Below, one piece after another: positions 1-64,000 of a DNA stretch of 64,000 bases. This DNA is from Fragum whitleyi (Eukaryota > Mollusca > Bivalvia > Cardiida > Cardiidae). Made by a program: the position numbers and the translations under genes. The notes under the pieces were generated by a model, which was not told where the DNA came from, searched no databases, and saw only the letters and a list, made by a program, of their open reading frames with translations. The DNA lies in NCBI GenBank assembly GCA_948146395.1, contig OX411551.1, forward strand, positions 43,496,796 to 43,560,795. The letters are read 5' to 3'. Positions within the stretch are counted from its first letter, which is position 1. Every line of letters starts with the position of its first letter.

Positions 1-830
1 TCAATCAATCAGAAATATTTTCAAAAGGATGCAATTATTGAGATCAAACAATAATTCAGAAGACAATCTGATGAAAACTGCAGACTTTAGATTGTTTACG
101 AAGATTTTCTAATTGAATTCTTCATTTATTTTCAATGGCCCCTTTTCCTGAGATACTAAATGGATCTGACCAATTTTTGAAAGGATTCATGCTTGTGATG
201 GTCCAATCATTCTGACCAAATTTGAAGACAATCTGATGAAAGATGTGGACTTTAGAGCGTTAACGAGCATTCTGATTAAATTTTCAATCATTTTCATTGG
301 GGCCTTTTTTCTAATGACGCTTGACAGATGGGGCCCATTTTCAAAAAGAACCATCCTTGTGATAGAACAATCTTAAGAGAGTTTGAAGTCAATCGGATGA
401 AAAATGTCGACTTTAGAGCATTCAGGAGGAAGCATTTGTTTGAAGTTTCATAATTCTAGGTCACTTGGGGCCCGTCTTACTAAAGATCTTACGATCATTT
501 TTTGCGTAAGTCAAAAATCATAGTTGCTTCTATAGTAGTAACTAAATGTGGAATTCTGCTATGCATAATCTCATTTGAATCGTCTTCTAAAGACGATTCC
601 AATGAGATATTGCAAGACAGAATCTAACAATGAATGGAAACGCAAGGTACGATTTTAGATTTTGACTTACCATTATTCTTTTCGTAAGACTTTTAGTAAA
701 ACGGGCCCTTGGTTCTTAAGTTAGAATCCGGACAGGCAGATGGATGAATGGATGGACAGACAGACATGGTGAAACCAATATACCCCCCTCTAATTCACAG
801 GCGGGGGGGTATAATGAATAAATAAACAAA
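1..830 (+). repeat. Dispersed repeat with GGACAGACAGAC tail, carrying nested foldback (family A)
   Basis: The sequence runs in the style CTGACCAAATTTGAAGACAATCTGATG and ends GGACAGACAGACATGGTG...GGGGGGGTATAA, a tail shared by several repeats here. At 467-713 it is interrupted by a foldback whose ends GGGCCCGT(C/T)TTACTAAA are inverted; a second family-A copy is at 52279-52505. No exon of the gene is seen here. Confidence 0.6.
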
Positions 831-949
831 AAGGTTTATATCTGATCTCAATAAAGGCCTCATGAGCTGGACTTATTTTTCTCTATTCATAGTGTTCCTT
901 TTGGAAAATAGCTTTTTTTTTTTTTAAAAAATTATCATCAAATGCTTAC

Positions 950-1048
950 CATCACCAGGTTGTCTTTTGCCAAGTGTTGGTGTCCATTTACCCAATTGGA
1001 CTGCAGAATATCTAAGTGAATATGAGGATTCTTTTGCAAAATATGTTC
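950..1048 (-). CDS. Exon 19: PARP catalytic Tyr motif (last exon visible)
   Basis: Residues 868-900, starting GTYFAKESSYSLRYS; Tyr870 is the second triad residue (GxYFA). Then LGKWTPTLGKRQPGD. Acceptor ATTTCTCTCCAG, donor GATG|GTAAGC, phase 1 out, so at least one more exon with the final strands and third triad residue (Glu or a hydrophobic residue) is required. None is found at 1-949. Confidence 0.9.
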
Positions 1049-4000
1049 CTGGAGAGAAATAAATAAATAGAGAACATTTTTTTGTTTCAGTGCAAAATCA
1101 GTTTGTATTTCATTGAGAAAATTTCTCTTCCACCAATGGGTTAAAATATCGAAAAGCAGCTGGAGGCTAGGAAAGGATTGTACTGGTAATACTGGTGTGA
1201 GAAATAACAGGAAACCATTATTAGGTACTCCAGCTGCTGCTACATAACTTCAAGGTTGTTGAAAGCATAATAAAACCCCATTCAAAGATATTCATTGAGT
1301 GAACAACATAGTCTCTTTTTTTTCACTAATGAAATGAATGATTTTTTGATCTTACACGCAAAATGAATCTTGTCGTTGAGCTGTCATCCAACCAGATCTA
1401 TACAAGAGTGCCAGTCACAATAAACATCCCAAGAGAAAATTTTCAGCAAAGGCCAGTTTTTCTGTGATGCCACATGATATACCTTAATTGCTACTATATG
1501 GACATGATTATGTGATGATGATCATTTTTTGAGATTTCATGCAAATCTGTCCATAATTAAAGTAGGAGTTATTTCAACAATAATTGGAAGGACAGACAGA
1601 TCATCTGTAGCTTAGTTTACTATGATTGCAAAATGCCACTTCAGGTAGAAAATCAATATGAAAATTGACCTTTTTGTCCTAGTATTATGTAGACAAACAT
1701 TCTGACCTAGTTTCAAGACATTTGAGTCAAAGTTGAGGCCTCTACAGTGGATACAATACCTTTCTAAAATTGACCTTTTGACCTATTTTTTACCCCCTTT
1801 TGGCCCTTTATTGAGCTAGAATGTGATTTGATGAAGACTAAAATTCTGACTGAATTTCAACACATTTTGTTGGCTCAACGCAAAACAGTTGTAACTCCGT
1901 ATAAACATATAGGAAAGTACAACTGTTTCGTGCTGAGCCATCGATTTGAGCCTCTAGAGCACATGCAAGGTTATTAAAAAGATTTGACCCCTCAGCCTCA
2001 TTTTTTACCAGACTTGAGCCAAATCCAAACTCATTCGAGATATCATGTAGACAAACAATCTGACCAAGTTTGAGCCAAAAAAGTGGCACACAAAGTTTTT
2101 CTAAGACTTGACACCTTGATCTGATTGATCTGATTTCGAACTTGACCGAGGTTTCATGGAGAAAACATTTGATAAAAAAATGCACCCTCTACAGTGTTCA
2201 CAAAGTGTTTCAAAGATTAGACCTTTTGACCTTATTTTTGACCCCAATTGACCCATAATAAATCTTGACGGAGATTTGATGGCAACAAATATTCTGACCA
2301 TGTTTCAAGATATTTTATCCAAAAATGTGCCCTTTAGAGCGCACACAAGGTTTTCCTATGATTTGACCCATAGACTTCATTTACCCTACTTGACCCAAAT
2401 TTACCTCGTCCAAAATATCATGCAGACAAACATTCAGACCATGTTAAAAGATATTCCATTTAAATTCCATAATGTGGCCTCTAGAATGCACACCAGGTTT
2501 TCTAAGAGGTGACGCCATTTGACACAATTTCGAATTTGACCTGGATTTGATGAAGACAAGTACTCATACCAACTTTCCATACATTTAAGATGTGTACACA
2601 AGATAATGACACATGACCCACGAAGGATGACAGACAATGAATGACAGACACACATGGATCACAAAAGCTCACCATCAGACCAGGATACAATTAGATGGCA
2701 ATGTAATTACATGTAATTGAATTACAATATTTCATTGAAATATCTCAATCGTAATTGTAATTACAGCAAAATACTAATCTTATTAATCAAATTACAATTA
2801 CTTTGTAAATTTAATTAATTACTTTTCCAATTAATTTTTGGATAAAATGAATCATAATAGAGGAAACGGAAATTGACAAAGGCTGAATTTATATACTGCT
2901 TTATTTTCAATTAAAGACTTTGTAAATCTTGTTTGAAATATTGTTTGAAGACATGCTTGAAAATCGTTATCATCAATATCTTGTTCATATTTGCTTAAAT
3001 ATTCAATATTTGATTTTTGAGACAAAGCCTTCTAAGCATTTTTAGTTAAAATAAACAAGCTTACCCTGACCAAATGCTATTTGATTTTTTTAACAAAGTC
3101 TCCTTCAAAATCCTTTATAAATCAATATGTAAGCACAAAATGAGAAGTATTGTTCATTAACATGCCCTGCCAAAATACTGTTCCAAACTGTACACAAAGT
3201 CTCAAATTGAATCCCTCTTTACCATTGTTTAACTTGTACCTTGCCCAAATACTGTTCCATTCTGTCCACAAAGTCCCTTATCAAATCCCTCTTAACCATT
3301 AACTTACCCTGCCCAAATACTATTCCAATCTGTCCACAAAGTCTCTAATTGAACTTCTTTACACTGTTAACTTACCCTGCCCAAATACTGTTCCATTCTG
3401 TCCACAAAGTCTCCAATCAAATCCCTCCTTACAAATACTATCTATGACATCTATTCTTGTACCATGGAAGAGCCTCTTTTCATTAATATGAAGTTCCCCC
3501 ATATCTTGGATCATGTGATTTTTACACCTGTAGTATAAAATGAAAATTCCAGTAAGTCAACCGCAGAAAGGTCAAAACTACCATCACAATGTAAAAATTG
3601 AGTTAAAATTTAACTCCATGTCATACTGAACCAAGAATATTCCAGCTTTTTCGAAATCTATAAACAAGGATCAGCCTGCACATAATGATAATGTGCAGTC
3701 TGATCTTAGTGTAAATTACCTGAGTTTCCTTTAAAAATCCAAAAACATGAATAATAAATAATTAATAAAATATTTTCAAAATCAATACCCAAGCACAATA
3801 AGTGCAGCAAGTGTTTTCAGCACTTTGATCAAAACGCAGTTTTACCAGGATTTTTATTCAGCTTGCCAAGGATTTAAGCAAAAACAGTGGTCTCTTAATA
3901 CCCACAAGATTCTTCTAGGATTCAAATTGAGCCTGTGTGTTACATTTCCAACAATTTGAAATCTTCATGACAGGTAAATATTAGGTAGCGAAGACAGCAG

Positions 4001-7000
4001 ACAAACTGTATATAAAAAATTACCTGATAGTCTGAAGATACTTTGAGACCTTTTCTTTCTACTTAGTGCATAGTGAAGACTCAGGTCAGACTGTTCGGCT
4101 GCACAGGCTGGCCAAAAGCTTTGCTTTGCGCACATGTGAAATTTTTGGAAATGTCACACACCGGCACAATTATTTATCTCCTTTAAAAGTTTTTGACCCC
4201 AATGACAAACTCAAAATATACTTCGATGTCAGCATAGGTTTTCTTAGATTTGAGCTAAGTACATAGATTCAGATAAGTTTTCAGGTTGATTGAGACTGAA
4301 ATTAAAAAAAAATCTACGCAATGCATCTAAAATCTTACACCTAAAGGGATACTCGACCACTAATAATTGACAAAAGAGGGCCAGTACTGTTTCACTGGCA
4401 CTAAATGCCAAGCAGGTTAATGAAAATTCAACATTTAAATGCATTCAACTTTTAAGCTAATGCTGATTATCATCAAAGGTTATTTTATTGAAAGGATATG
4501 TAATGATTGTCATTCTGTGAAAGATTAGTGTAGACATGCCCATTATTTAGGGGGAGTTGCAAAAAGAAAAAGGATTTTCACGTCATGAAGGAACTCTTCC
4601 ATTGACACAGCATCATATGCTATGCTATTAACACTTTCCTGTTTTGCAAAATTTTGGACCTGTCCAAATTCAAAGGTTTTGCAGACGAAAATTTAAAATG
4701 GATTTAATTTGAAAAATAGCCATTCAGTAGGGTAGAAAATAGTGTGGAAAAAGAAGAAATTGCTTGTCAGAAGCAAATTCTTCTTTTTTCACAATGTTTT
4801 CTCAATTATAAAATCACAGGCACGTAAAAAGCAGGTATTAAACAGCAAATGGTTAAAGAGTAGAAAAATTCATTCATAAATACAGGAGTTGTGTTAACAA
4901 GAAGTTGAGCATGATGCTCCATTTTCCAAGAACACATCATCATATAGCTATAGGAAACAGTCACAAAATGCACAAAATACACAAAGGCTCTGGAGAGACA
5001 ATTTTCAATTCTCACAACCGAGTTAGATATTTTTTCATACAATACACATGTATTATATTTATCTTATAACCTCTATTTGTCTTCTTTTTGTCAATGTTTC
5101 TAACTAAAATGTAAGTTTCTAAAAATAACCACATTATATCATTGTTCTAAAATAACTATGTGATATCATAAAAAATATGATACGTGATGGTATAACACAG
5201 AGTTTTGTATTGTTATAAGATAAATATTGATTTGTCTTATAGTCACAACTTTGTCTCCCTCACCTTAAGCAGGACCTCGAGACAAAAGTCCAAAAATAGA
5301 AATAACTCTTACAAAATGCTTACAGAGTTATCCCTCTTGATAGCCTCGGTAGCTCTTGTGATGGTGAACACACATGCCAAGTTTTGTGACAATATCTTTA
5401 ATAACAACAGAGACATGACCAAGGTTAAAGTTTGTCACGCTAATGCCAATACTTACATAACGACAGCAAGGTGATCACAAGAGCACCGCCTACCGGCGCC
5501 TACACTCGGCTGTCGAGTGCTGGATGGTGGGAAAAAATCTAAGTCAAAGAAGGGGCATAATTTGCACAAAATGCATCTAGAGTTATACCCCTTGATAGTA
5601 TAGGTTGGTCTTTTGATGGTGAACATGTGTGCCAAGTTTCAAGTGTATGCCTTCAGTAGAATCAGAGATATAACAAAATGTCAAAGTTTTCGCACCACAA
5701 CGACAACGACATGAAGGCTATAGCAATACCTCAGGTTTTCTCCGAAAACAGCCGAGCTAATAATACCTTGGGTTTTCTCTGAAAATAGCCGAGCCAACAA
5801 AACTATAGGTTCTACTCACAAGCTGTATTTCTCCCACAATCTCTGGTTTTGTATTCTGTAAACTTTTTTCACAGATAAGGCCTCACATTTAATAGATTTT
5901 CTGAACAGTGCAGCTATGTCTAAATATTCTACACTGATTGGGTCGAGATCAGCCACTGAAAATCCCTGAAAATAAATAAATTTAACCTGATTTGTTTGTG
6001 TGAATGGGGTTTAACAAATAGGATAATCGTTTGTTTCAGTGTAAGATCGATTTATATTCCTTGAGTGAACAATAAAAGCTATATTTTCACGAGTGGAGGA
6101 GCCATGAGTGAAAATATAACTTTTGGTGTCCACGAAATAAAATATTTATCGATCTTATCCAAAAACAAACAATTATTCTATTCCTTTATTGCAAAAATGA
6201 GATAAAATGTGAAATATAGGACATATTTTCGAAAAACAAGTCATTTTGCACGTGATTGCTATGCAACTTTAATTGTGACATAATTTATTTGGCCCCGCAT
6301 AGATGATGTCAGATAGTATGAAAAGCGCAAAAGCAGGGTATAAGTTTTTGATATTTTCACTGCATTTGCAGTGAGATTATCAAGTGATAATCTACTGTTG
6401 TTTCTCGATAAACCACAGTAAAGCATTAAAGAATGCTTTTTATTAATCTTTCAGTTACATCACTGAAAATCCCTGAAAATAGATCAATTTGACTTTATTT
6501 TTTTATATGTTTGAATGGGGTTTTACATTGTTTTTGTTAGTCTTCAGTTATATTGTGGTGGTTGGAGCACCTAACCATGGGTTCCTGATATTTCTCACAC
6601 CAGTACTACCACAATATCCCTGTGCATCCAGCTGCTCATCCAACATAGGTCTACCATTATCGACCAATTAGAGGAAGACAAATGTCCTAAAGGTATTCGG
6701 AACATCACTCGGCCATTTCCGTAAACTACAACATACCTCGGATGTATGTAAGGCAGATGGGTATGTAACAAAATCGTGCATTTTGTTAGGCGGAAACATG
6801 GTAAGAAAAACTAGCACTGTAGATTTATATTTTTGCAGTATATAACGGCTGAAAAATCTTAATTTTTGAGAATGACGAATCATTCTCAAAAATTAAGATT
6901 TTTTCAGCCGTTATTTAAGAATCTAAAGATATTAATATAAGGATTTGATGAATTCAAGTCAGTGACTTAAACGAGTAGCGTTGGCGACGTTGAACGTTTT

Positions 7001-10000
7001 CACTCAAAGTTTCGAGGGCTAACGGCATTTTAACTGACGTCATCGAGTTTTTCAAAGGTTTTCCGTAATTTTTAAAAGTAGTCCGTCTATGTACATCCAA
7101 GGTTGATCATGAGATTGGCTGAGTGGTGTTCCGAATGGGAGACAATTGTCCTAAAGGATGTGTGCAGCCATCAGGGCACAAACCCATGACCCAGAGATTT
7201 TGAAGCCCATGTACTAAAAACTGCACCATGACACCAGCTTCATTTTGGCCTGAAAAAGGTGCTGAATAGCTCTCATTGTAAAAGGTAATATACTTCAATA
7301 TTACATGAGCTTGTGTGTGGAATTTTGTACAATTTCAAATAATACACAGTCCAGAGTCTTAACTTTGCATTTTGTAGCTAGATAAGGTCTCAAAGTATCC
7401 GTAGACCTTCAGGAAACTTTATATTTACAGTATGTGGCTGTCTGGACTGCTCTATGTTTGTACCTCACTCACTTTTGAAGTTTTTTGGAAATGTCATGCA
7501 CAGGTTCATATATATGAAGGCTCACAACAGATATATAGAGGTTAATTGCTTGTTTTGGTGAAAGATCATTTTATCTTTCATTGAGTAAACAAGTGGGGAA
7601 AAATAGTTTTTGTTGTTCACAAAACAAATATTATTCGATCTTACTCTAAAAACAAACAGTTATTCTTTTTCTTTGACACAAAATGAGACTAAACGTGAAA
7701 TTTTTAGGACATTTTTTCTAAAAGCGTGTCATATTTCATGTGATGCTATACAACATTCATGGTCCCTTTGCTTATCGGAAGCTGCTTAGACAACATCAGA
7801 TAGTGTGAAATGTACGAAAAAGGTGTATACATTTTTGATAATTTCATTGGTAAGGCATTGAATTTATCAAATGATAATCTACCCTTATTTCTGTGATAAT
7901 CAATCAAAAAGAATAATAATTACCTCGCTGAATCTTAATTTTGTTGCAAGCTATTTCGCGTCAATTTCAGGAATATTCTGACCAGTCCTCCAGCTCAACA
8001 TTTTCCCATAGCACTTAACCCTTGTCATGCTGAACCCAGAATATTCCTGCTTTGGCAGGAGCTATAGAAAAACATCAGCTTTCACCTATGTGCAGTCTGA
8101 TGTTAGTCTACGCCACCTGTTTCTCACTCTCAAATCAGAATTGTCAACAGACTTAATGTTTCAAATAAAAAAATGACCAAGTCAGTTGGTACTTTCAGTG
8201 CCTTTTGCCCTTTGATTTTGATGAAAATTTTTAGCCAAATTCATCCATAACAAGGGTTAAGAAGAAAGCAGGCAATAAAGGCTAAGATTAGACTTTACAT
8301 CAGTGTATACTGATCACAGTCTATACTGTGTGCCAATATTAAGTACTAGATAAGGTGTGGTGTAAAGTCTGTGGTCTAGAGGTAGAGTGTCAGCCTCTTG
8401 ACCCTAAGGTCCTAGGTTCGATTCCCGGGAGCAGCTATCGATCTTGGTTCTTTCGTAGGCCCAAACATTCAGTGCAAGTTACCAGGAAGCAGAATCGAGA
8501 GGGATTATCTAAGTTGTAAGAACTTGTTTTCCAATCAATGAAAAATAAATAGGTTTAAACCAAATACTAGATAACGGACAAAATATCTATGTAAAACAAG
8601 GTGCCAAATTGTCACAAGATACGCCTGTCACACTGCTTAGTATCAACTGGGGTTTTGAATAGAACTGAGGTTATTTTGAATGAATATTTTTTGCACCCAT
8701 GAAGTTTCATGATCCTAGCTATTATACTTTTAGAGATATACTCCGGACAAGATTCTAGTATGAAAAACAACAATGGGCAATAACTAAAAAAATAGGCCAG
8801 GTAGAATTATGGTTCTTGTACACTGCACTCCCCCTTGATGACATCAAAACACCCATGAAGTTTCATGACCCTAGCTATTATACTTTAAGAGATATACTCC
8901 GGACAAGATTCAAGTCTGAAAAACAACAAAGGGCAATAACTCAAAAAATAGGTCAGGTAGAATTATGGTTATTGTACACTGCACTCCCCCTTGGTGAGAT
9001 CTATACACCCATGCAGTTTCATGACCCTAGCTATTATACTTTTAGAGATATACTCCGGGCAAGATTCAAGTCTGAAAAACAACAAAGGGCAATAACTCAA
9101 AAAATAGGCCAGGTAGAGTTATGGTTCTTATGCACTGCACTCCCCCTTTGTGAGATCTATACACCCATGATGTTTCATGATCCTAGCTATTATACTTTAA
9201 GAGATATACTCCGGACAAGATTCAAGTCTGAAAAACAACAAAGGGCAATAATTCAAAAAATAGGTCAGGTAGAATTATGGTTATTGTACACTGCACTCCC
9301 CCTTGGTGAGATCTAAACACCCATGAAGTTTCATGATCCTAGCTATTATACTTTTAGAGATATACTCCGGACACGATTCAAGTCTGAAAAACAACAAAGG
9401 GCAATAACACAAAAGATAGGGCAGGTAGAGTTGTGGTTCTTATGCATTGCACCCCCTTGGTGAGAGATATACACCCATGAAGTTTCATGATCCTAGGTAT
9501 TATACTTTTAGAGATATACTCCTGACAAGATTCTAGTATGAAAAACAACAAAGGGCAATAACTCAAAAAAAAGGCCAGGTAGAGTTATGGTTCTTGTGCA
9601 CTGCACTCCCCCTTTGTGATATCTATACACCCATGATGTTTCATGATCCTAGCTATTATACTTTTAGAGATATACTCCGGACAAGATTCAAGTCTGAAAA
9701 ACAACAAAGGGCAATAACTCAAAAAATAGGCCAGGTAGAGTTGTGGTTCTTGTGCACTGCACTCCCCCTTGGTGAGATCTATACACCCATGAAGTTTCAT
9801 GATCCTAGCTATTTTACTTTAAGAGATATACTCTGGACAAGATTCAAGTCTGAAAAACAACAAAGGGCAATAATTCAAAAAATAGGCCAGGTAGAGTAAT
9901 GGTTCTTGTGCACTGCACTCCGCAATGATGAGAAGAATACAATTGCCAAGTTTGAAGTCGATCTGACTTCAAGTGACAGAGTTATGCTCCGGACAAAGAA

Positions 10001-13000
10001 GTGGACGCCGCCGGACGCCCGGACGCCGGACGTCACGGGTGATCCCATAATACGTCCCGTCTTCAACGGGCGTATAAAAAGGGGCATAATTTACACAAAA
10101 TGCATCTAGGGTTTTTTGCCTCTTAATAGTTCTTGCTCTTGAATAGTAAACATGTGTGCTTAATGCCTTCAACAATACCAGAGATATCACAAAATGTCAA
10201 AGTTATTGCGTAGGACAACAACAACTACAACTAAGATAATGACAGTAAGGCTATGTATCTAAGTTTTTTCCAAAAACAGCCAAGCTTAAACTCTAAGGTG
10301 AAACAAGACGTGTTAGAGAGACACAAATATTCCAAAACAGCTCTTTTTCAATACTTGACAGATAACCTTGAACTTGTCTCAGGACCTAGACCTTGGTATC
10401 TATGGATGCACATCATTGAGATCTATCACTACCAAACTCGCGCATCCTATCATGAATAGCCTTAAAGTTATTGGAAATATTAATTTTTTTTATTAAGTTT
10501 TGCAGACAGACAGACAGACAGACAGACAGAGATGGATGGACAGACAGACAGACAGACAATGGTAAAACAATATGCCCCTGACCTTCTGAGGCAGAGGTAT
10601 AATTTTTTTCATCTTACCAGTACATTACATAGAGGATAATGGGTTGTTTCAGTGTAAGATCGATTTATATTTCATTGAGTGAACAACAAAAGCTATATTT
10701 TCGAGTGAAAAATATAGCTTTTGTTGTTCATAAAATGAAATATTTATTGATCTTACACGAAAAACAAACGATTATTCTATTTCTTTAATGCAAAAATGAG
10801 ACAAAATGTGACATTTCTAGGACATATTTTCGTAAAGCACGTCATTTATTGCGTGATTGCTATGCAACGTTCAATGTGACGTCACTTATTTCGCCCCACA
10901 TAGATGACGTCAGATAGGATGAAACGCACCAAAGCAGGGTATAAGTTTTGATAATTTCACTGCTTTTGCAGTGAGATTATCAAGTGATAATCTATCGTTA
11001 TTTCTCGATAAACTACCGAAAAGTATTAAAGAAAATGAGTTAACAAAACATTAACAAAGCCTTACCATATCTTTCTCTTTCTCTGTATCAATTTCCCAGT
11101 GAGCTGGTATACTGATGGAGTGACCTGTGATCTCAGATACCTTCTTTATCATTTTGATACACAAGTCATGCTTCTTTAGATGCCATTCTGTCTCACACAG
11201 TCTACAAAAAGTCTACAAGGAAAAAAGATTCCATAACCAACAAGATGTGTTTGTGAAATCTGAATGCCACCGAAACAGCAATTTTTTTTTAGAAATTTGA
11301 ACTTGACAGATGACATTGACCTTGTCACATAACTTCGACCTTGGTACCAGCATTTAAATATCATTGAGATTTATCATCATACCAGATATGAGCATTGTAT
11401 CTTGAATAGCCTTGAAAATATTGGCAATATTAATTTTTCTAGTTAGGTTTTGCAGACATACAGACAGTTGGACGGATAGACGGACAACAGTAAAACAATA
11501 TGCCCCAGATCTTTTGATTGGGGGGGGAAGGGGGGGGGGGGGCATAAAAACAAATATCTCAAGAAGAATTTATTTGTTTTAACGTTGCTTTAAACAATAT
11601 TATATTATCACATTGAAGTTCATTATATTCATGTGCTTCCTTGTTGTCACAAGTACTAGGTTTGGGCCAGACCTACAGATAGAGGGGATATTTTGATTTT
11701 CAAAATTAAATATTTCATTTTTCCTAATTTAAACCCCGTGTTCTTAGTACTCATTTGAAATGTCTCATCGAGGGGTTTAACTGAAAATAAAGATTGAAGA
11801 TTGGCTTTACCCATTCTAATCTGTACCCCATTGAGGCTCTGTAATGCCTTGCCCAAGGACATACCAACATACCAACATAATCAGAGGAGCAGCTGATATT
11901 TAAACTAATGACTTTCTGTTTCTCTTGGATTACAAGCCAAGCGCCCTGACCACTGAGTCAAGGTGAACTCCCTTATTCCATTGAAGAAAATGATTTAACA
12001 AGATTTTGGGAAAATGATATATTTGTTGGAACAAGTAATTTTTCTTTTGTTTTTTTTCCTCAACAATTACTATAATAATAAGTCTCATATTTATATCAAT
12101 AAACATTTTTTAATAGTCACTATGTATTGATTGAATGGAGTTAAACACCGCTTTCAAGATTATTTCAGTTATATCGCTGGAGCACCTAACAATGGTTTCC
12201 TGGAATTTCTCTCACCAGTACAACCACCACATCCTTTCCTAGCCTCCAGCTGCTATCTCACATAGATCTACAATTATCAACCCATTGGTGAGAGACAAAT
12301 AGTCAGAAAGAATGAGTGCTGCTGTCGGGGATCAAACCCTGGACCTCTAGATTGACAGTCTGACGCGCTACAAACTGCACATACAGATACATTAGCTATG
12401 TCAATGCTAGAACTCTATTCTGTAGTAATGCCCAATTCTTACTGAGGACAATTCTATTTGAAAAGAATAAGTACAGTAAAACTTGTGTTAAGCGACCACT
12501 CAAGAGACCACCAAAAAGCGGTCGTTTATGGAAATGGTCGCTTAATACGAAATACTGTGATAAATGTGACAGTTAATTTTGATACTTTTTATAGATTGTC
12601 GGTCAAGTCGTACTGATGTTTGAACCCATTAGAATTGCCTTATTGAGACGATGCTAATGGGTTCTAACAACACAAGATTCAACAATAAACAATTTTTCGA
12701 TAAGAATGTCCTCTTTTTCAGAGATTTTGATTACAATGAGGGGACTTTTTAAGGCGGTCGCTTAATACAATTGGTTGCTTAATAGACGTGGTCGCTGGAG
12801 CAATATTGACTGTATATCATAAAATACTACCTTATGACATTTGTTACATTTAAAGTTTTTGATATCAGCTTCTAGAACCCCCGAATAACCACAACCTGGG
12901 CACCTGTATAATAGAAATGAGCATAAATACAACACATGTAGAGGCAGAATAGTTATTGGAATATTTCTCTCAAATGTTTTCACCTGTGTAATAGAAACGA

Positions 13001-16000
13001 GCATAAATAGGATTAAAATGATGTCCAGGACAACATATGTAGATGTAGCATAGTTACCAGAACATTTCTTTATAATGAATTGATCTAAAACAATAATTAT
13101 TGTGGTTATTTTTCCATCATTCTGTAAATGAAAGAGAAATGCTCAAAATATGTTTAATTAAACATTTGACTTTGAGCTGTGAACTTTTTGACAAAGATAG
13201 CTGAAAAATTGTTTCAATAGTCACATGTTGATTGATTGAATGGAGCTGTTTGCCACTTTCATTAATTTTTCAGTTAAATCGCAGTGGCTGGAGCCCCTAA
13301 TGATAGACTCCTGGTATTTTTCACACCAGTACTACCATCACATCCTTTCCTAGCCTCCAGCTGCTATCTCACATAAGTCTATGATTATTGACCCATTCGT
13401 GTGAGACTAATAAAATTGTCACATGTACTGAATATACAGGTGTTTTGAAATCGGTCCATCAATAAAGTAAGTTAGGGTAAGGTCAAATTTGGATGGACTG
13501 ATACCCAAACAAACACAAAATACACTGACTTGTTATAATAACAACTATATCTTGCTCAATGCAAGGGAGCCTAAAAAAAACCCAAAGAATTGAGAATTCA
13601 AGAATCTGGCCCAACAATTACAAATATTTTCGCATTCTCAACTAGAAATTTTCTCAAAAATCAACTTCAGATCAAAGCTTCAATTCTGTTTTATTACTAA
13701 TATAGATGTATGAACATAAAAAATAATATATGTTGTTTTTAATAACAACTTAATAATATTAAAATTCTAAATTTGAGAAAATTCTCAGTTGAGCATAAAA
13801 TATGTTTAATAACCTGGGGCCCTGAATTCAACAACTAAAATTGTTAGAAATATCCCGCATACATTTAATTGCCTTACACATACAAATAGGCAATAAACCA
13901 GGATTAAACCTGGTCACAACCTTTTTGATAATTTAATATCAGAAGTTTAAAATCATTAACCATATCAGAAGTTTAAAATCATTAACCATATCAGAAGTTT
14001 ATGATCACTAACCAATGCTATAACTTACTTGACTCCATCTTTCATATTTGCTAATGCCTCTAAAGTTTCCTTTTGCCAAGATTCTTCTAGAAGATCCATT
14101 ACTATGCTGGGTAAAGACTTTCTCAGTTCACCTGTAAAATTTACAATATCCAATACAGAATTCCTGCAAATAGGGTTCAAACTTGTAATCAATTTTCTTT
14201 TTACTATTTTTACTGATCCCCCCCCCCCCCCCCCCAAAAAAAACAAAAATAGATCAAGAGAACGAGATTCAATGGATCCGCTAAGCCCTGCCTGGATCCA
14301 CCACTGTATAACAAGATTTGGTGAAGAACAGAAGTACAAATAAATTAACAGCTTAAAGATCCCATTTCTATAAATACAAAAGAATAAAACATCTGGGAAA
14401 CAGTGTTTCTTTTCTATTTTCAATGATAAATATTTTTTTTAAAAAAAAATCTCTTCCTGAAGCAGTGATGTTTTAACAAGTCACAACTTAAAATGAGGCC
14501 TTCAACCTTGTCACAGTATTTGAGTGAAAGAGATTAACCTGACAGTCAAATATAGGCATCCTATCTAAGATAGTTTTCAAGTTACTCAAGCCAAGGGTGT
14601 GGAAATATGTTCTTTCTCTACTTGTCCCTGGACAAGTAGAGTGTTGTTTTCTACCTGTCCAAAATAACAATGAACTTGTCCACAAAAAATGAAATAGATA
14701 GATTTTGACAGAGCATTTTTTTATTAAAGAAGAAATGCTTGAACCCAGCATTTTCTTCATCAAAAATAGTGTTTTCTACACTTTGATACGAACATTAAGC
14801 TATTTAATCTCTTTTATGAATTTAGTGTCATTTAAAAATTTGCTCTGGTATTTACTTGTCCTCAAACAAGAAGCCTTCAAAAATGTACTCATCCTCAAGT
14901 AGAAAAGATCAATTTTGTTTGTTTGTTTGAACAGGTTTTACGCTGCTTTCAACAATTTCGCAGTTATATCGCGGCGGCCGGAGCACCTAACAATGGATTC
15001 CTGGTATTTCTTACACCTGTACTACCATTACACCTTTTCCTAGCCTCCGACTGCTATCCCACATAGGTTTACGATTATCTACCCATTGGTGAGAGACAAA
15101 CGTCGGAAAGGATATTTGCCGCCACAGGGGATCAAACCCACAACTTCCAGATTGGAAGAAAAGATCAAGCTACTAAGAAACTGTCAAGTATTTATGTCGG
15201 CAAGTTAGATTGGTAAGACAGCCAGAATGACAGACAAACATTGGGACATTGGTAAAATATATTGCCTCAAATTCCGATAATTCATCTATGTTAGTCAATT
15301 CAAAATTATAGCATCACTTTATTTAGGAAATAATCTGCAAAGACTTACTTTGAGGTATAGAACTGTCACAAGATGGGACTGAGCAGCTGACCGAACCTTT
15401 CTTTGTTCCAATGATGACAAGTTTGGCTTCTTTCTCCACGCAGGATGTACAGAGGACATGGCCGTCACAACACTGTACAATACTGTTATGGCTGCGTGTA
15501 GAACCACATGCTTCACAGTCCATGGGTGGAGGCGGTTCTTTTAATGGGGTCACGGTTGCAGGAGTGGTAGTTTGGGCTGTGGAGTTGAATAATTTTCCAT
15601 TTAAATTTAGTAAACAAGAGGCCTAAAGGGGCTGAGAAGCTCTTCTGACTATTGGGTTTTTCCTCAGTTTTATCTGCTATTTCAGGAACTTTATTGCTTT
15701 ATAACTGGGCTGACATTTTCCCCTTCAGTGTTTTTTTCCTTTGCTTATGTAAATATTCACAGAACCAGGGTTCGTGTTTGAACCTTAAACCAGGCTTTTG
15801 ACCCTAATAACTACATTTTGACCCTCAAAAATTTCCTTAACGGGGATCATTTAGGCCTTCATTCCATCAATGCAACCTATGCAAGATTATATAAATCATT
15901 AACCCAAAGGTCCTGAGTTTGATTCCCGGGAGCAACTATAGATCTTGGTTCTTTCATAGGCCCACACTTTCAGCGCAAGTACTGGTCAATTTTCCAGGAG

Positions 16001-19000
16001 GCAGAATCAAGAGGGATTAATCTTAGTTGTAAGAACTTGTTTCCCAATCAATGTAAAACAATCAGGTTTAAACCATATAAATCATTTGTTTTCTTCACAT
16101 AGTTATAAGGGATCTATATAAATGAGTCAACATAAACAATAAAGTGTCTTAGGACACTTTGTTGATTATGTTGATTCATTTATGTAGATCATTTTAAACT
16201 GTTAAACTGATTATATATATCAGAAAATCTATAAAGCCCCTTTTCCAATCTTTACAAAAGGATTGTCCCCATTGATGAAAAGGACAATCTTTATGACCCA
16301 ACAATCATCCTGAGAAAGTTTCAAGAGAATCTGATAATGTTTGTGGACTTGATTGTGTAAGTAAAATACCAAAAGGGTGCTTTTTCCCCGTGTTATTTGA
16401 CAAAAATGTCCCTGTCTTCCAAGCAACAATCCTTATGACACTGCAATCATCCTTTGAAAGTTTCAAGAGAACCTAATAATATTTGTTGCCTTTATTGCAC
16501 AACAAGGTCAAACAAGGAAAAATTCCATAATGCCCTTTTTCTGATGGAAGGTTGCCATTCAAGAGAATCCAATAATTCTTAAGGACTTTAATGCGTCAAC
16601 AAAATTGCGCTAAATGAAATTCAATTAGCCCCTTTTACCATGTTATCCAACTGATTGCCCCAATTTCAAAATCAATGATCCTTACCTCACTACAATCATC
16701 ATGTGCTGGAAAAATAGTAATGCCATCAGAGTATTAAAGCTAGGAATTAACATTATGAAACAGGTTGCGCCGATGGCACCTAATCAGGAATATCACCCAG
16801 GGGTGTGGAATTCCCATGCCCGACTTGTCCGACTCAGGCTTTAGTACTTGAGGACAAGTAAATTTTTCTAAGCCAATTGTCCAAGGACAAGTAAATACCA
16901 GGGCAAATCTTGGAATGTTACTTAAAAGAATTAAGGGAGAAATCATCCTAATGTTCATATCATAGGGTAGAAAACATTGTTTTTAATGAAGAAAATGCTG
17001 CATACCAGCATTTTCTTCATCAAAAGGCAATGTTTTTTTTTCAAATTTTTCTATTTACTCTTAAGCGGACACGTAATTTTTTATCCTCCCTAGTATGAAT
17101 TTGACTTGGGCATTAAATGATGTGCATTGATGAGAGGAATCTTAGGACAAACATGAACATTGTCACTCACATGTTCATATGGGTTTGAAGTTAGAGCAAA
17201 ATGTTTAGTTTGCAGGTTCAGAAAGATAGACAACAAACACCTGTAAAAAAATATGCCCCCAATCTTTTGAAGAAGGTGCATAAAAAGGGACACGATTCTT
17301 ACAAAATCATAAAATCCATTTAAAAGTTATCTCCCTTAAAAGTATGGATTGCGCTTTTGAAAGTGAACATACATTAAAACATGATAGCATAAAACCCAAA
17401 AATGAAATTAGAAGAAATACATAGAACTTTACTCACAATAAAATAATTTTTGTCCACTGTTTCCACTCAGATTTTTATTTGGGGGTTTTGTACCCCCTAC
17501 CATTGAAAAATGGGGGTATGAGAGAGGAAATGGGAGTAAATCTTAAAAAAAAACATTCCTCAAAAATCTTCTAAGTTTCTGAACCTCTTCTTAAATGTAC
17601 TAGTATAGCACTGTTATAATGACATAAACTTGACCCTTTTCATCTAAATTAATTAAAACCTAATATTTCCTCCTACATCTATTAAAACCTGATAGGTCCT
17701 ACCGTCAACTGTGCATATCATATGATGAAATTATGAAAGGTAAAACCATTGAATTCAAAATATGTCATTAATTGTATTTAAGCATTTCAAGACGATGAGT
17801 GTTTTTTAAATAAATGTTCACACTTGATACAATGCATTTTTCCATCACAATTGTCCATTCTTAACTAGGAAAACTCGGCCAAGCATTTGTTTAAGGAGCA
17901 TTTTTTGCAAACTGGTCTTTGATCGGCAGAATGGGATGACTGGGGTTGATCTTTACCGGAGACGATCTCACCACTTTCTGATTGTTTGGCATTTTAAGGG
18001 GAAAGGAGCCGCTGATTTAAACCCAAAGGCTTCCAAACTACCCTGTTTTTTTGGTATTTAAGCCAGGGTCCAAAGAATCCACTCGTCCGCTCGTATTTAC
18101 GAGTAAGAAGTCCCGGAGGACGAGTGGAAATTCTAAGGCAGTCGTCCTCCAGGACAAGTAAATAATGAATGGCATTAAATCATACAATAAAGACGCTTCG
18201 AAAAAGTTCGCGGGTAATAGAAGTTCCCACCAATATGAACTACAAACAGCCATGTACTTTGATTTCTAAAAATAAAACTTCTGGTTTTCGCATGATATAA
18301 CCCGGTACCCGAACTTCGTAAATACAAATCGATCTCGCGATCAGGGAAATTATCGAAATAAAAATTAATTTTCCCATGTTTTGTTCATATCTACTACTTC
18401 TTTTGTCGCATAAAGCCACAATCATTGAATTTTACCCGAAAATCCATGGTATTTTATGTTTACAAATTAGATTTTTTTTTCTTGTTCCGATCATTTTACC
18501 AGTACTTATTACCTGGAATTTAAAGTTTTTGAATATTGCAAAATTTCTACTTTTGTTTCGTCTGCACTTCAAGATGCTGTTCCAGATACAAAACATGGTC
18601 TTCAACAATCCCTTGGCCTATTGCATTGCGAGTGACAATCAAACCAGGACGAGTTACTTTTTCAAGTCACTTGCCCTGCAGGACGAGTGCCTTTTTCTGA
18701 ATTCTTTGGACCCTGTTTAAGCTATTAACAGACGAGACAAATCAGTAATGACTTAAACACAGACTGGTTCAATGAATAACTGCTTAAAAACGTGGCGCGC
18801 ATATAAGACCTGTTTCGATCATTATTTCTTTTCTGTTCTCTGAAAAAGATGTATCAGTCTACTTTTAGGTAAAGCATAAGGATAAAAATTGGGTGTATCG
18901 ATTCGCTACCGGAAAAGGTTTCATGGATCTTCCTAACGCAGGAAAGAGACGAAAATTGTTCATTTTAATTTCTTAATTACTTTTGTTGCTTTTCAAGGGA

Positions 19001-22000
19001 AGATGCTTATGCAATTTTTAGTGCGTGAAATCACGTACAGGGTCGTAATTCTGTACATAATTTTCTGCAAATATATGTGTTTCACGCACAATTTGGCGTG
19101 AATGGAAACTCTGTTTGGCGCAAATAAGTGTTTTGAAAATATCAATGTTATCTGGCCGAGGCTGAGAGAATTTATCATAAAGTGGCTTTGCTGAGTCATG
19201 ATTATTTCTCACTGCCAAGACCAGATAGCATTATTATTTCATGACACTTACATGTTCTATTTATCATTCAACCTTTTTTCCCCTTAATTATAATAAACTC
19301 TTAACTAGAAAGCCATGAATGGCTTGAGTCGCTCCACAGGCTTGAAAATCTTGTAAAAGCAAATAGATGTTTTGATTAGATTTTTAGATATTTGGGGTTC
19401 TACTGATGTTAAAAATGATTTTCAAAGTTTCAACTATATAACAGATAGAGAAATTACCTCTGCTATTAAAAAACATATTTTTCATCAAATCAAAATAATT
19501 TTTGACTGCATGATAATGGGTCACCCAAAGATCATACCAAAAATGTTTGATTGATATCCATCATTTACATTCTGAGAAAATGTTTTTCATAGTTTCCACT
19601 ATTTAACATATTGAGAATTGACCTCCACCCATAAAATGTATATTTTTCGTCCAATCAAAAAAATTTTTGGTACACTGATAAAGGGTCACTCAAGTATCAT
19701 TCCAGTGAAATTTAATTGATATCCAAAAATCAAATTCTGAGAAAATGATTTTCAAAGTTTCCACTATATAACATATAGAGAAATGACCTCTGCCCATAAA
19801 ATACATATTTTTCATCCAATCTAAATAATTTTTGGTAAATTGATAAAGTGTTACTCAAGGATCATTCCAGTGAAATTTGGTTGATATCCATCACTTACAT
19901 TCTGAGAAAATGATTTTCAAAGTTTCCACTATATAACTTATAGAGAAATGACCTCCACCCATAAAATACATATTTTTCATCCAATCACAATAATTTTTTA
20001 TAGACTGATAGAGGGTCACTCAAGGATCATTCAACTGAAAGAATGTTGAAAGCGACGTAAAACCCCAATTCAAAATCAAATCAAATCAAGTGAAATTTGG
20101 TTGATATCTATCACTTACATCCTGAGAAAATGATTTTCAAAGTTTCCACTATTTATCATATAGAGAAATGACCTCCCCCCATAAAATACATATTTTTCAT
20201 CCAATTACAATGATTTTTTGTAGACTGATAAAGGGTCACTCAAGGATCTTTCAAGTGAAATTTGGTTGATATCCATCAGTTAAATTAAGAGAAAATGATT
20301 TTCAAAGTTTCCACTATATAACATATAGAGAAATGACCTCCGCCCATAAAATGCATATTTTCCATCCGATTACAATGATTTTTTGTAGACTGATAAAGGG
20401 TCACCCAAGGATTATTCATGTAAAATTCAATTGGTATCCATTGATTAGAATCTGAGAAAACTCACTTTTTACCATATTTGGAAATAAGCCACGCCCATTA
20501 AATCCATGTTTTTCATTGGATCAAAATTTCTTGAACATCTTTGAAAGAGGGTCACCCAAGGATCATTCCTGTGAAGTTTGGTTGAAATCCATCCAGTAGT
20601 TTCTGAGGAGAAGATTTTTAAAGAAAAGTTTACGACCGGACGCACGCACGCACGCACGGACGGACGGACGGACGCACGACGGACACAACGCCATGACAAT
20701 AGCCCCAGTGGCTTTCAGCCAGTGGAGCTAAAAATAAAAGAACTTCAGGGGAAAGTGTAAGCAAGTTGCTTCCAAAAGTAGACTGCCTGATATCCTGTTA
20801 TGTTATAAGACAGGTGATATCAGGTCATTACAGGCTTCATTGTATGATAAAAAGAAAATCTTCCATAATTTCACTTACCAGGTACGTCAGTCACTTTAGG
20901 GAGTCTTGAATTAATTGGAGGAACCAAGCTTTCTTCCTGAAACACAGAAATTCTATTTCAACTTTTCATGACACTATACTAAACATATAGGCTTAAATTT
21001 TCTTTGATTTGTTAACTCTTGCAATGCTGAACTCGGAATATTCCTGCTTTGGCAGGAGATATAGACTAAGATCAGCCAGTATATATGTGCAGTTTGATCT
21101 TGGTCTTCATTACCTGATTTTCCTTTTCAAAACTACAGGAGTTTAAAACAAGAGGCCCATGAGAGCCTGGGATACTCTAATGATTACCTTGACAAGAGCC
21201 ATGTTTGACATGGCCATCCCCCTTCGTAAAAGCTTGATAGTAAACTGAAGCCTAATAGATTTAGGATTCTTTTGTACTTTAAGAGATTGACCCCTTACAA
21301 AATCTAAGTCTTTAAAATAACAAGGGTAAAAACTGGAAAAATTATGCAAGCAAGAGTTATAATTAAAGTTTCAAGTTGATAGCTATTATACTTTAGGAGA
21401 TATGCTCCGGACAAAATCTAAGTATTAAAAATTGAAAGGGTAAAAACTCCAAAATCATGGAAGCAAGAGTTGTAGTTCTTAAGCACTGCACTTCTCCTCC
21501 ATGAGATCTATCCACCCAAAAATGTCAAGTTGATAGCTGTTATACTTTAGGAGATATGCTCCAGACAAAATCTAAGTATTAAATAACAAAGGGAAATAAC
21601 TCCAAAATTATGCAAGCAAAAGTTGTAGTTCTTGTGCACTGCACTTCTCCTCCATAAGATCTATCCACCCATAAAGTTTCAAGTTGAAAGTTATTATACT
21701 TAAGGAGATATGCTCCGGACAAAATCTAAGTATTAACAAGATGTGTTTGTGAAACACGAATGCCCCAGTAACGGCATTTTTTTTCAAAGTTTGACCTTGA
21801 CAGATGACCTTTACCTTGTCACATGACCTTGACTTTGGTACCAGCATTGCGGATCATTGAGATCTATCATCATGCCAAATATCAGCTTTGTATCTTGAAT
21901 AGGCTTGAAGATATTGGCAAGGTTAAGTTTTCGGGTTAAGTTTTCGGACGTTTGACCTTGACAGATGACCTTGACCTTGTCACATGACCTTGACTTTGGT

Positions 22001-25000
22001 ACCAGCGGATGCGGATCATTGAGATCTATCATCATGCCAAATATTAGCTTTGTATCTTGAATAGGCTTGAAGATATTGGCAAGGTTAAGTTTTCGGACAG
22101 ACGGACGGACGGACGGAGGGACAGACAGACGGACGGACAGACAGACGGACATGAGTAAAACAATATGCCCCCGATCTATTGATGCGGGGGCATAAAAATA
22201 ACAAAGGGAAATAACTCCAAAATTATGCAAGCATGAGTTGTAGTTCTTGTGCACTGCCCTTCTCCTCCATGAAATCTATCCACCCATAAAGTTTCAAGCT
22301 GATAGCTATTTTACTTTAGGAGATATGCTCTGGACAAGTTTTGTGACAGAACCTCGGAGCCTCGGAATGACGGGACCTCGGTATGACAGACGGAGACCAT
22401 CACTATATCCCTTTGCCGAAAGCGACGGGTGATAAAAAGCCATTGGCATGATAGGTCTTTATAAGATAAAATCACAGATTTTTTTTGGAAAATCAATCCC
22501 TATCTCAAGGAAATCAAGGTTCAATGGCAAGGAAAAAATCAAAATTATGTTCCTAAGGCCCCTTTTCCATTGATACTTGACAGTCCTTTCCCAGTGGACT
22601 CTTATTGCAATAATTCCGATATTTCAATCAATATTCCATAGGGCCCTTTTACCTGTGAAACTTGACAGACCTGACCAATTAGCAAATCAAAGAAAAATGT
22701 GAACTCTTTCATTTGAGAAGCTTTTGTTAAAAAAATTCCTACTTTGTTCCTCTGTAAAATTGGGTGCACATTGGATTAGCCCTATTTATGAACCAAAGAG
22801 CATGACATGGCAAATTTCATAAACTGTATTTCCCCTAATAAAAGTGTCCTCCCTCATAGTAGCAACCCTACATTTTTTTCTAAGAAAACCCACTTAAAAT
22901 GCCTAAGTTTCAAGAACTTGTTGAGACATCTGTGAATTTCAATCATTTATGTTTTTTAAATCAGAAAATGCATTCTAAATAAAAGCTCCCTGACCATGTT
23001 ATGTATAGCTCCTGGGAGCGTTAATTAGGAGAAATATAGTAGGTCTATTTCTAAGCTGTCTTCCTTCTGGTTTCTGAGAAGAAAATTTATAAAAGTATTG
23101 ATATTTCTTCGAAAATGGATCCAAAGGACAAGATATGAATAAATTTGATAGATGTCCACTAGATGATGTTATATACAGGAATGAAGAGAAGAATGAATTG
23201 AACACCGATACATATGATTTTGCGGGATATAGCCACAATTTGAGGGCATTCGGAACATCACTCGGCCATTTCCGTAAACTACAACATACCTCGGATGTAT
23301 GTAAGGCGGATGGGTATGTAACGAAATTGTGCATTTTGTTAGGCGGAAACAGTGTAAGAAAAACTAGCATTGTAAATATATATTTTTACAGTAAATAACG
23401 GCTGAAAAATCTTAATTTTTGAGAATGACGATTCATTCTCAAAAATTAAGATTTTTTCAGCCGTTATTTAAGAATCTAAAGATATTAATATAAGGATTCG
23501 ATGAATTCACGTCAGGGACTTAAACGAGTAGCGTTGGCGACGTCGAATGTTTTCACTCACACTTTCGAGGGCTAACGCCATTTGAACTGACGTCATCAAG
23601 TGTTTACAAAGATTTCCCGTATTTTTTAAAAATAGTCCGTCTATGTACATCCGAGGTTGATCGTGAGATTGGCCGAGTGGTTTTCCGAATGAATTTGAGG
23701 GCAGACAAATCTAAACAATAAAGTTTGATAAAAGTTACAGAAGCCCATAGAGAAGCTCTCCTTCTAGGTCTACTGCTAGATGACATGTCTGGGAAAATTC
23801 GTATTGAAGAGAAAATTACGTCGGAATATGTATATTTCTTTTCTAAGGAAGATATTATACATATGACGTCATGATCGACATTGCCACGCAATCTCGTGTG
23901 AAATGGGGTGCTTTTGAGAAACAATCCTACAATTTCAGCATTTTGTGTCATTTTTGGATTAAAGAGATAGGATAAAAAATATCCATTTTTATCTTTCGTG
24001 TAAGGTTAATAAATCCTAGCTCCAACACTGGTGAGAACACATTTTTTGTTCACTCAATTTAACATAAAGTCTATTGATCATGCACTGTTTAAGGGAAAAA
24101 AAGAGATGAAATAATCATTGTATGGTTTTTCTTTTTTGTATCCTCTTTTTTCGCAGACAGTTATGGGAAAGATCAACTGTAATATGGAAATTTAATTCAT
24201 CTTCTCTTCATTCCTCTTCTGCGAAACCCTTGAGGTGTTGCTAACCTAGTACCTAATATATGTGTGCTTTCTAGTTTCAGAGGAGAATTTCTTTAAAATT
24301 TTCCTTTTTGTTTCTATGTAGTATAAGATATGTGTGGAGCCCAAATATGACATCCTGGGGCATGAAATGAGCAAACTTAGTAGAAGATGTCTGCCTTCTG
24401 TTTTAAGAGAAGATTTCTGAATAATTATGCTCTTTGTTTTTTATGTAAAATTGGATTTGACCGGGTGAGGCCCAAATATGACCCTATGGACATGATATAG
24501 ATAAACAATTCTTTTTTAATCAAATATTACATGATAAAGGAACTAAAGGCTCTTATTCCATTGTGGTTCTAACTCATACCAGATCTTATCATGCACATAG
24601 TGAGAGACAATGGATTCTAACCACTGTTACCCACTTTTACAGCTACGTGGACTGAGGCTCTGTCTATAAAGTATCCTGCCCAAATATACTACCGCCTCCA
24701 GTGGGACTCAAACCTGCAACCATTTGTTTACAAATCCAGCATGCTAATCACTTGGCCAACAGGCCCAACTTGATAGAGGTCCACTAGATGATGCTACATA
24801 CCAAATATGAAAGCTGCCTATTTGATACAGCTTACCCCAAGGAAGATTCTTGCTAAGTTTCATCAAGGTTGGCATAGCTGTTTAGGAGATGTTTAAAGAA
24901 ATAGGGGATGATGGTTGCCAAACATTTCAGGACTCAAGTTTGACCCTTTAAACCAGGATTTAGACCCTCAACAAGCTGATATCTTATTTGACCCTTAGAA

Positions 25001-28000
25001 ATTTCTCCCAAGGGGGTCATTGAGACCCAATGACCCCTTTGAGAATTGTTTAAGTGTCAAAACTTTTTGCTGCATCCTATATAATATCTAAAATTTCAAA
25101 AAAAATCAATTGCTTGCTTCCTGCCTTTACAAGAACAGGTCTTTTTGCTTTCATGCACTTTAATTTGAGGTCTATTTCCTCTAATCAATGGTGGTTTAGA
25201 GGAAATTTACATCAAATTAGAGAAGAAGACTCGCACAAATTCTTAAAATTGACATATTTTCAATCAACTGAAGCAGATTTTCTTTGCAAAATGTGTAGAG
25301 GAAGCTTTTAAGGCATTCTAATTTACGGAAATCATGGTACCTTTTCTTGTTTTAGTTCTTCCAATGTTCTAGCTAGTTCCTGAGATCTCCGATTTATCAG
25401 TTCACATTCAGATTCCAGCTCTGTTTTCTTATCCACTTCACTCTGAAACATAATGAATATAAGGATTTGTTTAAATAGGCCTTAGGAACACTTTAAAGAG
25501 CATTTTTACTTTACTCACTCATTAGTGGGAGACAAATTTTGAGAAGGACATGTGCCAAAACTGGTGCTCAAACTGGGACCTAATGATTAAGGTCTTATAA
25601 AACACGCAACCATCTATGCCAAAAACTTCAATATTTTTTACCTTGATTAATTAACCCTTGTCATGCTGAATACAAAACCTTTACAAAATTGCATTGGAAT
25701 CAAAGAGCTGAAAGGCCTAAATGCACTAACTGTTAGTAAGAATTCATTTCAAAAAAAAAAAAAAAAATTAACTTTCCTGGTTTAAAAAAGAAAATCAGAT
25801 TGTGTAGACTAAGATCAGATTGCAATGATCTTTGTGCATACCTGCAGAAATAGCAGAAATATTCTGGGTACAGAATGGCATAGGCTAATATAGTGGACTT
25901 AGTTAGATAGGGTTATCACACTCTATGATTCTATAATGGTTATTTCTAAATTTAACCCTATGTTGAATTTTCTCAACAACCATTATTACATCATTTTCTT
26001 TTTAGCAATACAGGCTTGCTTCATGCTCTAAGCCCTTTTCAATAGATAAGACAAGTTGTGTGCTAACAACCAGGTAATATTTACAATATTCAACAGGAAA
26101 ATTTCATTCATGCAACATATGCTAAATCATGTGGAAACAAGGTGTCAAATTGTCACAAAATAAGCCTATTACATAGCTGGGTAGAGTAAATATAGTTTTA
26201 TAACTGCACTCCATAATCATAAGAGGAACATAATTGCGAGGTGAACCAGCATTCACATTCATTTGAGCTTCAAATAAAAAAGTGGATGACACCCATCCTC
26301 TGGATGCTACAGCATATCACATTATATATCCCATCTTTTGTCAGTAATACAACAAAAGCCATTATTGTAAGACCACTTACCTTCAGCTGTTGTTTTAGTT
26401 CTTGTTTTCTCTGTTCATCTACAGACTTGATTAACAATGTTGGTTCCCTGCAAAAACAATCAAACATCATTAATTTGGTAAAAGGGATAAACCAAAGAAA
26501 GATTTGAACATCTTTTTAGAGAAATTGCATTAACAGTTCAAAGAAGGGAAAAGAATATTTGGAAATTTGTGAAAAGAGTTTACTTTTTCAAAGGGGGTAC
26601 ACATGTAAATAAGTGGTGTGGAAAATGGAATTATTCCTCTTGTCCCTGGACAAGTAAATTATCATTTTCTACTTTTCCAGGACCAAAATGAAATTGTCCA
26701 CAAACAAGAGCCGTCAGAGACGGATTATGCTCCCCAAATAAGGCATTGTCAAAACTAGAAAGCCATGAATGGCTTGAGTCGCTCCACAGGCTGGCAATTC
26801 TTGTAAAAGCAAATAAATGTTTTGACTTGATTTTTAGATATTTGGGGTTCTACTGATGTTGAAAATGATTTTCAAAGTTTGAACTATATAACAGATAGAG
26901 AAATGACCTCCACTCATAAAATGCATATTTTCCATCAAATCAAAATGATCTTTTGGCTGCATGATAATGGGTCACCAAAAGATCATGTCAAAAATTTTTG
27001 ATTGATATCCATCAGTTACATTCTGAGAAAATGATTTTCATAGTTTCCACAATTTAACTTGTTTAGAAATGACCTCCACCCATGAAATGCATATTTTTCA
27101 TCCAATCATAATAATTTTTGGTACACTGATATAGGGTCACTCAAGGATCATTCCATTGAAATTTGGTTGATATACAAAAATTAGATAAAATGATTTTCAA
27201 ATTTTCCACTATATAAGATATAGAGAAATGACCTCTGCCCATAAAATGCATATTTTACATCCGATCACAAAGATTTTTTGTAGACTATTAAAGGGTCACT
27301 CAAGGATCATTCCAGTGAAATTTGGTTGATATCCATCCACTACATTCTGAGAAAATGATTTTCAAAGTTTCCACTATATAACATATAGAGAAATGACCTC
27401 CGCCCATAAAATGCATATTTCCCATCCGATCACAATGATTTTTTGTAGACTATTAAAGGGTCACCCAAGGATCATTCATGTAAAATTTAATTGGTATCCA
27501 TTGATTAGAAACTGAGAAAACTCACTTTTTACCATATTTGGAAATTAGCCACACCCTTAAATCCATGTTTTTCATTGGATCAAAATTTCTTGAACAACTT
27601 TGATAGGGGGTCACCCAAGGATCATTTCTGTGAAGTTTGGTTGAAATCCATCCAATAGTTTCTGAGGAGAAGATTTTTAAAGAAAAGTTTACGACCGCAC
27701 GCACGCACGCATGGACGGACGGACGGACGCACGACGGACACAACGCCATGACAATAGCCCCAGTGGCTTTCAGCCAGTGGAGCTAAAAACAAGAGCCATG
27801 TTGGATATGGCCATCCCTGCCAGCAAAAGCTTGATAGTAAACTGAAGCCTAATAGGTTAAGGATTCTTTTGTACTGTAAGAGATTTATCTCCTATAAAAT
27901 CTAAGTATTAAAAATAACAAAGGGCAATAACTCCACAATTATGCAAGCAAGGGTTGTAGTTTTTCAGCACTGCACTTCTCCTCCATGAGATCTATCCATA

Positions 28001-31000
28001 CATAAAGTTTCAAGTCGATAGCTATTATACTTTAGGAGATATGCTCTAGACACAATGTAAGTTTAAAAAAATAACAAAGGGCAATAACTCCAAAACTATG
28101 CAAGCAAGAGTTGTAGTTCTAGTGTATTGCACTTCTCCTCCATGAGATCTATCCACCCATAAAGATTCCAGTTGATAGCTATTATACTTTAGGAGATATG
28201 CTCCAGACAAAATCTAAGTATCAAAAATAACAAAGGGCAATAACTCCAAAATTATGCAAGCAAGAGTTAGAGTTCTTGTGCACTGCACTACTCCTCCATG
28301 AGATCTATCCACCCATAAATTTCAAGTTGATAGCTATTGTAATTTAGGAGATATGCACGGACTAAATTTAATTATTAAAAATAACAAAGGGCAATAACTC
28401 CAAAATTATGCAAGCAAGAGTTAGAGTTCTTGTGCACTGTACTTCTTTTCCATAAGATCTATCCACCCATAAAGTTTCAAGTTGATTGCTATTATACTTT
28501 AGGTGATATGCTTTGTGGTCAGATTGCAAGGACTCAAATAAGGTGTTATCTTATACAGCTAACATAAAGGTAACAGACATAAAAACCCCTTTTTGCATGG
28601 CATATTTTTAGACACAAATTTCAAATAGTTTAAGGTAGAGGGCATCTGATTTGCTACTCAAATGAGAAATTTCATCAAATTCTGAAAATATGACTAGGAG
28701 AAATGAAAGGACTGTATTTAACAAGTTATTGTAAAGGTAACAAACATTAAGCCCCCTTTTTCCATGATATATTTTTTTTACGTAAATTTCAAATTGTTTA
28801 TAGTAAAGGGCATCTGATTTGCTACTCAAATATGAAATATCATGAAATTCTGACCATTAGACTAGGAGAAATTTGAGAAAAACTGTATTTTACCCTAAGT
28901 CCCCTTTTCCTGTGACGAGGCCTCAAATCCCAAAAAACATCACAGATACATCAAGTTCATATGGTAAGTTTCATTTGATTTGGCTCAAGGGTTATGGAGA
29001 AATAGCTAGGGAGGGACAGACGGACGGATGGAAGGACAGATGGATGGACGGACGGACAGACAAAGCAGCGGCTATATGCTCTCCCTTTGGGGAGCATAAG
29101 AATTGAAGAGATTTTGAGAAAAGATGAAGAAAATGCAGGGACTCAGCATTTTTTTTTCATTGGAAATGTGTAGCTAAGGTCTATAAAGTACCATTCCAAA
29201 ATGTGGCCTATAAAGGTAAGTGTCAATATGAAACAAGATACCAGATTTTATTCAGAAAACCATCACAACAGTGGTGTGTCCTCCATCAAACATGTCAAAA
29301 CATAGTGTAATAGAATATCAATGAGTGATTACTAGGAATTTATCATGAAATATCTAAGTTGTTAGAAGTTTTGATAAACTCACAAACATATGTCTATATA
29401 GATTTTACAGACATGCCTTTGTTTCCTTGATGCAGTATTATTTTGCCAAACGGTGACAATATGCACTGTGTTGGCCACATGTTGAGAAACAAACTATGAA
29501 ATTTCATGAAAATCAATCAATTAATGTAGAAGAAGCTATTTAAACAAAATATTTAGCATGGGGGCCTCTTTTATCATGATGAAACAGAATTTGTTGAAAC
29601 ATTGAAATTTTTGCATGATTGAACATTTTTGAAAATTGCATCCATAAATGCAGGAGTTGGGCTATAAAGTAATAGAGGATATTGAATGAGTGGTCGTGAA
29701 ATACCGAATTTATTACATGAGTCATCTTTAAACAGATAAAAACGAGGCCACGCCGAGTTTTAATCTGTTTTAGATGACGAGTTTAATTAATTCTGTATTT
29801 TATGAGCACAAATTTCATATTCTGTTTTTAATATGACCAGAATTTTAGCAAAAAATCGTCAAAATTCTTGAAATTCAACGTTTCAATTTTCCGCAAAACT
29901 TATAATGCCGTTTAGAAATGAAGTCACAAAACATAGAATATGACGTCATTTTCGCGGTAACAAAGTAGCGTTGCTATTCGCTCTAAGCTCATTTGCATAC
30001 TTATTCCACTAGTGTAATAACACCCGTGTAATATCAAAAATATTCAGTGGGGTTATTTCGCTCCGGCGACGTACAGGTCGTATTATAACCCCCTTTATTG
30101 GTATGATGCAGCATAATAACACCAAACAGGGAAAATATGCACATGGCCATGTGACAAGGGCAATTCCATGAAAGTTTTATGTAAAGCTATCCATAATAGA
30201 ATGAAGAGTCGTGTTAACAAGAAATTTTACATTAAAGCCCCTTTTTCTGTAGTGTGACACAATATCATCAAACTGTGACAATATCTACATGGTCATAAAA
30301 TAAGGAGCATTCTGTGACAGCTTAATGCAAATCCATCCCTTAATGTAGAAGTTGTATAATAACAAATTTTACATGAAAGTTTAAACTTGAAATTTGGCCA
30401 GATTCTGAGAATCGGTACATTTTTTGTAATAATATGTTATATCTGGTGGATTAAAATTGGGTCAGTTTGAACCCATTATTAAGACTTACTTCAATCTGGC
30501 ACATATTGTAGAGGGTAGACCACTGTAATTTGATTTCTTCATTTGATACTGTAATAAACCAACATCTTTTGAGCACAAAACTAAAACAAGTGTTGAATGA
30601 GTGTTAATGAAATACCAAATTTATTTAATGTGAACTCCATAAACAGATAAAAACGAGGCTCTGAATTAAATGAATTTGGTAATGAAAATCTTGTGATATG
30701 GAAAGCTTCTTGGGCAAGGGGAGAAATTGTAAGTATTAAGTAACTTTCTTTTTAAGTCTGTTAATCGTAGACCTATGTTGTGGAATAGCAGCTCGAGGCT
30801 AGGAAAGGATGTGATGGTAGTACTGAAGTATGAAATACCTGGAATCTATTGTTAAGTGCTCCAGCCACCATGATATAATTGAAAGATTGTTGAAAGCAGC
30901 ATAAAACCCTATTCAAACAAACAATTTAAAAGTCTGTTTTTGTCATTGACATAGATATGACAAAGTTTTTAAACAAAGAAATTTTCATTCAGACTTAACC

Positions 31001-34000
31001 CTCGTTATTCTAGACCTGAAATATTACTGCTTTGGCAAAAGGTATGGACAAAGATCAGCCTGCTATTAAGTGCAGTCTGATCTTAGTGGATACTACCTGG
31101 GTCTCCATGTTAAACCAAACATGTTATAGATTGTATTTTTTAAAAATAAATACTTGCTCACAATGCATTCAGTTTTTGCAGCACTTTTATTTTAGTACAA
31201 TTTTGACAACAATTCTATTCAGCATGACACTAGTTAATTTTACTGCATTTCCGAATAGAACATTCCATTTTCAATAAGAATCAACGGCACTACCAGACAA
31301 ACATTCAATCCAAGTTGTATGAAGATTGAGCTTAAATTGTGGGTTCTAGTGTGCTAACAAGTAAATTGTTGTTAACACCCCCTTTCAGCCCCATTTTCCT
31401 TTTTTCCTATGGAACTTTCCCATTTTCAATAGGGTTCATAATTGTGACCAGACAAAAATTCTGACCATAGTTCATGACAATTGGACCAAAACTGTACTTC
31501 TAGAGTGCTAACAAGAATTTCATCATTAAAACCCTTTTTTCCCATGTTTTCCAGTGGAGTGTTCGCATTTATGATAAAATTTACTTCATTCTTATGACTA
31601 GACAAACAATCTGACCAAGTTTCATAATGTTTGGGCTTAAACTCATGATTGTAGGTCATTTGGTTCTTGAGTTAGAGTCCGGAAACGAAAAGATCTACAG
31701 ACGGACGGATGGATGGACAGACGGATGGACGGACAGACAGATGGACAGAAAAATGGACAGACAGACAGACATGGTGAAACCAATATACCCCCTCTACTTT
31801 GTAGGTGGGGAGTATAAAAAGCATCATACCCTATATTCAGGGGTAAAGAAGCATTCAATTTCCGGACAATTCCCTGCAATGCCATGTACAAGTTCAGTGG
31901 TCTGCTGGTCTCCTATGGGATAATTGTGTATTCCATAACGATTGCAGAGAAATTTCATGATTGGTTCCGGACATTTAATCTTATCTTGTAAGTAACACTG
32001 GAACCCATAATCACTGAAATGACAAAACAAGAGCACCGCCTACGGGTGCCTACGCTCGGCTGTCGAAAGCTTGATGGTGGGAAAAAATTCTAAGTCGAAA
32101 AAGGGGCATAATTTGCACAAAGTGCATCTAAAGTTATCCCCCTTGATAGTATAGGTTGCTCTTTTGATGGTGAACATGTGTGCCAAGTTTCAAGTGAATG
32201 CCTTCAGTAGAACCAGAGATATAACAAAATGGCAAAGTTTTCGCACGACGACGAAGACGACGATGACGACAACGACACGGAGGCTATAGCAATACCTCGG
32301 GTTTTCTCCGAAAACAGGCGAGCTAAAAATGAAATATGTGACCTGTCACCTGAAAAAGGCACAATCTGGAAACTGAAATAAATGTGACCCCTCACATGAA
32401 AAGGAACTCCTTAACCCTTTCCTGTTTTACAAAATATTGGACCTGTCCAAATTCCAAAGGTTTTGCAGACGAAAATTAAAAGTGGATTCAATTTGAAAAA
32501 TAATCATTCAGTAGGGTAGAAAATACTGTGGAAAAAGAAGAAATTGCTTGTCAGAAGCAATTTCTCCTTTTTTCACAATGTTTTCTCAATCATAAAATCA
32601 CAGACACGTAAAAAGCAGGGATTAAACAGCAAAGGGTTAAAATAAATATTTGAAAAATAATAGGTAATAGTACAGGTCAACCAAAGGTCCGTTTCAAAAA
32701 TCATTTTACGGGAAGGCAGATTGATCATTCTTTATTCAGAAATTTAATAAAGTGCAAAAAACTTCCCAGATAGTCCCTTTTTGCATGACAGGTCACAAAA
32801 ATTTGAAGAAGATATTGGAACCAGTACAGGACAAACAATCATATTTCAGAAGTTCTTTTGCAGGAAGGTAGTATGATCATTCTAGATTCATAAACTTGCG
32901 TAGTCTAACTTGGGTCTACACTTTACACACTACTTTGTGCCTAAAGGGTCGCAGAAAAAAACATTTTGAGGGGTCAGTGCAACACTATTTTATATAAATA
33001 TATAGGCACTTACAATAGTGTTGCGCCGATCCCTTGATATTATGAAATAAGCCTGTGCGTAACATTTCCAGAAAATTCAAAAGTGTGCTATGGCAAAGAC
33101 TCTTGCCAGCCTGTGCTTCTGTACAGTCCGATCAAAATCTATACTGTGCACTTTGTAGATAGTCAAGATCTAAAAGTATCTTACGACAGCCAGGCAATCT
33201 TCTATTTGGACTATAAATCTTTCTAGGATGCTCAATGTTTGCCCCTTAGGTATAAGTCTAGTTGTTGGAAATGTCATGCACAAGCTTAAATAATTTATAT
33301 ATTACAGTAAGTTTCAATGACCTTGCCATCTGTATTTTTGAAAACTCTTTTTACTTTGATTCTATCGTGATTTAATCAGTGGAAAATGTAAATGAATATT
33401 TTAGAACTATTTCATGCTGTTTCATGACATATCCTTCTGTATAAAAACCTTTAGCAGACAGTAAGGACTAAGATAAGCCTACATAGATATGCAAGCTGAT
33501 AATTGTCTACACTGCCTACTTTAATTATTGGAGACCTGTCACGTGATAATCTCGGAAACCGCGAAATATCATTTAAAAAAGAGATTGGTTCTAGTACAGG
33601 AAAACCAGATTTAACGTTTAAAAAATTCTTTCACAGGAAGGTAGATCGATTATTGTATATTCAGATAATTAGTAAAATACGAAAAGGTTCGACCCAAGTC
33701 AATCTGCGCATGACTTGGGTAGACATTCTACACACTACCCAGATGTTCCCTTTTAGCTTGATGGGTCACATATCATTTTAGAAATTCTTGACCAGAGGAT
33801 TTGAAGTGTCCCCAGAATTACTTTTTTCGAACAAAATTTAAATTCAGCATAATAAGGGTTAAGTCAGGGTTGTGGAATTCCCATACCCGGCTTGTCCGAC
33901 TCGGGCTTTTGTACTTGTGGACAAGTAAATTTTTCTAAGCCACTTGTCCAAGGACAAGTAAGTACCAGGGCAAATCTTGGAATGTTACTTAAAAGAATTA

Positions 34001-37000
34001 AGAGAGAAATCATCCCAATTAACATATCATAGGGTAGAAAACATTGTTTTTAATGAAGAAAATGCTGGATACCAGCATTTTCTTCATCAAAAGGCAATGT
34101 TGTTTGTTTTTTTTTTTCAATTTTTTCTATTTACTCTGAGGCGGACAAGTTTATTTTGATCCTGGACGAGTAGAAAATCCGCTTTTACTTGTCCAGGGAC
34201 AAGTGAAGAAAACTCGTATTTCCACAGCCCTGGTTAAGTTAAAGACAATGCAATTTGGAAATTGTTCTGATTTCTAGATGTCCTGAATGATATTCTAAAA
34301 ACTTCAGCTTTGTCACACATTGCCCTTTTTTGGCAATTAAATAACAAATTTGCTTAGCCTCTTTAGCTTCTTCTTGAAAAGATTCTATGTAAACTGAGTA
34401 ACTTTATGAGTGCCCACTAAGCTGTCATGTGATTACATTTTAATAATAAGCATTATTTTCCAAACCAATACAATACTGACCTATAATCAGTGATTGGACG
34501 GCGGAATTTTATCCAATCTGGAGCATATTCTGGTACTGTCTCAGCTTCGACAGTCCAGTTAAACTCTACCCTTGTTATCTCTAGAAACAGGTTCTTATCT
34601 TCATGTTTCTCGAAGAAGAATTTTGTCATATCGTTGGAACTGACCAAACTCTCCAAACATCTTGCGTAAAATTGATCCTTCACATTTACCTATAGAAAAA
34701 AAAGTGTCTCTTTAACCATGTTTTTAGCTCAACTGTTTTACAGAGAACAAGAGCTTCCCAGAGCGGCACATATACGCCCAATGGGGCTTGTCAGTAACCT
34801 TGGCTTATCAGTAACGTGAGCTTGAATGATAGCTAAAAATATTGCAAACAGACAGACAACTGGTGCCATAACATAGTATGACCTTTTGAGTGTAAATTGA
34901 AAATGATTTTATGCACAACTATATGCCAAACAGTTATTTTGCAAGTTTCAGTTCATTCCAATTCAAAGTGCTCACAAAAGAAATATAGTGAATTTCAATC
35001 AATTCAAGGGCAGATAATACAAGAAAGACCCAAGCTTTTTGAATTTCTGAAGTCTTATGCTTAACCAAATATCATGGTTACATTATGGCAAGATTCATTT
35101 CAATCCAATTAAATTTGTAGGAGTTGTGCACACACACGCATAAAAAAATCTGTAAATTTAAACTATTTTGTGAAGTAAAGGGCAGATAAATCAGGAACTA
35201 CTTAACATATGAAAATATAGTTAGTCCTTAGCACAAATAGACAACCTACACAGTCATTATGGCATGTTTCCTTTCATTCCCATCCAAAATGTAGGAGAAA
35301 ATGAGCTGACAAGAAATTTTGTTTTTCATCAACTGAAGGGCAGATAATCTATGATAACTCAAGAATGACTGGAGCATTTTGAATTGAAAAGTCATATGCA
35401 AAACTAGACATCATAGAGAGTAATTGTGTCCAGTTTCAGCTCATTTCAATTGATAGTTAAGGAGGAGTTGCACACAAAATAAAGTGATTTTCTTTTAATT
35501 CAAGGGCAGATAATTCAAGATTTCTCAGGAATGACTGTAATGATTTGAATTTCGAAGGTCTTGTGCACAACAAGACATCATAGGGAGTAATTGTGTCTAG
35601 TTTCAGCTCATTCCCACTGATAGTTTAGGAAGAGTTGTACACACAAAAAATTGCTAATGGACGGGCAGACGGATGGACAGATGGGTGGACGACAGAGGCC
35701 ATAACATAACACGACCCTTCGGGCGTATAAAAACGAGGGGACTGTCAGTCTTGCTTAAGCAACCACATTTATTAAGCAGACATTTTTATTAAGCAACCAT
35801 TTTTCAGATTCCCTGTCTTTAAATCAAAGAATTAAGAAGTTTGTCTCGTAAGCAGGCCTCCTAGCAGGCCTAAACGAAAATAAAGGTTTTTATAAAGGCT
35901 CCAATGTATGAAAATAAAGGCCTTTTAGTGTAAAATATGAAAAAAATAAAGAGTAAATAAAGGCTATTTTTGTCGAGGTTCTTATTTCTTTATTGAACCC
36001 ATATTCATACCAAAGTCATTTTTTTATGTTATATACTGCATTCTGAAAAACTCAAGATGGAAGAAATAAAAGCAGCATTTTTTAATAACACATAAAAGAA
36101 TGGAAAATGCAGAACAAAAGCCATTACTTGCTTTCAGCTAGCACGGTAACCAGTCAGAGCAAATATAAAGGTTTTGAGAGAGAATAACAGGCTATTTTGG
36201 CGTTTTAAAGGTTTTCTGGGGAAATGTAAAGGTTTTAAAGGTTTGCTCTGAAAATAAAGGTTTTTAAAGGTTTTAAAGGTTTCACTAGGAGGCCTGCGTA
36301 AGTGTTACATACGAAGCATTTCACTGTATTGCCAAGGCCTTGGTGTCATTGTCATTGGTGTGGTGGTTGTCATTGACGTGGGAAAACTGTGACATTTTGA
36401 GAAATCTCTGGTATCGCCTAAGAAAATCACTTGACATTCAAGTAAGACAAACAAGAGGCACAAGAGGGCCTGTATCCACTGGCACTTTCAAGTTTATTAC
36501 CAAGTTTACAGGTCTTTCTTATATTGAGGGTTCGGTGCAAGACTGTAGTAAGTGTATATACTTACTACAGTCTTGCACCGAACCCTCGATATGTAAGTAG
36601 ATTGTCATCTAACATCAAGGTTAAGGCATGATATTGCTTAACTGCAATAATGTGGAAGAGGTAACTTAATGACAATAATTCTGTAAAAGTTGACTGTAAA
36701 TCTGTCATAAAGGATTCTTAAACCATGAAAGCCTTTTTCTCTGTAACACATCATCATTTCACCAAATAGCTGTAACTAGAGTATGGTCACATAAGAAAGT
36801 TAAAGGAAAATCCATTCATAAATAAAGATGGAAAGGTGTTATTAACCCTTGTCATGCTGAACCCGGAATATTCCTGCTTTGGCAGGAGCTATAGACCAAC
36901 ATCAACCTGCACATATGTGCAGTCTGACGTTAGTCTACACCACCTGTTTCTCACTTTGAAACCAGAATTGTCAATAGATTTAGTTTTTCAAATAAAAATT

Positions 37001-40000
37001 GACCTTCAGTTGGTACTTTCAGTGCTTTTTGCCCTTTGATTTTGATGAAATTTTTAGCTAAAATTTATTCAGCATGACAAGGGTTAATAATTTTCAGAAA
37101 GCCCATTTTTTATGACGTGATCAACAAGGCCATTAAGCAGAAATAGGACCATGGTCAGATAAAAAGGAATATTCTGTGAAAGTTTCAGGAGAATTCATCA
37201 ACAAGAGGACCATGATGGTCCTAGATTGCTCACTTCTGTCTCTTTGACTCCTGTAATATCACATCAAGTAAATAGGCAGGTGTCAACAAGAAGGTAATTT
37301 CTACATAAGATCAATACCAATCAGCAAAGACCAAAAAGAACAGGTTTTTAAGATTTCTTCCTTGTTGTCTACGTTATATAGGGGGTGGGGCAATTAAAAG
37401 CCTAAATATGAACCCAGGGGTTTGATATTAACATTCTTGATAAAACTCCACTAGATTATGCTACATACCAAATATGTTAGCTGTCTAACTTCTAGTTTTT
37501 GAAGATTTTCTTATTTCACCTATCTTACTCAGGTGAGCAACAAAAAAAAAAAAAAAAAAAAAAAATGAGCCCGTTTAGTGCCCAAATATGACCCCATGGT
37601 CTTCATATGAACAAATTTGGTAGACATCCCCTAGATAATGCTACATACCAGTATGAAGGCTGTCTGCCATCTGGTTTGCACAATGGACAGTAGGTCATGA
37701 CAATAGCCTTCTTGAAGTCTTTTGAAGATTTTCATGCTTTGATTCTACGTTTAATAGCATCTGCCTGGGCAGAGCCAAACTATGACCCCAGGGTCATGAT
37801 ACAAACAAACTTGATAGAGGTCAAATATATGATTCTACATACTAAATATAAAAGCTATCAGCCATCTGGTTTAAGAACAGGAGATTTTTTAATATTTTTG
37901 CTCTTTGTTTATATGTTAAACGAAATGCGCCCCAAGGAAGTGCCCAAATATGACCCCAGGGTTATGATATAAACTTGGTTAAAATCCACTACATGATGCC
38001 ACATACCAATTATGCCATCGGATCTCAGAGAAGGAAGATTTTTAAAGATTTTTAAAGTTTACCCTACTTTCCCCTTTTTGTTGCAGTAGCAACAGTGAGT
38101 TTCATTTTTTCAATAACTTTGATAAAGCTTGACCCATAGAACATGCCGACTAAGTTTCATCCAAATTGGCCCTCCTGTTTATGAGAAGATTTTAAAATAA
38201 ACTGTGGACAACCAATGCCAGGCATCCAACATCTGAAGATCACAATAGCTAATTTTAAGCACTTTAAGCTCAGATGAGCTAAAAAGTGTGTTAGATTTTA
38301 TAGCATAGACAAGGGTTAACTAAGCATACTTATACAAAGCTCAATCAAAAGCACTTTTTTATATTACCACATAACAGTTATATATGTAAATTTATCTTTC
38401 AGTCATAAATTTTCTGATCTTTAAAAGAATCTTAGATACTTACACAAAGCCCTAGAGGTTCATATGTGGTCCCTGTAAAAAGCAGTTTACTGCCCCATAG
38501 CCATATGACAGCTTCATTTAAGTCTTTACCTTTCTGTAGTAAATTTTCCACCCTTTTTATAGAATTTGTGATACTTACACTAAGGGCTTTAGGTTCATAT
38601 GTGGTCCCCCCCAAAAAAGCCCTTACAGCCCCTTGATCTCATAAAGACCTTAAATTGATGGCTCAGCATAAAACCACTGCAACTGCCTATATAAATATAG
38701 GCAGTTACTAGTGTTTTGTGCTAAGCAATTGATATGTGTCTTTATCTTTCTGTCATAAATTCTAAAATTTGCTTATAGAAGTATAGATACTTACACAAAG
38801 GGCTATAGGTTCATACATGGTCCCTGTAAAAAGCCCTTTACTGCCCCGTAGCCATATTACAGCTTCATAAGAGTCTTTATCTTTCTGTCGTAAATTTTCC
38901 AATCTCTTTTTAGAGTCCATGTCATTCAGCATCTGAAGCTCTTTGTCTTTTGCTGAAATGAATATCTTCAATGTTTCAACAAAGTTCCACCCGCTTTTTA
39001 CAGTTCCTAGTCCTTGTTGTGCTTAATAATAACTAGAGCTGCTTCAGCAGCTGATTTGCTCCACAGGCCTGAATCAACTGATATGATGAAACAAAAAATA
39101 ATGTGTTTTTAAGAGTGTGTCCATTTTTTTCTAGCAGAATGATAAGTCACATGCTGAATATTTCTGCAAAGATTAATCATGATCAATGAAAAACAAAGAA
39201 AATTGGCCATATGATACATATTATTCATCCCATCACAATAATTCTGTGCATATGATAAAGGGTTACCAAAGGCTCATTCCAGTGAAATTTGGTTCATAAA
39301 CATTAATTAGGATATGAGAAAATGATTTTCAAAGTTTCTACTATATAACATATAGAGAATTGACCTCTGCCCATAAAAGACATATTTTTCATCTGATCAA
39401 ATTTATTTTTTTTAAAACTGATAGAGGATCTCTAAAAGGAATATTCTAGTAAAATATGGTTGATATCCATTGAATAGCTGCTGAGAAAATGGTTTTCAAA
39501 GTTTCCACTAACAAGAGGCCCAAGAGGGCCTGTATTGCTCCCCTGGCTTAAAATCTCAAGATTTGAAAGAGAGATATTGAAAATAGAAGGAAATGAAAGT
39601 TAACAGCATTCAGAAGGAATTCCGACTTTTTCTTAGTTGAAACTGACTTATGAAGGAATGAACTTATTTAAATAATATGTAAAATTACAAAGAAGAAAAC
39701 TATTTAGATATCACTTTAAAACAAGAGGACCAGAATGGCCCTTAACCGCTCACCTTTCATTGATCCAGTGGATCTCATCCAATCCAAATTTCTTCAACAG
39801 CTTAAGAAGAGGGTCACCCAAGGAACATTCTGGTAAAGTTTCATTGAAATCAGCCTAATGGTTCAGGAGGAGATGTCATTCAAAAATTTCAGGGTAAAAA
39901 AACACCCTGCCCTGCCACGCCCATATTTGGGGGTCAATCTAGATTTCTTGAACAACTTTAGAAAAGGGTCAACCAAGGAACATTTTGGTAAAGATTCATT

Positions 40001-43000
40001 GAAATCGGCCCAATGGTTCAGGAGGAGATGTCATTCAAAGATTTCGGGGTCAAAATAAGCCCTGCCCTGCCACGCCCATATTTGGGGGTCAATCCAAATA
40101 TCTTGAACAACTTTAGAAAAGGGTCACCCCAGGAACATTCTGGTAAAGTTTCATTGAAATTTGCCCAATGGTTCAGGAGGAGATGACATTCAAAGATTTC
40201 GGGGTCAAAATAAACCCCCACTGCCATGCCCATATTTGGGGGTCAATCCAAATTTCTTCAACATCTTTAGAAGAGGGTCACCCAAGGAACATTCTGGTAT
40301 AGTTTCATTGAAATCAGCCTAATGGTTCAGGAGGGGATATCATTCAAAGATTTTTGGGTCAAAATAAGCCCCGCCCTGCCACGCCCATATTTTGGGCGTC
40401 AATCCAAATTTCTTGAACAACTTTAAAAGAGGGTCACCCAAGGAACATTCCGGCCAAGTTTCGTCAAAATCCACCCATTGGTTTTTGTAGAAGATGTTTA
40501 AAGAAAAGTTTACGCACACATACACACACAGACGCAGGACAGACACCCTGCCATGACAATAGCTCGCTGGCCTTCGGCCAGTGGAGCTAAAAATATATAG
40601 AGAAATGACCTCCCTCCATAAATGACACATATCTCATCTTATCACAATAACTTTTTGTAGACTGATAACGGACCACTCAAGGATTATTCAAATGAACTTG
40701 GTCAATATCCATTGATAAGATTATGGGAAAAGTCACATAATACCATATATGGAAATAAGCTACGCCCATTAAAGCCTTGCTTTTTATTGAATCATAAATC
40801 CTAGAAAAACTTTGAAAGAGGGTCACCAAAGGATCATTCCTGTGAAAGTTGGTTCAAATCCATCCAGTAGTTTCTGAGGAGAAGATTTTTTTAAAAAAAA
40901 AAAGTTACTGGAGGCATGGACTCAAGACACTCATCGGCATGACAATAGCTCAAGGCAAATGGAGCTAAAAACAATTATTTCAATATAAAGTCTGAGTAAA
41001 TTCTCAGATAAGAAAAAAACATTTTCCAATCTGCAGCCAAGAGTTGCTTTTTGAAGTAAGATTTTTTAATCTATGTCAGACTCTGTTCATAAGGTTAATT
41101 GCAACTAATCAGTGGATTGCCGTTTTTTTTTGGGTTTGCAATTTTGAGGACTGCCCTGTATAGTCAATATTGCTCAAGCGATCATTTCTATTAAGTGACC
41201 TATTTCATTAAGCAACCATCATGAATCATCACCGTAAGCAAAATCTTTGAAAAAATGGACATTCTTATGCGAACAATTGTTTATTTTTAATCTTATGTTG
41301 TTTGAGTCCATCAAAATTGTCTCATTGAGACAATTCTAATGGGTTCAAACTTTATGAGATTCAGTAAGACTTATGCAACAATCAATATATGCTGTCAAAA
41401 TCATCATCATCAAAAATTATTGTATTAAGCAACCATTCCAATAAGCAACCGCTTTTTGATGGTCCCCTAAGTGGTCACTGAACACAAGTTCTACTGTACA
41501 GCAAAACTTGTGTTAAGCAATCACTTAAGGGACCATCAAAAAGCAGTTGTTTGTGGGAATGGTCACTTAATATGAAATACCATGATAAATGTTACAATTC
41601 ATTTTGATAGCATTTATAGATTAATGGTCAAGTTGTACCGAATCCTATGATGTTCAAATCCAATAGAATCGTCTTCTTGAGACGATTCTAAGGGGTTCCA
41701 ACAACATAAGATTCAACAATAACCAATTGTTCGTTAAGAATGTCCTCTTTTTCAGAGATTTTGCTTGCAGTGAAGAGACTTTTTACGGTGATCGCATGAT
41801 AGACGTGGTCGCTCAAGCAATATGGACTGTATTTATCCATTTCCTCAACAGATAACCACCCTTTTTACCTGCAATACTTTTACTGAGGTTGTCTATTTGT
41901 ACATGTAAACTATCTCCCTCCTTACCTGCAATACTTTTATTGGGGTTGTCTATTTGTACATGTAAACTATCTCCCTCCTCCTTACCTGAAATACTTTAAC
42001 TGAGGTTGTCTATTTGTACATGTAAACTATCTCCCTCCTCCTTACCTGCAATACTTTTACTGAGGTTGTCTATTTGTACATATTAACTATCTCCCTCCTC
42101 CTTACCTGAAATACTTTTACTGAGGTTGTCTATTTGTACATGTAAACTATCTCCCTCCTCCTTACCTGAAATACTTTTACTGAGGTTGTCTATTTGTACA
42201 TATTAACTATCTCCCTCCTCCTTACCTGAAATACTTTTACTGAGGTTGTCTATTTGTACATGTAAACTATCTCCCTCCTCCTTACCTGAAATACTTTTAC
42301 TGAGGTTGTCTATTTGTACATGTAAACTATCTCCCTCCTTACCTGCAATACTTTTATTGGGGTTGTCTATTTGTACATGTAAACTATCTCCCTCCTCCTT
42401 ACCTGAAATACTTTTACTGAGGTTGTCTATTTGTACATGGTAACTATCTCCCTCCTCCTTACCTGCAATACTTTTACTGAGGTTGTCTATTTGTACATAT
42501 TAACTATCTCCCTCCTCCTTACCTGAAATACTTTTACTGAGGTTGTCTATTTGTACATATTAACTATCTCCCTCCTCCTTACCTGAAATACTTTTACTGA
42601 GGTTGTCTATTTGTACATGTAAACTATCTCCCTCCTCCTTACCTGCAATACTTTAACTGAGGTTGTCTATTTGTACATATTAACTATCTCCCTCCTTACC
42701 TGAAATACTTTTACTGAGGTTGTCTATTTGTACATGTAAACTATCTCCCTCCTCCTTACCTGCAATACTTTTATTGAGGTTGTCTATTTGTACATATTAA
42801 CTATCTCCCTCCTTACCTGCAATACTTTAACTGAGGTTGTCTATTTGTACATGTAAACTATCTCCCTCCTCCTTACCTGAAATACTTTTACTGAGGTTGT
42901 CTATTTGTACATATAAACTATCTCCCTCCTTACCTGCAATACTTTTACTGAGGTTGTCTATTTGTACATGTAAACTATCTCCCTCCTCCTTACCTGAAAT

Positions 43001-46000
43001 ACTTTTACTGAGGTTGTCTATTTGTACATATTAACTATCTCCCTCCTTACCTGAAATACTTTTACTGAGGTTGTCTATTTGTACATGTAAACTATCTCCC
43101 TCCTCCTTACCTGAAATACTTTTACTGAGGTTGTCTATTTGTACATATTAACTATCTCCCTCTTCCTTACCTGAAATACTTTTACTGAGGTTGTCTATTT
43201 GTACATGTAAACTATCTCCCTCCTTACCTGCAATACTTTTACTGAGGTTGTCTTTTTGTACATGTAAACTATCTCCCTCCTCCTTACCTCAAATACTTTT
43301 ATTGAGGTTGTCTATTTGTACATGTAAACTATCTCCCTCCTTACCTGCAATACTTTTACTGAGGTTGTCTATTTGGACATGTAAACTACCTCCCTCCTTA
43401 CCTGAAATACTTTTACTGAGGTTGTCTATTTGGACATGTAAACCATCTCCCTCCTTGTTTAGCTTGTCTATCTGTTGCTCTATGTCAGTCATGGTTCTGG
43501 TTACAGGATCATTCTCCTGCTGTAAATTAGATATAATTCAAGGACCAAGATGAAAGGCATGTGAATACCCCGAGTAATACCAGAGATATCTTAAAATGTC
43601 AAAGTTTTCACATGATGTCATATACCCAGGCAAGACACCGTATTATGAATTTATTATACTTCAAAGTTTATGGGCTAAATATCTGTCTTTAGCCTATTTT
43701 AGGAGTTCGTATGAATCGATTTCTTTTAAACCACCAATATCCCTTAATGCGCCCCTATGAAAAGTAAACATGTACAAAGTGACATCATATATAGTTGTGA
43801 CGTCACACTACTACACTCTTCGCTATTGTGATATGGAAGCGTTTGTTGGCTGAAACTGCAAGAAACTTGGCACTTTAAATGGACAGATTTGTATAAATTT
43901 AAGGTATTTATTGACATCTATATCATTTTTTATTTGCACATTAAATGACATCCTTTTCAACTGTATCCAAGTGTGTATATTCGGGTCCTGTTATCAGCCA
44001 AGCGAGAGAAACATGGCTGCCATTACCGTTTCGATTTTTTGTCTATGTTCATGTCGAGGCGCCTTAAGGGAACATTAGAGGTAATACTGGAGCGGCCGTA
44101 GCCATCAATGTTTGTCAGGTCAGTATCAACCAATGAAAATGCTAGAATTTTCTTTGCAGTATAATAATATATTCTGCAACACATGTATTATAATTAGGGA
44201 TGTTACAAGTACCAATTTAACACCTTTCCATTCGATGGGACTGATTAGTTTTGATTATTGACTTCAAAGATATTGATATACGGCATTTGCAGCATATTTT
44301 TTGGTCGAAATGATAGTTGAGATGGCAGTTGGTCCCTGAATGGTTTTAGGAAACCAAAAATTAGTCAATACATGCTAAGAGAATGTTTTGTTTCGACTTT
44401 ATTCATCGTTTTTACATATCATTTTTGTTAAAAAAAAGCACAAGTAACTGCAACATTGATAAGCTCGAATAACAAGGTTTTGGCACTCTGTTGATCCGAA
44501 TAGATCTTGTTAAAAAGCCTTGAAGGTATATCTAGCGGACGTCCAACTAAAACACACCCATCCTAATTGAAGGTTTTAAAAGGTGCTTAATATTATGACA
44601 ATGTGACAGCAAGAACAAAAGCTGTTGGCACTTGATGGCAATTTTTGAAAATTATTGACGGATCACTGATGATATGAAGATGATCATACTTTACCTTGTC
44701 TAGGATTAAAAATAATCGTTATTTTGAGGAAATATAAAAAAAAAAGTTTGAAAAAAAAAACTTTTCTTATGATTTTCTTTTTCTTTCCTATTAATTGATA
44801 AGTGAAAATGGTAATCAATACTCGGATATTTGATCCAGTACTAGATTTATCAAGTAATGTATCCCATCCCTAATCATGATATTAGCCTGTGCCTGACATT
44901 TCCAACAATTTCACATGTGTGCAAAGCAAAGTCTCTGTCCAGTCTGTGCATCTGCACAGTCTGGTCAGACTCTTTGATATCCCCTTTGTAGAAAGATAGG
45001 GTATTAACCCCTCTTAACCCTTTGCTGTTTAATCCCTGCTTTTTACGTGCCTGTGATTTTATGATTGAGAAAACATTGTGAAAAAAGAAGAAATTGCTCC
45101 TGACAAGCAATTTCTTCTTTTTCCACACTTTTTTCTACCCTACATAATGGTTATTTCTCAAATTAAATCAACTTTAAATTTTCGTCTGCAAAACCTTTGA
45201 ATTTGGACAGGTCTAAAATTTTGTAAAACAGGAAAGGGTTAAGGATATCAGTAACTAGTCTATTTTTACTACATGACTGTTTAGGCTGCTCAAAGTTTGT
45301 ACCTTGGGTACATGTATACGTCAAACTGCTTGAAATGTAACACACTGGCTCATATATCTTATTAACAATAAGATTAAACTTTCAACATAGCCCATACACC
45401 ATCAATAATATTGTCAACCACATGAGAAGCGTTAAAACTGTACATAAATCTATATTTAAGGTAGTGGACCTGCAATACTTCCGCAACATTTTGAAACTCA
45501 TAATATGTCACAATTTTAACTGAGGTTTCCTAATGAAATCGATAGGAAACCTTGGTAAACACTGTTATAGTTCATGACTTCCAAAATCTTCTAGAACTTT
45601 CACGGTTCAACACCTTAATCTATCTTGAGAACTTTTTTTCATCTTTTCCCCTAATATTTAACAAATTAAATATTTGTTATTAAGTTTCCTATTTACATAA
45701 TACTTCTTACAACAGCTTACTTTGACTCAATATAAAGTGGAAACACTACCTTTATCTTCTTTTCTTTGATGCTTGATTTGATCTTCGTGTTCCCTTTAAC
45801 ACTCTGTTTTCCTCGACCAATCATCTGGCCAGAATATGGATGTAAGTGTTGCTTAAACTTCTTTCTCTTGATAAATAGAAAAAGATAATTGACAGATAAA
45901 TTAGTCAGTCCCATAAGCTCAGTCGGTGGAGCACCTGACTTCAAAACAATTACAGGTTGATATCATGGGTTTGATTCCCCAGGTGGCACAATAACTTACT

Positions 46001-49000
46001 ATTTGTCTTGAGGATGAGACACAAGCCCATTGTACCAATTGAAACAACAATCCTGATTGGCTGAAATTAATTGCCAGTTAAATTTAACCAATGATTATAA
46101 TTTATTCAACCAGGGCCTGTTGGGTATATCCATTTCTATAAAGCTTTCAATTAGATTATCAAGATTTCTTACAAGATTATCACTTGATAATTCTATCATA
46201 AATTGGCCTTACACTAAAACAAAACTATCATTCTCTATCTTTACATAAAGGATAGTTGCTTGCTTCTGGATGAAATGAAAGTCTGAACTAGAAACCCATG
46301 AATGGCTTGAGTCGCTCCACAGGCTTGAAATTCTTGTAAAAGCAAATAAATTTTTTGACTAGATTTTTAGACATTTGGGGTTCTACTGATGTTGAAAATG
46401 ATTTTCTATGTTTCAACTATATAACAGATAGAGAAATGACCTCTGCTCTTAAAAGACATATTTTTCATCAAATCAAATTAATTTTTGGCTGCATGATAAT
46501 GGGTCACCCAAAGATCATACCAGAAATGTTTGATTGATATCCATCAGTTACATTCTGAGAAAATGATTTTCATAGTTTCGACTATTTAACATATTGAGAA
46601 ATGACCTTCACCCATAAAATGCATATTTTTCATCCAATCAAAATAAGTGAAATTTGGTTCATATCCCAAAATTAGATTCCGAGAAAATGATTTGAAAATT
46701 TTCCACTATTTAACATATTGAGAAATGACCTCTGCCCATAAAATGCATATTTTTCATCTGATTACAATGATTTTTTGTAGACTGATAAGGGGTCACTCAA
46801 GGATCATTCCAGTGAAATTTGTTTGATATCCAACAATTAGATTCTGAGAAAATGATTTTCAAAGTTTCCACTATATAGTATATAGAAAAATGACCTCCGC
46901 CCATAAAATACAGAATTTTTATCTGATCACAATAATTTTTGGTAGACTGATAAAGGGTCACTCAAGGATTGTTCCAGTGAAATTTGGTTGATATCCATCA
47001 CTTACATTCTTAGAAAATGATTTTCAAAGTTTCCACTATATAACATTTAGAGAAATGACCTCCACCCATAAAATGAATATTTTCAACTAATCACAATAAT
47101 TATTTGTAGACTGATAAAGGGTCACCCAAGGATCATTCATGTAAAATTAAATTGGTATCCATCAATTAGAATCTGAGAAAACTCACTTTTTACCATATTT
47201 GGAAATAAGCCACGCCCATTAAATCCATGTTTTTCATTGGATAAAAAATTCTTCAACAACTTTGAAAGAGGGTCACCCAAGGATCATTCCTGTGAAGTTT
47301 GGTTTAAATCCATCCAGTAGTTTCTGAGGAGAAGATTTTTAAAGAAAAGTTTACGACCGGACGCACACACACACGGACGTACTGACACACAACGGACCCA
47401 ACGCCATGACAATAGCCCCAGTGGCTTTCAGCCAGTGAAGCTAAAAATGAAATAACCCCATTGAATATTTTTGATAATACATGGGTGTTATCATACTAGT
47501 GGAAAAACTATGCAAATGAGCTCAGAGCAAATAGCAGTGCTATTTTGTAACCACGAAAATGAAGTCAAAAATGTATATAATGTGACGTCAGTTTTAAACG
47601 GTGCTATCAGTTTCAGGGAAAATCAGAATGTTGAATTTCAATAATTTTGACAATTTTTCGCAAAAATTCGTTTGCATTATAAATAGAATATAAAATTTGT
47701 GATCATGAAATACAGAATTTATTTAACTCGTCATCTAAAACCAATAAAAACTCGGCACAGTCTCGTTTTTATCTGTCTATAGGTGCCTCCTTTAATAAAA
47801 TCTGTATATAGATGCCTCGTTTAATAAATTTGGTATTCCATGACCACTCATTCAATATTCTCTATATCTACAATGTGTACTGACCTCACTTTTCCAAGAC
47901 CTTCTCTCTGTATCATCAGAATCATCATCCTGTGACTGATCATGTTCCATAGCATCATCATCATCATCAACATTATTATCATCTATACAATCGTCACTAT
48001 CATCATTATAGTCGAGTTCTACAATACCAGCATTAGCACCATCCATTTCATCATCATCAACATAGGGATCCAGCCTTTCAGATTTAAATGTATCTACTTT
48101 ACCACCATCAGACACTGTTTGGTTATCCAGACTAGATTCCTTATCTATATTAGGGCTGTCTGTTGTTAGATCAATTAGTCCAGACTTTTCAATGTCACAA
48201 CCTTCACCAGTTTCATCAGCACCAATACCCGAGTCATCTACAAAAAGAAATCTTCAATTAATTATTTATCAATATCATTATCAAAACAATTTTCATTATG
48301 ATTATCACAGTTGACTCGCACTGTATCAGGATTAGCACCATCCTTATTATCCTCATCAACATAGGGATCCAGCCTTTCGGATTTTGCTGTATCTGCTTTA
48401 CCAACATCAGACACTGTTTGGTTATCCAGACTAGATTCCTTATCTATATTAGGGCTGTCTGTTGTTAGATCAATTAGTCCAGACTTTTCAATGTCACAAC
48501 CTTCACCAGTTTTATCAGCACCAATACTTGAGTCATCTACAAAAAGAAATCTTCAATTAATCAAAATCATTATCAAAACAATTTTCATTATGATCATCAC
48601 AGTTGACTTGCACCATATCAGGATTAGCAGCGTCCTTATTACCCTCAACAACATAAGAACCCAATATTTCAGATTTTGCTCTATCTACCTAACCAGCATC
48701 AGACACTGTTTGGTTATCTAGACAAGATTCTTCATCTATAGTAGGGCTGTCTGTTGTTAGATCAACAAGTGATCGTTTGTAAAACATTTATGCCTCCATA
48801 ACAGCAGGTCAATAGCCTATTCTTTGTAAATCAACAAAGGGCAATAACTCACAAATATGATGAGAAGAGTTATGGTTCTTGTGCACTGCACTTCTCCTCA
48901 ATGAGATCTATCCACCAGTGAAGCTTCATAATTCTAGCTTTCATACTTTCTGACATATGCTCAAACCGGTCTATGGACCGACAGACAGACCAACCGACTG

Positions 49001-52000
49001 ACCAACAAGTGCAAAGCAATATACCCCCTCTTCTTCTAAGGGGGGCATAATTCGTCCAGACTTATCATTGTAACTTCTATCACCAGTGTTTTCAGTAACA
49101 ACTCCTCAGTCATCTACAAATAACAAATATTCAATTAATGTCAGTCATCATCCTGGTCACAGAATCAATCTGTATCAATTACATACATGATGAAAAACAT
49201 ACATACATGATGCTTAATCAGCACACAAATCACCAAATTGAGAAACTTCAGACACTATGTGGTTATCTAAACTATGTAATTCTTTATTTACAATGGGACT
49301 TTCTGTTGTTAGATCAATCGCACCACCAGTTTTATCAGCATTAATACCTGAGCTGAGTCATCTATCATCTTAAAATGTTCATGTACTTCCATTAATGTCA
49401 AACAGAGGAAAAAAATCAAGTTGTATAATTTGCTTGATTATTGAAAATGCTTGAAAATATCTAATAAAAAACACAAAGAAAATAGATTTAAGAAGTAGTT
49501 AATAAGCTGAAAATTGAAGCTCTTTGATTTTAACATAAAAACTCCTATGGGAGAACCTTGTAAAGGATAGAACATTGATTTATGAGGGGAAAATTGCACT
49601 TTTAAGGAGTAATGTACCAAGATGGTAAGGGGCCTGAGACATTAGGCCCCATTTTCTTAGTGAAAGAAAACCCTTGGATCAAAATTCAATCTCTACAGAT
49701 TTATTCAATTGTCTGGGGAAGACAAATTCCAAAGGGTATCCTCAAAATAGTGATTGGGAGAAAAATGCTATTACATTCGATATTGCATGAGCAACCACGT
49801 CTATTAAGCAACCATTTTTGTTAAGCAACCACCATAAAAAGTCCCTTCTCGGTAAGCAAAATCTGTGAAAAGGAGGTCTTCTTAACGAAAATTGGTCATT
49901 TTCGAATCTTATGCTGATGGAGCCCATTAGAATCGCCTCAATAAGACATTTCTAATGGGTTCAAACATCATAAGATTCAGAACAACTTGACCGACAATCT
50001 TTCAATGCCATCAAAATGAACTGTCACATTTATCGTGATAGTTTGTATTAACCAACCGTTCCCATAAACAACTGTTTTTCATTGGTTCCTTAAGTGGTCT
50101 CTTAACACAAGTTTTAACTGTATCTTTGAGACCCTTCTCTCTTATCTAAATCTGTACTTACTTATTTCTATAAATTCCATGTCCATTTCCGGCGTGCCTT
50201 TTCTGTCTTTCCACTTGATGTCATAATCATCATCTATCTCAACATACTCAGGAAGATCTGTCAAAATAAAAATGAACCCTTCTATAATGTTTGTCAGTGG
50301 TATATCGATAAATAATTGTAGGTTATCACTTGATAAACTCACCGCTTAACCAGTCAAATTATCAAATCTTAAACCCCGCTTTCGTTAAATTCACCATATA
50401 TGATGTAATATAAGCCGAGCACAATATTTGACTTGACATCATCATGAACGTTGCATAGCAATCACATACAAAATGAAACTCTGTAAGAAAATTTGTCCTA
50501 AAAATTTTCACATTTTCTCTCATTTTTACATTATAGAATTGAATACTTATTTGTTTTTCAAGAAAGATTTATTGATATTTCATTTCTTGGACAAGAAAAC
50601 CTATATTTTTAAGAGTGAAACATCCTTAAAAGGGGACAAACAGGTGGTATAGACTAAGATGTCTATAACTCCTTTCAAAGCAGGAATATTCCAGATAAGG
50701 GTTAAAACGAAGTCTTAAGCAGAGAAGAATCAGTCATAACAAAAGCTGTCGGAGGACATGAAGCTCAACTATTCTTAGCGCTTGATAGAAACAGCAAATC
50801 AATGTCCACATTCCAAAATTTCATTGAATGAAATCAGTGATATATCTTTGTCTAAAGGATGATATAATGGTCATACAAGCGTGTGCAGTTTCCAAGCAAA
50901 AGCTTTTGTAGAAACAGTGGTTTTACACTGTTTGACGTAAAACCTTAACCAAAACATTATGCCAACATACGGTGAGCAGAAGAGCCCCCCTATTCTACAA
51001 AAAGTCTAACTGAAAAGAGAAAATAATGATATAAAGGGTCTAGTTGGGAGAGGGCACCTCTTTTCTTTAGTCATTTCACATATTGATGGCTCTTTGCAAA
51101 ACAGTTGTATAGTGGAAGCATTTTGACCTGAAACTGGCCTCTGAGATTTAAATAAATTAAATATCAGTCGCTTCCCTTCGGCAAAACATGACTTATCTGC
51201 AGAACTCAATCGTGAAGTTGGAGTGCACGTGTTCACTCTGTTAACCCGTTATCGCCCATACTTTTTACTGTAACGTTGACGTTTAGGCACCCTCATTACC
51301 AAGTGAATCATCACATAATTTGAGTCTCCTACTTAACAATCTTAAGATGCGTGTGAAAAAAAACCCACCAAATGTTCAAATTTCTTATAAATTCAATTAA
51401 TCTTATTTTCTGGAAATGAAATCCCATCTCAGCAGGAAATTGTTTTTGAAATTGAATAGTCTGCTCCATGACTTTGTGCCTGTATATCAGTGGACTTTTA
51501 AGTCCACGAATACCTATAATTTGTATAATATAACGGATTGTCCATGCTTGATCGTCATGTGCTGAAGTATCTTTGGAATTGTATTCATAAGCATAATTAT
51601 TTATTCTGCATAAAGGTTAGGCTCAAGTTAATATGCGCTCGCTATAACTCCCTATAAACATATAGGGAGTTACAACTGTTTTGCGCTGAGTCATCAATAT
51701 TTCTCAAAAAAATCCCCATGTATTGGCTACCCATTTGAGTCTGGAAAAGATTACTGAAATGAGTACCCACAGCACAGGCTTTAGAGCCATTCATTTTAAA
51801 TATATCCCTTTCGTATCTGTATTATTCTGTATCTCTAGAAATTTACCATCTTCATTGGTATCCTTGGGCTCAATTTTAACCGGTGAAAATCGTTTCTGCA
51901 GAGGTTTAACGATCACATCTGCAACAATCGCTGACTTCTCCGAGCTCCCGCTTGAACTGATTATTTGGACCTCAACACCTTCATATGCCAACCTCTCCTC

Positions 52001-52078
52001 TAGGCCAGGGTCACAAAGGTCAAGGTCATGGTCCCCTTGATCATCCATGGCTACGGTCAATTTGGTAAGTTGGTCCAT
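950..52078 (-). CDS. SUMO-motif / SMC5-type hinge / RING1-IBR / PARP fusion protein, 19 exons, 3' end outside window
   Basis: Seen: 19 minus-strand exons with good AG acceptors and GT donors whose phases chain without error (0/1/1/0/0/1/0/2/0/2/0/0/1/1/2/0/0/2/1), giving 900 codons. Domains: VKIE sumoylation-type site (67-70) and SIM-like motifs (about 37-40, 130-133, 181-184); coiled coil (275-330); SMC5-type hinge (about 330-510); coiled coil (510-565); RING1 (605-654); IBR (696-737); PARP catalytic domain (from 754, His838, Tyr870). Family knowledge: the SMC5 hinge dimerises with SMC6; RNF216-type RBR proteins are E3 ubiquitin ligases; PARPs transfer ADP-ribose from NAD+. Inference: a nuclear, chromatin- or SUMO-directed ADP-ribosyltransferase with RBR-derived zinc modules. 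SMC ATPase heads and RING2 are absent. The last PARP strands, including the third triad residue, lie left of the window. Exon 16 carries both the IBR end and the PARP start, which argues against two adjacent genes. Confidence 0.85.
1140..1275 (+). repeat. SINE2-like fragment
   Basis: Carries the body CAGCTGGAGGCTAGGAAAGG and the tail TTGTTGAAAG...TAAAACCCCATTCAAA shared with copies at 6430, 12120, 13220, 14930 and 30768. Confidence 0.55.
1640..2850. repeat. Degenerate tandem-cored repeat and AT-rich microsatellite
   Basis: Repeats of 'CTGACCATGTTTCAAGATATTT' style units of about 130 bp run from 1640 to 2690, with one palindrome K copy at 1872-1939. An AT-rich TGTAATTACA/AATTAC simple repeat follows at 2698-2850. 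Nothing coding seen. Confidence 0.5.
3155..3345 (-). repeat. Three extra copies of the exon 18 3' edge and donor
   Basis: Units of about 64-70 bp repeat GACTTTGTGGACAGA...TTTGGGCAGG with a downstream GT: GGGTAAGTTAA (copy 2), AAGGTACAAG (copy 3) and a broken one (copy 4). Extending exon 18 to copy 2 would meet a TAA at once, so only the first donor is productive. Confidence 0.75.
3376..3527 (-). CDS. Exon 18: PARP catalytic His motif
   Basis: Residues 817-867. NEKRLFHGTRIDVIDSICKE places the NAD-binding catalytic His at 838; GFDWRLCGQNGTVFGQ is the usual GFD.R..G.NGT.FG block. Acceptor TATACTACAG, donor GGGCAGG|GTAAGT; phase 2 in, 1 out. Three further degenerate copies of the last 60 nt plus donor follow (3155-3345). 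Confidence 0.9.
4628..4856 (+). mobile_element. TTAA-flanked MITE (family P)
   Basis: About 229 bp bounded by TTAA, with inverted ends resembling CCCTTTCCTGTTT. Two better copies are at 32411 and 45014. A TTAA target is typical of piggyBac-type transposases. Confidence 0.6.
5268..5800 (+). repeat. Family I repeat, two parts
   Basis: Contains CAAGAGCACCGCCTACCGGCGCCTAC, then the ACGACAACGAC microsatellite and GGTTTTCTCCGAAAACAGCCGAGC tail; a close copy is at 32025-32336, a partial one at 10080-10290. It ends about 20 bp from the donor of exon 17. Confidence 0.6.
5820..5965 (-). CDS. Exon 17: PARP catalytic domain, N-terminal part
   Basis: Residues 769-816. VEYLDIAALF (PARP: EY..V...F) and KKVYRIQNQRLWEKYS (PARP: I.RIQN..LWE.Y), the most characteristic pre-catalytic signature of the family. 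Acceptor TTTATTTTCAG|GGA, donor AGCTT|GTGAGT; phase 0 in, 2 out. Confidence 0.9.
6030..6430. mobile_element. Foldback MITE, family B
   Basis: GTTTCAGTGTAAGATCGATTT...GATCTTATCC(A)AAAACAAAC and TTATCAAGTGATAATC hallmarks. Related copies at 7548-7910, 10625-11015 and, reversed, 50280-50620. Confidence 0.55.
6430..7205 (-). mobile_element. SINE2 copy split by a Mutator-like foldback (family C, 6694-7137)
   Basis: SINE2 sequence (AACCATGGGTTCCTGATATTT body; tRNA-like head on the minus strand) is resumed after 7137. The insert has inverted ends ATTCGGAACA and a central perfect palindrome (arms about 33 bp, 6844-6915). About 20 bp of the SINE (AGACAA(A/T)TGTCCTAAAGG) is duplicated at the two sides. 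Confidence 0.65.
7548..7910. mobile_element. Foldback MITE, family B
   Basis: Same landmarks as the copy at 6030 (GAAAGATCATTTTATCTTTCATTGAGT, GATCTTACTC, TTATCAAATGATAATC), more diverged. Confidence 0.5.
7924..7950 (-). CDS. Possible 27-nt microexon between exons 16 and 17
   Basis: Would add LATKLRFSE in phase 0/0 (acceptor GAAATAG, donor GCGAG|GTAATT). The pyrimidine tract is poor. Without it, exon 16 joins exon 17 perfectly and the spacing from HW to the VEYLDI motif fits PARPs better. I did not include it in the 900-codon model. Confidence 0.2.
8015..8260 (+). mobile_element. TTAA-flanked MITE, family D
   Basis: Begins TTAACCCTTGTCATGCTGAA and ends CAAGGGTTAA; the intact sister is at 36842-37087. 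Same TTAA target as family P but a different inside. Confidence 0.7.
8365..8572 (+). mobile_element. tRNA-derived SINE (SINE1)
   Basis: The head TGGTCTAGAGGTAGAGTG (A-box-like) and GGTTCGATTCCCGGGAGC (B box) is tRNA-like, followed by a conserved body and GGTTTAAACC. A 5'-truncated copy is at 15900-16078. Not a functional tRNA: no acceptor pairing or CCA-end stem. Confidence 0.75.
8690..10075 (+). repeat. Family G element with 8 tandem units of about 156 bp
   Basis: Units start near CTGCACTCCCCCTT and contain ATACTCCGGACAAGATTC and AAACAACAAAGGGCAATAAC. The end is a single-copy tail GGACGCCGGACG...GGGCGTATAAAA. The 156-bp period is a multiple of three, which keeps a frame open for 166 codons without implying a protein. 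Diverged relatives at 21150-22440, 27789-28515 and 48770-49050. Confidence 0.7.
10080..10620 (+). repeat. Family I fragment and (CAGA)n-tailed repeat
   Basis: 10080-10290 resembles family I. 10295-10620 ends in CAGACAGACAGACAGA and GGCAGAGGTATAA; this tail type recurs at 11455, 22090 and 31690. Confidence 0.5.
10625..11015. mobile_element. Foldback MITE, family B (best copy)
   Basis: Contains an inner palindrome around AAAGCTATATTTTCGAGTGAAAAATATAGCTTTT, TGACGTCA-like sites and the TTATCAAGTGATAATC end. It ends about 50 bp from the exon 16 donor. Confidence 0.6.
11066..11212 (-). CDS. Exon 16: IBR end fused to start of PARP catalytic domain
   Basis: Residues 720-768. TFCRLCETEWHLKKHDLC completes the IBR (C722, C725, H730/H734, C737). 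After about 16 residues comes IPAHWEIDTEKEKDM; IPAHW/LP.HW is the usual first motif of PARP10/14-type catalytic domains. Acceptor TTCCTTGTAG|ACT, donor GATATG|GTAAGG; phase 0/0. A later AG (TTTTTGTAG) would break the frame. Where RNF216 would continue to RING2 this protein goes directly to the ART fold. Confidence 0.85.
11290..11545 (+). repeat. Dispersed repeat with G-rich tail
   Basis: TTTGAACTTGACAGATGACATTGACCTTGTCACAT style, ending in GGACGGACAACAG and a G-tract (11520-11543). Similar text at 21780-22195. Confidence 0.5.
12120..12385 (-). mobile_element. SINE2 copy with tRNA-like head
   Basis: Minus-strand reading begins with a tRNA-like head including GGTTTGATCCCCGACAGC and ends AAGCGGTGTTTAACTCCATTCAATCAA. 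Partial copies at 13220-13400 and 14930-15165. Confidence 0.65.
12474..12815 (+). mobile_element. TACAGT-ended MITE, family E
   Basis: Runs from TACAGTAAAACTTGTGTTAAGCGACCAC to GCAATATTGACTGTA, with TA at both ends (Tc1/mariner-like target, inferred). Copies at 41155-41465 (reversed), 41493-41831 and 49787-50121 (reversed). Lies directly downstream of exon 15. Confidence 0.6.
12831..12903 (-). CDS. Exon 15: first half of IBR zinc module
   Basis: Residues 695-719: CPGCGYSGVLEADIKNFKC and NKCHK, with C696, C699, C714 and C717 as zinc ligands. RNF216 has the similar CP.C.FPALL..D...F.C at this place. Acceptor CTATTATACAG, donor CATAAG|GTAGTA; phase 2 in, 0 out. A family-E MITE ends about 15 bp past the donor. 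An 80-bp duplicate of the acceptor side lies at 12975-13060. Confidence 0.85.
13220..13400 (-). mobile_element. SINE2 partial copy
   Basis: Shares CCTAGCCTCCAGCTGCTATC and GGAGCCCCTAATGATAGACTCC with the copy at 12120; the tRNA-like head is missing. Confidence 0.55.
14029..14131 (-). CDS. Exon 14: RING1-IBR linker helix
   Basis: Residues 661-694, starting SELRKSLPSIVMDLLEES. RNF216 has a like SELEK.LP helical linker directly after RING1. Acceptor AAATTTTACAG, donor GTCAA|GTAAGT; phase 1 in, 2 out. A 26-bp sequence repeated three times lies just past the donor (13930-14012). Confidence 0.8.
14600..15165. repeat. CAGGG-type element remnant (14600-14910) and SINE2 (14930-15165, minus)
   Basis: The first part carries the ACTTGTCCCTGGACAAGTAG palindromic motif of the element at 33865. 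The second is a SINE2 copy with GGGGATCAAACCC in its head. Confidence 0.55.
15349..15576 (-). CDS. Exon 13: Thr/Pro linker and RING1 of RNF216 type
   Basis: Residues 585-660. TTTPATVTPLKEPPPP precedes C605-EA-C608, C620-CDG-H624, C627-TS-C630, C649-SVPS-C654, a full RING1 ligand set. The layout (C-x-x-H-x-x-C-x-x-C, then K...GxxxxxC....C) resembles RNF216/TRIAD3 RING1. Acceptor TCAACTCCACAG, donor CTCAAA|GTAAGT; phase 1/1. Family role: RING1 binds the E2. Confidence 0.85.
15900..16078 (+). mobile_element. tRNA-derived SINE1, 5'-truncated
   Basis: Starts inside the B box (GAGTTTGATTCCCGGGAGC) and shares the whole body and GGTTTAAACC tail with 8365-8572. Confidence 0.7.
16100..18055. other. 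Intron stretch, mostly unremarkable
   Basis: A small palindrome around AAAGTGTCTTAGGACACTTTG (16141-16162), a CAGGGGTGTGGAATTCCC element (16799-17095, right end lost), and otherwise AT-rich sequence. No exon found. Confidence 0.5.
18064..18715. mobile_element. CAGGG-TIR element (hAT-like MITE)
   Basis: Ends CAGGGTCCAAAGAAT / ATTCTTTGGACCCTG are perfect 15-bp inverted repeats, flanked by a direct repeat TTTAAGC on both sides (18057-18063, 18716-18722). Internal subterminal GGACGAGTGG repeats. CAGGG ends suggest hAT, although the duplication is 7 rather than 8 bp. Confidence 0.75.
19305..20730 (+). repeat. Family F element with tandem core
   Basis: Starts AAAGCCATGAATGGCTTGAG, has about 7 diverged units of 160-190 bp (GAGAAAATGATTTTCAAAGTTTCCAC...AAGGGTCACTCAAGGATCATTC), then a GCACGCACGGACGGACG run, ending CAGTGGCTTTCAGCCAGTGGAGC. 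Copies at 26756, 46290, 39040 and 52510. Confidence 0.7.
20879..20936 (-). CDS. Exon 12: linker
   Basis: A 58-nt exon, residues 566-584: EESLVPPINSRLPKVTDVP. Acceptor CTGTGTTTCAG, donor CCTG|GTAAGT; phase 0 in, 1 out. No domain recognised; joins a Thr/Pro-rich linker in exon 13. Confidence 0.75.
21150..22440 (+). repeat. Family G relative with nested repeat
   Basis: Units of GCACTTCTCCTCCATGAGATCTATCCACCC; a nested (GGACGGAC)n-tailed repeat with two near-identical 130-bp blocks sits at 21735-22195. Confidence 0.6.
22441..23236. other. Intron stretch without recognised feature
   Basis: AT-rich sequence of dispersed-repeat style (CCCTTTTACCTGTGAAACTTGACAG). No splice-bounded coding segment seen. 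Confidence 0.4.
23247..23691. mobile_element. Mutator-like foldback, family C, with 10-bp target duplication
   Basis: Ends CATTCGGAACATCACTCGGCCA / TGGCCGAGTGG...CCGAATG are inverted; AATTTGAGGG is directly repeated on both sides (23237-23246, 23692-23701). Central palindrome with about 33-bp arms at 23396-23468. Ten-bp duplications and long inverted ends suggest a Mutator-type origin. Confidence 0.75.
23700..25335. other. Intron stretch with degenerate repeats
   Basis: Contains GAGGCCCAAATATGACCC-type repeat text (24300-24900) and a tRNA-like fragment (24690-24765). No exon seen. Confidence 0.4.
25341..25442 (-). CDS. Exon 11: coiled coil
   Basis: Residues 532-565, 34 residues with heptad-like Leu/Ile spacing (KKTELESECELINRRSQELA). 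Acceptor TTATGTTTCAG, donor AAAAG|GTACCA; phase 0/0. The coiled coil ends here, far shorter than the hundreds of residues in a true SMC arm. Confidence 0.8.
26381..26447 (-). CDS. Exon 10: return coiled coil
   Basis: Residues 509-531: KEPTLLIKSVDEQRKQELKQ and LK. The VDEQRKQEL pattern is like the start of the second SMC5 coiled coil. Acceptor TTTTTGCAG, donor CTGAAG|GTAAGT; phase 2 in, 0 out. Confidence 0.8.
26756..27787 (+). repeat. Family F element
   Basis: Same start (AAAGCCATGAATGGCTTGAG) and end (GGCTTTCAGCCAGTGGAGC) as 19305-20730, with fewer core units. Confidence 0.7.
27789..29100 (+). repeat. Family G relative, then CTCAAAT-type repeat with GGACGGACAGAC tail
   Basis: 27789-28515 has four to five units like 21150. 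28515-29100 ends GGGGAGCATAA after a (GGAC)n run. Confidence 0.55.
29695..30110 (+). mobile_element. MITE, family H
   Basis: GAGTGGTCGTGAAATACCGAATTTATT...GTGGGGTTATTTCGCTCC. A reversed copy lies at 47450-47860 and a fragment at 30590-30690. Confidence 0.6.
30490..30548 (-). CDS. Exon 9: end of hinge
   Basis: A 59-nt exon, residues 490-508: YQMKKSNYSGLPSTICARL. SMC5 has the similar YVVK.S.YS...S at this point. Acceptor GTTTATTACAG, donor TTGAA|GTAAGT; phase 0 in, 2 out. Too short to be found by ORF length; identified from splice sites and the SMC5 alignment from memory. Confidence 0.8.
30768..30925 (+). mobile_element. SINE2 copy
   Basis: AATAGCAGCTCGAGGCTAGG to AAGCAGCATAAAACCCTATTCAAACAAAC; head missing. 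Confidence 0.6.
31000..31260 (+). mobile_element. Family D MITE, decayed
   Basis: Follows family D text (CCTGAAATATTACTGCTTTGGCA, GTGCAGTCTGATCTTAGT, TTCAGCATGACACTAGTTAA). Confidence 0.5.
31430..31815 (+). repeat. Dispersed repeat with GGACGGATGG tail
   Basis: TTCTGACCATAGTTCATGAC units, then a GGACAGACGGATGG run (31690-31775) and a GGTGGGGAGTATAA end, 15 bp from the exon 8 donor. Confidence 0.55.
31830..32013 (-). CDS. Exon 8: SMC5-type hinge, C-terminal part
   Basis: Residues 428-489. DYGFQCYLQDKIKCPEPIM, then FLCNRYGIHNYPIG, follow the order of the SMC5 hinge (YGFFSYL, D.PVM.YLC..Y.IH.VP.G). Ends CFFTPEYR. Acceptor CATTTCAG|TGATTA, donor AGG|GTATGA. A family-I repeat starts about 12 bp upstream of the acceptor and supplies part of its pyrimidine tract. 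Confidence 0.85.
32025..32336 (+). repeat. Family I repeat abutting exon 8
   Basis: CAAGAGCACCGCCTACGGGTGC to CTCCGAAAACAGGCGAGC with a GACGACGAAGACGACGATGACG microsatellite inside. Inserted about 12 bp upstream of the exon 8 acceptor. Confidence 0.65.
32411..32640 (+). mobile_element. TTAA-flanked MITE, family P (intact)
   Basis: TTAACCCTTTCCTGTTTTAC ... TTAAACAGCAAAGGGTTAA; 230 bp, with an internal hairpin GAAATTGCTTGTCAGAAGCAATTTC. Confidence 0.7.
33865..34232. mobile_element. CAGGG-TIR element (hAT-like MITE)
   Basis: CAGGGTTGTGGAA / TTTCCACAGCCCTG inverted ends with a direct repeat GTTAAGT on both sides (33858-33864, 34233-34239). Many copies of CTTGTCC/GGACAAG inside. Truncated relatives at 14600, 16799 and 26610. 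Confidence 0.7.
34481..34689 (-). CDS. Exon 7: SMC5-type hinge, central part
   Basis: Residues 359-427, beginning VNVKDQFYARCLESLVSSND. SMC5 proteins have a like-placed TINMKD...ENHI.SNDL pattern, then an F-rich stretch; here MTKFFFEKHED follows. Ends with FRRPITDY, like the SMC5 RP(I/L)..L..YGF block. Acceptor TTTTCTATAG, donor TATAG|GTCAGT; phase 0 in, 2 out. Confidence 0.85.
34745..35830. repeat. Repeat bounded by TATACGCCC / GGGCGTATA, then family E fragment
   Basis: Starts AACAAGAGCTTCCC...TATACGCCCAATGG and ends GACCCTTCGGGCGTATAAAA at 35731. Inside are three units of about 190 bp (GGGCAGATAAT.. AAGA). A family-E piece follows. No coding segment. Confidence 0.5.
35853..36296. mobile_element. 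CAGGCCTCCTAG-TIR element (family J)
   Basis: Ends CAGGCCTCCTAG / CTAGGAGGCCTG are perfectly inverted and CGTAAG is repeated on both sides. The interior is rich in AAATAAAGG and AAAGGTTT repeats. Confidence 0.65.
36521..36592. repeat. 72-bp near-perfect palindrome (family K)
   Basis: ATATTGAGGGTTCGGTGCAA and its complement flank a GTATATAC centre, with arms of about 34 bp. Diverged relatives at 1872-1939, 32969-33036, 38655-38732 and 51642-51694. Confidence 0.75.
36842..37087 (+). mobile_element. TTAA-flanked MITE, family D (intact)
   Basis: TTAACCCTTGTCATGCTGAA ... TTCAGCATGACAAGGGTTAA, 20-bp perfect inverted ends including the TTAA target; 246 bp. Confidence 0.8.
37200..38290 (+). repeat. 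Dispersed repeat with internal A26 tract
   Basis: CAAGAGGACCATGATGGTCC start and GATGAGCTAAAAA end; tandem units CCAAATATGACCCCAGGGTC of about 170 bp. A poly-A run sits at 37541-37565. Confidence 0.5.
38448..38560 (-). pseudogene. Decayed duplicate of exon 6 (copy B)
   Basis: Encodes NEAVIWLWGSKLLFTGTTYE and keeps the TTTGT|GTAAGTATC donor. A weak internal AG (ACTACAG|AAAGG) would even be phase-compatible, but the upstream pyrimidine tract is missing. Probably a non-used duplicate; an in-frame alternative exon cannot be excluded. Confidence 0.55.
38574..38640 (-). pseudogene. Decayed duplicate of the exon 6 3' end (copy A)
   Basis: Encodes a TTYEP-like stretch and keeps the GTAAGTATC donor, but has a G-tract insertion and no acceptor. 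Probably non-functional. Confidence 0.55.
38795..38952 (-). CDS. Exon 6: coiled coil into SMC5-type hinge
   Basis: Residues 306-358. Acceptor ATTCATTTCAG, donor TTTGT|GTAAGT, phase 1 in, 0 out. The motif DSYEAVIWLRGSKGLF followed by YEPIALCV corresponds to the start of the SMC5 hinge, where vertebrate SMC5 has a closely similar EAVLWLR...EPI pattern. Two shorter decayed copies of this exon lie 150-500 bp downstream. Confidence 0.85.
39040..40965 (+). repeat. Family F copy with nested 1.1-kb repeat
   Basis: Family F text runs to 39510 and resumes at 40592. Between lie two other repeats, one of them (39721-40590) with four units of about 190 bp (GGTTCAGGAGGAGATGTCATTC) and a GCTCGCTGGCCTTCGGCCAGTGGAGC end. 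Confidence 0.6.
41155..41831. mobile_element. Two family E MITEs in opposite orientation
   Basis: 41155-41465 starts TATAGTCAATATTGCTCAAGCG (reversed); 41493-41831 starts TACAGCAAAACTTGTGTTAAGC and ends AGCAATATGGACTGTA. They lie head to head just left of the exon-5 minisatellite. Confidence 0.6.
41866..43455. repeat. About 27-copy minisatellite of 57/60 bp, each unit with a 5' splice site
   Basis: Near-identical units differ by one GGA triplet (57 or 60 bp, both multiples of three). On the minus strand every unit reads KSI(S/A)GK-E-GDSLHVQIDNLS, and most carry (T/G)CAG|GTAAGGAG, a near-perfect splice donor. Units of a second type change CATGTAAAC to CATATTAAC, creating TAA in the coding frame. 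Only the first two units after exon 5 stay open; the rest is intronic. The array is expected to vary in copy number. Confidence 0.9.
43402..43519 (-). CDS. Exon 5: coiled-coil entry, followed by the donor-bearing minisatellite
   Basis: Residues 267-305. MTDIEQQIDKLNKEGDGLHV is heptad-like. The acceptor is a NAGNAG type (TTTACAGCAG), so one Gln is optional. The donor TTTCAG|GTAAGG lies inside the first unit of a tandem repeat; the donor 57 nt further on (43345) is also in frame and would add 19 residues. Use of the third or later donors would include a stop codon. Phase 0 in, 1 out; joins exon 6 as GCA. Confidence 0.8.
43520..45010. other. Intron 4 repeats
   Basis: 43560-43640 is a family-I scrap. 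A candidate element with inverted ends TTAGGGATG / CATCCCTAA spans about 44196-44874, containing CGGATCACTG and poly-A stretches. No exon seen. Confidence 0.4.
45014..45242 (-). mobile_element. TTAA-flanked MITE, family P (reversed)
   Basis: TTAACCCTTTGCTGTTTAAT ... AAAACAGGAAAGGGTTAA, the reverse complement of the copies at 4628 and 32411. Confidence 0.7.
45750..45866 (-). CDS. Exon 4: basic linker
   Basis: Residues 228-266, starting RKKFKQHLHPYSGQ and ending KSSIKEKKIK; strongly Lys/Arg-rich, possibly a nuclear-localisation or DNA-contact segment. Phase 0 in (TTTATCAAG|AGA) and 0 out (AAAG|GTAGTG). No domain is recognised. The acceptor has only a moderate pyrimidine tract. Confidence 0.7.
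45905..45985 (+). mobile_element. tRNA-like SINE head
   Basis: AAGCTCAGTCGGTGGAGC (A box) and GGGTTTGATTCCCCAGG (B box) with tRNA-like spacing but a 16-nt insertion and poor stems. More likely a SINE head than a tRNA gene. It lies 40 bp from the exon 4 acceptor. Confidence 0.5.
46290..47445 (+). repeat. Family F element
   Basis: Begins AAACCCATGAATGGCTTGAG and ends GTGGCTTTCAGCCAGTGAAGC after a short CGCACACACACACGGACG run. Confidence 0.65.
47450..47860 (-). mobile_element. MITE, family H (reversed)
   Basis: Reverse complement of 29695-30110 (AATAACCCCATTGAATATTTTTG ... GACCACTCATTCAATAT). It ends 25 bp from the exon 3 donor. Confidence 0.6.
47885..48237 (-). CDS. Exon 3: Asp/Ser-rich segment with SUMO-interacting motifs
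   Basis: Residues 110-227 (phase 1 in, 0 out; acceptor TTCTTTTTGTAG, donor GAG|GTCAGT). Contains LIDLTTDSP (130-138), a textbook SIM resembling those of RNF4-type ligases, and IVELD (181-185), a second candidate. An acidic run of Asp with few Ser follows (about 187-220). An alternative donor 6 nt upstream (AAAA|GTGAGG) would break the frame into exon 4. Three partial copies of this exon lie just upstream (48.3-49.4 kb). Confidence 0.8.
48327..48536 (-). pseudogene. Decayed duplicate of exon 3, copy 2
   Basis: The nearest upstream copy is about 90% like exon 3 over its first 70 codons, with the same acceptor (TTTTTGTAG) and the LIDLTTDSP motif. It lacks exon 3's acidic tail and donor. If its acceptor were used, translation would run into the intron and stop within about 15 codons. 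It is therefore probably silent, or an alternative terminal exon. Confidence 0.7.
48600..49118 (-). pseudogene. Decayed duplicate of exon 3, copy 3, split by a repeat insertion
   Basis: Homology to exon 3 is found at 49052-49118 and at 48600-48767. The two parts are separated by about 280 bp of family-G repeat ending in a purine-rich GGGGGGCATAA tail. An in-frame TAG replaces a Lys codon near 48691. This copy cannot be a functional exon. Confidence 0.65.
49249..49372 (-). pseudogene. Decayed duplicate of exon 3, copy 4 (fragment)
   Basis: A 120-bp fragment still recognisable by the GATCTAACAACAG and CAAATA-type stretches shared with exon 3, with several substitutions and a small insertion at its acceptor side. 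It is the outermost and most decayed of the exon-3 copies. Confidence 0.5.
49787..50121 (-). mobile_element. Family E MITE (reversed)
   Basis: GAGCAACCACGTCTATTAAGC ... AACACAAGTTTTAACTGTA, ending about 40 bp from the exon 2 donor. Confidence 0.55.
50162..50257 (-). CDS. Exon 2: acidic linker
   Basis: Residues 78-109, starting DLPEYVEIDDDYDIKWKD. Acceptor TTTATTTTGACAG|ATC, donor ATAA|GTAAGT, phase 1 in and phase 1 out. The VEIDDDYD stretch is a hydrophobic-acidic patch that could be a weak SUMO-interacting motif. The GTPEMDMEF part is not recognised. Confidence 0.8.
50280..50620 (-). mobile_element. Family B MITE (reversed)
   Basis: GGTTATCACTTGATAAACTC ... TTTCTTGGACAAGAAAACC; ends just upstream of the exon 2 acceptor. 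Confidence 0.5.
51847..52078 (-). CDS. Exon 1: start codon and acidic N-terminus with SUMO motifs
   Basis: Residues 1-77, beginning MDQLTKLTVAMDDQ. The ATG at 52078 has A at -3 and G at +4. An in-frame TAA lies 21 nt upstream, so coding cannot extend further 5'. The segment contains VQII followed by SSSGSSE (residues 37-46, SIM-like) and SPVKIEP (67-70 fits the sumoylation consensus). It ends in phase 1 at GATG|GTAAAT. The exon itself probably begins at 52145, after the acceptor CTTTTCTTACAG, giving 67 nt of 5' UTR here; an upstream non-coding exon is therefore expected. Confidence 0.85.
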
Positions 52079-52145
52079 TTTTGTAGTATGTATGAGTTAC
52101 CCCTCACATTTCAGTCAACCATTCCTTGAACAATTCATATCCAAT
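52079..52145 (-). promoter_or_regulatory. 5' UTR segment with three very short upstream ORFs
   Basis: Between the acceptor TTCTTACAG|ATTGG (exon start 52145) and the start codon there are three upstream ATGs. The first opens a 7-codon ORF, the second a 3-codon ORF (ATG GTT GAC TGA), and the third is a direct start-stop ATG TGA. Such leaders usually reduce translation of the main frame. That this segment is in the mature mRNA is inferred from the acceptor alone. Confidence 0.5.
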
Positions 52146-52199
52146 CTGTAAGAAAAGGAAGTAATTCTTCACAGGGTTCCAAAATAAGAAAGTTTGTTT

Positions 52200-52505
52200 G
52201 TTTGAATAGAATTGAACATTGCTTTCTAAGTTTTTCAGTCAAATCAAAGCGTCTGGAGCACCTGAGGGATAGATTCCTCAGGCCCGCTTTATTACAAACA
52301 ATCTTACAATCATTTATTGCACAAGTCAAAAATTAGAGCTGCCTCTTCAGTGGTAACTAAACATGGAATTCTGCCATGCATCTTCTCATTGGAATCCTCT
52401 TCTCAAGATGATTCCAAAGCGATATTGCAAGGCAGAATCTAATGTTAATGACAACAGCAGGGACAATTTGTGATTTTAACTTACGATCATTTTTTTCGTA
52501 TGATG
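52200..52505. mobile_element. SINE2 scrap and foldback family A copy
   Basis: 52200-52278 is SINE2 tail and body. 52279-52505 has GGCCCGCTTTATTACAAAC and a TCGTATGATGTTTAG end like 467-713. Confidence 0.45.
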
Positions 52506-52509
52506 TTTA

Positions 52510-55500
52510 GAGATATTTTGGTTCTACTGATGTTGAAATGATTTTCAAAGTTTCCACTATATAATATAAAGAAAAATGACCTCTGCCCATAAAATACTTA
52601 TTTTTCATCCAATGACAATAATTTTTGGCTGCATGATAATGGGTCACCCAAGGATCATACTAATGAAGTTTGATTGATATCTATCAGTTACATTCTCAGA
52701 AAATGATTTTCAAAGTTTCCACTATATATGATATATACAGAAATGACATCTGCCCATAAAATACAAATTTTCCATCCGATCACAATACTTTTTTGGTAGA
52801 CTGACAAAGGGTCACTCAAGGATCATTCAAGTGAAATTTGATTGATATCTATCGATTACATTCTGAGAAAATGATTTTCAAACTTTCCACAATATAACAT
52901 ATTAAGAAATGACCTCCGCCCATAAAATACATATTTTTCATCTGATCACAATAATTTTTTGTAAACTGATAAAGGGTCAACCAAGGATCATTCATGTAAA
53001 ATATGGTTGATATCCATCAGTTACATTCTGAGAAAATGATTTTCAAAGTTTCCACTATATAACATATAGAGAAATGACCTCCGCCCATAAAATACATATT
53101 TTCCATCTGATCACAATAATTTTTTGTAGACTGATAAAGGGTCACCCAAGGATCATTCATGTAAAATTTGGTTGATATCTATCTGTTAGATTCTGAGAAA
53201 ATGATTTTCAAAGGTTCCACTAAATAACATATACACTCATTCTCACGAGAATTGGGATTTTGGTGTCGCCGCATTTTTAAAAGCCTGAAATATATTAAAT
53301 GTGATCGTTTGGTGCTTAATTTGATAGACCTCCATGAACTTAGTTTATGCACACTAAGAAAATGGTCGTGGTTGACGTTTGGGAGACAAGAGCTTTGTTT
53401 ATATGTGCATTTTGTAATATTCGATACTGTCGCTTTTTAATTTGATGATTTTTGCTCGTACACTAAGCCGAGATGCCTATTTTCATAACAAAGATATTCT
53501 TTCAAACATATCGCACACATGTCCTTTACCTCTAGAAAACGCGACGTGCACCGTATCGGCCAAATTCAATAATTATTGAGCCAAAACCTGGTGTCGCCGG
53601 AAAAAGCAAAAATGAAGTAATCTTCGATTCCTAGACTAAGAAGGGGCTAATTTGGTGGAAAACAGCCCAAAAATCGAGCAATTTCTTTTCCTAAGCATGC
53701 TGAGTTTATGCTTAAAAAATAATGCGTTTTAATTATAATAAAGAAATTGACACAGAATTCCTTAAACCAGTTCATTTGGACAAGGGGTCTTCTTGCAATG
53801 AACTATTGTAATATTCGATACTAGGTTTTTCAATATGTTCCACAACAAAATCATAACGTATGAGATCGTTAAAACATGTAACATAACCAGTATAAACAAT
53901 TATCACTTAGAAATGTTGCATACTGCGTTCAGTGTGTTAATTATGCTGTAAAGCGGTGCGTTTTGTAATCATCGAGACCGTAATATTCGATACCAAATTT
54001 AAAAGCCTACGAAAAACTTTAACCGAAACACATGAATAGACAAGATATCCGTTCCTATGGAACCAAAAAATACAAAACAACATTTCTATGATGGGTAAAC
54101 CTAAATCCCTACCTTTAATTGCTGCAAGAATAACTTTTTGTAATCTTCGAGACCGTGTGAATATATTTCATTGCAATTGGTATTTCACGGCGGTACAATT
54201 ATTATTTGTTTTTAATCGGCATTCTTAGTCTTGAGAAATAAAAATTTGACCCGGCCATCATTGCATTTTACACTTTAGCATGTTTGAGAAACTGTAATCT
54301 TCGATACCGTGAAAATTGGGCAGAAAATACGATGCTTAAAGTGATGACAAATCTTTGTGAGTGGGCCAACCCCGATGTGCGATGTGCATTAGTATTCAAC
54401 CATTAAGAAGTTAATTTGCGTTTTTTATTTAAAGAAATTTTGATGTTTAAAAGGTAACTTGCCATTGTTTTTTATGTTCAGATTATCTCACCTTTTTGAA
54501 AGAGACTAGATACCTAAAACCATTTCTTTCAAAGCTCCAGATAATTTTTCAACCAAGCACGGTTTTATATACGATTTAACAGTTTTTTGGGCTATGGGTC
54601 ATAATTTAAACTGCACTCGATAAATCATGAGTAATCTTCGACACAATATACCTCATTCGAGCATTCAAACAGAGAATCACAATTTTGCAATGAAAAAGAA
54701 GGCAAATTCATTATTTTTATTTGATACGCATTCCAATTGATTTTTCAACGAACTTAAACTTTAGAATGTTATCGTGCACTTTGAAAATAAAAGTGAAAGT
54801 CGGTGTAAAATTAAAAATCTATATTTGAAAAGGTCTGTCACCGACACACATTCTATTATCGGAGAAATATCCGTTTCCTGAAAGTGAATAGAACTACAAA
54901 CATATTAATGTGCAGAAAAAACATATCTGGTTTGAAAGAGAATCAAAGCAAAAGATAAAAATTCTTTTTAAGCTTTTTACTTTGATAATACTACAGCAAG
55001 GGTACAAGTAGCGATTATTACTTGATGAAAAATGCCAAAATAAGATAGTTACGCACTGCTTAATAACTTTTTTTTCCTCTAGGACGTAGTATAAAAAAAT
55101 TCACATCATTATAGGTTGATGTTTACTTCATCTGATTTTAGAAAAATTAGAGCGGTACTAAGATTTTCATTTTTTGATTTTTTAGCATCCCAAAATCCCA
55201 ATTCTCGTGAGAGTGAGTGATAGAGAAATGACCTCCGCCCATAAAATACATATTTTTTATCTGATCACAATATTTTTTTGTAGACTGATGAAGGGTAACC
55301 CAAGGATCATTCAAGTAAAATTTAATTGGTATCCATCAATTAGAAGCTGAGAAAACTCACTTTTTACCATATTTGAAAATTAGCCACGCCCATTAAATCC
55401 ATGTTTTTCATTGGATAAAAATTTCTTGAAAAACTTTGAAAAAGGGTCACCCAAGGATCATTCCTGTGAAGTTTGGTTGAAATTCATCCGGTAGTTTCTG

Positions 55501-55590
55501 AGGAGAAGATTTTTAAAGAAAAAGTTTACGACCAGACACACGCACGCACGACAGACACAATGCCATGACGATAGCCCCAGTGGCTTTCAG
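52510..55590 (+). repeat. Family F element split by a CACTA-like transposon
   Basis: Family F units run 52510-53233 and 55220-55590 with continuous alignment across the insertion. The right end is cut inside GGCTTTCAGCC, directly next to the LINE relic. Confidence 0.7.
53234..55219. mobile_element. CACTA-like (EnSpm) non-autonomous DNA transposon, 1986 bp
   Basis: Inverted ends of 30 bp (CACTCATTCTCACGAGAATT..., one mismatch) starting with CACT, and a 3-bp duplication ATA (53231-53233, 55220-55222) are as in CACTA elements. Subterminal repeats GTAAT(A/C)TTCGATAC occur at least seven times. No transposase reading frame is seen, so it needs a helper. Insertion into family F shows it is younger. 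Confidence 0.75.
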
Positions 55591-55596
55591 CCAAAA

Positions 55597-55985
55597 AATG
55601 GATTCATACCCTCTGGAGCTACTTTGCACATAACCATTTCACAATCAATTGTATTGAAAGAAACTGAATCTGGATTAAGTTCATTTTTAACTAATATTAA
55701 TACACCACCTCTGGCTTTGTTTACATAAGTTCCAACTGGATAAAACTCTAACTGTCTGTCTTGACGAAAAACGGAATAACTGTCAAACGAAAACTCTTGA
55801 TCTTTAACATTTATAAATATCAAACCATGTCTCTGTAACAGCAATAATGTCATACTCACAGGATAAAACTAACTCAAAAAACTCGACAAACTTTGAACAT
55901 AGCCCTTGGGCATTAAAATATTTCAACTTAATATTCCTGTTAGTAGAATGTTCCTTGGAGGAATTTATTTGGAGTGGAGGACCTG
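55597..55985 (-). pseudogene. LINE ORF2, N-terminal APE-type endonuclease fragment, frameshifted
   Basis: NIKLKYFNAQGLCSKFVEFF then DIIAVTETWFD (catalytic Glu of the ETW motif) in one frame; a frame change near 55815; then FDSYSVFRQDR and RGGVLILVKNEL in the next frame. Endonuclease C-terminus and reverse transcriptase are missing: the element is cut at 55597. Confidence 0.75.
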
Positions 55986-55989
55986 CCGT

Positions 55990-56235
55990 ATTGCAGAATT
56001 TCCACGTACTATCCTGAAATTTGGCCCCATCTTCCATCCTCCGTTTGGGTCGTCCTGACGTTTGGCTTTTAAAAGCTCCCTTGTAGCTTTATCCCTCTCC
56101 CTTTGAAAAATTGTTTAATCTGGTGATATAAACACCGCATGTGATTCAAAGTTAGGGTTATTGCGACACTTTTTTATATTTGGGGCCACTTTTGAGATAC
56201 TACTCTTCACATCCTGATTTTGTAATACCACATGC
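55990..56235 (-). pseudogene. LINE ORF1, 3' part
   Basis: Reads VKSSISKVAPNIKK ... FISPD, an in-frame TAA, then FQRERDKATRELLKAKRQ and GPNFRIV. The PDLT..R.RD..LR pattern ending ORF1 is common in non-LTR elements. One stop interrupts it. Confidence 0.6.
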
Positions 56236-56279
56236 AATGGTCTGGATTGTGCTGTAGGTATGTGATTAGCCTCAGATTA

Positions 56280-57213
56280 ATCTATGTAACTGTGGTCCAC
56301 TTGGGAACTGGGCTGATCACAGGGCTCGTGTTTGACCCTAAAACCAGGGTTTTGACTTCCAAAAATCTCATTTTGACCCTCAAAAACTTCCCACAGGGGG
56401 TCATTTTGACTCACAGATTTTCCAGTGGTGCAACCTATGCAAAATAAAAGATTACATAGATCAGTTGTTTTCTTCATATCTAAATCAAACATCATAAACA
56501 ATAAAGTTTGTCTACACTTTATTGTTAATGTTTCATTTATATAGATTACTTGAAGGACTGATAAATTTTTATGTATTGCTCCTTTTTGACCCCTACAAAA
56601 CCAGTTTTGACCCCCAGAATTATATGGTAAAGGGGTCAATGACTTCCAAATTTAAAAAAGCTAGCACAAGCCCTGGATCAGTAGAATTTACATTTGTTCA
56701 AGCACTGTGTTTTTACCCAAACGATGGACAGACTTAATACCCTCTTTTGGAACATGAAGGAATTCATGTGTTTGACCCTTTAACCAGGGTTTTGACCCCC
56801 AAAAATATGAAATTAACCTTTTTTGACCTCTAAAATTTTCTCTCAAGGGGTCATTTTGACCATATCAATTTCCATAGTTTAATCTTGATTCTGATGGCAA
56901 TCATAAAAGTAATAGAATAAGTTGCCTCCATCATACCATAATAAGAGATTAATATGAAATCTCTTTTCTAAAATATGAAGGACAAAATTCCGAGAATTCA
57001 ATCTGTATTACCAAGAAATAGTTTCTTATTTACCCCATATTTTATTGTTTTCACCTCTTCAATAATAGTTATGACCCCAAGGAATTCATAGCAACTTATA
57101 CTTATTTTCCCCCTATTTTATTGTTTTGACCTCTTCAACAATAGTTTTGACCCCCAGGAATTCATAGCAAAGGGGTCAATGACTCCCAAATTTGAAAAGC
57201 TAGCACAAGCCCT
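56280..57213 (+). repeat. Insertion within the LINE ORF1
   Basis: Several copies of GTTTTGACCC...AAAGGGGTCAATGAC and GCTAGCACAAGCCCTGG. Similar text at 15770 and 24940. It separates the two ORF1 parts. Confidence 0.55.
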
Positions 57214-57938
57214 GGAATTCAAAGATCCGATCAACTACATCCTTATCAGGTGACTCACTTTCAGGGATTCCCTTTATTTTTTATATTATTTTTACGTCTT
57301 TCAATTTCTGTCTGCTCACTATTCATTAAGTCCAGTTTCTTTGATAATTTAGATATATCTTGGGTTAGTCCTGAAATTTTCTTGGAAGCCTCCTTTATAC
57401 TTGCGTCCATTTCATTTACTTTCAATTTATCTGCCTTGAGATCAATTTGTGTTTCTAATTTTTCAATCCTCGTAGAAAATGCTGACATGAAAGTTTTGCA
57501 CCTCTCCTCAATTTCTTTATCATTCCTGACAGCCTGCAGTGCGTCTTTTTCACAGTCTTTACAGTACCAATGACAACCCAGCTGTGGCTTAGAGAGGGTC
57601 TCATAGTCATGTTCGTCAAGTTCAGGAAGACATGGTAAGCAGAATTTCATATAACATCTGTTACACTCTAAGAGTTTATCATTATCCTGGTCAAATGAGC
57701 AAATTTTACACATCCAAACCTCATTGTTGCTCTCAACATGACTACTGTCCAAGTTCTTTTTTGTTCTTTTGCCCTTGCTTTTAGGAGTTGAAACCTTGCT
57801 CTGTGATTTAAAAAGAGATTGGGATGGCTCTTGTGAATTGGAAGAATTGCCACTGTGAGATATTGTAGTTCTCCCTCGGCCCCTGCCCAATTTCTGATTT
57901 TGGGACGCCATGCGCTCTTTGCCGCGAGAACTTGCCAT
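57214..57938 (-). pseudogene. CR1-like LINE ORF1, 5' part: PHD finger and coiled coil
   Basis: Starts MASSRGKERMASQNQKLGRG at 57938. Residues 75-135 form a PHD-type zinc finger (CKIC, CNRC, CLPCLPEL, HWYCKDC), then a coiled coil to about 210. The frame is lost near 57275 (RRKNNIKNK, stop), while the continuation GIPESESPDKDVVDRIFEF is read in another frame down to 57214. PHD fingers plus coiled coils are known in ORF1 of some CR1/L2-group elements. A domesticated host PHD gene is the less likely alternative. Confidence 0.7.
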
Positions 57939-57956
57939 CGTGATTAAAGCCCTTTT

Positions 57957-59149
57957 TCACTCAATGTTGATCACAAACACTAGCCATATCAAAGGCCTGA
58001 AAGGCCTGAATTGAAGACAGGACTGAATATTAACACTTGGATGAAAATTGTGGCGTTTTGAGAAGATCTCTTGAGTGGGCATCAAAAATTTAAAACAATC
58101 ATTGATTACATATGGAAACTGCACCTTCCTAACAAATGAATATGCTTTACTTTGAAGACTGATCACTTCCAGATACACCTATCCCTCTAGCCAATTCAAG
58201 CTTAACAAGAGGTAACTACCTTCATAATCGCTATTTATCCCCAAGTGTAAGTTTTCAATATCCTAAATGAAAAATATTCATCTAACCAACAGAAATATGG
58301 TGGCAATTCCTGTATTCTAAAAACTCATATGAATTATTGCAACCCTGTTTTATAAAATTGTATAGATTAACCCCAGCAATCCAATATGATCCAAATCAAT
58401 TTTTTTTTCAGTCAAACTTATTAAGTGGATGAGTAAAAATCCTATATAAAATGTTAATCCACATGACACCAATTGCTTAACCCTTGATGAAGAGCTGAAC
58501 ATTTCATTGCCATGTTGAATATTGCCCTGAATTGGAAATTTGTTCAAATTTCTTTTACATTTATTATCTGATCTAGGATTTGACTAATTATCTCCACATA
58601 GATGAAGTAATGAAAGTAATACCAATATTCTTATACTTTTACTTGTCAAAGTCAATACCAAGAAGAAGTATTTTCCCGTACAATAGCTGTAGCTTTTTTA
58701 TGAATACCGTTTAAGTTTCTTCCAGGAGTGAAACATTCTATTTCTATTTTTCAATTGAGATATTTCGATCTCCATTTCAGGTTATTCTCCTTGCATATGG
58801 TCTTACTTAGTAGAAATTTATTTTTACTACAAAATAATATATAAACCTGTTAAGACAACCAACCTTTCAGGCCTTTTCCACGGGACTGCTTTTCAAGATC
58901 AAGATTCGGATTGAACTATCCGGTGAACTATCAATTTTGACAAAACTGCCAAAATGACAGATAGTTAAATGAAATCCCGAGCTACAGCATTAACATCTTG
59001 AGTAGAATTCTTTCAAAGACCACTCCAGAATGTTACAAATAAACCCATTCCAGTTTCCAAAACAGTTTTTGTTATTGCCAGAAAATTGTCGAAAACAAAA
59101 GCGGAAACTCAAAACCGGGGTCCCGCATGCGTGGTACTACTGTATAGGC
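57957..59149. other. Intergenic stretch without recognised feature
   Basis: AT-rich, low repeat content. I see no domain-like reading frame on either strand and no convincing exon. Confidence 0.4.
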
Positions 59150-59321
59150 CATTCGGAACACCACTCGGCCAATCTAACGCATTCGTCACAACTCGGCCGA
59201 TTCCGTAACCTACATTAAGATAGATCTGAGACTTCGGAGATCGCCCGATGATTGCCGAGTGAATATCACGATCACGATCTGTTGCCGTTTACGGAAATGA
59301 CCGAGTGATGTTCCGGATGCT
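59150..59321. mobile_element. Short family C foldback
   Basis: CATTCGGAACACCACTCGGCC ... CGAGTGATGTTCCGGATG inverted ends, 172 bp, with further inner CACTCGGC inversions; lacks the central palindrome. Confidence 0.6.
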
Positions 59322-60639
59322 GTACAATATGGATAGACAAAACAAGCCTAATAATAAAGTAATTTGATAAGCCATCGAAATTTTTCCAAGTAAAAATTCA
59401 AACCTAGAAAATTCCAAGGGTTTACGAGTTTATTCAAATAGCCTTGTGCTATTTTAGTTTTTATCCATTTACACTACGACAGGCCCGGGAGACGGATAAA
59501 CAAAGCAACCTTAAGGACACACAAACACAATTTTACGAGAAGGGAGTCTAAAATGGGGAACTGAAAATAGCTTGCCAATGCTATGCATAAAAACAGTTGT
59601 GGGATGCAATTGGAAATTTGGAGCAAATGCAAAAGATTGCAGCCGAAAACGCCCTAAAACAGCACCACTTACGAATGTAAAACACGTTTCTGCAGGCAAC
59701 TTCTGCATAGATCACGTGTTCACTCCCCTGAGGTCCCGGCCAGAATTTAGGTCAGCACCAAAATTTTACGGTATATTGCTACACTATCGATTATTTTTGC
59801 CGCGTCTATTTTTATGAATGGGTCTACTTTTTTTAGCGTAATGACACATGTAGGTTTGTTATCAAAATCCGATGGCGACGATCCCTATATTGAAAGACAG
59901 GTAAACCTGTCTTCAATAATAATACCCGGTGCTTCAAAGAACACTTTACACACATTTATGCACTAAAACAACAGTTATGTCCACAAATTTGTTTACTTTT
60001 CCTCAGTCAATCCTGTCTATAGGTTAAACCTATTATTATATTAGTATCACGATATCAAAAGCTACGATAGCAAAACTATCGTGATAGTGATTTTCAAAGG
60101 CGATAGCAAGCCCTAATTATCAGATAATCTTTTAACCATAAAACTGTCCAGTGAATTTGGAGAAATTTTGGGCAAACTGGCGTCAGATTGTGGACTGATA
60201 TGATAAAAAGAAGAAAACTTTCAAAGCCATAGTCCAAATGAATAGCAAGGATAAAGAATGAAACATAAGCGTACATCTAAAACTTAGAAAAATAGTCTGT
60301 AAGAAAAATTATTACGTGATTTCTTGCAATTGTTGTTGAAAAACGGGTTTCCCGGTTCTAAAAATAGAATGGATGTTTAGTATGGATAGGGAAAACCGAA
60401 CAATATTTATTTTCAAATAATATTATCGATCAAAAAAAGTAAAGTACAACTCATAATTATGATGATATATACCACATTTAATTAAGATTTTTATTATTAT
60501 TATTTTTTTTGAGAAGCAAATTGAATTTTCAAAGGTTTTAAATAAGTTGTGTTTATACAAAAATATGCAAGAAACGAACTAGACTGGTCCCACTGTCGAC
60601 TATCATAAAAGCCGACAGATAGTCACCAAATTACTGTCA

Positions 60640-60760
60640 CTCGGTATTGGCTTTTCGATATTTGATGACGTACGCGCACCTAGCACTTCTGATTGGCTAA
60701 TGAATTGTTTGTAAACAACAAGTCAGGAGGGGGCGCCATTTTGCCTTTCGCGTAAGTTTG
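60640..60760 (+). promoter_or_regulatory. Promoter-like segment and candidate first exon end
   Basis: GATGACGTACGCGC (CRE-like), GATTGGCTAATG (inverted CCAAT), GGCGCCATTTTGCC (YY1-like, typical near starts), then TTCGC|GTAAGT. Local CpG density is higher than elsewhere. This could be a plus-strand gene start leaving the window to the right, or a bidirectional promoter. No product can be named. Confidence 0.35.
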
Positions 60761-61119
60761 TTTTTTAATGTTATGTCCTTTAAGAAAGTATACATTCATA
60801 AATAATCTATATCACCCTAAAGTTTTTTCGTCAGTATGTAATATTTTCACACATAAATTAATGAATAAACGCCATTATCGCTTTAACTTTGTAACGGACC
60901 GGAGCCTCGTTTTCATTTTTATAGACTAGCAAATCTGATGGGATAGGTCTCTAGACTATGGACAAAGAAATCGGTGTATATCTGTCGGCTTCATACATGA
61001 GTCGACAGCAGAACCAGTCTAGAAACGAACTAGACTGGTTAACCTGTCCCAATCTACGCTACCCTCCGATACTGGGACAGGAAAAACCTAATCTTTACCA
61101 TGCAGGTTTCTGCATGGTA

Positions 61120-61160
61120 ACAAGTGCGCATGCGCAAAGATGGGCGGAGTTTATTGGAAG
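61120..61160. promoter_or_regulatory. NRF1-like / GC-box / CCAAT cluster
   Basis: TGCGCATGCGCA (61125-61136) matches the palindromic NRF1 site; GGGCGG at 61142 and ATTGG at 61153 follow within 30 bp. A strong minus-strand donor, CACAAG|GTAAGT, lies at 61203. Confidence 0.35.
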
Positions 61161-62159
61161 AAAATATCTTCTCGAACCGAGGGTTATGAACGATTTACTT
61201 ACCTTGTGGTTCGATACCCCTTGACTCGTGAAGATGGGAAAGGAAATTACTTTATTATATAATATTCTAACGTTACCGCTATTTGTTCACTTATAGATCT
61301 TTTTATTTTGATGATCAATCTTATTTCTTCATTGACGAGAAAAAAATAAATATGATAAAGTTGATGCTCAGTAAAACTTCTATTTACACAATTTCTTTAT
61401 AATGTGACATTAGCATTCGTTTGCAACGGAAACGTTTAGAATACTGATTGAATATTTTTTGTTACCCGCATTCGGTTACCTGAAAGAGTTTTTTGTTCTT
61501 TTTCCGAATGAAATGTTTGTGGTTAAAAAGCACCGAAATTGTGCATGTAAAGCATAAGATTTTCATAAATACAACACTTAATCACGCTTCGCCATTTAAC
61601 ATTTTCACAAATAAACCAAACAAAGTCTTTTTCTTGTTATTTCTTCCGACAAACACTTATCTACTTATCTAACGTTACTTTTATACGGCATGACATTGTT
61701 TATTTTCTCGACATGTATGCATTGTTTATTCATTTCTCTATTAATATTCATCAATCTTTCGTGATTATTTTGGCAATTTGAATTGCGAAATCAGTGGCTT
61801 TCACAGAAGGAACAATCATAAAAATTCTATAATTTCAAAAAAAAAAAAACAAAAAAAAAACTAATTTTTGTAAATTTAATCTTTAAATAACAACATATTT
61901 CAGACGCATCGTGACATCATAGAGTTTTTCACTGACTGTCGAAAAATGAGAGTAGTTTAGACCCGGAAAATTAATGGAATTTTCGGGAAATTCCACATAT
62001 TTCTGTTCTGTTGCTCATGTTGCGATATAGGGAAATTCATAATCACTTATCAGACAGCGCGAGACGCGATTTAGACTAAGTGAAAGGAGTCAACACTTTA
62101 TTTACAAAAAAAAAAATCTTCATGTTCGTTTAAACGTGCAATTAAAGTATGTATTCTGT

Positions 62160-63442
62160 CATAAGGTTCAGGTTCCATTTTTTCTAATGCAAAAACATTA
62201 AAATTGATATGTAAGATAACTTAGATAGTGAAGATTTCTCTCAGTGTGCAAATACCGCTCGGTTTTCATAAGAAAATAATTTGGATAATCAATCGTCGAT
62301 TTGCTACCAAAGCCGCGCAACTACAGTTTTATTCTAACTATACTTGCGTGATTTAAGTGGCCCATCGAAAATGTAATAAACTTAAAAAAAAAAAACCCTG
62401 GGGAATCATTTTAATATAACAGAGTTAAGAGAAAGATAGAATTTGAATATTTATCTTGTTATGGAAAGAAGGGAGCCCAGATGTTTCAACGCTGAATATA
62501 CATGACACGCGATTCATAAACCGCGGTCTCTTTCATCTATATATTGAAATCGGGTATCTAACTGCAATAAACCCTTAATTCTGTCTGCGTTATTATATCG
62601 TTTTGTACACGGCATTTGTCGACACGCCACGCCCATTTGTAATACGACCAATCAGAATCATCAATGCATTTTGGCCAATGAAACGAAAGGAAACAACAGA
62701 CCAATGATATCCATGCTTACATTAGATTTTACCTGTCTCAATATCGATAAGTTGAGACAGGCTCGCCAGTCAAGAAACGAACTAGCCCTTATGTGTTAGA
62801 CTGGTTAACCTGTCCCAATCTACGCTACCCTTTTACCATGCAGGTTCCATTTTTTTCTTATGCAAAATCATTAGAATTGATATGCAAGAAAACTTAGATA
62901 GTGAAAATTCCTCTCAGTGTGCAGATACCGCTCAGTTTTCATAAGAAAAGAATTTGGATAATTCATCGTCGACGTGCTACCAAAGCCGCGCAACAACAGT
63001 TTTATTCTAAATAAACTTGCGTGATTTTAGTGGCCCATCGAAAATATAATAAACTTAAAAAACTGGGGGGTCATTTTAATAAAATAGAGTTAAGAGAAAG
63101 AGTGATTTGGATATTTATCTTATACATGTTTCGGAAAGAAGGGAGCCAAGCTGTTTCAACGCTGAATATACATGACACGCGATTCCAAGACCGCGGTCTC
63201 TTTCATCTATATTTTGAAATCGGGAATTTAACTGTAAAAAACCCTTAATTCTGTCTGCGTTATTATATCGTTTTGTGCACGGCCTTTCTCGACACGCCAC
63301 GTCCATATGTAATACGACTAATCAGAATCATCAATGTATTTTGGCCAATGAAATGAAAGGATACAATGGACCAATGATATCCATGCTAACATTAGCTTTT
63401 ACCTGTCCCAATATCGACAGATTGAGACAGGCTCGCCAGTCA
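62160..63442. repeat. About 670-bp tandem duplication
   Basis: 62160-62772 and 62840-63442 align almost end to end at an offset of 670-672 bp (GGTTCCATTTTTTCT ... GACAGGCTCGCCAGTCAA). Each has CCACGCCC, two CCAAT/ATTGG-type sites and a CGACACGCCACG core. A GAAACGAACTAG...GTTAACCTGTCCC joint sequence is shared with 60577 and 61021. Confidence 0.75.
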
Positions 63443-64000
63443 ATTATGTGTAAGAATTGAAGTAATATGAATTTAGGCAAAGCCTAGAAACCAGGCGAAA
63501 GAAAAATAAACTTTATTATGGGACATTTATGTCCAGTTAATATTTGTCTAACAGAGCTGTAAGTAGACAAGCTTTTTAGACCTCACCAACTGAACTAGAA
63601 CCAGTTCCAGCACCTGAGTCTTTTAAATCCACTTTTATCTTTCACCCCAAAACCAAGTTGTGTCAGACAGTCTCTGTATCCCATCCTGAAGTGTTCATGG
63701 AATCGTGACACATCTTTATGGCTATCAAAGACCTTGTCATCTAACTTTGTTTAATCAAAATTATTGCATAAAATGTACATTTTCTGGTCGTTAGAGGCAT
63801 ACGTAAACAGACAAAACCAGGGTGTTAACAGGTGTTAATGGGAGAAAATGTGGATTAATCAGTTAATTCATGTGCCATGAATGCCCAGCTTTTTAACTTC
63901 AATATCTGTGATTTGGTCTTATACAATTTAATCAATTTCAATGATTCTTATAATTTTTCTTAAATATTAGTTTGTCCTAAATGAATGTTTTATGCATTCT
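63443..64000. other. Right end of window, nothing recognised
   Basis: No splice-bounded coding segment, tRNA-like structure or known repeat family seen. Confidence 0.4.

Follow-up and report, generated by a model that had tools for sequence, protein, structure and literature searches.

The window analyzed here (64,000 nucleotides of Fragum whitleyi, C9:43496796-43560795) carries on its minus strand a fusion gene that runs from position 52078 down to position 950 and continues beyond the window's left edge (Table 1). Within the window, joining 17 exons at AG acceptors and GT donors gives one frame, which leads from the ATG at 52078 to the donor after 950 and comprises 829 codons free of stops. 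The initial annotation had set the same end points, with no strand named, and had also reported no internal stops, but its 19 exons and 900-codon frame are revised here to 17 exons and 829 codons in the window, with the copies of exon 2 counted once and one further exon placed outside. This terminal exon 18, which is in phase with exon 17, lies 8.4 kb outside the left edge and brings the full product to 1324 residues from 18 exons; a search of window positions 1-949 for a continuation exon found weak acceptors and short frames only. The domains claimed in that annotation (an SMC5-type hinge, RNF216-type RBR modules, and a PARP10/14-like domain) were found in minus-strand open frames of the region and, by eye, in none of 239 plus-strand open frames of at least 38 residues. 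An Rfam scan of the window gave no match.

Table 1. Exons of the fusion gene (window positions, except exon 18; "SMC5 exon" refers to the SMC5 gene of the same genome; P0001, P0002, and P0009 are bivalve relatives named in the text)
Exon	Position	Strand	Content and basis
1	51847..52078	-	Start codon; N-terminal motif DHDLDLCDPGLE; SIM-like VQIISSSGSSE (by eye)
2	47885..48237	-	Acidic stretch; SIM-like GLIDLTTDS (by eye); open, phase fits both neighbors
3	43402..43519	-	Pre-hinge coil, SMC5-derived; second in-frame donor at 43345
4	38795..38952	-	Coil and hinge start; 158 bases against 155 in the SMC5 exon, same phases
5	34481..34689	-	Hinge; length (209) and phase as in the SMC5 exon
6	31830..32013	-	Hinge; length (184) and phase as in the SMC5 exon; 52% identity to the C6 gene
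7	30490..30548	-	Hinge Loop C with S424 and Y426 (latch that contacts SMC6); length (59) and phase as in the SMC5 exon
8	26381..26447	-	Post-hinge coil; length (67) and phase as in the SMC5 exon
9	25341..25442	-	Post-hinge coil; length (102) and phase as in the SMC5 exon
10	20879..20936	-	Linker; splice signals and phase only
11	15349..15576	-	RING1; RNF216 match; four relatives align
12	14029..14131	-	RING1-IBR helix; RNF216 match
13	12831..12903	-	IBR; RNF216 match
14	11066..11212	-	IBR end and PARP start in one exon; P0001, P0002, and P0009 align over it
15	5820..5965	-	PARP; PARP12 match
16	3376..3527	-	PARP, LFHGT with H767; P0001 70% identical
17	950..1048	-	PARP, Y810; low-complexity insert begins; PARP12 match
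18	C9:43488401-43486915	-	Remainder of insert, PARP end, stop; outside the window

Exon model and neighboring repeats

Codon scores singled out exons 2, 3, 8, 9, 12, and 14, with exon 2 scoring above all 848 of 848 null stretches, and for 11 of the 17 exons more than 60 of 1000 null stretches scored at or above the exon. Among the splice signals, the exon 4 acceptor (27th percentile), the exon 9 donor (10th), and the exon 13 donor (8th) were weak, and the exon 10 donor was within the best 1% of GTs. For exon 10 itself, no homology was found and the codon score was not above the null; exon 9 could also be joined in frame to an alternative acceptor at 15622. At exon 3, an acceptor at 43516 was considered and rejected in favor of 43519, as the inner AG is missing in a tandem paralog (see below) and the exon is then equal in length to its SMC5 counterpart. 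Exons 3 and 10 both end in phase 1; exons 4-10 thus make up a phase 1-1 cassette whose insertion or removal leaves the reading frame intact.

Exon 2, the SIM exon, occurs in several tandem copies at about 49350-47885, and the last of these (48237-47885) was chosen as the sole copy open to a donor at its far end. Partial tandem copies near exons 2 (49350-47885), 4 (38640-38426), and 16 (3375-3160) include the exon end and donor region; together with exon 3, four exons of the fusion gene show nearby tandem copying. At exon 3, a 60-bp tandem array (window 41865-43455) begins inside the exon and holds 26 GGTAAG donor-like sites in one phase relative to it, with the frame open over the first two donors (43402 and 43345) and a stop at 43291. 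The paralog carries the same kind of array, and each unit could change the coil length by 19 or 20 residues. Repeats of a 165-bp tandem family are found in introns and just upstream of the gene (window 19412-20441, 26861-27501, 46646-47181, and 52536-53233). Farther along, window 55590-57956 contains minus-strand open frames that by eye resemble a LINE-type retroelement, including a cysteine-rich PHD-like frame (57956-57264) and an endonuclease-like frame (56088-55807); a Pfam scan of three of these LINE-like frames at E<=0.01 returned no match.

RING1-IBR and PARP modules

Compared with PDB, exons 10-17 gave 55 matches, with PARP12 first (6e-25), RNF216 at 4.4e-18, and further matches to PARP15, PARP14, PARP10, tankyrases, the CCCH antiviral protein ZAP, ARIH2, and RNF31. 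The RING1-IBR part alone gave five matches, two to RNF216 (best E=1.3e-18) and three to ARIH2 (3e-5), and the RNF216 alignment runs from RING1 to the end of the IBR, which Pfam also detected in the joined protein (3e-6). Past the IBR, there was no significant match to a RING2 with its catalytic cysteine; instead, exon 14 passes from the last IBR ligands (CRLC...HDLC) to SISIPAHW, the start of the PARP domain. Since the IBR end and the PARP start lie in this one exon, RING1-IBR and PARP belong to one product that has no space for RING2. The RNF216-type RBR assignment of the initial annotation thus holds for RING1 and IBR but not for RING2, and the exon that it described as shared between IBR and PARP (its exon 16) is recovered here as exon 14 (11212-11066).

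RNF216 (TRIAD3), an RBR ubiquitin ligase, shares RING1, the connecting helix, and the IBR with the fusion protein, and differs in carrying RING2 with the catalytic cysteine where the fusion protein carries PARP. The SIM-like acidic N-terminus is presumably a further likeness between the two. According to the available text of one report, RING1 of RNF216 binds E2, RING1-IBR binds allosteric ubiquitin, the catalytic cysteine is Cys688, and Tyr519 matters for E2-Ub discharge (PMC9834252). The residue that we take as the equivalent of Tyr519 is Gly in the fusion protein, which makes E2 binding doubtful.

Pfam detected PARP in the joined window protein (4e-21) and in exon 16 alone (E=3.1e-08). The presence of a PARP catalytic domain is thereby corroborated, although only half of it lies within the window and its closest solved relative is PARP12, ahead of PARP15, PARP14, and PARP10, rather than the PARP10/14 type named before. 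The other half is encoded by exon 18, and this terminal part gave 13 PDB matches, again with PARP12 first (8.9e-9). In PARPs, an H-Y-I triad by the usual rule denotes mono-ADP-ribosylation. Alignment to PARP12 places the triad at H767, Y810, and I1299 and thus predicts mono-ADP-ribosylation for the fusion protein. PARP12 is a human antiviral mono-ADP-ribosyltransferase; its catalytic domain shares Ile at the third triad place with the fusion protein, in which the CCCH fingers and WWE of PARP12 were not found (Pfam scan of the window part) and the catalytic domain is split by a roughly 400-residue insert enriched in S, N, G, and T.

An SMC5-derived hinge

When exons 3-9 (299 residues) were compared with PDB by phmmer (E<=0.01), both of the two matches were SMC5: 9lwi at E=1.2e-33, with a best stretch of query residues 32-299 (268 residues) that included both coil stubs, and the SMC5 hinge 5mg8 at E=0.00028. 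Exon 5 alone also ranked SMC5 first (E=0.0051). The SMC5-type hinge of the initial annotation is therefore upheld, whereas the profile search proposed as its check succeeded in part: Pfam recognized PARP and IBR in the joined protein and gave no match to SMC_hinge even at E<=1, so that a Pfam test alone would miss a hinge that is clear against SMC5 itself.

A search of the source genome (1.2246 Gb, 38 contigs) with the hinge (260 residues, exons 4-9) returned 11 matches in two places only, seven at the fusion locus (one of them an extra exon-4-like copy) and four at C6:43.080-43.090 Mb. The C6 locus also carries a Walker A exon and other SMC5 head pieces, which identifies it as the true SMC5 gene (about 43.06-43.11 Mb). 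Seven consecutive exons of this gene, within C6:43091004-43079337, have lengths of 118, 155, 209, 184, 59, 67, and 102 bases, against 118, 158, 209, 184, 59, 67, and 102 for exons 3-9 of the fusion gene; entry phases are equal at all seven and lengths at six of the seven. The two genes are identical at 155 of 298 residues over these exons (52%), and despite this 48% divergence the seven exons contain no stop or frameshift. Such an exon-for-exon match in phase and length indicates that the hinge arose by duplication of genomic DNA with its introns, that is, by exon capture; a retrocopy and a chance likeness are both ruled out by the same correspondence. A tblastn search of the window with full SMC5 (P0008, E<=1) found hinge and coil pieces only and no ATPase heads. 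The fusion protein thus shares with SMC5 the hinge and coil stubs, the latch Ser and Tyr, and the exon phases and lengths, and departs from it in having no heads and a hinge fused to other domains. Apart from SMC proteins, hardly any proteins are known to carry an SMC hinge, the exceptions being a few relatives (e.g., SMCHD1 and plant DMS3).

Sites common to human SMC5 and the SMC5 of this genome were kept more often than others in the fusion protein (63 of 100 versus 78 of 166; Fisher p=0.012), a modest rise. Among the aligned residues, S424 and Y426 correspond to human SMC5 Ser624 and Tyr626. Alt et al. 2017 describe Loop C of SMC5 as the latch by which SMC6 is held; in their account, strong conservation marks fission yeast Tyr612 (human Tyr626), which is required for stable pairing with SMC6, and fission yeast Arg609 and Arg615 matter for ssDNA binding (PMC5290277). 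The fusion hinge has Lys at the place of Arg609 and Leu at that of Arg615.

Tandem paralog and relatives in other bivalves

A paralog lies on the same strand at C9:43634608-43690051, its start about 141 kb upstream of that of the fusion gene, and is collinear with it over exons 1-3 and 11-18. Identity is 88% for exon 1, 75% for exon 2, 88% for exon 3, 94% over 67 residues for exon 11, 34 of 34 residues for exon 12, 88% for exon 14, 92% for exon 15, and 88% for exon 17; exons 13 and 16 were also found, and the terminal exon aligns in pieces of 57, 84, and 89%. GT-AG sites are kept at the joints compared, a set that excludes the acceptors of exons 2 and 18. Over nine exons, dN/dS between the two genes is 0.27 (0.40 for exons 1-3, 0.16 for exons 11-14, and 0.26 for exons 15-16). 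Exons 4-10 are unmatched in the paralog, where hits had E-values of 0.9 to 4.6 and the genome-wide hinge search returned nothing. Because the SMC5-derived exon 3 is present, the paralog probably lost the hinge after the duplication. Window 37.2-38.3 kb and the middle interval of the paralog have non-exonic DNA in common, which may represent a repeat or the remains of an intron. After ALPNNLF, about 1.5 kb of sequence, either intron or insertion, interrupts the terminal exon of the paralog.

In a set of 5.8 billion proteins, a first search returned 7 of 5368 scored candidates and a second 28 of 7986, the second scoring only those that shared most words with the query. Four of the returned proteins were RING1-IBR-PARP members: Ruditapes LOC132758164 (P0001, partial) and Mercenaria LOC128550319 (P0002) in both searches, P0003 in the first, and Dreissena LOC127834188 (P0009) in the second. 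The others (4 in the first search, 25 in the second) were PARPs with no IBR in their domain lists. Like the fusion protein, the four relatives combine a D-x-LDL N-terminal motif with RING1-IBR, no RING2, and PARP; the motif reads DEDLDLTDTKL in Ruditapes and Mercenaria, DDYLDLTDTSL in Dreissena, and DDYLDLCEEQ in P0003. In exon 1, DHDLDLCDPGLE was the best match to this motif among the window's 2138 open frames (27.5, next 20.8), and 4 of 20000 shuffles of exon 1 reached its score, for a motif that was picked after the sequences had been seen. P0002, P0003, and P0009 share the insert as well; in these three as in the fusion protein, it interrupts PARP between the Tyr loop and the MF-x-RVLVG strand, and in Mercenaria P0002 it holds many FG repeats of nucleoporin type (by eye). 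The AlphaFold2 model of P0002 has a mean pLDDT of 31.9.

The hinge residues aligned significantly with none of the four relatives, and SMC5 was absent among the PDB matches listed for P0002, P0003, and P0009 (in one case the best 60 of 65). In the slot of the hinge, P0003 has an fn3 domain. A protein search with the hinge only, in which 933 candidates were scored, returned one protein, a plain SMC5 (P0008). The search method reaches only proteins that share exact words, and both times it failed to return most SMC5 proteins; relatives with a hinge may therefore have escaped it.

The fusion is real, and the family motif in exon 1, the collinear paralog, and the phase 1-1 cassette together indicate one gene, in agreement with the single product argued for initially; the relatives likewise join the N-terminal motif and RING1-IBR-PARP in one protein.

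Proposed function and alternative readings

On balance, we lean toward reading the locus as one 18-exon gene of a bivalve RING1-IBR-PARP family that has captured seven SMC5 exons and encodes a mono-ADP-ribosyltransferase adaptor directed to SUMO and SMC6. The captured exons (coil, hinge, latch, and coil) sit between the acidic, SIM-bearing N-terminus and RING1, and the hinge is presumably included in the mRNA. From the domain content, we infer binding to SUMO, SMC6, and ubiquitin, as well as catalysis and a biological role, in the following way. The SIM-like motifs may direct the protein to nuclear bodies or to chromatin rich in SUMO, where the hinge, with its SMC5-specific latch Ser and Tyr, could pair with the SMC6 hinge or hold ssDNA as in SMC5. 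With the ATPase heads absent, the protein would be unable to act as an SMC motor and might serve as an adaptor or SMC5 mimic. RING1-IBR might bind ubiquitin or an E2; RING2 is gone, which makes the RBR thioester impossible, and the PARP12-like domain in its place would add single ADP-ribose units to SMC5/6 subunits, DNA-bound proteins, or ubiquitin. SUMO reading, E2 contact, and a defence or repair role, all put forward in the initial annotation, are conjectural. Several observations count against our reading: neither the paralog nor any of the four relatives shows a hinge, which the family can thus dispense with; the exon 4 acceptor and the exon 9 and 13 donors are weak; exon 10 has splice signals and phase as its basis, with the acceptor at 15622 as an alternative; most exons do not stand out by codon score; the SIM-like motifs were identified by eye; and Gly stands at the presumed place of Tyr519 and Leu at that of fission yeast Arg615.

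A possibility to which we give a smaller, though appreciable, weight is that the cassette is optional, with SIM-coil-RING1-IBR-PARP as the main product and exons 4-10 included in some transcripts to yield a switchable SMC6-docking isoform. The phase 1-1 arrangement of exons 4-10, the unmatched stretch between exons 3 and 11 of the paralog, and the weak exon 4 acceptor and exon 9 donor fit this picture; against it, the frames of exons 4-9 are still open and six of the seven SMC5 exon lengths are preserved. It is very improbable that the SMC5 exons are a fossil, a dead insert within an intron that is always skipped. The paralog does keep intact frames without exons 4-9, and exons 2, 4, and 16 have decayed copies in their vicinity, but a dead insert is hard to reconcile with seven exons free of stops and frameshifts at 48% divergence, with their kept lengths and more frequently kept SMC5-conserved sites, and with an AG and a GT at each joint in phases that fit both neighbors. 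Scarcely credible is a division into two genes, a SIM-hinge protein from exons 1-10 and a RING1-IBR-PARP protein from exons 11-18: read-through of the exon 10 donor would give GK and then a stop, and the exon 10-11 joint has no homology behind it, yet the paralog runs collinearly through exons 1-3 and 11-18 without exons 4-10, the relatives unite both halves in one protein, and the exon 10 donor is among the strongest GTs.

We tentatively suggest, at less than even confidence, that the protein is an SMC5 mimic. Hinge and latch would let a ubiquitin-linked mono-ADP-ribosyltransferase dimerize with SMC6, displacing or joining SMC5, and at sites rich in SUMO, ADP-ribose would be written on SMC5/6 or its DNA complexes (e.g., viral or plasmid DNA). 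The cassette is removable and was apparently lost in the paralog, and would be a switchable docking arm.

Relation to known systems and significance

Each module of the fusion protein is known, and as far as the literature was searched, what is new is their combination, a PARP12-like enzyme with appended modules. In the DTX3L/PARP9 complex, a ubiquitin ligase part and a PARP part act together, but these are two proteins with a different ligase type, whereas the fusion joins its modules in one protein. An analogy, not a relative, is SIMC1 (PMC9708086), whose SIMs are coupled to a part that docks on SMC5/6, a combination able to guide SMC5/6 to viral replication centres; SIMC1 docks by an Nse5-like domain rather than a hinge, and the abstract of that report names no PARP or RING. 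Our literature search, with most subscription papers outside its reach, found no account of the fusion, of PARP in the place of RING2, or of hinge capture exon for exon, and the word IBR is absent from the available text of PMC2964712.

In this genome, an enzyme gene has received the hinge in the form of seven intact exons, and since the donor gene, the host gene, and a hinge-unmatched tandem paralog are all present, the individual steps of the capture can be traced. The bivalve family itself, in which PARP takes the place of the catalytic RING2 of an RBR ligase, is undescribed as far as we searched. If the hinge binds SMC6, the fusion protein would provide a direct link between ADP-ribosylation and SMC5/6, both of which are tied to DNA repair and antiviral defence.
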